Shown in pieces: positions 1-64,000 of a DNA stretch of 64,000 bases. A model generated the notes under the pieces. It ran no database searches. It was not told the origin of the DNA and saw only the letters and a program-made list of their open reading frames with translations. Within the stretch, counting starts at the first letter, position 1. Each line of letters begins with the position of its first letter. Made by a program: the position numbers and the translations under genes. Source of the stretch: Gordionus sp. m RMFG-2023 (taxonomy: Eukaryota; Nematomorpha; Gordioida; Chordodea; Parachordodidae); assembly GCF_954871325.1 (NCBI RefSeq), contig NC_088778.1, positions 2,389,743 through 2,453,742 of the forward strand, given 5' to 3'.

Positions 1-1084
1 AATAAATGTAAATACATGATTAAGCATCATTAAGCCAAAGTTATTTAATAATATTGAAAAAATAAATCTAAGATAAATTGTAGTAATAATGAATTATTTT
101 TCTTTTCGGGTAACATTGATTCCTTTATAAATAAATGTAATATATCTATAGTATTTAGTATATCATATAAGATTAAGTATATACAAAATTTATTTCTTTC
201 TTGTATAAAAATTAGTTTACCCTTTGAGATTCATATATTTATATATAATCTCAGTAATCTATAAAATATATCATTTATCATCATCTTAATTTTATAAAAT
301 TTTTATCCATCAACTTTCCAATCATCTTAATGAAGTACACTATGAGGATACTATGGAAATCTAAACCGTTAAATATCTCAACATTGAATTTTGGGTATAA
401 AAATAAAATAATATTATATTAATTAATTAGAAAATTCATAATACGATATCAAATTTCATAAATTATTGATATATTTTACATTTATTAGATACATTATTGT
501 AATTATTCATATTTTACCGAATATACAAATATTGCGTGGCCATGACTTTAGGTCACCTTTATTATAAGTAATAGTTTTTAAATAAAGTCCAGATTTATAT
601 CCTCAAAAGTAATATTTTTGAATGCAGCAATTTTTCAAAAATGAAAAATAATTAAAGTTTTAATTATTAACTATTTTATATAAAAGATAAAACTTCCCTA
701 TATTGAGGGTCTGAATTACTTTTTAGATGTTTGCATGTAAACTTTTTGAGTGTTATGTTTTAAATTTATTTTTGATTATTCAAGCATGAATATGGTAATA
801 AATTATATTAGAAAAATGAAATAACAAATAAAAATTATTTTTTTAAAAAAAAACACAAAATTGTTTATTATTTTTTGATTCTTCAGTACAAAAATTAAAA
901 TTCAGATCAGATAGGATCTATTTCTAAAATTAAAACTTCAGATCAGATTTATGATTTAGATCTATCAAAAATAATATTCAGATTGAATTTATAACGCAAA
1001 ATTATAAATTTTTTCTGGTCGGATCTTAGACCGAACTCTAAATTATATTTAATATAACTATATATAAAAATTTTAAATACAAAC

Positions 1085-2004
1085 CATTATGCTTGACAAG
1101 AAATGGTAAAGCGTCTAAAAACTTGATTTAAAAACTATATTAATTTGAATATATATAATTTTTTTGTACCTCTAGAGAATGTAATTCTGATCGACTTGTT
1201 GACTAAAATATTATTAGAAGAAACATTCTTAATATTTTATATACCTGATCCATGAAATATTTTGTCTCGTCCTTAAAAAATAATAATCGTATTATCTTTA
1301 AATACGAGATATAATTTAAGATAATAATTTATTTAATTCATATAATATTATGCAAAATTATTAAGTATTTGTAGCTAATAAATAAAAAATAAGGTTATAT
1401 TTTATAGAAATTAAAATAATATTCTAATTCAAATTTTAAAAAACTATTTATATTGTTTCTAGTTCGTGATTACCTAAGGTTATTATTAGGGTACCATTTA
1501 CATCCTCTAAATATCAAATTAAACAATGGAATAAACTCAAATAATATTTTTTCTTTCTGAAAACAAATCAATAATCATATTAGGAAAAAGATTTTAAAGA
1601 ACGTATACATTATATTATAAAAAAAAAAATTAATTTAATTCATTTGCTAAGATATATTATATTACCTATTCGTTTTTGAAACGTAGCTTAATAAATTTTT
1701 AAAGAATTAGCAATTTTTTAAAGATATTATATAAATGAATCTTTTTGCTTTGTACAATTATAGAATTTGTTTAATAATAAATACATACACTTAATAAATA
1801 TATTCTACTTGAATTAATAATGGATTCTGTTGTACTATTTACTAAAAATATATTTATGAAGCCACTTTACCTTATAAATATGATATATAAAATTAGTCAG
1901 TTTCAAAAAAAATAGCGAAAAACAATAAACCAAATAGGAAATAATTGACACTAATTGTAAAATAAATAATGGAAGGAATGATAATTTATCCAAATTATTT
2001 TTAC
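1085..2004 (-). CDS. Microexon gene copy, 5' half (unit A exons a-f), 3' half lies left of the window
   Basis: Six microexons between AG and GT, read on the minus strand from high to low: a 1809-1841, b 1666-1686, c 1474-1506, d 1245-1271, e 1170-1202, f 1085-1114 (33, 21, 33, 27, 33, 30 nt). Every length is a multiple of three and every junction codon is split after its first base. Peptides: a NSTTESIINS, c DVNGTLIITL, f ALPFLVKHN; no stop occurs in the common phase. A possible signal-peptide exon at 1950-2004 encodes a hydrophobic run (LSFLPLFILQL), but its 3' phase does not match exon a, so it is tentative; no start codon is evident where unit B has one. The donor of the putative 5' UTR exon (near 2183) reads GA instead of GT. 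Function unknown; probably a secreted protein by analogy with the other copies. Confidence 0.5.
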
Positions 2005-2558
2005 CTTTAGTTTATATACGAGATTTATATTAAAATAATAATACTATTTTTGATAATTGGTAAAGACTGTTTTATATTTTGCTGTGTATATTATTATTGC
2101 TTTTAATTTAAATTTATTAATTATTTAAAATTTAATTTAATTATACTATTAATAAAACTGAACTAAATCTGGTAGGAAATCCTGAAATTCTTTATTACCC
2201 AAATTAATAATTCTAACAATATTTTACAAATGTTTACGATTCTTGCGGTTTATAAAGACATCGCTAATTAAGGCACAAATAAAATATATTAATTCTGTTT
2301 ATTTAGAATGGAAATATTAAAATATTCCATAAACTATCATTGTTCTAGAATAAAATCATACAAAATTGTTTTATGATTGAAATTGTATTTTTAAATTTTG
2401 TAATTTATTTTGCACTTATATTTATTAATAAAAATTTTATAATCTTTTAATTTTAAAACATGAATATTTGATATAAGTAGAATCTAAAGACACAAGTAAG
2501 AAAACTAAAATTTTTATATTTTTAAGTAGAATAATTAAAAAGCTATATTAGATGATAT

Positions 2559-5500
2559 CTAATTATCATTGAAGTTTTTATATTTTATAGTAGAAATTAA
2601 ATTGTAAAAATATTTGTCAATATATTCTAAATTTTTATTATGAGTAGTAGTGTATAAAAGGTTTGAGTCGATTTTTAAAAATGACGAACTCTAAATTAAT
2701 CTGAAAAATATTATGCAAGCTTTAGGACTAGGCTTATTAATGGCACGTTGATCAATTAGCAAAATCTAGAGGCTTTGGCAATATACAGTTTAACAATATT
2801 AATAATTAGATATCTTTAAAAAATCTAACAAATTTATGCACTACATTTTACCTTTAGGTATCGTTTCTTGTTCTAAAATTTTAATTTAAAGCTATACAAT
2901 TATCAAAAAATTTTTTTTTACCTATAATGAGAATAAGGGTTTTATTTCTCAATCCTAATGTATTTAAAGGTTATCGTGATCATTATTTGCAAATTTACTA
3001 ATTCCGATATCCAAATTTGCTTAAAATATTTTTAAATATAGTAAATATTAAATCAAATTCATATAAAATTGTGAATATAATATACTTTGAATATAATGGT
3101 CAATGTACGTTAAGTAAGCTAAAACAAACATAAACATCATTTATGAGAATTCATATATATAAAACAAAATACTTTGTATAAAACTGGTAACATTTTCTAT
3201 ATATTTAATAAAAATAAATAAATAATGACTGAATACAGTCGTAATATAAAAATAAAAAATAAATTTTATATAAATATATAATTTACGAGATTCTCAAATT
3301 CATAACTATATATTTGATAAACCTTCTTTGATGTTTAAAATATCGCCACCTATAAATAAATTATAAATTCAATTTAAGGTAATTTTTATGTTTTTATTAA
3401 ATAAATAATACCTTCATTTTCACAAGAAAAATTTTGAATCACTTAAATAGTTAATTTTAATTTTTGTATAATGTAATATATATAATAATGATGACTTACT
3501 TTTAGCACGCCTGGAAATTATGACATTTGGAGCTGAACAAGTATTTATGATTAAAAATTTTTTTAACTCACCTATAGTTTGGAAATTTTTATGAGATATC
3601 GTATATCAATGCAAGAATAAATGTAAAATTAGTATGATTATTTAAGAAATATTTTTAATTCTCTTCTATTGAAAAAAAGTATATAAATTGATCATAAACC
3701 TATTTCTTTTAAATTCCCAAAAAAAATTTAATTTTATAGTCAGAATTATAGATTATGTTACTATAAGCCATTAATATATTTATAAAAAATTTACTATTAT
3801 TATTAAAATATATTAAAAAATAAACTAATTGAATAAACTATTCCCAAATCATTATTAATATAGTATTTTTGACATTTCTATTAAAAATTTTTGAATTTAA
3901 TTCTATTTCGATTAGCGTAAAATAAATTTATGTTATTTGCTCTTCCAATCTATGACACTTAACAGTTGATCTAGTGTTTAACATATTATAAAGGTTTTTC
4001 AATTTCTTAATTTTCAACTTCTATTAAAGAAGCAAATTAATCTTTAACTATTTTTAATATTTCTTTAAACTTTTAGCTATGGCAATGCTCAGATTATTTC
4101 TAAACAGCTCTTGTTTAGCAGGCCATTTAAGACTCATAAAATAAGGCTATTTGGATAAGATTCCCACACATTTAATCTAATAAAAGCTATATATATCAAT
4201 ATGTTAAACCAAGTACATTATAAAAAATTTAAAATTATCAATATATCTTCTAACTAGTTACAATATTAACACTGATTAAATTCATTTTTTTACAGTTCTA
4301 GTATTATTCTATTTTATATCAAATTTATTTTAATATCTTTGCCAGTCCATGTTTGAAGAACTTCGGTATATTAATGAAAATCATAAAATTCATGATAGAT
4401 GATTTAATTTATGAAAATGTCTAGATATTATAGGTTAATCAAATAAAAATTGGTATTATACCATCACTATACCAAGATATGGTATTGTAGATACGAATTA
4501 AGTATGTTTGAGCATATAAGTTAAAAATATACTTATTTCTATTATAACAAAATTTTGATTCTCTAAAAATATCTAAAACAAAACAGAAATAGCTCAAAGG
4601 CTGAATGGCCCTAAAATAAACAGAAATAAGTTTCAAAAGACCAACTTTAACACAATCTAACCATTTTTTTTTAAATTATGATGATTTCTCAAATTTATAA
4701 TCACAACCGGTCATAAACGATTGCCCACCCTGCATTTTCTTAGACATTTTTCTTAAAAATAACACAATATGAGGTAACAAATTTATTTATAAGTTTACAT
4801 ATTATTGCATAAAATTACAAAAAATAAAAGACATAGCAATTAATTAAGATCAAATTTTGGTCTCATCAATATGACCACCTTTATTCTTAATAATTGCTTC
4901 AAAAATTTTTGGTAATCTTTCGATGAGATTTTTAAATATTCAGAAGTGATATTGTTCCATAATCTCTGCAATACTTTCCAAAGGTGCGAATGAGAGGTTA
5001 GTGAGCTTTTTCACGCTTGTCGATCAAGGTGATCCCATAAAAGTTTGATTGGATTCAGATCGGACTGGGATGGCCAAGTCATCAACTCGAGAATATCTAG
5101 TTGTAGTAGATTTTGTAAATAATCTTTGCATAGCCTGGATGTATGCTTTGGGTATTATCTTGTGAAATAAAATTTATTCCCTATCAAACACTTTCCTGAT
5201 GAAATCACATGGTCCTCAAAAATTTGCTGGTAACCCTCTTAGTTAAGGATTCCTTTAATTTTAACAATGTCGGCGGTTGCCCCTGCACCAAAGCACCCCC
5301 ATACCATAACAGACCCTCCCCTGAGTTTGACTGTAGGAATTATGCAGTGATCGCTCATTCGCTCTCCAGCTGAGCGGCGGATATATTGCCTTCTTTTAGA
5401 ACCGAAGATTTCGAATTTTGACTCATCACTCCATAAGACGTGATACCATTTGGCAGATGTTCGAAATTAATGTTTTCATACCCAGTCTAATCGCTTAAGT

Positions 5501-8500
5501 TTATTTTTTTGCTCAAGAGTGGTTTTTGACCGCTACCCTACCATAAAGTTCAAAGCTCCTAAGGCGCCTTTTCACAGTTGTGTCACTTATCGGGTTTTAC
5601 CGAGTCAGATTAATCTCCGCAGCTATCTCTAAGGCGACAAGGCGTCGATTGCGTTTACTGATCTTTGCTATATATCCACCATCACTTAAAGTTGTTTTGT
5701 GGGGTCTTCCAGGCCTCTTTGGATTCGATATTGTATTATTGTTGCGTTTAAGTATACAATCGACTGTTCGTCGAGATAGGGTTAATTCTCTGGCAATTCG
5801 GCGCTTACTTTTACCATGTGTAAATTAATTATTTTGTATTTAGTTGGAATTTTTCTTTTAATCATTTTGGTCGAATGTTCGCTAAAATATTTATAAAGAC
5901 TGAAAGTTTCTTTAAACAATGATTTAAAACAAAAAAAAATCTAGGAATTTTTGTTAAAATAATTAAAAATAGGTATTAATAAGCAGATAAGAATGTGATT
6001 AATAACTTTCTTCCAAAAAATAATTGGCAACTTAAAATTGTTGCTAAAAAAAAACTAATGAAACCTATTTTACCAAAGTCATTTTTGACATGTTATTTTC
6101 AAAGCATGTTTCTGATAAATTTAATTTAAATTCCACACTGTTTTAACCATAACTCTTCTCATTATATGAATATATATTGCATTTTTTTTTATAAAATTCA
6201 AACGATATATGGAAAATAAAATTTATCGGAAAATATTTTAATTAAAATATATAGATTATAAATGCTACAAAATTATATATAACATCGTGATATTCGGATT
6301 AAAGATTTTTACCTTAAACAAAGGTTTTGTATAACTATAAAACTAAATTACATCAGTCAAGCCAATTTACCGTATAAAAATTAAGGTTTAAACTATCATG
6401 TTGACCTAGCGATTTTTCTAAAAATGTAACAAATTAAATTTAAAAAAAAACTAAAGTAAACTAAATGATTACAGTTATTTGATTTTCTCGAGGGACGCCT
6501 GTAGATTCCAAAATAGTCGACATAGTAATTATCAAACTATATGAAGCCAACCTAACCTTTTAAATTCCTTTTATAATATATTATATTAATCTTTTTTAAA
6601 TATTTTAATGTATACAATTATAATATAACATTTTATAAAATATTTTAATGTATACAATTATATATAACATTTTATAAAATATTTATATTATTTGTTTTGA
6701 TTATAATTAATATAATATAATCTAATAAAATCCAAAGGTATAAAATCATAATATAATATAAAAAACCGATAAATTATTTATGAATATCGGAATAGTTAAT
6801 ATAATATGGAAAAAAAATGAAAAGGCAATTATTATTTTTTTCAAATCGTAGAGGATTTAAAGTAAATTTTTACTTTGTATTTATCATAAAATAAGAGCAT
6901 GTTATAATAATAAAAATATTTTATAAATTATAGTATATTATAACTATAAACAATGTATATAAATATAGGATTAAAAAAAATTATATATATGAATTTATGA
7001 TTTGTTCCTATAATATGTTATATATTAGAAATTAACATTATGATTATAAAAAAATTAAATTTTTAATTACCCTTAAATTTTATTTTAAGATATTTATCAT
7101 CCTCCAATCATTATTTTCAATAATATTTGGTATATAATTGGGGTATAATTCGGCCAATTTGGTTAAACCCTTACAAGCGCGTATAGAATAAATTGGCTAT
7201 TTTCAATAAATTTTTACTATAATTATGATTATCTTTATCATTAGCGTTCTTCAATCATTTACATGTTAAAAATGATTATAATAAAAGATGTGAAAAATAA
7301 AAAAAATGAGATTTGTAAATCTGGTGAACCCGTCAGGCAACATTTTAAAATAATTTAAATTATTATAAAAATTATTTTTGCCCAATATAATGAATATATC
7401 ACATAAGTTATAAAATATTAAATATAATTATTTTCAAAACTTATATAAAATTTTAAATCACTCATATCTTGAGTTATTTGTATAACACATGCCTTTCACA
7501 TTACACATATTGGGTGAGATTTATTTCGAATTAAAAAGTTTTTAATGGACTGGAACTGAATTTTTAAAAAGAAATTCGGATGGATCCCAAAAATTTATAA
7601 ATTTTTTATTGGATATCGTTGGATATGAAAAAATGGGTCAATTGCAAAGCTCAAATTTATAATTTTAGATATAATCATATAAAAATTATTTTACATATAT
7701 ACCATTATGCTTAATAAGATATGGTCTAGAGCCTAAAATATATTTTTTTTAAATTATATTATTTGGTATATTTATAACTTTTAGTACCTTTAGAGGATGT
7801 AATATTGATTGACTCGGATACTAAAATATTATTAAATCAAAGAACTTATTCCTGTTATATGTATTATATTATGTACCTTGTCCACGATATCTTCTGACCA
7901 GTCCTAAAAAAAATAGTGAATTAGATTTTATATACCAGTTTGAATTATATAAATATAATATAATTGTTTGATGATTTCTTTAATTATAAAATAATCTAAA
8001 AATATTATATAGCCAATAAATAAAAATAATGGTATATTATAATATAGAAATGTTAAATTAGTAAATTAAAATAATCTAATTTAAAAAAAATATTTATATT
8101 TTCCAGTTGTATATACCTAAAGATATTATAAGGGTGCCATTTACATCTTCTATATATTAAATAAAATAAATATTGGAATTATCTCAAATAAAATTTTCTA
8201 TTGCTCGAATAGAAATAATTAATTATCTCAGGATAAAAGATTTAAAAATACATAGATTAAATTATAAGAGACATTTAAATTTAGCCTATTTCTAAGATAT
8301 AATATTACCTACCTATTAGTTTATTAGCTTTAATGATATAAATTTTTAAGGATACATAATCAAAAAATTTTAAAATATATTATATAAATGAATCTAATTG
8401 ATTTTAGAAAATTTTTTTATTTTAAATTATAATATTACTTGAATTAAACATGACTCCTGTTGTATTAACTATAATATTTTATAAAAATTAAACTACCATA

Positions 8501-8771
8501 AATTGAATAATGATACAAGTATGAAATTGAATAATATTATGGAGGTTTATACACTAATTATGAATAAAATAATAGAAGAAATGGTAATTTATAGCTATTT
8601 ATTTTAACTAAGTTTTATGTAAAAAATTGCCAAAATATTTTAATTTTTTTCAAAATATCATTTGAATATTTTCTCCAAATAATTAATTAAACTGCTTTAT
8701 TTTGTTGTAAATAATATTTTTTATTTTACCTTTCATTTTAATTCACAAGTTAATTTATAAACTATTTTTTG
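2559..8771 (-). CDS. Microexon gene copy 1 (unit B exons a-f + unit A exons g-n + terminal exon)
   Basis: Most complete model. Exons: a 8439-8468, b 8313-8327, c 8117-8149, d 7877-7903, e 7788-7820, f 7703-7732, then a 4.2-kb intron holding a dead Tc1 element, g 3500-3532, h 3412-3441, i 3323-3349, j 3173-3196, k 3086-3118, l 2999-3019, m 2922-2954, n 2852-2872, terminal exon 2559-2626 ending in TAG. Joined in phase 1 the chain is open throughout, about 151 residues. Peptides include NTTGVMFNS (a), DVNGTLIISL (c), SRPYLIKHN (f), IQNFSCENE (h), YLTYIDHYIQ (k). Exon g has Ser where other copies have Cys. Upstream, exon 8730-8771 ends ATG AAA G in the right phase, and 8553-8607 could be a signal-peptide exon (KLPFLLLFYS) but has an in-frame TAA, so the 5' end is uncertain. 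Resembles bicycle/MEG genes in structure; homology is untested. Confidence 0.6.
3533..4854. other. AT-rich intron sequence (f-to-g intron of gene copy 1)
   Basis: No exon or element supported. The minus-strand ORF at 4439-4636 has no recognisable content. The block at 4690-4740 (TTGCCCACCCTGCA) may belong to the non-coding end of the adjacent Tc1 relic. Confidence 0.4.
4855..5830 (-). pseudogene. Tc1/mariner-type transposase relic
   Basis: Minus-strand translation, in pieces, gives the order of a Tc1-like transposase: a helix-turn-helix part with GRPHKTTLSDGG (about 5.70 kb), WSDESKFEIFG with the first catalytic Asp at 5425-5427, VMVWGCFGAG, a decayed QDN box (SQDNTQS) with the second Asp at 5157-5159, DLNPIKLLWD, and a C-terminal RLPKIFEAIIKNKGGHIDET. 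The third acidic residue, expected in NPIE, is Lys (AAA at 5044-5046). Several stops and frameshifts are present. No clear terminal repeats or TA duplication were found. It lies in the f-to-g intron of gene copy 1. A plus-strand ORF at 5580-5828 is only its antisense. Confidence 0.85.
6601..6679. repeat. Tandem duplication, two copies of about 40 bp
   Basis: Two adjacent near-identical AT-rich copies (6601-6640 and 6641-6679), differing by one or two bases. No coding content. Confidence 0.8.
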
Positions 8772-8840
8772 CTAAATAATATTAATTTTAATTAACAGTT
8801 ATAAAATTATAATGAGAACATAAGTAAAATAAAATATAAC

Positions 8841-8913
8841 CTGAAATCTCTTATTTTCCACAATTATACTAACAATATTTATATAATGCTTTTATCTCTT
8901 ATGGTTTATAAAT
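8841..8913 (-). promoter_or_regulatory. Possible core promoter and 5' UTR exon of microexon gene copy 1
   Basis: A TATAAA-like element on the minus strand (8904-8913) is followed about 70 nt downstream by a donor-like site, CAG then GTTATA, at 8841. The arrangement recurs near 58.79-58.86 kb (TATACA, intact donor) and near 2.18-2.26 kb (TATAAA, donor decayed to GA), each time between exon n of one gene and exon a of the next, as expected of a gene start. Conservation of the block in three units is seen; promoter function is inferred. Confidence 0.3.
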
Positions 8914-9526
8914 ACCCGCTACTTATACATCAAGCACAAATAAAATTTATTAACTTAAATTAGAAAGAGAATGTAGAAATTTATACATATCAATCTCCTA
9001 CAATAACACATTAACTGCATGAATTGAATAGCTATATTTATTTTAACAAGACATCAAAATATTTATAAAATTAAATAAATGTGTTGTTATAAACCTACAT
9101 AAAATAATTAATATTATAAAAGGTATATATGATAAACCTATAAAAATACCAACTCTTTCTTTTCTATCCTTTCTACTTTAATCTAATTCATTGTTTAATA
9201 GTGAATCGTTAAAGAATTATTAATTAATTTAATCCATTATGTGAAATACTATTTTATTCGTAATTAATTTTATGATTGCAATCAAAATTTTTTAAAATTT
9301 ATTTTGCACTTTATCAATAAAACTATAATATTTACTAGTTGAAACTATTATTATCAAGTTCATTTAAAAATTCTTATGAATATAAATATTTAGTTTATTT
9401 TGAATCCTATTATCGTTTATGTATTATTATTTTAAAACATAAATCTATAATGAAAAATATATTTTTATAAAATACTATTATAATGTTAGATAATCTCTTA
9501 TATAAAAATAATCACTATATAACCTT

Positions 9527-12500
9527 TTCTTATTTTATAATGGAAATTAAAAAGAAAAAAATATTTGCTAGTCTAAATATTTATATTGAAAATATAAAAA
9601 GAAATCCAGCGAATGTATGCACTTTACCTTTAGGTTTAGTTTTTTGCTCTAATATATAAACATTTATACAATAAAATTATCATAATTATTTTATACCTAT
9701 GCTTAAAGAAAGGTTCTCATTTCTCAATCCTATTATATTCAATTAAAATTGTTTCATGGTGAAACATTATTTGTAAAATTACTAATTCCGATCACCAAAT
9801 TTGATGCTTAATATATTTATGATTATTATGTGAAATTCTTATAAAATTAAGAAAGTAATATACTTTGAATGTAATGATCAGTGTGATTTAAGTATTCTAT
9901 AAGAACATAAATATATTTTATAAAAATCCTTAGAAGTAAAATAAATAACTAACTCTGAATATAACTGATAACATTTTCTATAATTAGTAAAGGTAGTATA
10001 AAATGATAAAATTAAGTCTTAAAATTAAATTTTTTATTTGTAATGATTATATAATGCATATGATTTTATAAATGATAAATTTGATAAACCTGCTGTAATA
10101 TTTTTAATAAAACCGTCTATAAATAAATAATACATTTAATTTAAGATAATATTTTAAATTTATAATCCAATACCTTCTTTTTCGCAAGAATAGTATTGGC
10201 TCACTTAAATAATTTATTTAAAATATTTTTTACTATGTTGTATAAATTATTGATGATTTACTTTTAGCACGCCCACAAATCATAAGATTTGGATCTGAAT
10301 AAGTGTTTATAATTTGAAAAATATATATTTAACATAGATATAGATGGTAATTTTATTAAATCGTTGTTGTCAGAATTTATCTATGTAACAAATAAAATAT
10401 AAAATTAACATGATTATTTTATAAATAAGTTTAAATATTTTAATGAAATTGAAATAGATAAATAAATTAATAATATTTTTCTTCTTAATTCATCCATAAA
10501 CCTGTAATTCTTATTGTCAGATATATATATATATATTAATCTATTATTAATAAAAGATAAATGATTGAACTATTCCCAAGTCAATAATGATATAAGATTT
10601 TTTTTTTCTAGGAGATTGGAACATCTCTTCTTTGTTTAAACCCTTCGAATAGTTATTAAAATTAAATACTACTCTGCCATCGTGCCAAAATCGGTAATGG
10701 GTTTACATGTCCATTCTAATATAATTTCTTTTGGTGAGGAAAACTTTTTGAAATGGCATCAAATGATTATTCAAAAGATATAAATTTATGTTTTCTATTT
10801 CTTAGCTTCTATTACATATGGAATAGCTTTAGGTATTCTATCTAAAGGAATTTGTATTAAATCTAAATTTTAATATATTGATAATATTTCTTTAATATAT
10901 ATAATAAATTATAATGCAAGGATTTATTTTTCATGTCTTGTTTTTTTTTTGATCTAAAAATCGAGATATTATCTTCCTATAAATCTTATTTTTCATATAT
11001 CCTTTGAATTTAATAAATAATTCTAGTGTAAAAGAAAAACTATTCATTAAATAAGGACAAATGTGTTGAAATATTTGTATAATGAGATGTTCCCTTATTA
11101 GCATATATAACTATTAAACAGCGTTTAATAATGCGTTTATTTTCTAATTTAAATTAAATTACGCATAAAAATATTAGATTACAAAAAAAGAATATGACAT
11201 AAAATTTGTCTTCTAATGTTACCTTGATTCATTGTCTTCCCAACTATAAAAAAAAAGATACAAAAAAATTTATATATATTCCCTCATTTTAAAATAAAAA
11301 AAAAATATAATTTTAGTGTTTTCTAATAAAATGACTTATAACTATAGTTGGTTAATTTCTATATTTTAACAGTTAAATATAAACGGATTCTCTTCAATTG
11401 CCTAAAGATTTAGCCGAATAAGCCGACATTTCCAATGTGTATTAATCCTGATTACATGCCATTTGACCAATGATCGATAATCAAATCCCATCAAATTAAA
11501 TTAAATTTAAGACAATATTAACTTTTTATTTCGTATAAAATAGTAAAATGTATAAATATTTTTTTATCATTGTCTCTATAATTGTTCTATGTGGCAAAGT
11601 TTTCTGATTCATACTTATCATTTTTCTGCTGTTATTTAATCGATTTCTGTTTTTCTATGAATCCAGCCAAATCGGTCAATTTATTCATAAAGAAGTAAAA
11701 TTTTGAATTGTCAATAAAATTCAGTTCTCTTAATGGATAAAATTGACTCACAAACTTGGGCCGACATCTTTTTAATTTATAGAAGTTACTGCTTTCATGC
11801 GATTAAATCTAATATGTCTATTTAATCGTAAACATTACACACACTTTAAATATTTATCTTATAGATTTTTCTTGAAGAAAGATTTCTGAATATATAAGTC
11901 GGCCCATTTAATTGAGAAATATATTTCAGAAGGGTGCAATAATAGAAATATAATGACTTATATTAGACATCCATAAACTATTTTCTTCATTGAATCTTAA
12001 AACAAATTATTTTAAATAATCTTTACATTATGAAAGGAGTTCCATGTAAGAATCATTTTTTTTTTCCATATATATTTGCTAATACATTTTATTCACCGAA
12101 AAGACAAGCTTCCTTTTTTTTCAATGATGAATCGACTTAAATAAAAATTTACTATTTGTTTTACAATATTTTTTTATGGTTATATCTAGAAAAAAATTCC
12201 ATAATTTAGAGTTTCATAACTAGAAAAAGCAGATAACGGTTACACTTTAATAAATTACATAATAAATCGCACAAAATATAAATTTATATTAAGTAAGCCA
12301 AAATTATACTGACTATTATCTTTGATAAAACTTTGAATGTTAATATGATTGAATTTATTATTGTTTAATATAAAAATTATGATAAAATATATTAAAGTAA
12401 ATTCAAGCGCATAAACTATAAATTGTAGAATATTATCTTTTTATAATGAAAGTTGTTAAATTATATTTACCTTTTAACCATTGGATTCCTATGATTATAA

Positions 12501-14889
12501 AGTTATTAATGAAATAAAACGATTTTGTCTTCAATAAAACGCATTTATAGTAGCAGAAAGAAAATTCGCTATAAATTTATGGTGGGTATTTCTCTCATTT
12601 ATCAGGAAATAATATTAAAAATTTTAAATAGTACAAAACATCAAGTGAAATCAATAAGAAGCCCAGGTATTATATAATTATTATTTATCGATATGAAAGT
12701 ATATACGAATTCCAATTTTTATAGTGTTATTGACGTTAAATAGACACTTACAAAAAAATAGTAAAAATTTATAAAATATTTTTTCTAAAAATCTTTTAAA
12801 TGTGGTAAAAATAACTAGATCTCAAAGAGAAGTGAATTGCATCTTAGATGAGTGACCAAACAAATTAAATAGAATAATTTTTAATGTTTAACTGAATCTT
12901 TTATTTAACAAACTTTTTTGAATTATCATAATATATTTTATATTAAATATACATGGTTTAAAAATCTGATAATATCGTTTTTGTATTAAACATTAAAAAA
13001 AAGAATATTGTAGAATTAAAATCAAAGGGTCATAAAATTGAAATAGACTTTATTTTAATTTAGAATGAGGTTAACAATAGCTATTCGAGATGAATGATAA
13101 ATATCTACAATTGCATGAATGGTACATTTTTATTCAAAAAGCCAAGTTATAGAAGTATCAAGATTAGAGTTATTTATGGTCGAATAAGAATATATAAATA
13201 ATAAATCAACTTTTAAATTTGCAAAAATAAAATAAAATCATCCAAAAAGCAATATTGATGTCAACATAAAATATCAAAGAATAATTAACGAATACATTTT
13301 TGATATATAACTGTAAACTCAGAAAGTTACATAAATTTTAAAATATCTATAAATAGCAATTTTATTTGCTTCTTTTATTTAATTTATCCAGTTGTAAATT
13401 TTAAATATGAGGATGTTATAAATTTGAAATACCATTATGCTGTATAAAGTAGGAAGGGCTATCTGTTAATAATAGTTTTATTTTATGAATCATAAAATTA
13501 ATTGGATATTTATGAGAATAAAATACTTCTGGATAAGATTTCCATTTCATGGGTTACTATAATATTATTAAATGGATTAGGATTTATTTTTTAAATTATC
13601 TTATATACCATGCTTTCGGAATATTTCTGTTCTTCCTAATATAAGAAAAATATAATTAATTTTATATACATATTGAGCTTGTGATTAAAGTAGGATATGT
13701 AACTAATATATTTAGACTAATAATTCACTCATGAGCCTATATTCTTTTTATAACTCACCTAAAAAAGCGTTAAAATCGACAAAACCTTGAGTATATAGGT
13801 TAAAATCTATCTTATATTCTATTTCTTTTAGATATTTATTTACTATCTAAACTTATTTAGTTGAGTCAAATATTGTTATAAATTAAATTGTATATAAATT
13901 TTATTGTATATTTTTATATAGTCGTATTGTAATTGATTAAATATATCTTAACTTAAGAGTTGTAAGGTAGAAATTAAAATTATACAATTGGTTAGGTCCC
14001 ATTTTTATGTAATTTTTAACTTAACTTATTATTTTTTTCACAAACTTCTATTTTAAAAAGGATATTAAAAATAACATGTATATTAATAAAATAATAAAAA
14101 TAACATTTGAAAGATAAGAAATTTTGTAAAAAGTATCAGTTGCAAAGTAATTTTTTTTTAAAAAATAATCAAATATTTGCTTTCTAGGTAAGAGAAACAT
14201 ATTTATTTTTTTTAAAATAATGTTTAAAATAGGTTTTGAAAGTTATTAAAAAAATATTTTATTTCATATCGTGCAAGGATTTTATATTGTATTTATTACT
14301 CTGTCACATTAATTATAATAAATGATTTAAAATTTATTTTAAAAATATTGTAAAATATTATTTTTTATACACTAATAAATTTATGATTTTTTGTAATTTC
14401 CATTTATTTGTAATGTTTTTGGGTAGTAATAAATTTAAAAAATTCAGGATGTTGTTACCCTCTAACATACCAATCACAAATTATTATAATATTTATATTA
14501 ATCAAATTTCGATTACCTAAATATATTGTCAGAGTGCCATTTATTTTTTCTATATACAGTAAATTTTATATATAATAGTGATAAATAAATATATCTTAAT
14601 GTATAATGTAATATTCATAGATTATTAATTTTAAATTCTAATATTCTAAAAACAAAAAATAATTCGTTTTGAGTTTTAAGAAAAATTTTAATTGAAAATT
14701 AAATTAAAGAAATATAAATTTGTGTAATATATATAAAGAAAGAAACAAAAAAAGAAAGAATTGAAAGATATACTTAGCCATGTAATTGCCGTTACTTTAT
14801 AAAAAATGTATAATTTTATTGAAGATATTGTGTAAATAATATATATTTAATCATGAATCTACTTTTCTTTGCTAAAGCAGGAGTTGAAT
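9527..14889 (-). CDS. Microexon gene copy 2 (unit C exons a-f + unit B exons g-n)
   Basis: Exons: a 14863-14889, b 14774-14794, c 14517-14549, d 13609-13635, e 13527-13556, f 13433-13462, then a 3.1-kb intron, g 10262-10294, h 10174-10203, i 10090-10116, j 9954-9977, k 9864-9896, l 9783-9806, m 9697-9729, n 9628-9648. All lengths divide by three, all share phase 1, and the joined reading frame is open. Exons g and h carry one cysteine each (PNLMICGRAK, SQYYSCEKE), a few residues apart in the product. Unit C exons a, b and e (STPALAKK, TAITWL, THEMEILSR) are the most diverged versions in the array. The stop is reached soon after exon n: AG at 9573 gives an immediate TAG (9568-9570), while AG at 9568 gives about 13 more residues ending near 9527. 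The start region was not resolved. Confidence 0.55.
10295..13432. other. AT-rich f-to-g intron of gene copy 2
   Basis: 3.1 kb with no transposon I can recognise, the only f-to-g intron in the array where I found none. A GC-richer patch at 10670-10740 and another at 11400-11780 have no readable protein. Confidence 0.4.
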
Positions 14890-15989
14890 CTATTGATTTA
14901 AAAAAATATATTTAAACAAAATACTATAATGAAGATTTAATTTTCAGATTTTCATGCTTTTTAGAATTTCTGATCCTATTTAACAATTTAAATAATTTCA
15001 GGTTTAGTTTTCGAAATTAATGGGTTAAGGATTTAATAGTAGGTAGGGTAAAATATTTTATCAACATATATTTTTTATTTTTGTATAAAATTTATATACT
15101 ATATACATAGGCTGTAGTCTGTCTTTCCTTGTTAACTTAAACTATTATATTTTAGGATACTAATATAGCTCATTAATTTTTCATTTTATCATTTACATAT
15201 GCAAGTATTAATCTTTCAACTTGCATTTATTTATTTCTCAGTATTTTTGGCCAATATATTTAATTTAATAGACTGCTTAGATCGTTAATCCAGATCTGAA
15301 TCTTTCTATAAGGACTATCTTAGATTTTATAATAGAATTTTTCTAGCCATTCTTTTTAAGTTCTCTATTTTTGAAGATAGTTCATCTTGTCTAGTGCTAA
15401 TAAAGAAACTTGTAGATATCGTCTTTATAACTTGCATCTAGATATTTTATTTTTTAGGTGATTTGGAGAGAAGATTTGGAAAATTAACACTATATTCTTG
15501 ATATAATCGTTTATCACAATAATATAAAGAATCCTGAAAAGGTTCATAACAAAATGAAAATTCAGAATTGGTATTCTATACATTCTGTAATGCATTTTTA
15601 GTTAAATCAGATTTTTCAAATTACGATTAAATCTTAAATTAATTTTAAATATAAAGTGCCTTAATTCTTATAGATTTAATATATTGTATTGACATCTGCC
15701 TCCTGAAACCAATTTTTAATAAAATAATAAATATTTACATATAATTAATAGTATATATTAATATACGAACCATAATAAAATATTGTGATTAATTAAAGAA
15801 TGAAGATATTTTAAAAATTTTGTTAAAATAAAATATATCATAAAACTAGTTAGAATAAATATATAAGAATATTTTCTTAATATGTAACCTCTCCATTTAT
15901 TATAATTGGTAGGAGGTTTATACAGTGTAATAGCTAATGCCTATAAAAATAAAACAAATTATTTCATCAATAAAAAGACTACATTTTAC

Positions 15990-18900
15990 TTTAGGTCTCT
16001 TTTCTTGTTCTAAATAAATATTTGTGATTTATTTCTTTTAGTTATGTTACCTATATTAAGAGTAAGGATTTTATTTTCCAGAACTAATATATTCAATATA
16101 AATTATTATATATAAATAATATTTTCTAAATATATAAACTTACATATTCCCATTCCAAAATTTGTAGCTTGTATATTTTTAACATAACAAATAGTGAGTG
16201 AAATGATATGTTTTATAATAATATACCTATGATAGTAAGGTCCCGAAGATGAAAGTGCTCTATAAGAAATATGAATAAGTTAGTAATAAATTTATATGAA
16301 TAAGGTTCTCACCATTTTTCTCATTTTCTTTTAACTGGACTATATATCATTATAAAAACACGGCATAAATAAATTAACAATGGTAACATGTAACATTAAT
16401 AAATTTTTAAAATTAGATAATGATTTTCATAATTTAAAACTTGATAAGTTAATAACCTTTTCTTGTTTTTACAATATCATCATCTATAACTGAATAAATA
16501 TATCAATTGTATATTTTAAAATTTTTAAAAATATTTCTTAAAATATACCTCTATATTCACATGTTAAGTTATCTGAAATAATTATTAAATAAATATTTTT
16601 ATTAAAATCAGTATAATGTGAAACTTACTTTCTGTACAAACAGTCATATTTGAAACATCTAGTATTATGACAATATTTAATATATCAATGTTAATATTTT
16701 CCATAAAATTTAAATATTATATTGATGAGTTTAAATAAATTTTAAAACAATCCCAAGACTCTAAATCATTTTTTGTTTCCTTTTCTATCTATTTTCTAAT
16801 ATAATTTATCAAATAATTTATTGCTTTTTAAAATTTTATTTTGAACGTGCAATTAATTCTTTATTTGAATAAAAAAAATGTGTTGTTAAATAACTAAGCT
16901 AAGTCTTAAAGATTAAATTCAATTGAAACCTATCAAAACTTTATCAAAAATTAGTAAATAAGTTTTATTTTAAAAATGAAATAGGCCATAAAGTTTTGGT
17001 TTTAAATGCATAAATAAAAGAATATTATGTTAGGGGTACCTTTCATTATATCAACATCTATTAAGAATAAGATAAAATAAGTAATAATTTTTATAATTTA
17101 ATGAGAAAATTAAATTATATTTTCAGTTTTTTGTTTGTATAATTAAAATAATAAAGACTCTGAAATAAGTTTTCGTAATATGCACATTCTTTATCTGAAT
17201 TAGTGATCTGCAACAGGCCTAATTTTTCAAACCCGGCCCTGCCCGAATTTTTTTAAAAAGTTTTGCCAACCTGACCCGAACCCGAAGTTTTTAAAGAAAA
17301 TTTACCGGCCCGGCCCGAACTTATTTAAATATTTAAATTTTATAATTATTCAAAATAAAAGACATATGTTATATGGGGTCTAGTTCTATAAATAAAATCA
17401 AATATTTATCTTTCATAAACGGGCCGGGCCTTCTTTTGCAGATCTCTAATCTGAATTAAATATATAGACATTTTCTGAGATAATTGTTAATTGTACAGAT
17501 CGAACTATAGGGAAGAAATGTTTTAATCAACTAAAAATTATCAGAATATATAAATCACTTATCTACCTCAAAATTAAATTGGGAAATAAAACAATTTAAA
17601 TAAATTTAGCATCCAATAAATTATTTTTTCAAATATTGATAATTTTCCATTATATTTATTAAAACTTTTTACGTTGATTTATTTTTGCAAAATTTTGAGT
17701 CATGGTAAAACGTTAATATATTTCAGATCGCTTAAAATTCGAGAAACCCTTATAAAACTGTAGGGTAGTTAAATCTTAAGAAACTAAGTTTATTTGAAGA
17801 TTGGTATTTGAAATATCCCTTTTTGTAAGAACCCTTCTTTTTCAGAGGATAAATTATTTGTCTTCTAGAGAAATTAGCAAATATAGATCTCTATTTAGGA
17901 TCATACAATCTAAGATTTTACAATTTTCAAGAAGAATATTACCTTAATATTATTTGTGATAAAGATAAAAAACAGAAACTCTAAGTTATGATAAATATCT
18001 AAATTAATAAATACTTGACATCCTTAATTATTTGATTGTATTAATAAAAAATTTAAAAAAAAAACCGAATATTTAAATCGTTGAGGGAAGAGAAAACAAA
18101 TTCAAAATAATGCCCAGATATTAGATTTTGTGGCTAAATCATGTAAAAAATTTTATGTTTATTTTAGATGTCTGCAAAACGCGACGTCTGAGTTGGGCCT
18201 CTAAATTAAAATTATATTTTATTTTGGGTTTGAGTGGGGTCTATATGTGTTTTATTGGGGTGGGGTGGGTTTTTAAATATTTTTGTTAATGCAAGAATTT
18301 AAGTTATATCAATAAATAATGGTTTAACTGATTATTATTTTGCAATGTTTACTTAAGATTATCTTTTACAATATGATATTAATACATCAAGTTTTTGAAC
18401 GTTTTGATTTTTTATAAATATTTTTTTAAATTGCTAAATTGATTAATTATAAAAATAAAGATACCATATATAAATGAATATTAAAAAATATATTTTTGGA
18501 TAAATATATTTTATATTTCAATTTTTACGTCAGATTGAGTCATATTTAGTCTGGTTAGGTTGGTAAAAGGTCTAGGAAAGATGGGAAAAATGTAAACGTG
18601 AAAAGTACATTTTAATGTTTTTGTAATAGCTTTAACCTGGTAAAAAATTTATTTTTAGGAATTTTTATTTGGGAAGGATTCAAATCAAAACAATCTTTTT
18701 AAATCTGCCAATGATTAATAAAAATCCATAACTAAAAAAACTCATTACAGGAATATGGCTTAGCATCTAGTAGTAAACTAGCGAATTAAGCAGCTCAAAA
18801 TAGTATTAGTTTCTCCAAAAAATATCTTTATGTAGCCAGGCTAGATTTCATCTAATCTCTCCAGAATAATTTACATGCAATTTCTTAGGCAAATACAAAA

Positions 18901-20491
18901 AAAACTAAACATAATTAGGAATTTAATGAAATAAATATGTTGCTTCTTAACAAACAATAATTGTAAAGACTTGCATAGATGCATCAAGTTGGATAGAGAT
19001 TTTATCAAACTCTATTATTTGGATATTTCTTTTAAAATTATTTCCGATCAAATCGGAGAATTTGAATTAGATGGGACTTGTATCAATGGGGAAAAAATTT
19101 GTATCTTATCGGTCGGCTAGAAATTTAAAATTTTTCTCTGATCGGGTATAAATTATTTCAAATTTTTGATACAAATTTATATAAATTATTATAAATTTTT
19201 GATATAAGTTTATATATATTATTAATATGTAATATACCATAATGTTTGATAAGATATGGTCTAGAGTCTAAAATATTTTTTATATCATATTATTTGATAT
19301 ATTTTTATATTTATGTACCATAGGATGTAATATTGATCAACTCGGAGACTAAAATATTATTGAATTAAAAAACAAATTCCTATTATAAATTATTATAAAT
19401 ACCTGGTCCACGAAATCTTTTGACTAGTCCTGAAAATAAATATATTGTATTATTTTTCAGAAAGGATCCGAACCATTATGTATAAGGAATTCAGTTAAGT
19501 TACTATTCAAAGGCAAATATTTATAAAGGTTCTGGTCCTATGGATTATAAATTTTAAAAATTACCAATATAAAATTAATAAAATCTTCATAGGGAAATGT
19601 AAAGTGTAATATATATTAATATTATGGTCTAACCTATAATTTATTGTATAATATCTATATATATATCAAAACGATTTTTAAACGGTTCCAAAAAATTATA
19701 AAGATTTTGTTCACTCATTTTAGAGATTTGGCAAGGTTCGTTACTGTATTAGGATTTGATTTACTCCTAGTCCTTCTTTTATATTATTTATAAATTATGA
19801 AATATAATTCAATTGTTTGATGATTGTTTTAATTCTCAAAAAATAGTTTAAATTATTAAATATTTGATATCCATAAATAAAAATATTATTTATGATAAAA
19901 ATAATGTTATATTATTAAATTATAATAATCTGAATTTAAAATATTTTTTATATTGTCGTGATTACCTAAAGATATTATAAGGGTACCATTTACATCTTCT
20001 AAATGAGGAGTTAAATAAAATATGTAATACACTCAAAAAAAATATTTTTAATGCTTGAATAGAAATAATTAAGTTTTTAAAATATATAGATAATAAGATA
20101 AGAATAAATAAATAAATTTCTATGACAAAATACCTATTAGTTTTACCGACGTAGCTTTATTTAAAATTATTAATAATCCAAAATTATTTTTTTTAAACAT
20201 ATTATATAAATGCTTGATATTTTTGATTGATTTATTTTATAAAATTTTTGCTTAATTAAAATTAATTTACTTGAATTAAGCATGGATCCTATTGTATTTA
20301 CTATTTTAATATATAAAATAAATCCAATTATAGCATTAAATTATAAATTTTAAAATAATGCATATCTAAAAAATGTGAATGAAAAATATTAATATAAATA
20401 ATGGATAATTAACATTAAACTGTACAAGTAATATTAGTAAAACTTATCACAATTATTCTAACTTTAAAATTGTAATAAAATTTATATAATT
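15990..20491 (-). CDS. Microexon gene copy 3 (unit D exons a-f + unit C exons g-n), exon n damaged
   Basis: Exons: possible signal exon 20426-20491 (66 nt, ends in phase 1; KVRIIVISFTNIT), a 20271-20300, b 20134-20154, c 19966-19998, d 19403-19429, e 19319-19348, f 19238-19267, a 2.6-kb intron holding a hAT MITE, g 16629-16658, h 16549-16572, i 16457-16483, j 16313-16339, k 16227-16259, l 16144-16167, m 16051-16083, n 15990-16009. Exon n is 20 nt, one short of the 21 seen elsewhere, because a G at its donor is missing; this would shift the C-terminal frame. Everything before it is open. Cysteines are again in g (SNMTVC) and h (NLTCEYR). No start codon was found for the signal exon. It may be a recent pseudogene or may end differently. 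Confidence 0.5.
17193..17456. mobile_element. 248-bp hAT-type MITE with perfect 8-bp target duplication
   Basis: The element spans 17201-17448 and is flanked by ATCTGAAT on both sides (17193-17200 and 17449-17456). Its ends are TAGTGATCTGCAA and, inverted, TAGAGATCTGCAA, typical in form of hAT terminal repeats. The interior has GGCCCGG-rich patches at each end and an AT-rich centre with no ORF. It sits in the f-to-g intron of gene copy 3. Confidence 0.85.
17457..19237. other. AT-rich f-to-g intron of gene copy 3, with possible MITE debris
   Basis: A GC-richer patch at 18170-18280 beginning TCTGCAAAACGCG could be a decayed relative of the GGCCCGG MITEs. Nothing else is supported. Confidence 0.35.
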
Positions 20492-21780
20492 CTTAATAAT
20501 TAGGTTAAAATTTACTATTCATATATTAATTAAAACTATTTTATTTTTTTTAATGTATGATTTTCCTTATTCTTTCTGTCTAAAAAATTAATTAATTCAG
20601 AAATTGTATATTTTGTTAAATATAATTAATGTTATTATTAATAGTTTTCTAAATTATAATCTGGACACAAGGTGAAATAGAACCTAATATTTATAAGTTA
20701 ATCCCTCAAAAAAAGAATAGTTTCAGATTAGAAAATTTTAAATGCTGCTTAATCCAAAGAATCTTGTTCGGTAGAAATTAGGGTAAACATTCATTTAGAT
20801 TATTATTAACTAGTATTTTCCTGACTTCCTTTTAACACTGTTCCTTCTTTTTATTTAACTATACTTCTTAATCAAAATCCTGGTTTAATAGTTAATCCTC
20901 GGATTATTAATTATTTGAACTCTAATGTATAATGTTATTTTATTTTTTAACAATACCTTACAAAAATACTTTATGATACTAAATGTAATTATTTACATTT
21001 CATGATCTAATTTTACACTTTTATTTTAATAAATACAATAAAAATTGTTATTTAAAATTACAGTATTCTTTTAAATATTTTTATTTTAAACATTAATCTT
21101 AAATAAAAATAGTCATATAAGAATATAGCTATAAAGGATAAAAACTTTATATTTTTAAGTAAAATATCCTCTTATAAAGCTATATTAGATTCAAATCACG
21201 GAAATAAAACCACAAGAAAAAAAAATACACAGAATGCCCCCCAAAAAACACCCCTTAGAACAAAACGCTTAATATATATTCATTATTATGATACTTGCTG
21301 AACATTTATATTTTTTAACAAATTATTAATTTTCAAATGTCTAAATACCAGGAAGCGCTTTCAATTCTAATGAACAATTTTAATTTTGTTGATCAAATAT
21401 ACATTTAACCCTTAATGATAAATAATAAGATGATACATCTTAATAGCTGTCAATGATTTCAATGATTGTGGCATTCGCTTATAAAATTATATTAATAAAA
21501 TATAAGTATATACAAAAACAATCCTGCAACTATTCCATTCTTCTTTATAAATTAAAATTAGCAAAAAAAGAAATATAAATCCAAATTTGTAAAATATAAA
21601 TGAAAGAAAATTCCAAATAACATTAAAAAAGTAGAAGTCAAAACCACTTTCAAGCTCAATCCCCTCTTACTTTACTTAAATTCTATATATTATTATTATA
21701 ACGCATCCCTAATAATTCTCAACCACTCTTCGATTTGAAAAAGATCCCTTAAAAGAAATCCTGTGTTATATGAAAGAACT

Positions 21781-23323
21781 TCAAAAAGTGTTATTTGTAA
21801 ATGTCAAATTTGATAAAAAAATATCGGGAATTTTATTTTCCATGGGATTTTTTTCCATAGGGTTTTTTTTCCAATGGGTATTTTTCCCTATTATCATAAG
21901 ATTAATATAAGAATAATCAATGAATAGCCATGGCCTCTTTATATAGTAATATATGTTAAATAGCAAAAATATTTTATAATATTCTAAATGTTTAATTATA
22001 TTTTTTAATAAAACTCGACCTAATAATTGTTTACATTTTACCTTTAGGTTTGAATTCTTGCTCTAACATATGAATATTTATATTATAAATTAAATTTTAT
22101 TAATTTTTTTTAACCTAGATTAAAAGTAAGGTTTTCATTTCCTATTCCTAAGATATTCAATTATGTTATATTAATTATTATTATTTATAAATTTACTAAT
22201 TCCGATCAGCAAATTTGAGACTTAAAATATTTTTAAATATGTTAAATATTAAGGGAGATTCTTATAAAATTGTCAAAGTAACATACTTTGAATGTAATGG
22301 TCAATGTAAGTTAAGTAAGCTAAAGAATATAAACATTTTTTATATGAATTTTCTTGTACATGAAAAAAAATCTTACTTTGTATATAACTGAATATATCGG
22401 CTATAAATTTAAATAGAAATAATTATTGACTGATACATATTTAAATCTTAAAATTAAATAATTTATAATTATTATATTATAAATTCTCAGATTGAAACTA
22501 TTTGATAACCTGCTAGTACATATATAATACCATTGCCTATAGTAATAATTTGAATTTAAAGTAATATTTGAATTTTTAATTTAATAAATACCTTCGATTT
22601 CACAAGAGAAGTTTATTAGCACTTAAATAATTAATTTTATTTTATATATTATATAATATATATTAATGTTGACTTACTCTTATCGCACCTGCAAATGATG
22701 ACATTTGGATCTGAACATTGTTTATGATTTAATAATTATTAGAGCTATAGATGATATATTTTAAGAAAATAACCCTTTGTTAAAATATTTTACGATGTAA
22801 CAAAGAAAATTTAAAATTAACATGATGTAAATATTAAGTGAAATTATTTATGAGATAGTAATATACTTGTGATTATATGTTCCTTCGAAGAATAGAGGTT
22901 TTCTATATGAAATGAGAATTTTTTAAAATCATAATTTATATGAATAAAATTCTCAACAAGAATATCATTCCCTATAATCTGAACTATATGTTATTATAAA
23001 GATATACAATATATATTGATTGATAAGGGTAGCATTGGTAATATTTAATGTTTTAAATAAGTGAATTTTAAAAATTAGGTAATGATTTTACAATTCATAA
23101 CTCGAAAAATTGATAACCTTCTCTAGTTCTCACAATATCATCATCTATAACTAAATAAAGGTATCAGTTTTAAAATGCCAAATTATAAAAATTTTTTTTA
23201 TAAAATATACTTCTATATTCGCATGTGTAGTTAACTGACATAATTATTAAATAAATATTATTTTAATCAACTTATTATAAAGTGAAGGAGACTTACATAC
23301 AGCACAAATAGTCATATTTGAAA
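21781..23323 (-). CDS. Microexon gene copy 4: duplicated g'-k' block joined to unit D exons g-n and a long terminal exon
   Basis: Extra block: g' 23297-23323, h' 23211-23234, i' 23118-23144, k' 22867-22902. A j' candidate at 22958-22983 is 26 nt and breaks phase, so it is probably skipped or dead. Normal block follows 156 bp on: g 22678-22710, h 22592-22621, i 22510-22536, j 22377-22400, k 22287-22319, l 22197-22220, m 22115-22147, n 22042-22062. Terminal exon 21781-21983 is open for 66 residues; its last part crosses a short tandem repeat that adds PMEK-type repeats. Exon g has two cysteines (IICRCDK). No exons a-f were found upstream before 32 kb, so the 5' half is missing, displaced or too diverged. 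All identified exons except j' keep phase 1. Confidence 0.5.
21834..21890. repeat. Short tandem repeat, about three copies of a 16-18 bp CCATGGG unit
   Basis: Copies of a TTTTTCCATGGG-like unit with one-base changes. It falls in the 3' part of the terminal exon of gene copy 4, where it reads as NPMEK repeats on the minus strand, and partly folds back on itself. Confidence 0.6.
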
Positions 23324-25440
23324 CTTAATAACGTAAAAAATATTAAATATACTAATATTAATTTTACTATAAAATTTAAAAAATATACTGATTAGAATAT
23401 CATTAAACTAATTTTAAAAATAAGGAATACAAATTTTTAATTAAATATTAGCATTAAAAAATGCTGTACATTATAATCAATTGTACTTTAACAAATTTTA
23501 AAAATAAAAAACACTATTTACCCTCATTATTGGCTTCAAGTCCTTAATAAATTAAAATATATTATAGATAATAAAACAATGGTTAAATATAATTACTTTT
23601 AATGCAAACAGAAATTAAATAGATAGCAGATAGAAGAGACAAAAATTTATACATCCACTTAAAATTTATAAAAAAAATTAATATGAAGATTTTAACAATA
23701 ATTTAATTTTTTTAAAGTTGGTTTATTTATAAACAAATTTCTATAACTTCAATGAAAATAAATAAATATGCTTTTTTCAATAAAAAAAAAAATAAGAAGG
23801 ATCATATTTTTATAAATTTTTAAAATTTAAATATCTAAATGATTTAAAGGTTAACTACGAAATATTTTTTTAGAGATTGAAATTCCTATAATAAATCCTT
23901 GAAAACTATTTTTTAACATTTCTAAAAATGTAATTTAAGATAAGGTCTTAAAAACAACAATATAAATATACTTTAATCTAAAATATATAATGTATTAAAT
24001 ATATTTTTTATTCAAAATATCTCTAATGGGTACAGCTATGATTCTTTCAGGGCTTTAAACCATCTTCTAAAAAAATGATTATTTGTTTGGGGTATGATTC
24101 ATAAAAATATTTCTGAACCAAGTCCCTGGATTAAGAATTTGTGGTCCAGTAAAGAATTATAAAATTTAGTAAAAGTGGCAGAAGCATCAGTTTTTATTAA
24201 ACTTTATTTTTACTATATTTGGCTTTACCATAAAAATAATTTATTATTATAATTGGAATATAAGCGAAAAGTAAGATATCATTCTCGAGATGTATAAATT
24301 AAAATATTGATTTTTTATATTGCAACTTGCATTTACTAAATTTTACATTATGATTACGTTCCTTTCTTTGGTCTTACATTTATAAATATTCTCAAAATAA
24401 TATTATTACATTATTAATTATCTAATATTATTACATTATTAATTATCTAATAAAAAATGTTATTAAATTTGTTGTCAAAATTTTTACATATAATGGAGTA
24501 CTAATATAATAAAAGGATTCCACGCAAAATAAATTTAGCCAAAAAATGTTTATATATTGAAAATATAAAAAAATTGTGTTTTATATTTTAAAAAATTTAC
24601 ATATTTTTTTATATTTTAATTTACAAATAGTTTTATAGTTGTAATAATAATATTCTACTTTATATTTTAATGGCCTTTTGTTTATAATTTATTTACTGTT
24701 TATTGTTTTGAGGTTGTAAAGCAAATATAGAAATTATCTTTAAATGTAAAAGTAATATTATTTTCATATTAAAATAATAAAAAATATTTTTTTATACCCA
24801 ATTTACTTTTACCGAAAGATATATATTTCTAAATTGTGAAAAGGATTATTAATTTAACACCACTTAAATAATTATCTTTAGTTCTTGTCTAATTCGATCC
24901 TTAAAATCTATACAATAATGTTAATTTTTAAAATAATATTTTAAAAAAAAGTTACCGAACCCTGAAACCTATAGTTTTAAAAAAAAATCGGGTTTGGGCT
25001 CAATAAAATATTGAGAGAAGAAGGGTTTTGGTTATCGTTAAGATTTGGTTTTTTTTATGAATTTTAATTTTTATATAGAAAATAATAATATAGAAATCAT
25101 CAATTAAAATAAATGTTTTGACCTTGGCCAAAAAAATCAGGCTCTACAGTTATTTATTTAAAATTTTCAGTGCTCCCTGTAATTTAATAATTTAATATAT
25201 AAAATTAAATTAATTGTTAAAGTATTGTAAATTGAAATAAATGGTAAAAAATTTAAACAACTAGAACAAAGGCTTATAAATTTTAAAAAATCTCTAAAAT
25301 AATTTCATTTTAAATTTATTTATTAACATAATTTAAAGTTAATTTTTTGTTGTAGAATATTTATGAATACTTTGAAATAGTTTTGAATAACTAAGAATTA
25401 ACATGTAAATTGTATTTTAATGAGTTTTGAAATTCTAAAT
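23324..25440. other. AT-rich stretch with no supported gene
   Basis: Long AT-rich DNA upstream of gene copy 4. Exons a-f of a unit would be expected here but I could not find them. It contains a perfect 25-bp tandem duplication at 24401-24450 and a GC-richer patch near 24950-25070 resembling the interior of the GGCCCGG MITEs. Confidence 0.5.
24401..24450. repeat. Perfect tandem duplication, 2 x 25 bp
   Basis: The 25-bp sequence at 24401-24425 is repeated exactly at 24426-24450. Confidence 0.9.
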
Positions 25441-25488
25441 CTCATAAAAATGCCAGCATCCAAAAAACTCTAGAGCCTAGTCACTTAT

Positions 25489-25562
25489 GCCCAAGCTACA
25501 ACAGTCTGATGGTATTTAGCTTAATACATCGGACTTCTGATATTCCAATAGTTTGGGATAAA
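25489..25562 (+). repeat. tRNA-derived (SINE-like) sequence, degenerate
   Basis: The stretch has the order of a tRNA: an acceptor-like GCCCAAGC, a decayed D-arm, and an anticodon-arm segment CATCGGACTTCTGAT whose loop would carry TCT (Arg). The paired closing side and the T-arm (GTTCGA box) are degenerate, so it is not a functional tRNA gene. A tRNA-derived SINE head is the likelier reading; no body or tail was recognised. Confidence 0.35.
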
Positions 25563-27741
25563 CTTGACATAAATTGTAAAATGCTTGTTGCATAAAATAT
25601 AACGAAGCTTGAGATTTTCATTTTTGATATGTCGTGAAATAAATATATAAATCTGATGTTGACTAGCACAATGTTTCAAAAGTCGTACAATCAACAGCAG
25701 CGCAGTGTCCGAAAATTTTGGCGGTACATGCGAAAAATAAATTCGATGTCCCTTTAAACCCCAACTATTTACCTAAGCCTATTTAATTATTTTTACTCAT
25801 TCTGACAAAAATTTGAAATCATATAATATGGTAAATTGTTATAATTTTGATCTATGAGTTATCAATATTATAAAAAATAAAATAGGGCATATGCTATGTA
25901 TATAGCACAAATTTTTTACACCATACTTAAATTTTTTTTTTAAATAATTTGTTCGGTCCGATACGATCCTCAAACAATTTTTTTATTTATTTATCCCGAA
26001 AAGCCCTACTAATTAAAATATATTTTTTTTACCGGTATTTCCCGAATTTATTCAAATATACAAAAATTTGATATATTTAAAATACTATTCTATAAATAAA
26101 AAAATAATGGCTTATTATTTAAAAAAATTAAGCCCAACCTAGCTAGACACAAAAATTTGAAAAAGCCCTGCGGTTCGAAATTAGTTTTTGTCGAGCTTTG
26201 CAGATCATTAAATTATAAAATAAAAAACTAAAACATAGTATTTTAAATATTAACTTCTATGCCATTTTTATTTTCCGAAGTTGTTTTAATGTTACTTTTA
26301 TGTTAAAATTATACAAAGCATAAGATTTTTTAAAAAAAATTTAATTTTAAAAAAAATTATTAAAATTCGACCTTGGAAATTTTATTTGATAACATTAATC
26401 AACAAATTGAAATATTTCTTGAAAAAATATTTCTTTTTAGATTATTTAATAAAAACTAAGCTTTTAATTAAAAATATTTCACATATAATCTTTGTTAAAT
26501 TAAATTTTTAAAATTACAAATTTAGCAAATTTTAAATTCATATTGAGCACTATATTTCAATCTTCATTTTTCAAGAACAATAAATTTTTTTATATTTTTG
26601 ATAATGTTATAAAAAAATAATAATGAACACAATTTGACCTTTCACATTTTTTGAAGCTAGATAATATATCGTGGCCTAAAAGGTTAGCAGACAAAATAAT
26701 GAGAAAATGTATAAAAAAATTTGAATTTTCTAATTATAATATATTTAAGTGGTTTAAACAATAAAGCTCAACAGTCGGGGTTTGGCCGTTTAAATTAAAC
26801 TGAGCCCTGTCTTGTAATCTTTACAATCGTTTCCAAAATTTTGTTTGGTCTTTGCTATTGGATTCAACCTTGGTCCTATTTAAACAAGAAGCCAAATTTT
26901 TTTTATAATAAATGTATATACAATTTATTCAATCAATTTATATTTATTGTGAATATCTGTTAATGTTTATAATATTATAACATTAAACATTACTAAATTT
27001 TATTGATTATTCTTAAACCGATCCAATATCAAGAGAACATCAATAATGTAGTTGACGCTCTGACCTAACTGTAATAATGCTGTAACGGGTATTATTAAAG
27101 AACAGAAAGAGTGTAAATGATGCAGAAAGAAGGAACATAAATTTAATTCTAGGATTATTATACGTGGGTTATTTATTAACTTTTTATATGCTGATTATTT
27201 TTTTTTATACTTACTCAAAAAATATATCATTTTACCACGGGTTTTTGTTCCTAAAGAAGGGGGACAATATTACTTAATTTTGTTGATTATTTTAATGTAT
27301 ATTTGGGAGAGTTAATTTTTATGTACAAAGGATATTATTTATTTTTATATGAAAATAGAAGAATATAATATTTATTATTATTTTTGCATAAAAATTTTAT
27401 AAAAATTATTTAGTATTTTTGTTCCATCATGAATATCATTTGCGTTTTTTTTATAAAAATTAAAAAATAAAAAAGTTTGAATAAAATATTTGTGCAAATA
27501 TTCCTATTACTAATGCCTAGAAAGTCTCATAATTAAAAAATAATCAGTAAAAATTTAACACTGACTCAATATTATCATTTATTACTTTTATCGGGTCATG
27601 GCTTATATCAAGTGAAATAAAATTTCTAATATCAAAGAGACTGATATTATCATTTTAATATAAAATTATATTCATAATCAATTATAAAAATCTAATTAAT
27701 CTAAAATAAGATACAACATAATAGTAGTTAAAAAGTGATTA
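25563..27741. other. AT-rich stretch, scattered MITE-like debris
   Basis: No gene seen. The sequence ending TTTGCAGATCATTA near 26213 is one end of a possible relic of the same MITE family as 17.2 kb; its partner end was not found. A similar GC-richer patch lies at 26770-26880. Confidence 0.4.
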
Positions 27742-27753
27742 AATGGGAGGGAC

Positions 27754-29620
27754 CAGGCGCGTACGCAGGAATTCGGCCTGGGGGGGGATAATAAAATTTT
27801 TCAAGAAATATTATTGTTTTTTAAAAATATCAAGCATAAATTTATCAGGACTAATAACTATTTCTAATACACAATTTAAAATTAATGTGAATTATAAAAA
27901 AATTATATGTAAAGAATCACTTAAATGACTTAAAATAGAAATTTGAATTTTTTGAGCCTTTGCACATAAAGTTTCTTAGGAATAATTGCATTTTGTATGT
28001 TATATATTTACAATGTAAATCCAATCTTCGTTGTGATAGAGCTAATTTTTCAATTATCTCATTCTTGCTTGTTGTCAAATGCCTATGAATGTTCTAAAGA
28101 TCCAAACCTTTAAATCTACTTTCAGATGTTGTATTTCTTGGTATGTTTTTCAGAGACCTGCAGGCCCGGCCCCCGGGCCATACAGTATTTTAATTTTTTT
28201 TAAATAAACCCGGGCAGGGTCCGAAATTTTTTTAAAAAAACACCCAAGCCGGGCCTGAATTATTTTAAAAAACACCCAATCCGGGCTGTATTTTTTTAAA
28301 ACAGCCTATATTTGAAATCGTTATTATTAGCTATAAAAATCAAAAATAAATATAATTTATTTTAAAAAAATCTTGGCTGAGCCTGAAAATTTTATTTTAA
28401 AAAAAGCCGAGCCTGGCCTGTAAATTTTTTAAATAAAACCCAGGCCGGGCCTTAGAAAATCTTTAAAAAAATCCGGGTCGTGCCCTGCAAATGGTACTAC
28501 TGCAGGTCTCTGTTATTCTTCTTAAAAAAGATAATGTTCTCTCATTAGTTTACTAATGGGAAGAGTTTATAAACCCTTTTAATACATTGGGAATTTAATC
28601 TAAAATGTGTTTGAAATAATGCAGAGCATCCATAGCATTTTTTGGGACTATATCGGCCATAGTTAATCTTATAAACATAGTTATCCAGCTAGTAAGGCAT
28701 CATAAGATACTTTAACATCTTCATAATAAAAATCTAACAAATATTTTTTTTTCTATAACCATCTGAAAATGGTTGGGAAGACTTTTGTGGAAGTAATATT
28801 TGCAGATTAGTAAGTGCTGCATGATGATTAAAAATTCATATATTTCTGTTATAAATGTATCTGTATTTAAGATATAATCTTCTACTGATCCTATATTAAT
28901 GTTTTAACGATGAGCTTGCTACAAGTCGAGGGAGACAAATATAAAACACGTATAGCTCTGCCTTTGACTCAACAATAAAATATATAATATAAAATTATTC
29001 ATCAACATTAGTCCTAATTTCCTTGAGTTTTGATAAAATGCTCTCCGCTATTCTCATCTTCTTAATCAATGTCATGTTTTTAAAAAGTAATACTTAAAAT
29101 AGTTGTATAATTAAATAATACATTATAATGAGAAATAAAATTTGGAATAAGCATTGAATCCAATAATTTTCTTGCTTCTGAGGAAATATTTCTTTCAGGC
29201 CATGTGATATTTCAGTAATAGCAAATAATTGGCTCTTCTAACTCCCTAAAAGCTGTTACTACTTGATGGCAAAGACTCTATCTCGTTGGACAAGGTTGCT
29301 ATTTCTTTTTCCTTATTGGACAAGAAATTTCAGATATAATTATTATTTGACTAGAAATTTTAGATAAACGCCACTAAAAATTTGAAAATAATAAGTAAAT
29401 ATTACGCCGGAAAACTTGAAATCGAAATTAATTGATAAAATAACTTAGTAGATAAATGTAATAATAAATGTAATTAAATATATATTTATTATGAGATACG
29501 AATAAATATTAACAAATATAAACAATAATATTTTCAAAAAATATATCCGGCATCTGCATTTTTTGGCTTTGGGGGGGGAGAGGGGGGATTTTCCCCCCTG
29601 TTCTCCCCTGCTGCTACGCC
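27754..29620 (-). mobile_element. hAT-superfamily element relic (ZMYM1/DUF4371-like transposase), with a nested MITE
   Basis: About 1867 bp flanked by a 12-bp direct repeat (AATGGGAGGGAC at 27742-27753 and 29621-29632). The ends, CAGGCGCGTACGCAGG and inverted GGCGTAGCAGCAGG, are imperfect terminal repeats next to G-rich runs. Minus-strand translation gives pieces of a hAT transposase C-terminal half: ESILSKLKEIRTNVDE, then a PRL/EDY-like region, a decayed TLPIS...LRR stretch, and NTTSESRFKGL followed by NIHRHLTTSKNEIIEKL, the dimerisation region. Stops and frameshifts are many. The piece between the LRRI and NTTSE motifs is split by the MITE at 28151-28512. The N-terminal half of the transposase is missing. 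Confidence 0.75.
28151..28512. mobile_element. 362-bp MITE nested in the hAT relic
   Basis: Ends are CAGAGACCTGCAG and its exact inverse CTGCAGGTCTCTG. The interior repeats GGCCGGGCC-type GC patches alternating with A/T runs, like the MITE at 17201-17448, so it is a family member. A clean 8-bp duplication is not visible, unlike the 17.2-kb copy. Removing it rejoins the coding sequence of the surrounding transposase relic. Confidence 0.75.
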
Positions 29621-29632
29621 AATGGGAGGGAC

Positions 29633-30720
29633 AGTTATAACTTTATTAGTTTTAATAATGCCTTAATTTAACAATAATATGGGTGAGAAAATGCATAACG
29701 CTATGAAATATTCAAAGTGAAAAGGTATTAAAATCTACTCAAGAAATGTAGTTTTGAATTGAAAAACATTTATAATCTCAAGTGCTTTGACAATCCTACA
29801 TACTATTAAACCCTCTCTCCCTCTCTCCCCTTCTTAAATTCTATATTACTCTTCCTGTTTGTCAACAGATTATGAGGATACATAGTTAATAAAATTGTAC
29901 TAATTAAAAGTGACAATTGTCATAATTTTTACATTAAACTTTATTAATTCTTATTGAAATATTAAAATTGGGAAAGTGGCAGAGGGATTCGCGAAAAATT
30001 CGATCTGCATAATCCCTTTTTTTACGGCAAACATTTGCTATCACTAATATTCTATCTAACAATCTAACTTTTTCTCTTCCATTGAATAATCTTCCATGCC
30101 TCCTTATACTATTTTTTTTCTATCTCCCTTCTAATTACTACTACTTATTTTTAGATATCTCCTTTTTAAATCCCTTATCCCTTTTCTTAAATTTTTATAC
30201 ACTTAGTCTTTATAAATTAAAGCGACCCAATTAAATATCAAAATATTATGTAAATCTATTTGCCAAATATTGAGGCTTGCCTAATTATTTTGCTTTAATC
30301 CTTATCTGGCAGTTTTTAAAAATTGAGCCAAATCGTGTTTCTTACTAACTTATGATTATGATAAATGGTAAACCAGAAAATTTTGATTCAGTAATTTTTA
30401 AAACGATTAATAATAATCAGTTTAGATAAATAAATATCTATAATTATTTTGAGATAATTAAATATATTTTTATATAAATGTGCCAGCTACCTAGTTACTC
30501 TAGAATTTAATGTTTTCTGATTATTATTAAATTTAGAGTTAAGCAGAACGTTAGCAAATCAAAGTTTAGGTTCAGCCTCAGCCAAATTAAATTAGCATCA
30601 GCACAGGCTTAATCTTCTTCAATAAAATGGGTTTAAAAAGGCCCTCAAATTTTCTTAATTGAGCAAATTAAATAAGTGATAAAAATTAAAACATGGGTTT
30701 AAAAGGGTTTATTTTAAGTT
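29633..30720. other. AT-rich stretch with no supported gene
   Basis: Contains pyrimidine-rich tracts near 29.8 and 30.1 kb. I see no exon set, ORF or repeat worth naming. Confidence 0.5.
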
Positions 30721-30730
30721 TATTTTAAAG

Positions 30731-30830
30731 GTTGGTGATATATAAATGGAGTAACCATTGTATATTACTGTGCTATAGACTTACCTTTAAAAGTTGATAT
30801 AAATGGAGTAACCATTATATATTATTGTGA
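30731..30830. repeat. Tandem duplication, two copies of about 40 bp at a 62-66 bp period
   Basis: The segment with AAATGGAGTAACCATT (about 30731-30772) recurs at about 30793-30830 with a few changes. Confidence 0.65.
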
Positions 30831-30997
30831 TAAAATTGTACTTTTTGAATATGGTGGGTGTTATAATAATATTTGCACCATGGGGCATGGTGGGGGTAAT
30901 ATTAATTTCTGTATTATATGTTATGATTTTAGATTTTGATTTTTAAACCCTAAGCCTTAGACTCATTGAATGGAGTATAGATATCCGTCATAGGAAA

Positions 30998-31250
30998 TTA
31001 AGACCTCACGTTATGCAGGACAGAAAAGATTGTCTAATATATAAATTTTGTGATTATTAGCAAGTATAAATTTTTTTTGAAATATAATAAGAAAAAAAAT
31101 GATTGTGATAATATTGATATTTTTTTTGATTTCCAATATAGTGCACCCCCCCCCCCTTCCCTTCCCTTAACAAAATCCTGGTTATGACTAAGTATATATG
31201 CATTGCCTGACCTCTCATTGTCGGTCATAATATATAATGTGAGGTGTCTA
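30998..31250. repeat. Possible foldback element with a poly-C run
   Basis: AGACCTCAC near 31000 and its near-inverse GTGAGGTGTCT near 31240 enclose about 240 bp that includes a run of C residues near 31145. A minus-strand ORF here (31034-31264) has no recognisable protein content. Confidence 0.3.
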
Positions 31251-31339
31251 ATGCATAATGCCATTTTTTCATAACATATTAAAAGTATTTAAAAAAAAGA
31301 TGTAATAAAAATTACGAATATGAAATATTTTGCTATTGT

Positions 31340-32190
31340 TTAAAAAAAAATTAAAAGAAAATTATGGATGTGAAATGTTTGAATAATGTTGTAAATAAAA
31401 AAAAGAGTGATAAATGATACTCTCTGTTTCCTCCTCTTATCACCATATACTCCGTCTTTTCTCTATTTACTTTTAATCCGTGCGTTTCTAGGATATTTAT
31501 CCAACTCACTAATCTTTCTTTCATTTCATCCTTAGATTCGGCAAGTATCACAATACAAATATCATATTCCACGGGACTGTTTGAGGTACTATTTCTGTAC
31601 TGAAGAGTAGTGGGCTGAGAGCCGACCCTTGATGAACTCCTTCGGCTTTTGTGAAGCTTGCTGAAGTACCTGTTGTGCTACGGACCATTGTTGTATGGCC
31701 CATATATATATCCTCTTTTATTCTTATATATTTTTCGGAAACCTTTTTGTGGTGTAGCGCCCACCAGATATGTTTTCTTAGGATTCTATCGAAGGCCTTT
31801 TCTAGATTGAGAAAGACCATGTGTAGCTTGTTGTTCTTTTCCCTGTATTTTCACTAATTTTCCTAATTGCATGGATAGCATCGGTTGTTGATCTTCCAGG
31901 CATAAAACAAACTGAGTCTCTCCTATTTCGATTATATCTCTTAATCTTTTTTCTATTATTTTTTCTTATATTTAGACAGTGTGACATTAATTTTATGACC
32001 CTGTAATTTTGACAATTGTGTGGATCCCCTTTATTTTTGAAGATAGGAACTAGATAGCTATGCCTCCATTTTTGGGGAACCTCTTCATTTCCACGTATTT
32101 TATTGTACAGATTTGTGAGGAGATGTATTCCATCATCTCCTAGTGCTATAAGGCTTGCTATTGGAATATCGTCTGGACCCCAAAATTAAT
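31340..32190 (-). pseudogene. RTE-type non-LTR retrotransposon fragment (reverse transcriptase part)
   Basis: Minus-strand frames read in order: GPDDIPIASLIALGDDG, VPQKWRHSYLVPIFKNKGD, NYRVIKLMSHCL, CFMPGRSTTDAIHAIRK, VFLNLEKAFDR (palm motif A), GVHQGSALSPLLF (motif B), VILAESKDEMKERLVSWI, LETHGLKVNREKTEYM. These are RTE-clade reverse-transcriptase blocks. The catalytic YADD box expected just before VILAES is lost through a small deletion at about 31.56 kb, and frameshifts separate the other blocks. It lacks the endonuclease and abuts the broken unit E1. It is close in sequence to the copy at 61.4-63.8 kb, in opposite orientation. Confidence 0.85.
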
Positions 32191-32208
32191 TTCCTTAAAT
32201 TGTCATAC

Positions 32209-32313
32209 CCATGTCAATGATAAGAGTTTTATTTCCCACATCTAATATATTCAATTATAAATATAATATATTTAATTTATAAATTTTACATATACCGATT
32301 ATCAAATTTTGAG
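32209..32313 (-). pseudogene. Remnant of a microexon unit (E1: exon m and a dead exon l)
   Basis: Exon m at 32209-32241 is intact (33 nt, VGNKTLIIDM, AG and GT present). The neighbouring exon l, 32290-32313, keeps its donor, but its acceptor reads AA instead of AG. Exon n is absent: an RTE fragment abuts the unit at about 32190. No other exons of the unit were found up to 34 kb. This is a unit destroyed by insertion and decay. Confidence 0.45.
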
Positions 32314-34917
32314 TTTAAGATGTTTTCAATAATTGTAAATATTAAGTTAAATTTTGTATTTAGTCAATTTTTAAAAGAAAAAAATCTTCATGTTTCTGTG
32401 AATTTACTGATTTGGCAGCCTAGATTTTGAAGAATGCTAGGGTTAGTTTACCAAAAGTGGAAAGAGTGGTCGACTTAATATATATGAGAATATGTTCATT
32501 AGAAATTCTGAATATTTTAGATTTTTATAACAGGTGGGATTTTCTAAATTAATGATCGATTATTATTACTCCAAAACTTTTATTTAACATTTCTACTTTT
32601 TAATTTAAAGCAGGGAACAGTCCCGCAATCTTGCCTCATACTCCTTCATTGTGTTAGAAGTCGTTTTCTTAAAATAATTTTCGGACTTCTTACCCATTCT
32701 TATTTCACAAATTTACCATTTTACAACTTGTCTCCTAGCTCTAAAGTAATGAAGTAGCCTAAATGACTAAAAAATTTCTAGATAATCTAGAAACCCAGAA
32801 TTTTGCTTATTCGGATAGCTTAGATATTAAAAATTTTATCATATAAATTATATGGTTAAAAATTTTATTGATATAAAAATACCGGTTTGAGTTTAGGATC
32901 TGATAAAAATAGCACTCCATGGCTCAGGAGTTCTTAGAAAACAATTATATCGGTTACGTTCGAACCTTTAAATCCAGCTTAGTAATTGATAATAAATCTA
33001 ATAGATATTTTAAAAGAAGTACAGTTTTTTATAAATATATCCCTATTCTTTAAAAATTATATTGAGTGAGATAATTTAAATATTTACAAGATTCTCTTCT
33101 GTCAAATTTAACTATAAAAAACATTAAAATATACAGGTAGCTGGCACCGTTTAATAACAATATATAAAAATATCTAAAAATGATATTTCAACTTAAATTA
33201 AAAATACAATATCAAAGGGTTCTGGTTTACCAACTTTTTCAGTGGTTCCGCTTAGGTACGAATAACAAATTTTTAATCGTTCAGATTCGGTTCTATATAT
33301 TATTTTGGTTTGTATCCTTGAATATTCAAAACAGAAATTGAATCACTCTAATCCTTATTTTTATAATAATTTGCCCCATTAAAATTAATATAATTTATTA
33401 AAAATGCAATTTATTTTTAGTAAATGAATTTTATTTTCAATTTCAAATAGTCGCTTAGTTTAAAAAAATATTTAAAAAAATAATCATATGAAACTTTTCT
33501 TGAAAATTAATATATATTGATGAAAGAAAAAAATAAGATATATTATCTTAGATATTAAATAAAGAAATAAAGTAATATTTAGTTATAAAATATAATTAAA
33601 AGTTCATAGTTCACAAGTAACTTCGTTTAACTTTTAATTAATAATGTATTTTAAATTATGAGAAATTACTAAAAGTTGTATAAATAAATTTTCTCACATT
33701 TTTTTAAGTCGCCAAATTAATTTTTAATAAAACCTTTGCCCAATTTGACACTGATCATAATTAAAATATTTGAAAAATAGCTTAAAAGTAAAAAAATTTA
33801 AAATGTAATCTAGTCAAAGGTATAAATTATTATTAAATTAGAATGCATTAAAATTTTTTTTTTATTAAAATCAGACTTTTTTCAAAAAATATTATTAAAA
33901 TAATTGAAAATGATAAATATAACAATCAAGGTTCATCTTTGTAGTTTTAATTCAACATGTTTACAATATATATTTTTACTTATTTGCTTCAGAAGAATTT
34001 AATAAATTTTTATGTAACGATTATAGGAATTCACATTTCAGGTAAAATTTTCCCAACTATTTGTGACCTCATAGTCTTTTCTTGGACTAGATAAGAAATA
34101 TAGCTAAGAAGGGTCATACCTAAATCAAATTTTCCATGATTGATTATGAATATAAACTATTAAGCAAATATAAAAGCCTCGGAAATTTTATATTTTCGCC
34201 AATTCCAATTTTTACTAACAGACAACTCCTATCACTTTTAGTTTTATTTTTTAAATTTAGCTCATAAATTTAAATTACAAGCATTTGAACGGTTTTTATT
34301 AACGGCGATTATTAAATACGGTTGGAGATTTTTTTCATATATAAATTTACAAAATCGCGTAGTTTTCGCAATATTATTTTTGCTAATCTTAATTTAAAAT
34401 TGGCGAAATCGAACCGTTTAACATCGATAATTTAAACCTAGGAAACTAGTCAGAACATACGAATAAACATTTTTATATTTAACTATTATTCCTGTTAGGA
34501 ACCCACTTATGCTTTTCGAAAAATTGTTTTGGTACTACATTCATATATTATATTAAAATTGTGAAAGTGTATTAAAATTTTAACTAAAGGAAGCACCAAA
34601 AATTTTATACATCCATAAATTAATAGAAAAATAAATCAATAACTCTAAAGCCTGAATTATATTTAGCCAAGGTCAAAACAATTTACTCCAATCGAATTTT
34701 ATGATATTTTTTTTATACATAAAAATTAAAATCCATAAAAAAAGACATGATCCTTCCATAAAAATATTATAAATATAAATATATTTATACATTATAATTT
34801 TAAGATTTATTAAAATATATTAATTTATAAAAAAAAATAACTATCTTTTTTAAATATATAAGAATTTAAATAAGATAAAATTAAAAAAAAAACGATTTTA
34901 AATATATTTTATGCGAA
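32314..34917. other. AT-rich stretch with no supported gene
   Basis: No exon set, ORF or element recognised. Moderately GC-richer patches near 32.6 and 33.2 kb have no recognisable content. Confidence 0.5.
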
Positions 34918-35787
34918 TGTCCCGCAAAACGACCGCAATTAGAAATCTATGTGTGTGTATAACATTATAGGGATAGGCGCTTAATTATCACTTTTAAATA
35001 GGTAATAAGGTACTCCAAAAATAAGAAATAATACAGATGCAACTACAGTTGCGGCAATTGTAGTCACTAATCTTGTAGTAACATTCACAGAGATACTTAT
35101 CATCGCAATGTTGGTAGAATTTTTTTCCCATAATATTTAACGACTCTAATATAAGTGAAAAAAATGAGCAAGACTATCATCAATTTTTAAGACCTAAATC
35201 CAGGAGGTCTATTGACGATTTGAAAGATGGGAATACATATGCATTTCTAACAGATGCATCTAATAAGAGTAATATTCTCCGCTATTTTAACAAATTTAAG
35301 GTCGTTTCAATAAAACTATAAAATTTTTTCCCCTTAAATAGTGAAAAATCCAAAGACATAGCTAACCATATAATAGTAAATATAAGATTCGAGATTATCA
35401 ATAAATTGAATGTCAGCTTTCTGATCTGATAATATCTCAGTGAATTTGGTAAAGGCAGAGTGTATTTACAGAATTGAGTCAGCACAATGTAGGTTGCGAT
35501 ATGTTCCTAATATCCGCCATCGATAGAGTTTTAAATTATATAAACCTTTAAAAAAATATTTCTTAAATAAAGTTATAAAAGCTGTCCTAACATTTGGAAA
35601 AATTATTCAATAATAAATGGCAGAGGTATATTTAGGAAAGATTTCACATTTAGGAAATCTACTACATGCTGTTAATGGTAGTTGCAAGAAGAATCTTAAC
35701 AAAAATTCACAAAATCATGATGCAAATGTGTTCGTCTTTACAGTTAAAAATTGACAATAAATTTTATGGTGCCATTGCTAAAACTTA
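34918..35787 (+). mobile_element. hAT transposase copy 1, plus strand, internally deleted
   Basis: Colinear with the minus-strand copy next to it. Shared landmarks include CCGCAATTAGAAATCTA near the 5' end, AATACAGATGCAACTACA, ATGAGCAAG and ACAGATGCATCTAATAAG (TDASNK), and AAATTGACAATAAATTTTATGG near the 3' end. Relative to the other copy it lacks about 150 bp around the LHNS region and stops where the two copies meet at about 35787, without the dimerisation domain and without the outer terminal repeat. It has many stops. A minus-strand ORF at 35282-35485 is its antisense. Confidence 0.75.
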
Positions 35788-37723
35788 ATTATATTTTATT
35801 TGAGATTTAAATAACAGAACTAAATGTTTACCGTCGTTATTGAGATATTTATAAAATTCCTGGCATGATATATTATATATTTGTTTAACCATTAGCTCGG
35901 CCTCTAATGTTGTTAAAGCAATCCGATTTCCCTCCTTTTTCCAGACAGTCCTCATCAGGCTTAAAATGTGCTTGGATGAGGCATTAGAATTAGGCAAGGA
36001 GAAGACATACTCGCATATTTTTTCCAAGCATGAGGATTTATCGTTATTACGAAAAAATTCTACCCATTTCTCCTCTGCTTTTAGACCATCTAACTTTAAG
36101 TATTTAGGTTAATCATAAAAATAGAGGGATTACAATCTCCTCAAACGTGACATCAATGTCTTTCGTTATTTTTAATATATTTTATTTATTAAATTATAAA
36201 AACCATCAATTGATGGTTTCTGTTCTATGGTCATAATATTTATACATTTGTAAATAGAGTTATTAAAATCAAATTTTGATTGTAAATATTCTAAAATCGT
36301 GTTAATAAATATATCTGCTTCATTTAAAAATGTATTAATTAGAGTATTATTTGATTATTTTAATATCATATTTTTAGCAATAGCGCCATAAAATTTATTA
36401 TCAATTTTTAACTGTAGAGATAAACAGAGCTGTAGTATGATTTTGTAAATCTTTTTTAATAAAGAATATTCTGATTGCTACTGAATATTAACTGCATGAA
36501 GTAGATTTCAAACATGTGAAATGAATCCCAAATATGCTTCTGCCATTTCATACTCGAAAAATTTTCAAAATTTTAGGGCAGCTTTTTATTTAAGAATTAT
36601 TTTTTTAAGGGTTTGTAAAATTTTAAAATTCTATCGATATCAGGTATTAATGACAACCACTTGATACGTATATATCTCAATAACTCACACCATTCCAAGT
36701 CAGACCACTTCACCAACTCTTTTAATTAATTAACTCTTTTAGTTGATGAACTAAATAATTAAAACATTTCATCACAATGATTTCGACATCCACAGATAGT
36801 ACATTCATTGCCTTCTTGCAAGAATTATGAAGTAAATGGCATATATAGCCATTTGGTATTAATTCATTATTATGCTGCTTCAATTCTGTAAAAATGGTTT
36901 TTGCCAAAATTTACAGAGGCATTATCAGCGCAAAAGCTGACATGCAAATTATTGATAACCCTGAATCAGCTATATTTACCATTATGTGGTTGGATTTTTC
37001 ACTATCCGAGGAAAATTTTTTAACAGTTTTATTGAAATCTTATTCTTGTTGAAATAGCGAAAGATCGAGAGAAATGTATTAATATTTCCCTTATTAGATG
37101 CATCTGTTAGAATTGTATATGGATGGCCATCTTTCAAATTGTCTAGAATTGTCTTCTAGGATTCAGGTACTAAAACACTTGTGATAGCCTTGCTCATTTT
37201 TGTTCTGCCACAAGTAAGGTTTGCACTAATATTGGAGTCTTAAAACATCATGAGAAAAAGATTCGACCCACATTGTGATGATATAGCTCTGTGAATGTTG
37301 AACTATATGATAGATGTATATACGATTTCCGCAAATGTAGTTGCATCTGTATTATTTATTATTTTTAAGAATATTTTTGTATTCCAATCGATGTTAATAT
37401 ACTGTACTTACTTATAAGAATGAAATGATGTTGATTTATTATTGGATAAAAATAAAACAGGATAGATAGTAATTTACAAACTTGACATTTTTTTCGAATA
37501 AATATTTAAAATTTATTTTAAAAATATAAAAATAATCAATTAATTTCTCTAAAATTAATATTTATATATTAAAAACGTTAAAATATTTTTAAAAAAATGC
37601 GAAAGAAATTAAAAAATTGCGGTAGATTTCTAATTGCGGTAGTTTTGTGGGAGTGATATGTCTGCGCGTAAACTAAAATATTTCGGGAGTCTCCCGCTGA
37701 TAGGGGGAAACATGGCAACCCTG
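35788..37723 (-). mobile_element. hAT transposase copy 2, minus strand, more complete
   Basis: The 5' end is a hAT-like terminal repeat, CAGGGTTGCCATGTTTCCCC, reading leftwards from 37723. Minus-strand pieces in order: TDASNKGN, CADNASVNFGKNHF, LLHNS...LSVDVEIIVMK, LRYIRIKWLSLIPDIDRIL, LQLKIDNKFYGAIAKNM, FLNEADIFINTILEYL, then an open dimerisation domain at 35785-36027 (ICEYVFSLPNSNASS, LTTLEAELMVKQ, SCQEFYKYL). This is a hAT-superfamily transposase broken by several frameshifts. The 3' end meets the inverted first copy directly, so no 3' terminal repeat is seen. Confidence 0.8.
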
Positions 37724-38986
37724 ATCCACAATATGATGAAAGATCTTAAATATGATTTTGACCTAGACCTTAACCTATGGTACCAAGATGCGGCACTCTG
37801 ACTAAGTCTGAGTTTATTTATTTTGGCTAAGAAAGCTTTAAAATGTCTAATATATCAATTGTTGTCTATTTAAATTTCATTATTATTGAATTTCGACTTA
37901 AAAGATTTAATTTATTAATTATTTTCTATTTCAATTAAAAAATATTGACAAGTTTTATTATGATAAGCATGATAATTGTCATACTTCTGAATTAAATTAT
38001 GATAAAAGTTTCAGTAAACTTAAAACAAAACGCTAGAAAATCAAAATAAGCTTAAGATCAAACTTAGCCAATAAAAATCGACTTAGGCTTAACCTTCGCG
38101 AAATAAATAGTCTCAGGCTTAGCCTTCTCCAAAAAAGACAAAACAAAGCTAATTAGACAACAATACTTATCACTATATTACTAAAAGTAAAACTTGAACC
38201 AAATATTTTCATTAATTATCGTGTATAAAATGGCTATAAAATGTAATCTAAATTTTGCATTTATAGAAACCGCCCCCCTCTTCAATATATTTTTTGAACC
38301 CCCATCCACCCCTATTAATAATCATCTCATTTATTATGAATGAAAACAAAATATAAATAATCACTTGAACACAAATAATTTTATTAATGAAATATTACTT
38401 TCATTTGAATCAATGTTATTATAATGATTAATTAATAAATGAAAATCCCATGATTAAACACCTTGAATCAAAAGTTTTTAATAATATTGACAATGTGATA
38501 AAAAATAAACCCAAATATAAAAATGTTAAAAATAAATTTAGTTATTCTTCAGATTGGGTAATGTTTACATTGAGTTCTTTATCATATATAAAATTTATTA
38601 TAAATTATATATATTATATTAAAATATAAGTATAGTTTAAGTCTGTTTAAAGAAATTTAATTTTCGAAAATGGTTAAAAATTGAAAGATCCCTTAAATAT
38701 ATGGTTAAATTATTTTTTTAAATATGACCTTGACTACTAATAACACTGTGTGACAAATTCCGACTTGATTTTTTGGGAGAAAATAAAATACACATGTTTT
38801 AAGACAGTTTTTTATGAATATTCAAAATCCGCTGTCAGTTTTTTTCTAGCACGTCAGGTTCTTTAGTTATTTTAGGGTAAAGTGGCCAAAAAGATCATTT
38901 TTAGCACTTTTTGAAGGTTTATAACACGGTTCTAATGATCCCTAAAACTAAAAAATTATCTTAATTTTTGCAGTAAACCTTCCTTA

Positions 38987-39414
38987 TTATTATTCAGTGG
39001 CGTAGCTAGGAATTTTCCTTAGAGGGGGTACATACATATAAAATCATGGGGGCTTCGCCCCCCATACCCCTTTTAACGAGACTTCGGCCCTTTTACCCGG
39101 CCTTCCGTCGGGTTTATCTTACTAACCATATCTTCGATAATATATAATAAATATATTTTTTAGATGCTTCAATAATATGTTATTATAATTTAGTAGATTA
39201 TTCTCAAGGACTTTATAATAATACTATCCAGAATAATTTTAATAGTAATATAATATCCTTAACATCAAAACCAGAAAAATATAAATATTAATGGTGTTTA
39301 TTTGATTTAAAGTCACTTTTAAGTCTTTTGAACGTATAATCTAAAAATAAATTTTTGCTCTGAGAGGGGTCCAAACCCGAAAACTACCCCCGTAGCTACG
39401 CCACTGTTATTATT
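38987..39414. mobile_element. 412-bp hAT-type MITE with perfect 8-bp target duplication
   Basis: The element spans 38995-39406. Flanks are TTATTATT on both sides (38987-38994 and 39407-39414). Ends are CAGTGGCGTAGCTA, matched exactly by the inverted right end. Next to the left end is a GGGGGCTTCGCCCCCC hairpin. The interior is AT-rich without an ORF. It is the best-preserved short transposon here and probably recent. Confidence 0.9.
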
Positions 39415-39849
39415 ATACATTTTTTTTTATAAAATCCTTACCAATTTTTTAAACAACCTATATTTTTTAAATTTACCTTTATTTATAAAATCTTTTTTAA
39501 TATAGCTTACATTTAATATATTTAATTATTATGGCTTTGGTTCTCTTCTATACTCTTCACACGGTACTATTCCCAAACAATTTATATTAAATGAAAATAT
39601 TTCTCATATTTTAAATATATTATGCTAAGCTAACCTATCTCATATTTTACTTTTAATAATTATCGGTCACTTGTCCCACCTCCTCCTTCATTATTATATA
39701 GGATTTAACTTGTAATATACAATAAATTTATTGAATTTAAAACAAATTAAACAATAACACAAAATTTATCGAATTTAAAAACATTTAATGATAAATCTAA
39801 ATATATTTCCTCGAATATGAAGTTGATAATTATCTTCAAAAAAGATACT

Positions 39850-40480
39850 CCAGCAGTAGTCCGCCAACATATTTATACGTTTCTTGTGATAAAACATTTC
39901 GAGATTTTTAATCTGTTGATGGAACCGCTCCCCCATTTTTTCTTACACAACACCGAAGTTTTCAGATGAATTTTGAGGAACATTCGGCATCCCATTTCCT
40001 TATAATTTGTTAATAGGTCATCAATTTTCTCACGATAATCGGCTGATTTATGATTGCCAAGGAACGATCTGCATATCCATTTAAAAGATTCCCATGCTTT
40101 TAATTCAATGAGTAACAATTCATCTTCAAAAAAACTGTCCTTCATGAGTTTTCTTATTTGGGGGCCCACTAAAATCCCCTCTTTTATTTTTGCTTGGGAA
40201 AGCTTGGGGAAAAAATTCCTAAGGAATATCGTGGGGCCCTCGGACAATTTTTTGATAAAATTTTTGATTAGTCCTAATTTTATGTGCAACGGAGGCAACA
40301 AAATCTTATTTTTAGAAACAAGCGGGATATTTACGCGATTTTTTTCAAGAAAGGGGACGATCCTCCCATTCAGATACTGTATAATGTTTTAGAGTTTCTC
40401 TGGAATTCCAGAGACAGCCCATCAGGATTGCGATAATTTTGAGATCGCAGCATATCTTATTCGTAAATGGAATAATTTAT
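39850..40480 (-). pseudogene. Fragment of the 'LPPLHIKLGL' repeat-borne protein family
   Basis: A 142-codon open stretch (39873-40301) begins LLPPLHIKLGLIKNFI and continues with AKIKEGILVGPQIRKLMKD, ELKAWESFKWICRSFLGNHK and NYKEMGC. Just upstream NIPLVSKNK reads in the same frame; just downstream the true C-terminus continues in another frame as MGERFHQQIKNLE and NMLADYCWSIFFED. I recall this family from many arthropod gene models, usually repeat-associated and without assigned function; the GERFHQ and ADYCW motifs are its hallmarks. At least one frameshift and a stop in the part near 40385 make it a pseudogene. The plus-strand ORF at 40054-40392 is antisense. Confidence 0.75.
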
Positions 40481-40787
40481 TTTTGACAATAAATATTTCA
40501 TATTTTCATATGATTCATGTTGGAATAGGCGATGGGAATTGATGGCTTAGAAAAAATAATTCTTCTCCTTTCTTCCTACTTGTTATTTGGCATTATTATT
40601 TATTGCCCATACTACGAGGTACTCCATTGGAAAATCATATATTTTGATATAAATTTATTAAAAAAACAAATATTCTTAAATAGATCTATAAAGATAAATA
40701 TTAATAAAAATATAAATATAAAAAAATTACCAATTATTGCATTTTAAATGAATTTTGCTTCAAAAATACTCAATTCAAAAAGAGTAA

Positions 40788-41037
40788 AAATTAAAAAAGT
40801 GGGTACAGATATCTGATTTTGGTATAAATTAATCATAAATGCATAAAATATTACTAAATACAACATTTTATTTTATATTTGATGTGAGAAAACTATATAT
40901 TAAATAAAAAATTTTATAGCACTAAAAAAGATAAATATTACCTTAATTTTGCATTAAAAATGCTTTATGCAGAGAAAATTCAATAAGAGTGTACAAATTA
41001 AAAAGTTCGAAAATATCTGTACCAACTTTTTTAATTT
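40788..41037. repeat. Foldback/MITE-like element, about 250 bp, 26-bp inverted ends
   Basis: The left arm starting at 40788 (AAATTAAAAAAGTGGGTACA) is matched inverted at 41012-41037 with two differences. No ORF inside. No target duplication was established. Confidence 0.6.
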
Positions 41038-41320
41038 ATAGATTTTGGTTGAATTTTTATTGCATAGACTACTTTTGAAACATAATTAGAATTAATATAT
41101 AATCTTGAGCATATTTGAAGCAAAATTATATAAAATTTATCTTTTAAAGTTAATAATTTTGATAGTAATTTAAATTGAAAACTTAAGACCCCCAAAACAA
41201 AATTCTTTACCATTTTTCTCAAAAATCCAATCGATAAAAAATTATAAAAATTAGTAAATTTATAGAGAAATATAAGTTTAACACTATCAAACATTCAGGG
41301 ATTTTTATTCGATACTTTTT

Positions 41321-41395
41321 AAAATATAACCGTATAAAGATCTAAATTTTACCATTTTTGGGATTTCGAAAAGTTGTCTTTATACGGTAATATTT
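41321..41395. repeat. Hairpin, about 20-bp arms around ACCGTATAAAGA
   Basis: The left arm 41321-41341 is nearly perfectly complementary to 41375-41395, with a loop of about 33 bases. Origin unknown; it may be a MITE remnant. Confidence 0.5.
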
Positions 41396-42104
41396 TGAAA
41401 ACTTTGGAAAAAGGATTCAAACTCAGCGTCAAATTCTGCACCATTTTCTTCTCTCGTTTTTCTTGTCACACAGTGTAATCAATATTCACTTCTTAGTTTA
41501 TATACTAGATTTCTTAATTCAGATTATTATAACTTTAAACTTATTTTCAACTATCCTCACATAAATACTTCAAATATTTAATATTTTGTATTCAACAAAA
41601 TTGGTGGATTATAAAATTTAGCTGTTTTTAATTCGAAACTTTTGTTAAACAACCTCTAAAAATTTATATATTGCAATCAAATATTATTCATTATTTTTAA
41701 AAAAGAAGAATAATTTAGTTTCAATATTTTCTAAATTTGTTTAAAAAATAAATAAATTTACATTTACTCAGATCTTTACCTAATGAAATGAAAGAATAGA
41801 TGTAATATAATTAAAAAATATAATTAACTTTATCTTATTAATTTAATAATATTAAATTTAAAAAAAAATTAAAATATTAGAAGCCTTGAAATGTTTGTCA
41901 CATATTTTTATGATTTTAAACGAGGTATAAAATTATATTTACATGATGATGTGAATTTAAATTCCTTAGCCAAAAATGAAGGAAAATGTTTAAGAATATA
42001 TTACGTCACAATGAAAAAAAATATTATAGGTTTGAATTAATATCCCTAACCGAAAAAAATATAAGATTTTATAAAATTTTAATATTAATAAAATTATTGA
42101 TTAC

Positions 42105-42678
42105 CATTCTGCTTTATTAAATATGTTTCTAAAATAAATATTTTTTGAAATAAATATCAGATGCAAGTATTTATTTTTATTTACTTTTATCACTCCAAAT
42201 TTGAATATCTCCAGATACTAAATAATATTATATTAAGAAGTCTTTTATATAAATTATGTACTTGGTTCCCTGAATGTTTTGTTACCTACAAAATAAAATT
42301 ATATATTTTATTTCCTATTATATTCCCAAAAAAATATAAATATAGTATAACAAAGAAGATTTATAATAAGATTTATTTTATTCGTTACTAAAATAATTAT
42401 TCAAATTTATTAATTTTTATTTATTTTGATAAAACATGATTACCTAAATATATTGTCAGGGTGCCATTTTTTATAGGACCTAGTTTTAATAAATATACAT
42501 TAATTTAGTATACACTCAATAAACTTAAATAAAGCTTGTTATAAAAGATATATAACCTATATGTTTTATTGACATTGCTTTATTGTAATAATAGAAATAA
42601 AATATTTATATTTAAATTTTTTAAATATGAGAAATTTTTAAATTAATTTACTTGAATTAGAACTACGTGTTGTATTCA
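42105..42678 (-). CDS. Microexon gene 5' half (unit E2 exons a-f)
   Basis: Exons: a 42652-42678 (NTTRSSNS), b 42557-42577 (MSIKHI), c 42444-42479 (PIKNGTLTIYL), d 42262-42285 (NKTFREP), e 42185-42217 (SGDIQIWSDK), f 42105-42128 (TYLIKQN). All divide by three, share phase 1 and have AG/GT borders. They are shorter or longer than the other copies by whole codons (c is 36 nt, d and f are 24 nt), which suggests selection for frame. The next downstream g-n block would be the broken unit E1, ten kilobases away across many transposons, so this gene may be a 5' fragment. A start exon was not resolved. Confidence 0.45.
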
Positions 42679-44627
42679 CTTTTACAATATATATAAATTA
42701 AGTTTTAATACATATATAAATTTAGCTATTAAAATAAACGTAATTGTAAATGTATCAGACCCTTAAGATAATTTTAAAATATTAAAAATTATAATATCAA
42801 TGCTTAAATATCTACCCTCGGCTGCTTTAATTGTTTTCGATAATTTATATATAAACTTAAATAATATGGTAATACTTCTTTACCCAATTTATTGATCTAA
42901 TCTGCAATTTTATTAGTCTTTTAATAAGGGTTCTGGTATCATTTATGCGTGGGATAAGTAAAATAGCACAAAGTCTGATAATACTTTTTTATACATTCCT
43001 TTGATTTATAAATTTATATTGGTTTTTAACGATGTATTAAGCAAACACTTAAATAATTTTTTTCTAAAAAGTCTTATTCAATATAATGGATAGAATATTT
43101 GAAGTAATCAACTTTCCAAATTGACTTAGATAAAATTTTAAGATATCTTCTTGTGATTTATTGCCATCATATGAGTCAATTGTAAGAATTTAATTCTTTT
43201 ATAATTTTATAGATTAATTATTTAAAATCTAATAGTGCATGAGTCCTTAAATGTTTTATTATATGCAAGCGTATAAAAAAAATTTCTGTATTTTTTCTTT
43301 CATCAATTAGTTATAATATAAAAAGTAGCCATTATGAATCATTTAATTAATATTAAATCTGTGTTGACTTTAGTCAAAACCTCTGATATTAATTGTGCAA
43401 TCTATATTTTTCTTCCTTAATTATCAACAATTTGCTCATCATATTTTATTATATTTTTTCTTTTGTAGATTTTTTTTAAATGTATATTTTTCGCTCTTGT
43501 TTGCTGTAAAAAGAAAAGTATTTTATAAGAGAACAAATATGTTTTGTTTATTTTTTTTTATAATATGAAATGATCGCAAAATATGTGTTGGACTTTCAAT
43601 TTTACTTTTTGTGATATAATTAATAAAAATAAAATTAAAGACAGAAAAAAAAAATAAATATAAAAAAAAATATTTAAAATTAAGATTAAAAAAAAGTGCC
43701 TAGTAAAAATAAGAATAAGAAAAGTCCTGATAAGAAAATAAAATAGTCGAGTTGAGCCTATAAAAAGTAAGAAATAAAAATAATATTATTATTTAAATTA
43801 TTAAATAAACCAACTATAGACAAACTCATTGTTTAATTTCGAATTATTCGGTTGCGTTCTTTTAATTATATACTTTGTGCAAGATAAGTAAAAAATCTAT
43901 GTATTCCGTTTTCAATAATATAGAAGCCGATATCACAATCTTATATAAAAAAGGAAGAAGATGTAAGTCACTGCTGAATTCAAAAGTAAAATATTAATTT
44001 ATAAGGGTTTGTGTAATATAATATTACATTCTAGTTTGCACTCTCGTGCCCTTAGAATTAATCACATGGTAATCATAATATATATTAATTTTACATGATT
44101 TTTTTAAAACGGACATTTAAAAAGTTAAAAATGAGGGATTTATTTATTGATATATTCTGCCTCAACTTTTTATTTTTGGTGGAGAATAATAAACCTCTAT
44201 AATAAGTTTAGAATTCTAAAGAACCTAAAGAGAGCTATTGAAAAGACTAAATAAGAAGTTATAGTTGACCGATGCAGAATATATTCAGAAAGTGAGTATA
44301 TTTTTTTAAACTGATATAAAATTATTATGATATATAGGTATAACATATATTATTATTGTTCATAAATGAGAGTTTATTAATTTTTGCGCAGAAATAATAA
44401 TATTAAGATGTTTTTCATTTGCAGAGATTTTATTTTATTTAATATAAAAATAAAAACAATTAAAGTTTTTTTAAATATATAATTTAGATTTGATATCTAG
44501 ATAGATACAGATAATCTAAGATAAGATTAATCTAAACTGAATAATATAAGTAATTTTTCAATATAGTAAAAAAGAAGTGGTTAGATATATATTTAAAAAC
44601 TTTTTTATATGAAACAGTATAATTTAC
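42679..44627. other. AT-rich start region of the unit E2 gene and 3' flank of gene copy 5
   Basis: A terminal exon for copy 5 and start exons for the E2 gene would be expected here. A candidate at about 42828-42890 reads LPYYLSLY but does not close in the right phase, so I do not call it. Otherwise nothing recognisable. Confidence 0.35.
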
Positions 44628-47600
44628 CTATTAGACTATGTTCTTGTTCTGTAGTAAAAATATGCTAAAATAAATTTAAAGTTTCTTAATACCTATGTTG
44701 AAAACGACTTCTTTATTTCCTGATCCTAATGTATTCAATTATAAATGTCAAATACAATGATTTTCTATTTACTTATTCGAATCACGACATTCATATCTTT
44801 ATAAATTTTAAACATAGTAAAAATTAAAATATATTATAAGCCTGAAAATGTGAAAATAATATACCTTGGATTAAAATCTCCGAATTATTTAAGAAATCTA
44901 TAAGGAAAATAAATTGTTTAATAATTTATATACAATATATTTCTCATTTATAACCATCAAACTTATATATCATTTTATAAAAAAATATAGTAAATATTAG
45001 TTGTTAACATATAATCGAGTCTTTCTACAGAGATCTGCAAGTTTTGATCTCCTATCCAGACTTGATGATAACTAATTTCTAGGTATGACCCCTCTTATGA
45101 ATACTAGGCCTCGTTAAATTATTTCAAAAGTTTGGCCATACCCATTAAAATTATACCAAAATCTGGTATGGTCCGTCAAATATTTTTGTAATAATTTTAG
45201 TCATCCAATTTTTAATATATATATATCTAATTTTTTTCCAATGTCAATTTAGACATGCCTCTACTCTAAGGTTTTTTTATATCTATGGAAACCTATTATA
45301 AATCAATTGTGTTTTAGTATCTATAATGTATATATATAAATGTATTCGATCATAAATAACTTAAGGTAAATTGGTTGTCCTATATTGTGAATTTTTCAGG
45401 CCTGATATGCATTTATTTAGTGCTTTATAATAATTGTAATTGAATTTCTATCAAACATCACTTTTAAGTGTTTTATTTCCTTAAAGATATTCGTTATGCT
45501 TTCAAAGATTTATAATAAACAAATGAGAGGCTAATATGTTCATTACACTCATTTACCATCAATCATTACAAATAAAAAATTTTAACTGTAAATTGCCCTT
45601 GGTTTGCTTCTAGGTGACATCTTACAGCCACATGCATGCATTAAATGCAAATCACACATCGATTCAAAAGGTAGGCAAGGCCTTAATTGTATATATAATC
45701 AAGGGCGACATCAGCACTACTCAGCAATAAACCAAGTAATAACTTGAGGTCTAACCGCCAACATTCCGAATCATCTTGAGCCCACAAATTTATCTCAAAT
45801 AGATGGCTTAAGACCTCTAGGCCCATGGAAAATCACTAATGTAGGACTACATATTCTGCTATTCATTGTCCTCTAACATAAATATCAATCCACTAAGCGC
45901 AGAAACAAAAAAGATAAACAAATGCAGAAATTTTAACAACTCTTTTTGAGAACACAATTATGAATTTGTATTTTTAATTTTATATTTATATTGTATATTC
46001 TATAATTAATTTTTGTTAGAAAAAATTTGTAATCATTTTTCAAATACCTTCTGTTATAATATATATAATTTTTATCTTTATTTAATTTACTTTCAGTTTC
46101 TGTTTCTTTATTTAAAAATATTTTATATAATAAAAAATATATGTGTTTCTGAAGAAAGTTGATGAATTTGAAATTAAATAAATATCCACCGAAATATTTA
46201 AAGTCAAGCTAATTAATGTTGAGAAAAAATGATAAATATATGAAACAAAATTATTTTATTTTTTTAACTTTTAAATTATTATTATTTTGTTTTATAAATT
46301 AAAGCAGATAATGCAGTTCTTAAAATAAAATAAAAAATAATTTGTTATGTATGAATTGCCCGCCTCTGGCTCTAAGCTTTTTGGGTTTATTATTATAGAA
46401 AAATGTTGTCATGTACACATACACATTCAAAATTCAAATACCTGCAATGATTGTAATAATGCCATCTATAAATAAATAATATATTTAAATGTAACATTTT
46501 ATGAGAATCTTTATAAAAAATAATAAAATACTTTCAGTTCTGCAAATGGTATTGGCGGAAATAACTATTTTGGATTTGTATCAATCAATAAAATTTTAAA
46601 GTAGCTTACGCATATGGTAATCTTTTCGTTTCAGACAAATTATCATATTTTCATCTAAATATGTTATGTTTTATAAATTAAAATTTTATTTATCCACAAA
46701 ATTTTCTTTTTAACCTAGAAGACAATTGTTTTCTATAAAATAGATTTACCTCCTAAAGTTATCAGAAATATAGCATTTTTAGCAAACACGATTCAATGAA
46801 AGTCGATTTTATATAGTATTGGCCATACCTCAGATATATTTTTATTATCATTTAACTTTGTTTGTGATATATATATTTCTTATAGCCAGAAAGTTATTAA
46901 ATAAAAAAATATGGACAATCTTATTGTTAATAAAATTATCCGGTTAAATTGTTCGAATAAATTTATATAACTATATTTATAGTATCTTTGTAAGTAACAA
47001 AAAAAACCTAATTTCGTATATCTAAAATAGATTAATATTACATAATTTTTAATGTAATTTAAACCAAAAACCAGAATGTAAATTCTTAATTTATTTGCGG
47101 AATTTTTATGGTATATTATGCAAATTAATAATAGATTATTACAGAGGTATGGCCCCTAGACACTTCATGATTTATGATAGAAATATCTTATGCATTAGGT
47201 TATAATTATATTTTGAAGTTAATTATATAATAGAGCCAAATGAAAAATACATATTAAACAACTTATAATCTAGTGTTATTAAAATTATTTATGCAGTACA
47301 TGTAAGTTTATTTTTAAGAATACATAATAAATAATAATAAAAATTTCAATGCGTTTGATATACCTTGATTCTCAGAATACTTATCCATTACTAGTAGCAA
47401 CAAATAATATAGAAAATAAATTACGTTCTTAAACAAGAGATAATAAGTAAAGGATATTCGGTTTAAAATAAACAGATATTGATAATATTCAGAGATAGTG
47501 TGAAATTTTAACCCCTCTGGATTAAAAATTTTTTTAATCTATCTGTCAAGATTTTTATTTAAATTTTTGCCACGGTTCTAGATTTTAATTTTTATCATTT

Positions 47601-50550
47601 TATGTCACGACGCTTAATTAAAAAATTGTTATATTTTTAAATATTTTAACTGTATATTTTACAAATTGTTCAATATATATTTAAAATTAAATAATATAAT
47701 TTTTCCAATATTTTCCAAACATTTTAATCTGTATGATTTAATTTTTTTAATATTAGAACCCCCAGGATTAATTTTTATAAATTTTTGAAACTCAACCCAG
47801 ATTTTTATATATACGGGCCAGCCTAATTCTGGATTTTGCAGGTATATAATAATAATAGTTAAAAAAAAATTAACAAATAAAAAAATTAAAACTATTTACC
47901 TGAATGGGTTTCTAGGACTAATAAAATAAAACAGATATTTGATGAAATGTTAAAATATAAAGTAGACTTATAATTCTAAGTTTGTAACCACAAATATACA
48001 TCTATCTCTATCTAAGATGGTCTTGTTTTTAAATTTGCTTAAAATTGTTTATATATTACTATATATTAATAATATTTTTAATAATCATTATTTTTGAGAG
48101 TGTTAATTGTGTTCAATTTATATGTTAATTTAAATTTGTGAAATAATTTATTTTAATGTTAATTGAGTATTAATTTGAATATCTATTGGAATGTTTTATT
48201 ATATATACCAGTTGAGTTATACATATTAATATTATTATTTGATTTTTTAAAAGTAGAAATAAAATTAATATAAAACACAAAATATCACTTGTTTTCTTCA
48301 TAACTTGTTTTCTTCAGAGAGTGTAATAAGATATATATAAATATATATATGTCGAATTGGGATAGGGAATAATGTGGGATTCGGAATCCAAACCTGGGGA
48401 TGAGATCTTGAATTCCCACGTTTTTTTTCAGAATCTTTTTTTTTTAAATTTTTTAAAAAAATATTCCTAATCCCCATGAAAACCATTTAATTATATTTTT
48501 TTTCCTTTTTGCTTCCGTATGACTGGCATCAGAAAATTTTATTTAAATTTTTAAAAAGGATAGAATTAAAAGGTCAAAAGAAGGGATTAGGAGACATTTT
48601 TATTTTTATAAATTTATATAAAATTATAAATATTTTTACATGAATATATATTTTTAAAAAACTCGAAACGTGGGAATTCAAGATCTCGAATCCCCACTTA
48701 AGGATTCCGAATCTCACATGATTCCATATCCCAATACGAGATATATATAGAACTTAAATTTAGACAGTTATATTTGTTTTTAGTTAAAAAAAATTTTATA
48801 TATGCGATAATTATTTCTAATGTGTTGACTTATACAGTTGTAGATCAAAAATATTTAAAAAATTTGAGTTATTTAACTTACAAAAACATTTTTTGAAAAA
48901 ATGTTTCAAAGGAACTAATTTAATTTTGTTATATTTTGATTAATAAATATAAGTTTATTTCATGTTTATAACTTATTTTATAAAAAAAACGGATTTGACA
49001 TATAGAAAAAAAAACCGTTATAATAAAATAAATTTCAAAGCTGAGATGAAATATTTTGGTTAGAATATTTTGCATATGTCAAGATTATTTTTAAATTCTT
49101 TGATAAATTATAAATGACTATTATAAATGCTTTACATATTTTATGGATTAATAATTTATTAAATCAAACATGTAAAAAAATTATGTTTAACATCATATAT
49201 TAATTTTTTAATATTGACAAATACTAAAATATTTATTACTTGTAAAGTCGGCTTAAGAATAATATATGAATAATAATTTTAAATGGTATTAAATTGATAT
49301 AGAAGTTTTAAAGATGATCAAGCAAAATTTATAAGATATAATCCAATAAATTTTTATATAATTATAAGATATTACCGTTTTTTACGAAATATATTATTTA
49401 TTAATGTAGGGATTTAAGGGATAGAGTTAGATAAATATTAAAGATATAATAAAATCCATGTTTATAATAGTATATAGATATATTTCGGTAAAAGTTAAAT
49501 GTACATAAAAAAAACATTTGACTATTATTTCAACAAGAAAATAAATTATATTAAATCAATTTAGTATATATTATTATTTAACAAAAATAAAGTAAATATA
49601 TTTATTCTCCATTATGTTAATAGATTCAAAACAATATACAAAAAGAGATAAACAAATAATATTACTACAATTACTAAATATTCTACTAGCCTGATTAGAA
49701 ATTTTATTATCATACCATTATTATGTTTTAGATGATAAGGTCTAGCGTCTATAATAATTTTTTAAATTATGATAATTATTTTATATTTATCTAACATATA
49801 TATTTTTTACCTATAGATGATACAATTTCGATAAACCAGGAGACTACAATATTATTAAAATAATTATAGATTTTGACACTAAAAAATTTAATTATTTACC
49901 TGATCCACGGAAAATTTCAGCCTTTCCTAAAAATAAGTAGAAGAATATTATATTTAATTTGATTTCCATATTAAAATTTTGAATTAGAATTCAGGTGTAT
50001 TAACTATGATTATTGTTTTAATCTTAACAAATAAGTAAAAATAATAAAAGAATTATCTAATATTAGATTATAATTACAATTATTATATAAATATATATCT
50101 AATGATGAATAGGGGAACTGGAATACCTTTACATATAAATATAATGATATTATATATATAATAATTATACCTAAATATATTATCAGGGTACCATTCAAAC
50201 GGCCTAGATTTGATCAGATTTAGTATTAATATATTCGAAATTATATTTATTTAAAATTTTTCCTAATAGCAATTGATATTTGGGAATATATTTTTCAATG
50301 GTATATTAAATTATATGAAATTTAAATAAAATATTTTTTTTAAATAAAAAAATGTATATACCTAGTAATGTTTGTCTGTTCCCTTATTTTAACAAATTTT
50401 AAATTATATAAATTGTAATTTAATGATATAAGAAATATCTTCCCCTTGTTGCCAATTTTAGATATTTTTTTAAAAATGATAAATTATTAAATTAAAATTT
50501 TAAGGTAATTCATATCCTACCTGAAATCAAGATTCCTGTGGTATTTATTA
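44628..50550 (-). CDS. Microexon gene copy 5 (unit E3 exons a-f + unit E2 exons g-n)
   Basis: Exons: a 50521-50550, b 50362-50382, c 50171-50203, d 49900-49926, e 49811-49843, f 49716-49748, a 3-kb intron with a long-TIR foldback, g 46610-46654, h 46532-46564, i 46442-46465, k 44865-44897, l 44773-44796, m 44693-44725, n 44628-44648. Exon j was not found; the i-to-k intron contains a retroelement relic. All lengths divide by three and the joined frame is open. Exon g is the longest microexon (45 nt, NMIICLKRKDYHM) and keeps the cysteine, as does h (ANTICRTE). Exon c encodes RLNGTLIIYL with an N-glycosylation sequon. The terminal exon and start region are unresolved. Confidence 0.55.
45610..45858 (+). 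pseudogene. Retroelement relic: reverse-transcriptase C-terminal domain
   Basis: A GC-richer island in an AT desert. The plus frame reads ILQPHACIKCKSHIDSKG, GLNC, QGRHQHYSAINQVI, a stop, then GLTANIPNHLEPTNLSQIDG and GPWK. The order C..C...DS.G..GL.C....GRH..H..IN...EP..L...DG..P...PW is the block I know from the region downstream of the reverse transcriptase in many invertebrate retroelement gene models. The usual RPDG reads RPLG. It lies inside the i-to-k intron of gene copy 5. Confidence 0.65.
46655..48341. other. AT-rich intron sequence (f-to-g intron of gene copy 5)
   Basis: No exon or ORF supported. The patch at 47500-47840 with TTTTGCAGG near its right end may be a decayed relative of the GGCCCGG MITEs. 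Confidence 0.4.
48342..48749. mobile_element. Long-TIR foldback MITE, about 408 bp with terminal arms of about 80 bp
   Basis: The left arm (about 48342-48425) and right arm (about 48665-48749) are inverted copies, with shared blocks GGGATTCGGAATCC-like, GATCTTGAATTCCCACGTTT and a terminal TATTGGGATA-like motif. The centre is AT-rich. Flanks are TA-repeat sequence, so the target duplication is unclear; the long arms suggest a Tc1/mariner- or foldback-type element. A minus-strand ORF across the left arm (48298-48486) is not a gene. Confidence 0.75.
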
Positions 50551-51086
50551 CTATAATAAAAATTAAAGACATATTATAGCAAATAATGATATGAACTTCA
50601 TGAATAGTAAACAAGAGTTTTAGTATGACACCCTCAGATTAATATAAAAAATATATATTGATAGTATCTATGATAGCTAATGAAAATATAAAAATTCAGA
50701 ATTTAAGCCTATACAGAATCCAAGATATGGGCGATCATAGGAAACAATATAAAATTTGATTTACATAATGCAAATATCATGGGAGGTTAAGCTGAAATAT
50801 TTATTTAAATATATTCAGGTAGTTTATAAAGAGCCCTTTAATATTATATTAAAATTTTATTGGTGAAAAAAAATACCAAAGGATAATAAAAGATTTTAAA
50901 AACCGACAATAAGTATAAAAATTAATGGTACTTTCATTCTGAGATTTGTTTTATATATAATTAGATATCAAACAAATATATAAAATTTTAGAATGGAAAT
51001 TCTAGACGTTTTAAAGTTATGATTGACTCCTTTATATTATTATAAACGTATTATCTTTTTTTGAAATAAAATTATATTTTTTTTAC

Positions 51087-54000
51087 CCCTAGGTTCCATT
51101 TCTTGTTCTATATTAACATTTAAGCTATAGAATTTATTCTATAATAAAAATAATACCTATGTTAATAGTAAGGTTTTTATGGGTCATAGCTAATTTAATT
51201 AAAATAGATAAGATAAAAATTATCTTTTGCTAATTTATACTTATTCCGATCACTAAATTCGGTGCTTAATATAGTTATAAATATAATTAAATACCAAATG
51301 ATATTTTAATAATTGTAAATAAAAACGTACTTAAGATATAATGGTCGTACGTATCGTGTACTGAATCTATAAGAAAAATAAACTTTTTTAAATAATGATT
51401 TTTAATAACATATTTTAAGTGTCTTATACATAGATATGTGGTCTTATAACCTTAAAGCCGCTAATTAATCATAAATAATCTATTTCCATAAATGACTTTT
51501 AACTACTTTTACCATTAATATTTAGTTATACTACGACATTAATAAACGGCACTATATTTTAAAAAAATATAGATAAAGAACGCAAAATTCTAAACTAAAT
51601 TACTGAACCATGCCAGAAATGACAGATATACCTTAAAGATTTTTATTAAAACACAAATTATAAAAAGGCAAAATAAAGTAAATGATCTAGCTCTCTGCAG
51701 AAATTTTAAAATATTTAAATTGTACAACTACTGAAAAACATAAAGTCAACGTAATAAAAATACAAAATTATTAACAAATTTAATTGCAATATTTATATAT
51801 TATATGCCCGACTTGAACTGAAACTCCCCAAGGTTCACTTAGAGAAATACATCTTACCTTTTTCAGTTTTCATCCAGCCAAAATTTATATCCCATTATAT
51901 CAGCCTAAGGAATTTTGAAATATCATGAACTTAAATTTTTATTTCTTTCTTTAGGCTATTTTAATAAATGTTCATATAGTTATATACATATAATTTTTGG
52001 GAAATAGATTGCTCTAATTGATTTGAATCATAAAAACTTTTGAGAAATTTTATAATAATTTTAAAGTGCAAATTTTATAAAAGTTAAAAAAACTTTTTAT
52101 ATATATACAATTTTTTTATATTTGAGTCGAATTATATTTTCTGATATATAAACTTAATTGTATTAATTTTGTATATTAACTATAAATGTCATTTATTTAT
52201 TTGTTTAGTACGTAATTTTATTTATTACATCATACATCAACATCACAAATAGAAATTAAAAACGCCAAATTTCATGTAGTTGCATAATTTAAAAAATAAA
52301 ATAAATAAATATTTTTTAAAAAAAACCCACATACACACATATATTAATGTTATAAATAATCATCTTCTAGAATGAGGCTTAAAGTTAATGTAATTAGCCT
52401 TAGCTATGGCGGATCTAATAGGATGGATAGACAATCAGGGAAAGATTTGTAAACTAGCATTCTTACACTTTGTGGATCCTAAAAATGATATTTGGTTTGC
52501 AATAATCAAGAAAAGAGTCTGAGAAGCAGGGATTGATGAGAATGAACAAAATTTTCTGGAACAATAATCGATTGACTGACAAAAGACAGTGGTGGAGAAA
52601 AGCCAGAATGTGGAAATCTAACAGAAGGCATGAACTTAAAAAAAGCCATCATATGGAAACAATGGTTAACTAAAAATTTTGAACAATGATGCAGAATAGT
52701 TGAAGAATATAAAGATTATGGAGCAGCTATGGTAATGACCCGACTGAATACAAATGAATAAATCCAAATTTAACCAGAAAGATGTTTATAATTGGTATGT
52801 TTTTTACTATATACAAAAAGTCGCGAATGGATTAAGAATAATATAATCCTTTATAAATAATATAAAGGATTGATGATTGAAACTTTGGGAAAAGATGCAA
52901 AATATAAGAGATCGATAAATGAAACTGAAGAGGAAAATTATACATAAAACCACCATTGAAAATCATGTTTTGATATCAGTACAAGAGGTTTTTAAAAATT
53001 TTAGATTAAATTTATCATAATTTAATTATTATTTTTTTAACATTTTTGTAGTGTATTATATATTTTTTTATAAAAAAAAATTTATAATTAAACTATATAG
53101 TATTTAGATATTTCTGATGAATTAATACTTGACCCTTAAGAATGAGATCATATTAGATTGTGATATCGTAATTTGATCCAGAATAATTTAAATAAGTGCT
53201 TTAAAGTAAAAAATAGATAGATATTAACGCTTGCGTACCATGTGACCAATAAAAAAATAATAACTATAAATGTGGCCGTTATTATTTTTGTGGGAAATAT
53301 GAGATTAAGAATTTTCTTAGTCTACATTTAATCCAAAGAAAATGTTTAAATAATATAATATATAATTTCTAATAAAAATTATAAATATGATAAACAACAA
53401 CATTTAAATGTAAAATTAATGTCATTTTGAAAAAATTGGTGTTTAATGCGGGAAATTACAAAAGAAATTTATGTATAACTGCTATTAATATTCTGCTAGT
53501 AAAAAAAATTTTCTTATTTAATTTTTTTTTAAATATTATTATAAAATAACTTATATAATGCGTTAAATTAATCTCTAAATAATCATTTTTGTATATCAAT
53601 TACAATTAAAGCAAATTAGAATTTTAAATATATATAAACGCACGATAATTTTGTTCATTTTAAGCTATATATTACAATGAGATAAAATAGTTAAATAAAC
53701 ATATATAAAAAAAACTACGCGACACAGTGAAGAATGTTAGTGTGCGCAGTGCCAATAATTTTTTTTAAAAGCTGCCACTAATAGTTATGACGGCGCTTAT
53801 ATCTACTTATACTTAAATAATGGTACATAAATATTTATTGGTACTAAAACTAAGTAATATAATTTATGATATTCTGCAATATTTTACAGAATCTAATATA
53901 ATTTATAAACCTGATATTGTTTTTAGCCCATTTTCATCTTTAAATAATTATTATATTGATTATAATGGAAAATTTATAATAAAATTATTGATTAATTATA

Positions 54001-57000
54001 CCTTCTATTTGACATGTTATGGCTGAAATAATATTTTAAATTAATATTAATTCTACAAAGTAATATCAATGAAAAGTGACTTACTTTTATCAAGGCTACA
54101 AATAAATATCTCTGAAACTAAATAGGAGTTTATTTATATGAAAATAAATTATATTTTATACAATAAATAATATAACTTTATTAAAATGTTTATTTTTTTA
54201 TAGTTAATATTCCGAAAAATAATCCATTGATTAAATTTTAATATTATAGATTATATTAATTTAAAAAAAGTTCCACTAAGCAGAAGTTGGGCATGTCCTT
54301 TATGAAGATAAACATAAAACAAATTCTTTTAAAGTCCTATATAATTTGTATTATAATTATAATTTTTTAAATATATTATTTAAAATAAATCATATTTTGA
54401 TTTTTATATCGAATTTACAGCTAATTTTTAAATGACACATAACCAGCAGAGTCAAATAATAGAGAAAATTATTACAACGAGCTGAAAGATAAATGAGCAA
54501 TTATCCCGATATTTTTGAAATCGTTTAAATTTTTTTTAGATTATCCGAATTACAAACAAATACATGATATTTCAACAATTTTAATAAAATATTTTAACAA
54601 TATTATTTTAATATTTTTATAATTAAAAAGTGACATTATTATGATAAAAAATTTAAAATAAATTTATAACAAATCGAATTATTTTAAAAAAACAATCGGT
54701 ATGAGTAAAAGGAAAATGAATAAATATATTACTGTGTTACTGAAAACACATTCTTGTATCGAAGGTATAAGTATTCGCAGTATTTCCCAACTTTGATATA
54801 TATATTTATATCTATATCCACCTTAAGAAAAAATATTATTTAAATTACCTTATTTTAAAAAACTTACCAAAAATATAATATAATTATAACAAGATATACC
54901 TCTCACCGCATCATAACCTATCAAAATATTCATATTAATGTTTGAGTAAATAAAGCAGTAATGCCTTCTTAATATAATATAATATTCTTGAGTTAAAATA
55001 TACATCTATCTCAAATAAATATCTGATGTTCTTGATTTGATTGTTTTATAAAGAATTTTGATTTGAGCTTGCTCTATCTCAAATTTTTACTCTTTTTCTC
55101 GGTAGATAGTTAATCTTTTTTATTTTTGCTATCAATATATTTCAACTTCATAATTCTAATCTTATAAAACTCAGGAATGTGAACCCTTCGACAAAAAAAA
55201 GGGTACAGGTTCGGGTTCAAGGAACATAAAAATAATGACTCAAAATAAGACTTTTTTTTCATAATACTTCATATGAAAAAGAACTTGTAAATCTTTCTAT
55301 ATCTAATCGACATCTTATATATGCTCTAAAAATCCGATAAACATAACTGTCTTGCAATCTTAATGTAGTTATTTTTAAAGGAACCAATACACTAGTAAGG
55401 TCTTTTATTTGATTCCAATCATCTTCCGACAAAATGACTTCACATGCTCCTATAATAAAATAATTACAGAAATCTTTCAAACTTATTAATCGCTCTAGCA
55501 TCATACAAATAGAGGAACAACGTGTTGTGCAATCTAAAATTGTCATTTGCCTTTTCATAAATTTTAATATTCTTATAATTATGGGAGTTCTTAAATATTT
55601 TACAACATCCCTTGCTTTATCAATTATAGTTTTAAAGTGATTATTTTTTAGGGAATCATTAATAGCCAATTGTAGCGTATGTGCTGCACATATGATGTAG
55701 TATATTTTTATGGAGAAATCTTTTATTATTTCCTGTAAATCAATTTCACTTATGTTCTCATAATCATCATCTATATCATCCATCCAGTGAACATTCATTT
55801 AATAATTTGATAGATTTTACTAGATTAGCACCATTATCTGTAGTAATTGTATAAACGTTTCTAATAGGAATATATAATTTATTTAATATTTCTAATTTCA
55901 TTCTTTTTATATTTTCAGAAGTTGAACTCTCTTTAATCTCCTTCATAACTAAATTTTTTATAATTATATTATTTCTTTTTATATACAGTATATTTATTCC
56001 TAGAATATTTTTCCTTAATCTTTGGGCGGAATCAAATTTTAATGAAATTAATTTTTGTTGTTTATTTTATTATTTTTGCTTGTATTTTTTCGATTCATTA
56101 ACCACTAAGTCCTTAATTTTAAAACGGTTAATTGATGTTCCAATTGCTTTACTAATAGGATCAATAATTTTTTTTTAATCTCAATAATATTGAAATGTCT
56201 TCCATTTATTGTAACAAGCTCAACTAAAGCATTCATCAAATTCTCCTCAGACATTTGAATATGCATGCTTTTTTTAAAGCAAAATTTTATCCTTTGTACA
56301 ATACTGATAGTATTCTTTGTACCAATGTCTTCTTCCAAAAATTTTGTTTTTCTATTTTAAATATTCCTCAAAAATTATAGAATGATGTCTTTTTTTTAAA
56401 TTAAAATATTATTACTTACAAAATAATTCCAAATATTTCACTTTCAAATCAAAATACTCAAAGTATCTAATAAGAGCAAATAAATTATCACAATTAAAAT
56501 ATTATTACTTGCACTAAAAATAATTCACTTTTAAAAAAATCAACTTATTTCTATAGTATAGCATAATAATAAATTTATATAATAATATTATTACTTACAC
56601 TAGAAAATAATTTATAATATCAATCTCTAAATAAAATGAAATGAAGTCCAGGAAGAAAAACGAAAGAAAAACGCGAAGATAAAATAAATGATTCCACGAA
56701 AAAAATTAATAAAATTATAAAAATTTTACATTATTTTTTAAAAATAATATTTTTACATTATTTTTTAAAAAAATAATTTTATGTTAAAAATTTTTTCTGA
56801 ACCCTTGGACCCTCCCCTTTTTAAAAGGGTCAGCGTCTGGGTTCACATCCCTGATAAAACTCTTTACTTCATAGAAAATATTCATTTTTATTTTACATTG
56901 GAATCGACGTTATTATTATAGCAATCAATACCTCCTGCTGTATGTCTCTTCATGTCATGTATAATAACGGTAGAATAATCAGCGACTCATCCAATGAGTT

Positions 57001-58493
57001 CAACAAAACGATTGTTATAATCCTGAGGATAGGTTCATATTTATGGCTCATTACCAATAAGAACAAATATAAATTCATCCAACTAAATTGTTATGAACCT
57101 AACGGCCACAATTTTAAGATTATTAATCAAGATTAACTAACACTTAGGATCCACTGTTTTGTAACTCGACCGTTTTCACCTTTCTTATTCAGATTTTGCG
57201 ACTTTTTAAAAGTTGGGCGATATCTTACTCCTACTTTCTCTCATAAACTGTTTTGGCTTTTAAATTTTTTTTGAAACCATTAATCACCAATATATTATTT
57301 TTAACAACAATATTTTAAAACCCATTTAAAAATTAGTGAATATTTTAAAATAAATTTTTATCTCGATGTTTTTATGAAACTAATTTCCAAAAATAACCAT
57401 AAAATTATTCATATTCTTAAGAGCTAATAATTTTTCAGATTTTGTTGAAATAACCTGCATTTCGATATTATAATAAAATAAATTTAGATCGGAAAACAGA
57501 TTTATTTATAATATAAAAAATTATAATAGACCGGGATGGAATTTTAATAAAATTCGTATACATCCCAAAAATTTTTATAAAATCGCTTTGGATTTGAAAA
57601 AATAGGTTCATGCAGTGCTCAAACATATTTCAAATTTATAATAATAATTATATATTATTTTAAATTTTTATAATAATCATATACTATTTTTTTTAAATAT
57701 ATACCATTATGCTCGATAAGATATGGACTAGAGTCTAAAATATTTTTTTTAAATATATTAATTTGGATTTTATATCTTTTTTTATACCATTAGAGGATGT
57801 AATACTGATTGACTCGGATACTAAAATATTATTAAATCAAAGACCTTATTCCTGTTGTACATATTATATTATGTACCTGGTTCTTGAAATCTTTTGATTA
57901 GTCCTAAAAAAAATAGTGAGTTAGTTTTCATATTCCAGTTTAAATTATAAAATATAATATAATTGTTATTGTTGCTTTAATTATAAAATAGCCCAAAAAT
58001 ATTTGAGAATTAATAAATAAATATAAAGGGATATAATATAGAAATGATGTTATATTAGTAAATTATAATAATCTAAATTTAAAAAATTATTTATATTGTT
58101 CCAATCGTGAATACCTAAAGATATTATAAGGGTACCATTTACATTTTCTAAATAATAAGTAAAATAAATTTTGAAATATGCTCAAAGATAAAATTTTTAT
58201 TGCCCGAATTGCAATAATTAATTATATCAAGAAAAGATATTTAATAAAATATATATTAGATTATATGAGAAACATAAATTTAATCTATTTCTAAGATATA
58301 ATATTACCTACCTATTAGTTTTTTAGCTTTAATGATATAAATTTTTAAGGATACATGATTAGCAATTTTTAAAATATATTTATATAAATGAATCTAACTG
58401 ATTTTAGAAAAATTTTATTGAATTTTATTTTATAATAATTGTCCTTAATTAAAATTAATTTACTTGAATTAAATATGGTTCCTGTTGTATTTA
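51087..58493 (-). CDS. Microexon gene copy 6 (unit F exons a-f + unit E3 exons g-n)
   Basis: Exons: a 58464-58493, b 58312-58326, c 58115-58147, d 57877-57903, e 57788-57820, f 57705-57734, a 3.6-kb intron containing a 1682-bp hAT element, g 54085-54117, h 54002-54022, i 53911-53937, k 51331-51366, l 51241-51264, m 51157-51189, n 51087-51107. Exon j is not found. Lengths all divide by three; the joined frame is open. Peptides include NTTGTIFNS (a), SESISITSSN (e), SEIFICSLDK (g), ITCQIE (h). Unit F is very close to unit B in sequence, including introns, so these are the most recent duplicates. The ATG AAA G exon seen in B is mutated here, so the start may be lost. Confidence 0.55.
52406..52800 (+). 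pseudogene. Unrecognised decayed coding-like relic
   Basis: GC content rises and a 38-codon frame (MADLIGWIDNQGKICK... to TGA at 52520-52522) is followed in another frame by MRMNKIFWNNNRLTDKRQWW. I do not recognise the protein. It lies in the i-to-k intron of gene copy 6, so a transposon or captured gene fragment is likely. Confidence 0.3.
55164..56861 (-). mobile_element. 1682-bp hAT element with perfect 8-bp target duplication, transposase decayed
   Basis: The element spans 55172-56853 and is flanked by ATAAAACT on both sides (55164-55171 and 56854-56861). Ends are CAGGAATGTGAACCC and, inverted, CAGGGATGTGAACCC. Both ends also carry an inner TGAACCC...GGGTTCA inverted pair. Minus-strand transposase pieces: MSEENLMNALVELVTINGR (56105-56338), EIKESSTSENIKRMKLEIL, YTITTDNGANLVKSIKLLN, then an open 179-codon stretch (55259-55798) with CAAHTLQLAINDSL, DCTTRCSS and ERLISLKDF. 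The frame is broken upstream, and the element ends right after the open stretch, so the C-terminal dimerisation domain is missing. It is an internally deleted, non-autonomous copy. Confidence 0.9.
56862..57704. other. Stretch with an unrecognised plus-strand ORF and intron sequence
   Basis: A 64-codon plus ORF (56942-57136) lies in slightly GC-richer DNA (56890-57250) that I cannot assign to a family; it has no supporting motif. The rest is AT-rich intron upstream of exon f. Confidence 0.35.
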
Positions 58494-59537
58494 CTATATT
58501 TTTAAAAATTAAGTTACTATATAAATTTAATAATAATACGAGTCTAAAATTGAATAATATTGAACAAAGATTTATACACTAATTATAAAAAAATATAATA
58601 GAAGATATGGTAATTTATCTCTATTTTAACTAATTTATTTAAACTGCTTTATTTTGTTGTAAATTATTTTTTTAATATTTTTTATCTAAATTCACTAGTT
58701 AATTTAAAAACTATATTTTTTTTGCTAAATATAATATTAATTTTAATTAACAGTTTTCTAAAATATAATGATAACATAAGGTAAAATATAACCTGGAATC
58801 TCTTATTTCCAAAATTAAATTTAAAAAAGCTTTATCCTCCTATGGTGTATAAAAACCTACTAGTTAATTATACAGCAAGCATAAATGAAATTTATTAACT
58901 TCTGTTTAAACTAGAATGAGAATATCAAGAGTTCACAAATATAAATCATTTACAATAATACATAAATTGATGGAATTGAATAGCTATATTTATTGTAATA
59001 AGACATAATTTGAGAAATGTAAAAAATGTGTTGTTATATATATTAAACCCACTTAAAAATTTTAACATTAAGAAAGTTTAAATGATGAGCACTAAATGAT
59101 ATAATAGTTTCAGAATAAAATTTTTTAGAAGCTTACTATTCCGAATTTTTATTTTGTTAAAAAGGGTGAGCTTTACTTTAAATTATATAATTTAAATTAT
59201 AAAACCAAAAATATTTATCCCACCTTCCCCTTTACTTACTTTGTTTCTTTCTCTTTCTTTTCTATCCTCTCTATTTTAATCTAATTCCTAGTATAATGGT
59301 GAGCGTTATAGTAATTGTTATTAATTAATTTTCTTCCTTATGTGTGTTTTATGTAATAAAATATCAATTGTAATCAAAATTTTTATTTTTATAATTTATT
59401 TTGCTATTTTATTTATTAATAAACCATCATTTTTAGGAAAACCTATAACATTTGATTTAAAAATGAAAAGAAATATCTAGTTTATAAAATAATCACTAAG
59501 TATATAGAGATAGCAAATTCTTATTTCATAATGGAAA

Positions 59538-60251
59538 TTAAATAGCAAAATTATTTGCTAGTATTCAAAATATTTATAATGATTAGACATAAAATCAAAT
59601 CTAACTATTGTATGCACTATACCTTTGGGTTTCGTTTTTTGCTCTAATATATTAATACTATACATGTAATTTCATAAATATTTTATACCTAGGTTTAGAG
59701 TAAGGTTCCCATTTCCTAATCCTAATTCAATTAGAATTGTTTCATAATGAATATCATTTGTAAATTTACTAATTCCGATCACCAAATTTGATGCTTAATA
59801 TATTATATATATTATAAATTAATTTAAATTCTAAAATTAGAAAAGTATTATACTTTGAATGTAATGGTCAGGTTGGTTTAAATATTCTATAAGAACATAA
59901 ATATTTTTTATGAAAATTCTTATACTAATAACTAACTCTGTATACAACTGGTAACATTTTCTATAATTTGTAAAAGTAGTAATAAAATGATAATGATATA
60001 ATTAATTCTTAAAATTAATTTTTTTTTATAATTGATAACTATTTATATGATAAACCTGCTAAGATGTTTTTAATTAAACCGTCTATAAATAAATAATAAA
60101 TAAGGTAATATTTTAACTTTATAATCCAATAAATACCTTCTTTTTGGCATGAATAGTATTGGCTCACTTAAATAATTCAATTATTTATATTATGCAATAT
60201 ATATTAATAATGACTAACTTTTATTACGCCTACATATCATGATATTTGGAT
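59538..60251 (-). CDS. Microexon gene copy 7, 3' half (unit F exons g-n + short terminal exon)
   Basis: Exons: g 60219-60251 (PNIMICRRNK), h 60137-60166 (SQYYSCQKE), i 60056-60082, j 59937-59960 (NVTSCIQ), k 59854-59886, l 59770-59793, m 59689-59721 (LGNGNLTLNL), n 59623-59643 (QKTKPK), possible terminal exon 59538-59557 ending in TAA after five residues. All eight internal exons divide by three, share phase 1 and keep AG/GT borders. The matching a-f half must lie beyond the right edge of the window, across the RTE element at 61.4-63.8 kb. Confidence 0.55.
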
Positions 60252-61365
60252 CTGAATAAGTGTTTATAGAATGTATTAAACAGAACTATAGATAGTAATT
60301 TTTAATAAATCGTTTTTATTTAATGTTATCGATGTAACAAAGAAATATAAAATTAATATGATTATCTAAATATAAGTTTAAATCCTTTTAATGAAATAGA
60401 AGTAGATAAATAAACTAAAAATTTATATTTTCTTAATTCATCGCTAAATATGTAATTCTTATTATCAGAAATATATATAAATTTATTATCATGCTAGAAT
60501 TTAATTGTAATAAAAAAAATTTCTCAATTTAAAATAAAATATAATTGATAAAATTATTCCCAAGTAGATATAATGTTGTTTCTCTCTAGGAAGTAGATTA
60601 AAACTCTTCTTAATTTAGACCTTTAAATAGTTATCCACCTAAACAAAGGATTTCATTGTCCTTTCTAAAAAAAAATTCTGAGTTTACATGAGGAAAATCT
60701 TTCCTTGTCACAAAACGATGATCCAAATAATATAATTTTAGTATTTACTATTCTTAAATAATTTTAAAAAAAGGAGAAGGGCAAATATGACTTGGTTTTT
60801 TAAACAGTGTTCACAAAATAGACAGATATTTTTTTATTATCAATAAATTTAAAAATTTTATATTGAGATGATCCCTAAATGTATATTAATATATAATAAT
60901 ATTAATTAAAATTTAATAATGCGTTTATTATTAAGGTTCCCATAGAAATAGATTGCAAAAAGGATATGATAAAAAAAAATTTAAGTTAATGATACCTTGA
61001 TTCATTGTATTCTCAACTATTAATTAAAAATATTCAAAAATAATATAAATTTTCCTCATTTTTAAATAAGTTTTATTGCTTCTAATAAATTTATGACTTG
61101 TAAAAATTCGTTTAAATTGTTATTTGATCAAATACAACTCAATCATAATTAAATCTTTTTAAGATAATATTAACTTTATTTGGTATATAATATTAAAATG
61201 TATCTTTATTAATTTTAAAATGTATTATTATTAATTTTAAAATTTTAAATACATTTCATTCCATAATTAATGTTTCAATCTTTATGGCATAATTTTCTTA
61301 TTCATAAATATTATGGTTCTTTAATATTTTTGATCAAAAATCTAATGGGTACTACACATCCATTC
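60252..61365. other. AT-rich intron sequence upstream of exon g of unit F
   Basis: Partly homologous to 10295-10620 of unit B (shared TTCCCAAGT block near 60552) and then diverging. No exon called. Confidence 0.4.
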
Positions 61366-63800
61366 AGTATATGCTCTTCAAACGGGTTACACGGTAGAAG
61401 AAAAAGATGACTTTAGAGCTATCCTTGATGAAGCTGTAATGGAAATCTTTAAGGATAACCTAGTCATAATTGTTGGTGACTTAAATGCGCATGTGGGGAA
61501 AGCAAGAAGTAGCGGCATCATGGTGGTTTTGGATATGGAGAAAGAAATGATGAAGGAAAGCATGTAATGAAATTTGCGCAAGTCTTCGACCTTGCCTTAA
61601 CCAACACCTACTATAGGAAAAAAGACAGTCATCATATGAAAGTGGTACAAGGAAAACACAGATAGATTACATGCTAATCTCTCGCAGAAGATTAAAAGAT
61701 GTAATAGACTGCAAACATCCTAGAAGAAGATATCGCCGCGCAACACAAGCTACTAGTCATGGATTTACAGATCCCAAATAAATCCACTTAAAACAAGATA
61801 AAACTGGAACCATGCATCAAATGGGGCAAATTAAAAACAATGACAGATGCCTTTGCAATCAATGCAAACATTGAAACAATAGATCTCAAGTCAGTGAAAA
61901 AATGTGGACAGACCTTTCATCCAGATTAATAGAAACTGCCAAATCGACACTAGGCTTGACAAGGGGAAGTAACAATTCATACAAAGAATTATGGTGGTGG
62001 AATGAAGAGGTACAAACCATTGTACAGGAGAAAAAAGCCCTTTATAAAATATGGTACAAATCCAAAAATTCAGATGACAAGACTAATTACAAAAAATGCA
62101 AAAGAATAGCTACAAAGGCGGTGGCTAAGGCCAAATCTATGGCATACGATGACATGTACGAAGATCTACATACCAAAGAAGGGCAAAATAAAATATACAG
62201 ATTAGGCAAACAGCGAGAAATAAACTCTAGGGATATAAAAGGAGCTCCGAAAGTAATAAAGATGGGAAATAGATAATAGAGGAAGAAATAATGAATAGAT
62301 GGAAAGAATATTTTCATGAGCTTCTCAACAGTAATCCCTACATACTATATCTAGACAAAAACACCACATGTCCAAACCTTGTACAACCTATAACAGAACG
62401 AGAAATAATCACATGCCTCAAGCATATGAAAAACAACAAAGCTAAGGGTCCAGATGGTACAATAGAAAGCCTTAAAGCACTAGGAGATGATGGAAGAAAA
62501 GGTTTTTCCAAAAATCGAAGCAATGCTATCTAGTTCCTATCTTCAAAAATAAAGGGCATTCACACAATTGTCAAAATTACAGGAGCATAAAATTAATGTC
62601 ACACTGTCTTAAACTATACGAAAAAGAAATAGAAAAAAGATTAAGAGATATAATCGAAATTGAAGACTCAGTTTGGCTTTATGCCTGGAAGATCAACAAC
62701 CGATGCTATCCATGCAATTAGGGAAATGAGTGAAAAATACAGGAAAAAGAACAAAAAGCTACGTCTTTCTCGATTTAGAAAAGGCTTTCGATAAAATCCC
62801 AAGAAAACTTATCTGGTGGGCGCTACGCCACAAAATGTTTCCCCCAAAAATATATAAGAATAATACAGGATATGTATATGGGCCATACAACAATGGTCCG
62901 TAGCACAACAGGTATTTCAGCAGGCTTCACAATAGCCGAAGGAGTTTATCAAGGGTCGGGTCTCAGCCCACTTCTCTTCATTACAGTAATAGATGTATTA
63001 GCACAGTCTATACCTCAAACAGTCCTGTGAAATATGATCATATGATATTGTGATACTTGCCGAATCTAAGTATGAAATGAAAGAAAGATTAGTGAGTTGG
63101 ATAGATATGCTAGAAACGCACGGATTAAAAGTAAATATAAAAAAGACGGAGTATGATAGGAGGAGATGAAACAGAGAGTATTGATATAAAGGAATGGTAT
63201 ATATCGGCAATTGAAAACTGCAAATATTTTGGCTCCACTATACAAACAAACGACACAATAGAAAAAGAGATAAAGAGTAAGATTAATCAAGGGTGGTTAA
63301 AGTGGAGATCTTTATCTGGAGTGCTATTTGACAAAAGAATCCCACACAAATTTAAAAGAAAAATTTAGAGTTCCATAGTACAACCAACTATTCTATATAG
63401 TTCGGAAACATGGCCAACCAAAGAATCAGACGAGAGAAGTCACAAACTATGGAGATGAGAATGCTGAGGATGATTGCTGGGGTAACAAGAAAGGATAAAG
63501 TGTTCAGTACATAAATACTAAATAGTTTTAAGGTAGTTCCCATTAAGACTAAGTTAATGGTAAACAGACTTAGGTGGTGTGGGCACACAATGAGAAGGCC
63601 TATGAACTACATAAATAAAGTTGAGAGTTTGGAAGTGATGGTCAAACCTAAAAGAGGAAGGGCAAAACTTCAAAGGGCCATAAAGTTAGAGCCAATATAA
63701 AGTATAAATTAGATAAAAGAGATTTGAATAACATAAAGTGGAGAGAGATGTTGAAGGAGCTTACCACCAGAAAAGGTGAAAGCTAAAGAGAAATAAAAAA
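61366..63800 (+). pseudogene. RTE-type non-LTR retrotransposon, 5'-truncated and frameshifted
   Basis: Plus-strand pieces in order: endonuclease C-terminal part (YAPQTGYTVEEKDDFRAIL, LVIIVGDLNAHVGK, HGGFGYGERNDEGK, FDLALTNTYYRKKDSHH, KTQIDYMLISRR-like); linker (ELWWWNEEVQTIVQEKKALY, open at 61902-62276); MNRWKEYFHELLN, NNKAKGPDGT (62291-62533); reverse transcriptase with VFLDLEKAFDKIPRK (motif A, about 62765), GVYQGSGLSPLLF (motif B), VILAESKYEMKERLVSW; C-terminal ENCKYFGSTIQTNDTIEKEI, LRWCGHTMRRP. These follow the RTE domain order. The YADD catalytic box, expected near 63035-63050, is lost through a small deletion, and the preceding Trp codon is TGA. Several other frameshifts are present. 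It lies upstream of unit F exon g, presumably in the f-to-g intron of gene copy 7. Confidence 0.9.
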
Positions 63801-64000
63801 TATCAGCATGAGGGCCATGACGACTATCAAAATTTTAATAAGATGTCAACTATTTTACAAATTTATAGACTATATCTAATACCCAAAAATCGTAATTATC
63901 ATTTATCTATTATGTGATATATAGCTAGATGCCTTATTTTTGGGAATCATAGGAAATTCAGCTAAAAAGATTATATTCTCTCCCTAAAAAAATAAGAAAT

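What the first reader, a model, noticed from the sequence alone, without database searches (positions are those of the whole stretch)
1085..60251. A tandem array of genes made almost entirely of symmetric phase-1 microexons
About 100 short segments, each bounded by AG...GT on the minus strand, recur in the same order in eight units. Lengths are 15-45 nt and, with one or two exceptions, multiples of three; in one common phase none of the intact exons contains a stop. Where copies differ in exon length they differ by whole codons (exon c 33/36, d 24/27, f 24/30/33, g 27-45). Introns between them are diverged AT-rich DNA, so conservation of length, phase and splice sites points to selection on protein. 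ORF-based annotation misses all of it. Known parallels are aphid bicycle effector genes (many phase-1 microexons, fast evolution, secreted) and flatworm MEGs; the peptides here do not show an obvious CYC motif, so this may be a distinct family.
Basis: partly seen in the sequence, partly recalled or inferred. Interest (0 to 1): 0.95.

Follow-up and report, generated by a model that had tools for sequence, protein, structure and literature searches.

The report
Hairworm microexon genes with repeat modules
A parasitic horsehair worm carries a cluster of genes for probably secreted proteins, one of them cut into 64 exons that nearly all hold whole codons, so that pieces can be skipped without breaking the protein; this design is known from parasitic flatworms and resembles aphid gall genes, and our searches turned up no description of it in this phylum.

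Summary
(1) The animal is no aphid: a nuclear COX1 copy is 100% identical to Gordionus alpestris, and a public protein from this locus is from 'Gordionus sp. m RMFG-2023', on a contig of exactly our length: a horsehair worm, Nematomorpha. (2) The eight 'units' are not genes but ~130-aa modules repeated inside multi-module genes, each gene with one signal-peptide exon. One gene (23654 to ~94) lies wholly in the window; the other modules, bar one stray exon, are the 3' part of its neighbour. (3) It is annotated: RefSeq LOC135928293 isoform X5 (615 aa, uncharacterized) maps exactly onto 64 exons; 60 of 62 internal exons are multiples of three, mean 28 nt. Six isoforms differ only by skipped exons. 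The family spans ~590 kb of C4 on one strand, with 10 first-exon loci, and a second site on C5. The gene meets a published structural definition of flatworm micro-exon genes; homology to them could not be tested. Likeliest: a convergent, fast-evolving, glycosylated secretome diversified by exon skipping, perhaps host-facing; expression and function are untested.

The parts
94..23654 (-). Gene G4 (RefSeq LOC135928293), whole gene: signal-peptide exon, partial module, four modules, predicted terminal exon
   Evidence: Exact mapping of isoform X5 (615 aa) as 64 exons 23654->1087; predicted last exon 94-122
23597..23654 (-). First coding exon, 58 nt, signal-peptide-like, ends in phase 1
   Evidence: Found at four gene starts, aligned, first exon of the RefSeq protein
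23522..23542 (-). Exon 2, 21 nt
22867..23323 (-). Partial module (exons 23297-23323, 23211-23234, 23118-23150, 22867-22902)
   Evidence: DNA similar to the start of type-II modules
19238..22710 (-). Type-I module 1 of G4, exons A-S
13433..17057 (-). Type-II module of G4, incl. two neighbouring non-symmetric exons of 20 and 52 nt (15990-16009, 15889-15940) in RefSeq
12471..12488 (-). Linker exon T, 18 nt
   Evidence: Conserved at five sites; in RefSeq
11223..11243 (-). Linker exon Z, 21 nt
   Evidence: Conserved at four sites; in RefSeq
7703..10294 (-). Type-I module 3 of G4, the one that differs between the six public isoforms; holds exon O 8313-8327 (15 nt), not used by the isoforms seen
1085..3532 (-). 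Type-I module 4 of G4
   Evidence: RefSeq isoforms seen end inside exon S by another acceptor (1087-1121)
94..122 (-). Predicted terminal exon with stop, followed by a conserved 3' block
   Evidence: Alignment of five 3' blocks; not in the RefSeq isoforms seen
38542..61016 (-). 3' part of gene G3 (its first exon is at window coordinate 79736, outside the window)
60996..61016 (-). [not shown]
57705..60251 (-). Type-I module of G3
49716..54117 (-). Type-III module of G3, with extra DNA at about 53.8-52.0 kb compared with its homologue at 155-160 kb
42105..46465 (-). Type-IV module of G3, several exons seen by splice scores only
   Evidence: similar stretch at about 147.9-151.9 kb
38542..38576 (-). 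Predicted terminal exon of G3 with stop, AATAAA downstream
32209..32241 (-). Lone exon G between genes G3 and G4, probable relict
   Evidence: the only one of 157 profile exons outside the five gene spans

Best explanation
These are micro-exon genes of a horsehair worm (Gordionus, Nematomorpha). Each gene has one signal-peptide exon, then three or four ~130-residue modules, each encoded by about 14 exons of mostly 15-36 nt, then (predicted) one terminal exon. Introns in the symmetric part interrupt a codon after its first base, so any exon or run of exons there can be skipped without a frameshift. Shown: exon and module order, the frame rule, constraint on the exons, exact agreement with public spliced models of one gene, and isoforms that differ by whole skipped exons. 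Inferred: the product is a secreted glycoprotein with one conserved cysteine pair per module; exon skipping and tandem duplication diversify it; it is released toward the arthropod host, as MEG proteins of flatworms are thought to be. Expression site and target are unknown.
For: RefSeq isoform X5 maps exactly on 64 exons; 60 of 62 internal exons are multiples of three; 91% of the coding length lies in symmetric 6-36 nt exons. Six isoforms differ only in which exons of the third module they include. Signal-peptide-like exon at four gene starts; five predicted terminal exons; 10 first-exon loci, all in the C4 cluster. Of 124 exons, cysteine is in A (7 of 8), B (8 of 8) and 1 of the other 108; sequons 41 against 13.2+-3.3 shuffled, 23 in the protein against 7.8+-2.4. 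A C5 stretch, picked by DNA similarity and so not blind, has all 14 exon types in order: 14 on one strand, 0 on the other. Indels and substitutions are fewer in exons.
Against: No expression data, so secretion to a host is inference. dN/dS is weakly below 1: 0.60 over type-I modules, with pN at or above pS in 5 of 14 exon types; 0.44, 0.94, 0.62, 0.67 and 0.27 for five pairs, the upper bound below 1 in 2 of 5. RefSeq isoforms seen end at a frame-shifted exon S, not at the terminal exon I predict; one of the five predicted terminal exons (147.3 kb) has its stop in a shifted frame. Two adjacent exons (20 and 52 nt) are not symmetric. The profile search returned only isoforms of this one gene, no paralogue. 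That RefSeq 'X' isoforms rest on RNA-seq is recalled NCBI practice, not shown here.
Confidence: 0.6

Rival explanations
1. The same gene structure, but the product is a structural or reproductive glycoprotein of the worm itself (cuticle, egg string, gamete or mucus coat), with microexons and repeats arising by exon-level duplication, not host conflict.
For: Signal-peptide-like exon, many sequons and repeated modules suit a coat protein; modest purifying selection.
Against: Exon-skipping isoforms and tandem expansion of divergent copies are not needed for a coat; but nothing here excludes it.
Confidence: 0.25
2. The array belongs to the aphid bicycle/megacycle effector family.
For: Same exon phase, microexons, signal peptide; megacycle genes also repeat a block inside one gene (PMC9168663).
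Against: The organism is a nematomorph; no CYC motif in 124 exons, though non-aphid bicycle homologues lack it too. Sequence homology was not testable: my profile search took only proteins of 338-1076 aa.
Confidence: 0.02
3. Each unit is a separate gene.
For: Units recur with the same exon order.
Against: By eye, no start is conserved before exon A and no stop after exon S in type-I units; linker exons T and Z join modules; the RefSeq protein runs through four modules and a partial one.
Confidence: 0.02
4. Decaying, untranscribed repeat array.
For: Repeats and inserted DNA between modules; a lone exon at 32209-32241.
Against: Frame, splice-site and indel constraint and spliced public models.
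Confidence: 0.02

Closest known systems
Micro-exon genes (MEGs) of schistosomes and tapeworms
   Same: Signal peptide, long runs of symmetric microexons, diversity by exon skipping, high divergence, no known domain (passages read: PMC4413821, PMC5825161, PMC7653826); the tapeworm Hymenolepis has ten MEGs of one family within about 430 kb of Chr6
   Different: Different phylum; sequence homology not testable here; a protein of repeated modules, 615 aa, about three times the longest S. mansoni MEG protein named in PMC10526429 (189 aa)
Aphid bicycle and megacycle genes
   Same: Internal exons start at codon position 2 (phase-1 introns), signal peptide, many small exons, internal repeats in megacycle (PMC9168663)
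   Different: Reported from aphids, phylloxerids and coccids; CYC motif (absent in non-aphid homologues) and helical saposin-like fold (PMC13041983, abstract and passages) not seen or not testable here
Pea aphid KQY/KHI cassette effectors
   Same: Large gene, small secreted protein, dozens of miniature exons (PMC7495047, abstract and passages)
   Different: 33 of 37 KQY1a exons are 15 bp or smaller; loci mostly scattered; no module repeats mentioned in what I read; insect

Membership tests
Micro-exon gene, operational definition of PMC7653826 | At least seven exons | tested here: met
   64 exons
Micro-exon gene, operational definition of PMC7653826 | At least half of exons under 70 nt and divisible by three | tested here: met
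   60 of 64
[quoted passage not shown]
   Runs of 27 and 33 in the list
Flatworm MEG families (by descent) | Sequence homology to flatworm MEG proteins | not tested
   My searches took only proteins of about 237-754 aa and 338-1076 aa; MEG proteins are up to 189 aa in PMC10526429, so they could not appear
Flatworm MEG families (by descent) | Expression in host-contact glands | not testable with these tools
   No expression data
Bicycle genes | Internal exons start at codon position 2 | tested here: met
Bicycle genes | N-terminal signal peptide | tested here: met
   (by hydrophobicity, no SignalP)
Bicycle genes | CYC motif | tested here: not met
   0 of 124 exons; putative bicycle homologues of non-aphids also lack obvious CYC
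Bicycle genes | Lineage of aphids, phylloxerids, coccids | tested here: not met
   Gordionus
Bicycle genes | Saposin-like helical fold | tested here: inconclusive
   AlphaFold2 model unusable, mean pLDDT 26.1

The most novel reading that the evidence does not exclude
A further, independent origin of a combinatorial microexon secretome in a parasite: hairworms evolved MEG-like genes of repeated cysteine-paired modules, expanded in a ~590-kb cluster, whose exon-skipping variants are released into the arthropod host and take part in immune evasion or behavioural manipulation.
Probability: 0.35. Interest if true: 0.88.

Novelty: new variant of a known kind. Interest (0 to 1): 0.73.

Why it matters
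Symmetric-microexon secreted genes are known in flatworm parasites and in plant-sucking insects. A well-supported case in Nematomorpha, a phylum known for steering its hosts to water and poor in recognisable genes, would make repeated, independent use of this gene architecture by parasites a testable rule, and would give hairworm researchers a defined, probably secreted family to look for in hosts.

Tried and rejected
Phylloxera or aphid origin: my first guess; dropped after COX1. One giant ~590-kb gene: rejected by repeated first and terminal exons. A conserved block with a signal-peptide-like ATG exon at about 25.6 kb and -12 kb: not in the RefSeq protein, unexplained. Intron distances by gapped alignment: uninformative, since unrelated flanks scored nearly as close (0.24 against 0.19); replaced. 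Hydrophobic periodicity: inconclusive. Pfam: 2 families at E<=1, neither over its cut-off. PDB by sequence: 5 matches at E<=10, best phage capsid proteins at 5e-5, judged chance because the match crosses a module boundary and does not recur in the other modules. Structure prediction with six isoforms: mean pLDDT 26.1, so no fold search. Genome paper of Gordionus montsenyensis not held. Nematomorph microexon genes in print: none seen in the lists of searches (8 of 8 papers listed; 20 of 182; 5 listed; 8 of 872); open-access library only.
Full report
What is there. On the minus strand of the window, short segments bounded by AG and GT recur in a fixed order. I aligned three copies, read off 14 exon types (A to H, N to S) and searched the window and 100 kb on each side (fetched). 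The window is C4:2389743-2453742 of a 287-Mb genome. The scan kept 157 non-overlapping exons in 264 kb, 73 of them in the window. Counting overlapping variants in its last round, there were 148 hits of score >=40 on the minus strand and 0 on the plus strand, 175 and 2 at >=30, 260 and 19 at >=20. None of the 157 lies in the 40 kb beyond the array's 3' end.

Is it more than chance? Splice-site scores alone, without a length rule, give lengths of 0/1/2 mod 3 in 113/31/36 pairs on the minus strand of the window and 31/27/17 on the plus strand; 98 of the 113 are open in the phase-1 frame. The matrices were trained on exons of this region, so this is not fully independent. Elsewhere, an 8-kb stretch of C5, picked because a module matched it by DNA, holds all 14 exon types in order, 14 on one strand and 0 on the other. 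Aligned copies show 1 indel in 1005 exon columns and 137 in 6378 intron columns, and substitutions of 13.8% and 23.1% (the exon list used there held only multiples of three). The frame-free mapping agrees: 86 of 87 confident cases keep a length relation of whole codons; three of the 87 show a changed AG, GT or length (11 of 98 cases were dropped as unmapped or low-scoring).

Units are modules, not genes. By eye, no start is conserved before exon A nor a stop after exon S in type-I units. Instead a linker exon T follows S at five places and Z precedes A at four. A scan for ATG exons with a hydrophobic stretch ending in phase 1 gave 29 candidates on the minus and 15 on the plus strand; four on the minus strand, at window coordinates 133070, 79736, 23654 and -15167, share one sequence pattern and donor and align with their flanks. 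Terminal exons are predicted at about 147.3, 89.7, 38.6, 0.1 and -60.7 kb; in four of the five the stop is aligned and in frame, in the one at 147.3 kb the frame is shifted and stops a little later. That gives five genes in 264 kb; by S exons, four modules each in G2, G3 and G4, three in G5, two seen in the cut-off G1. Genome-wide, a module finds 64 matches: 57 on C4 between 2330205 and 2917735, all on the minus strand, six on C5 and one on C2 (40 of 126 candidates scored). The first-exon block finds 10 loci, all in the C4 cluster; the 3' block finds 9 matches, 7 of them in the cluster.

Which animal. The best COX1-like stretch in the nuclear genome (of 48 matches), read in the invertebrate mitochondrial code, is 100% identical over 447 aa to Gordionus alpestris; the next three, all hairworms, 85-91%, the rest of the 120 listed 70-72%. 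Published facts fit: Gordionus montsenyensis 288 Mb (PMC11603191, passages, which gives Gordius aquaticus the same size), Gordionus sp. RMFG-2023 n = 5 (PMC11371463, one passage). The contig length of 34,615,747 in the public record, equal to our C4, settles it.

The public record. A query of one module's exon peptides, held apart by X, returned six entries, all isoforms of 'uncharacterized protein LOC135928293 [Gordionus sp. m RMFG-2023]' with numbers up to X22; one entry stands for 17 sequences. Isoform X5 (615 aa) maps exactly: 64 exons from 23654 to 1087, 62 internal exons of 18-52 nt, mean 28.3, 60 of 62 multiples of three; coding sequence is about 8% of the span. X19 and X17 map too; the other three were not tried. 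Of my 44 profile exons in this gene, 41 are RefSeq exons to the base; the other three are exon O, a longer variant of R, and S; 22 of 63 RefSeq internal exons were not found by profile. A list from splice scores and frame alone had 55 of 70 right. The six isoforms are identical except in the third module, where B, D to H or N are skipped in different sets. So the exons are spliced as predicted, at least in NCBI's models, and the symmetric phase is used for exon skipping.

The product. Type-I modules in X5 share 57-63% identity, I against II 31-32%. Cysteine is almost confined to exons A (7 of 8) and B (8 of 8), with one more in D (1 of 6); sequons are about three times the shuffled expectation. 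dN/dS is 0.60 over type-I modules, with pN at or above pS in 5 of 14 exon types, and 0.44, 0.94, 0.62, 0.67 and 0.27 for five pairs, the 95% upper bound below 1 in two of them: constrained but fast. No Pfam domain passes its cut-off; the structure prediction is unusable.

How it likely works. The architecture is the one described for MEGs: short internal exons divisible by three that allow many splice forms by exon skipping, a signal peptide, no known domain (PMC4413821, passages). X5 meets the operational definition of PMC7653826 and exceeds the ~80% share of symmetric 6-36 bp exons quoted in PMC5825161 with 91%. Homology to flatworm MEGs was not tested: the length filters leave out proteins of that size. 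So it works like a MEG; that it is convergent is inferred from the distance between the phyla. Host-facing secretion is the likeliest role for a parasite of arthropods, but it is inference; a coat or reproductive glycoprotein is a live rival.

Against the bicycle reading: phase rule, signal peptide and microexons match (PMC9168663, sections 6, 11 and 12 read), but lineage and CYC motif do not, and neither fold nor sequence homology could be tested.

Noticed in passing
G000 C1-C5 and small contigs; L041: 48 COX1-like matches scattered through the genome, many with stops: abundant mitochondrial insertions in this hairworm assembly.
   Followed up: partly
window 25407-25724 and -12250 to -11950: A conserved block with an ATG and a 58-nt exon-like start upstream of genes G4 and G5, not used by the RefSeq protein; a second promoter, another gene or an inserted element.
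   Followed up: partly
window 32209-32241: A single intact G-type exon between genes, a likely relict of a lost module.
   Followed up: no
window 55259-55798: 179-aa ORF that looks to me like a hAT-type transposase fragment (recalled, not tested), between the type-I and type-III modules of G3.
   Followed up: no
window 31447-32075 and 62508-63154: Inverted copies 84-95% alike of a dispersed repeat; a repeat at about 30.6-31 kb has dozens of genomic matches.
   Followed up: no
window coordinates -56196 to -57697: Perfect tandem repeat of 104-nt period inside the 22-kb gap of the G5 type-I module.
   Followed up: no
window 1087-1121: RefSeq isoforms seen end at an acceptor 7 bases upstream of that of exon S, which shifts the frame to an early stop; may be a model artefact or a real truncated form.
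   Followed up: partly
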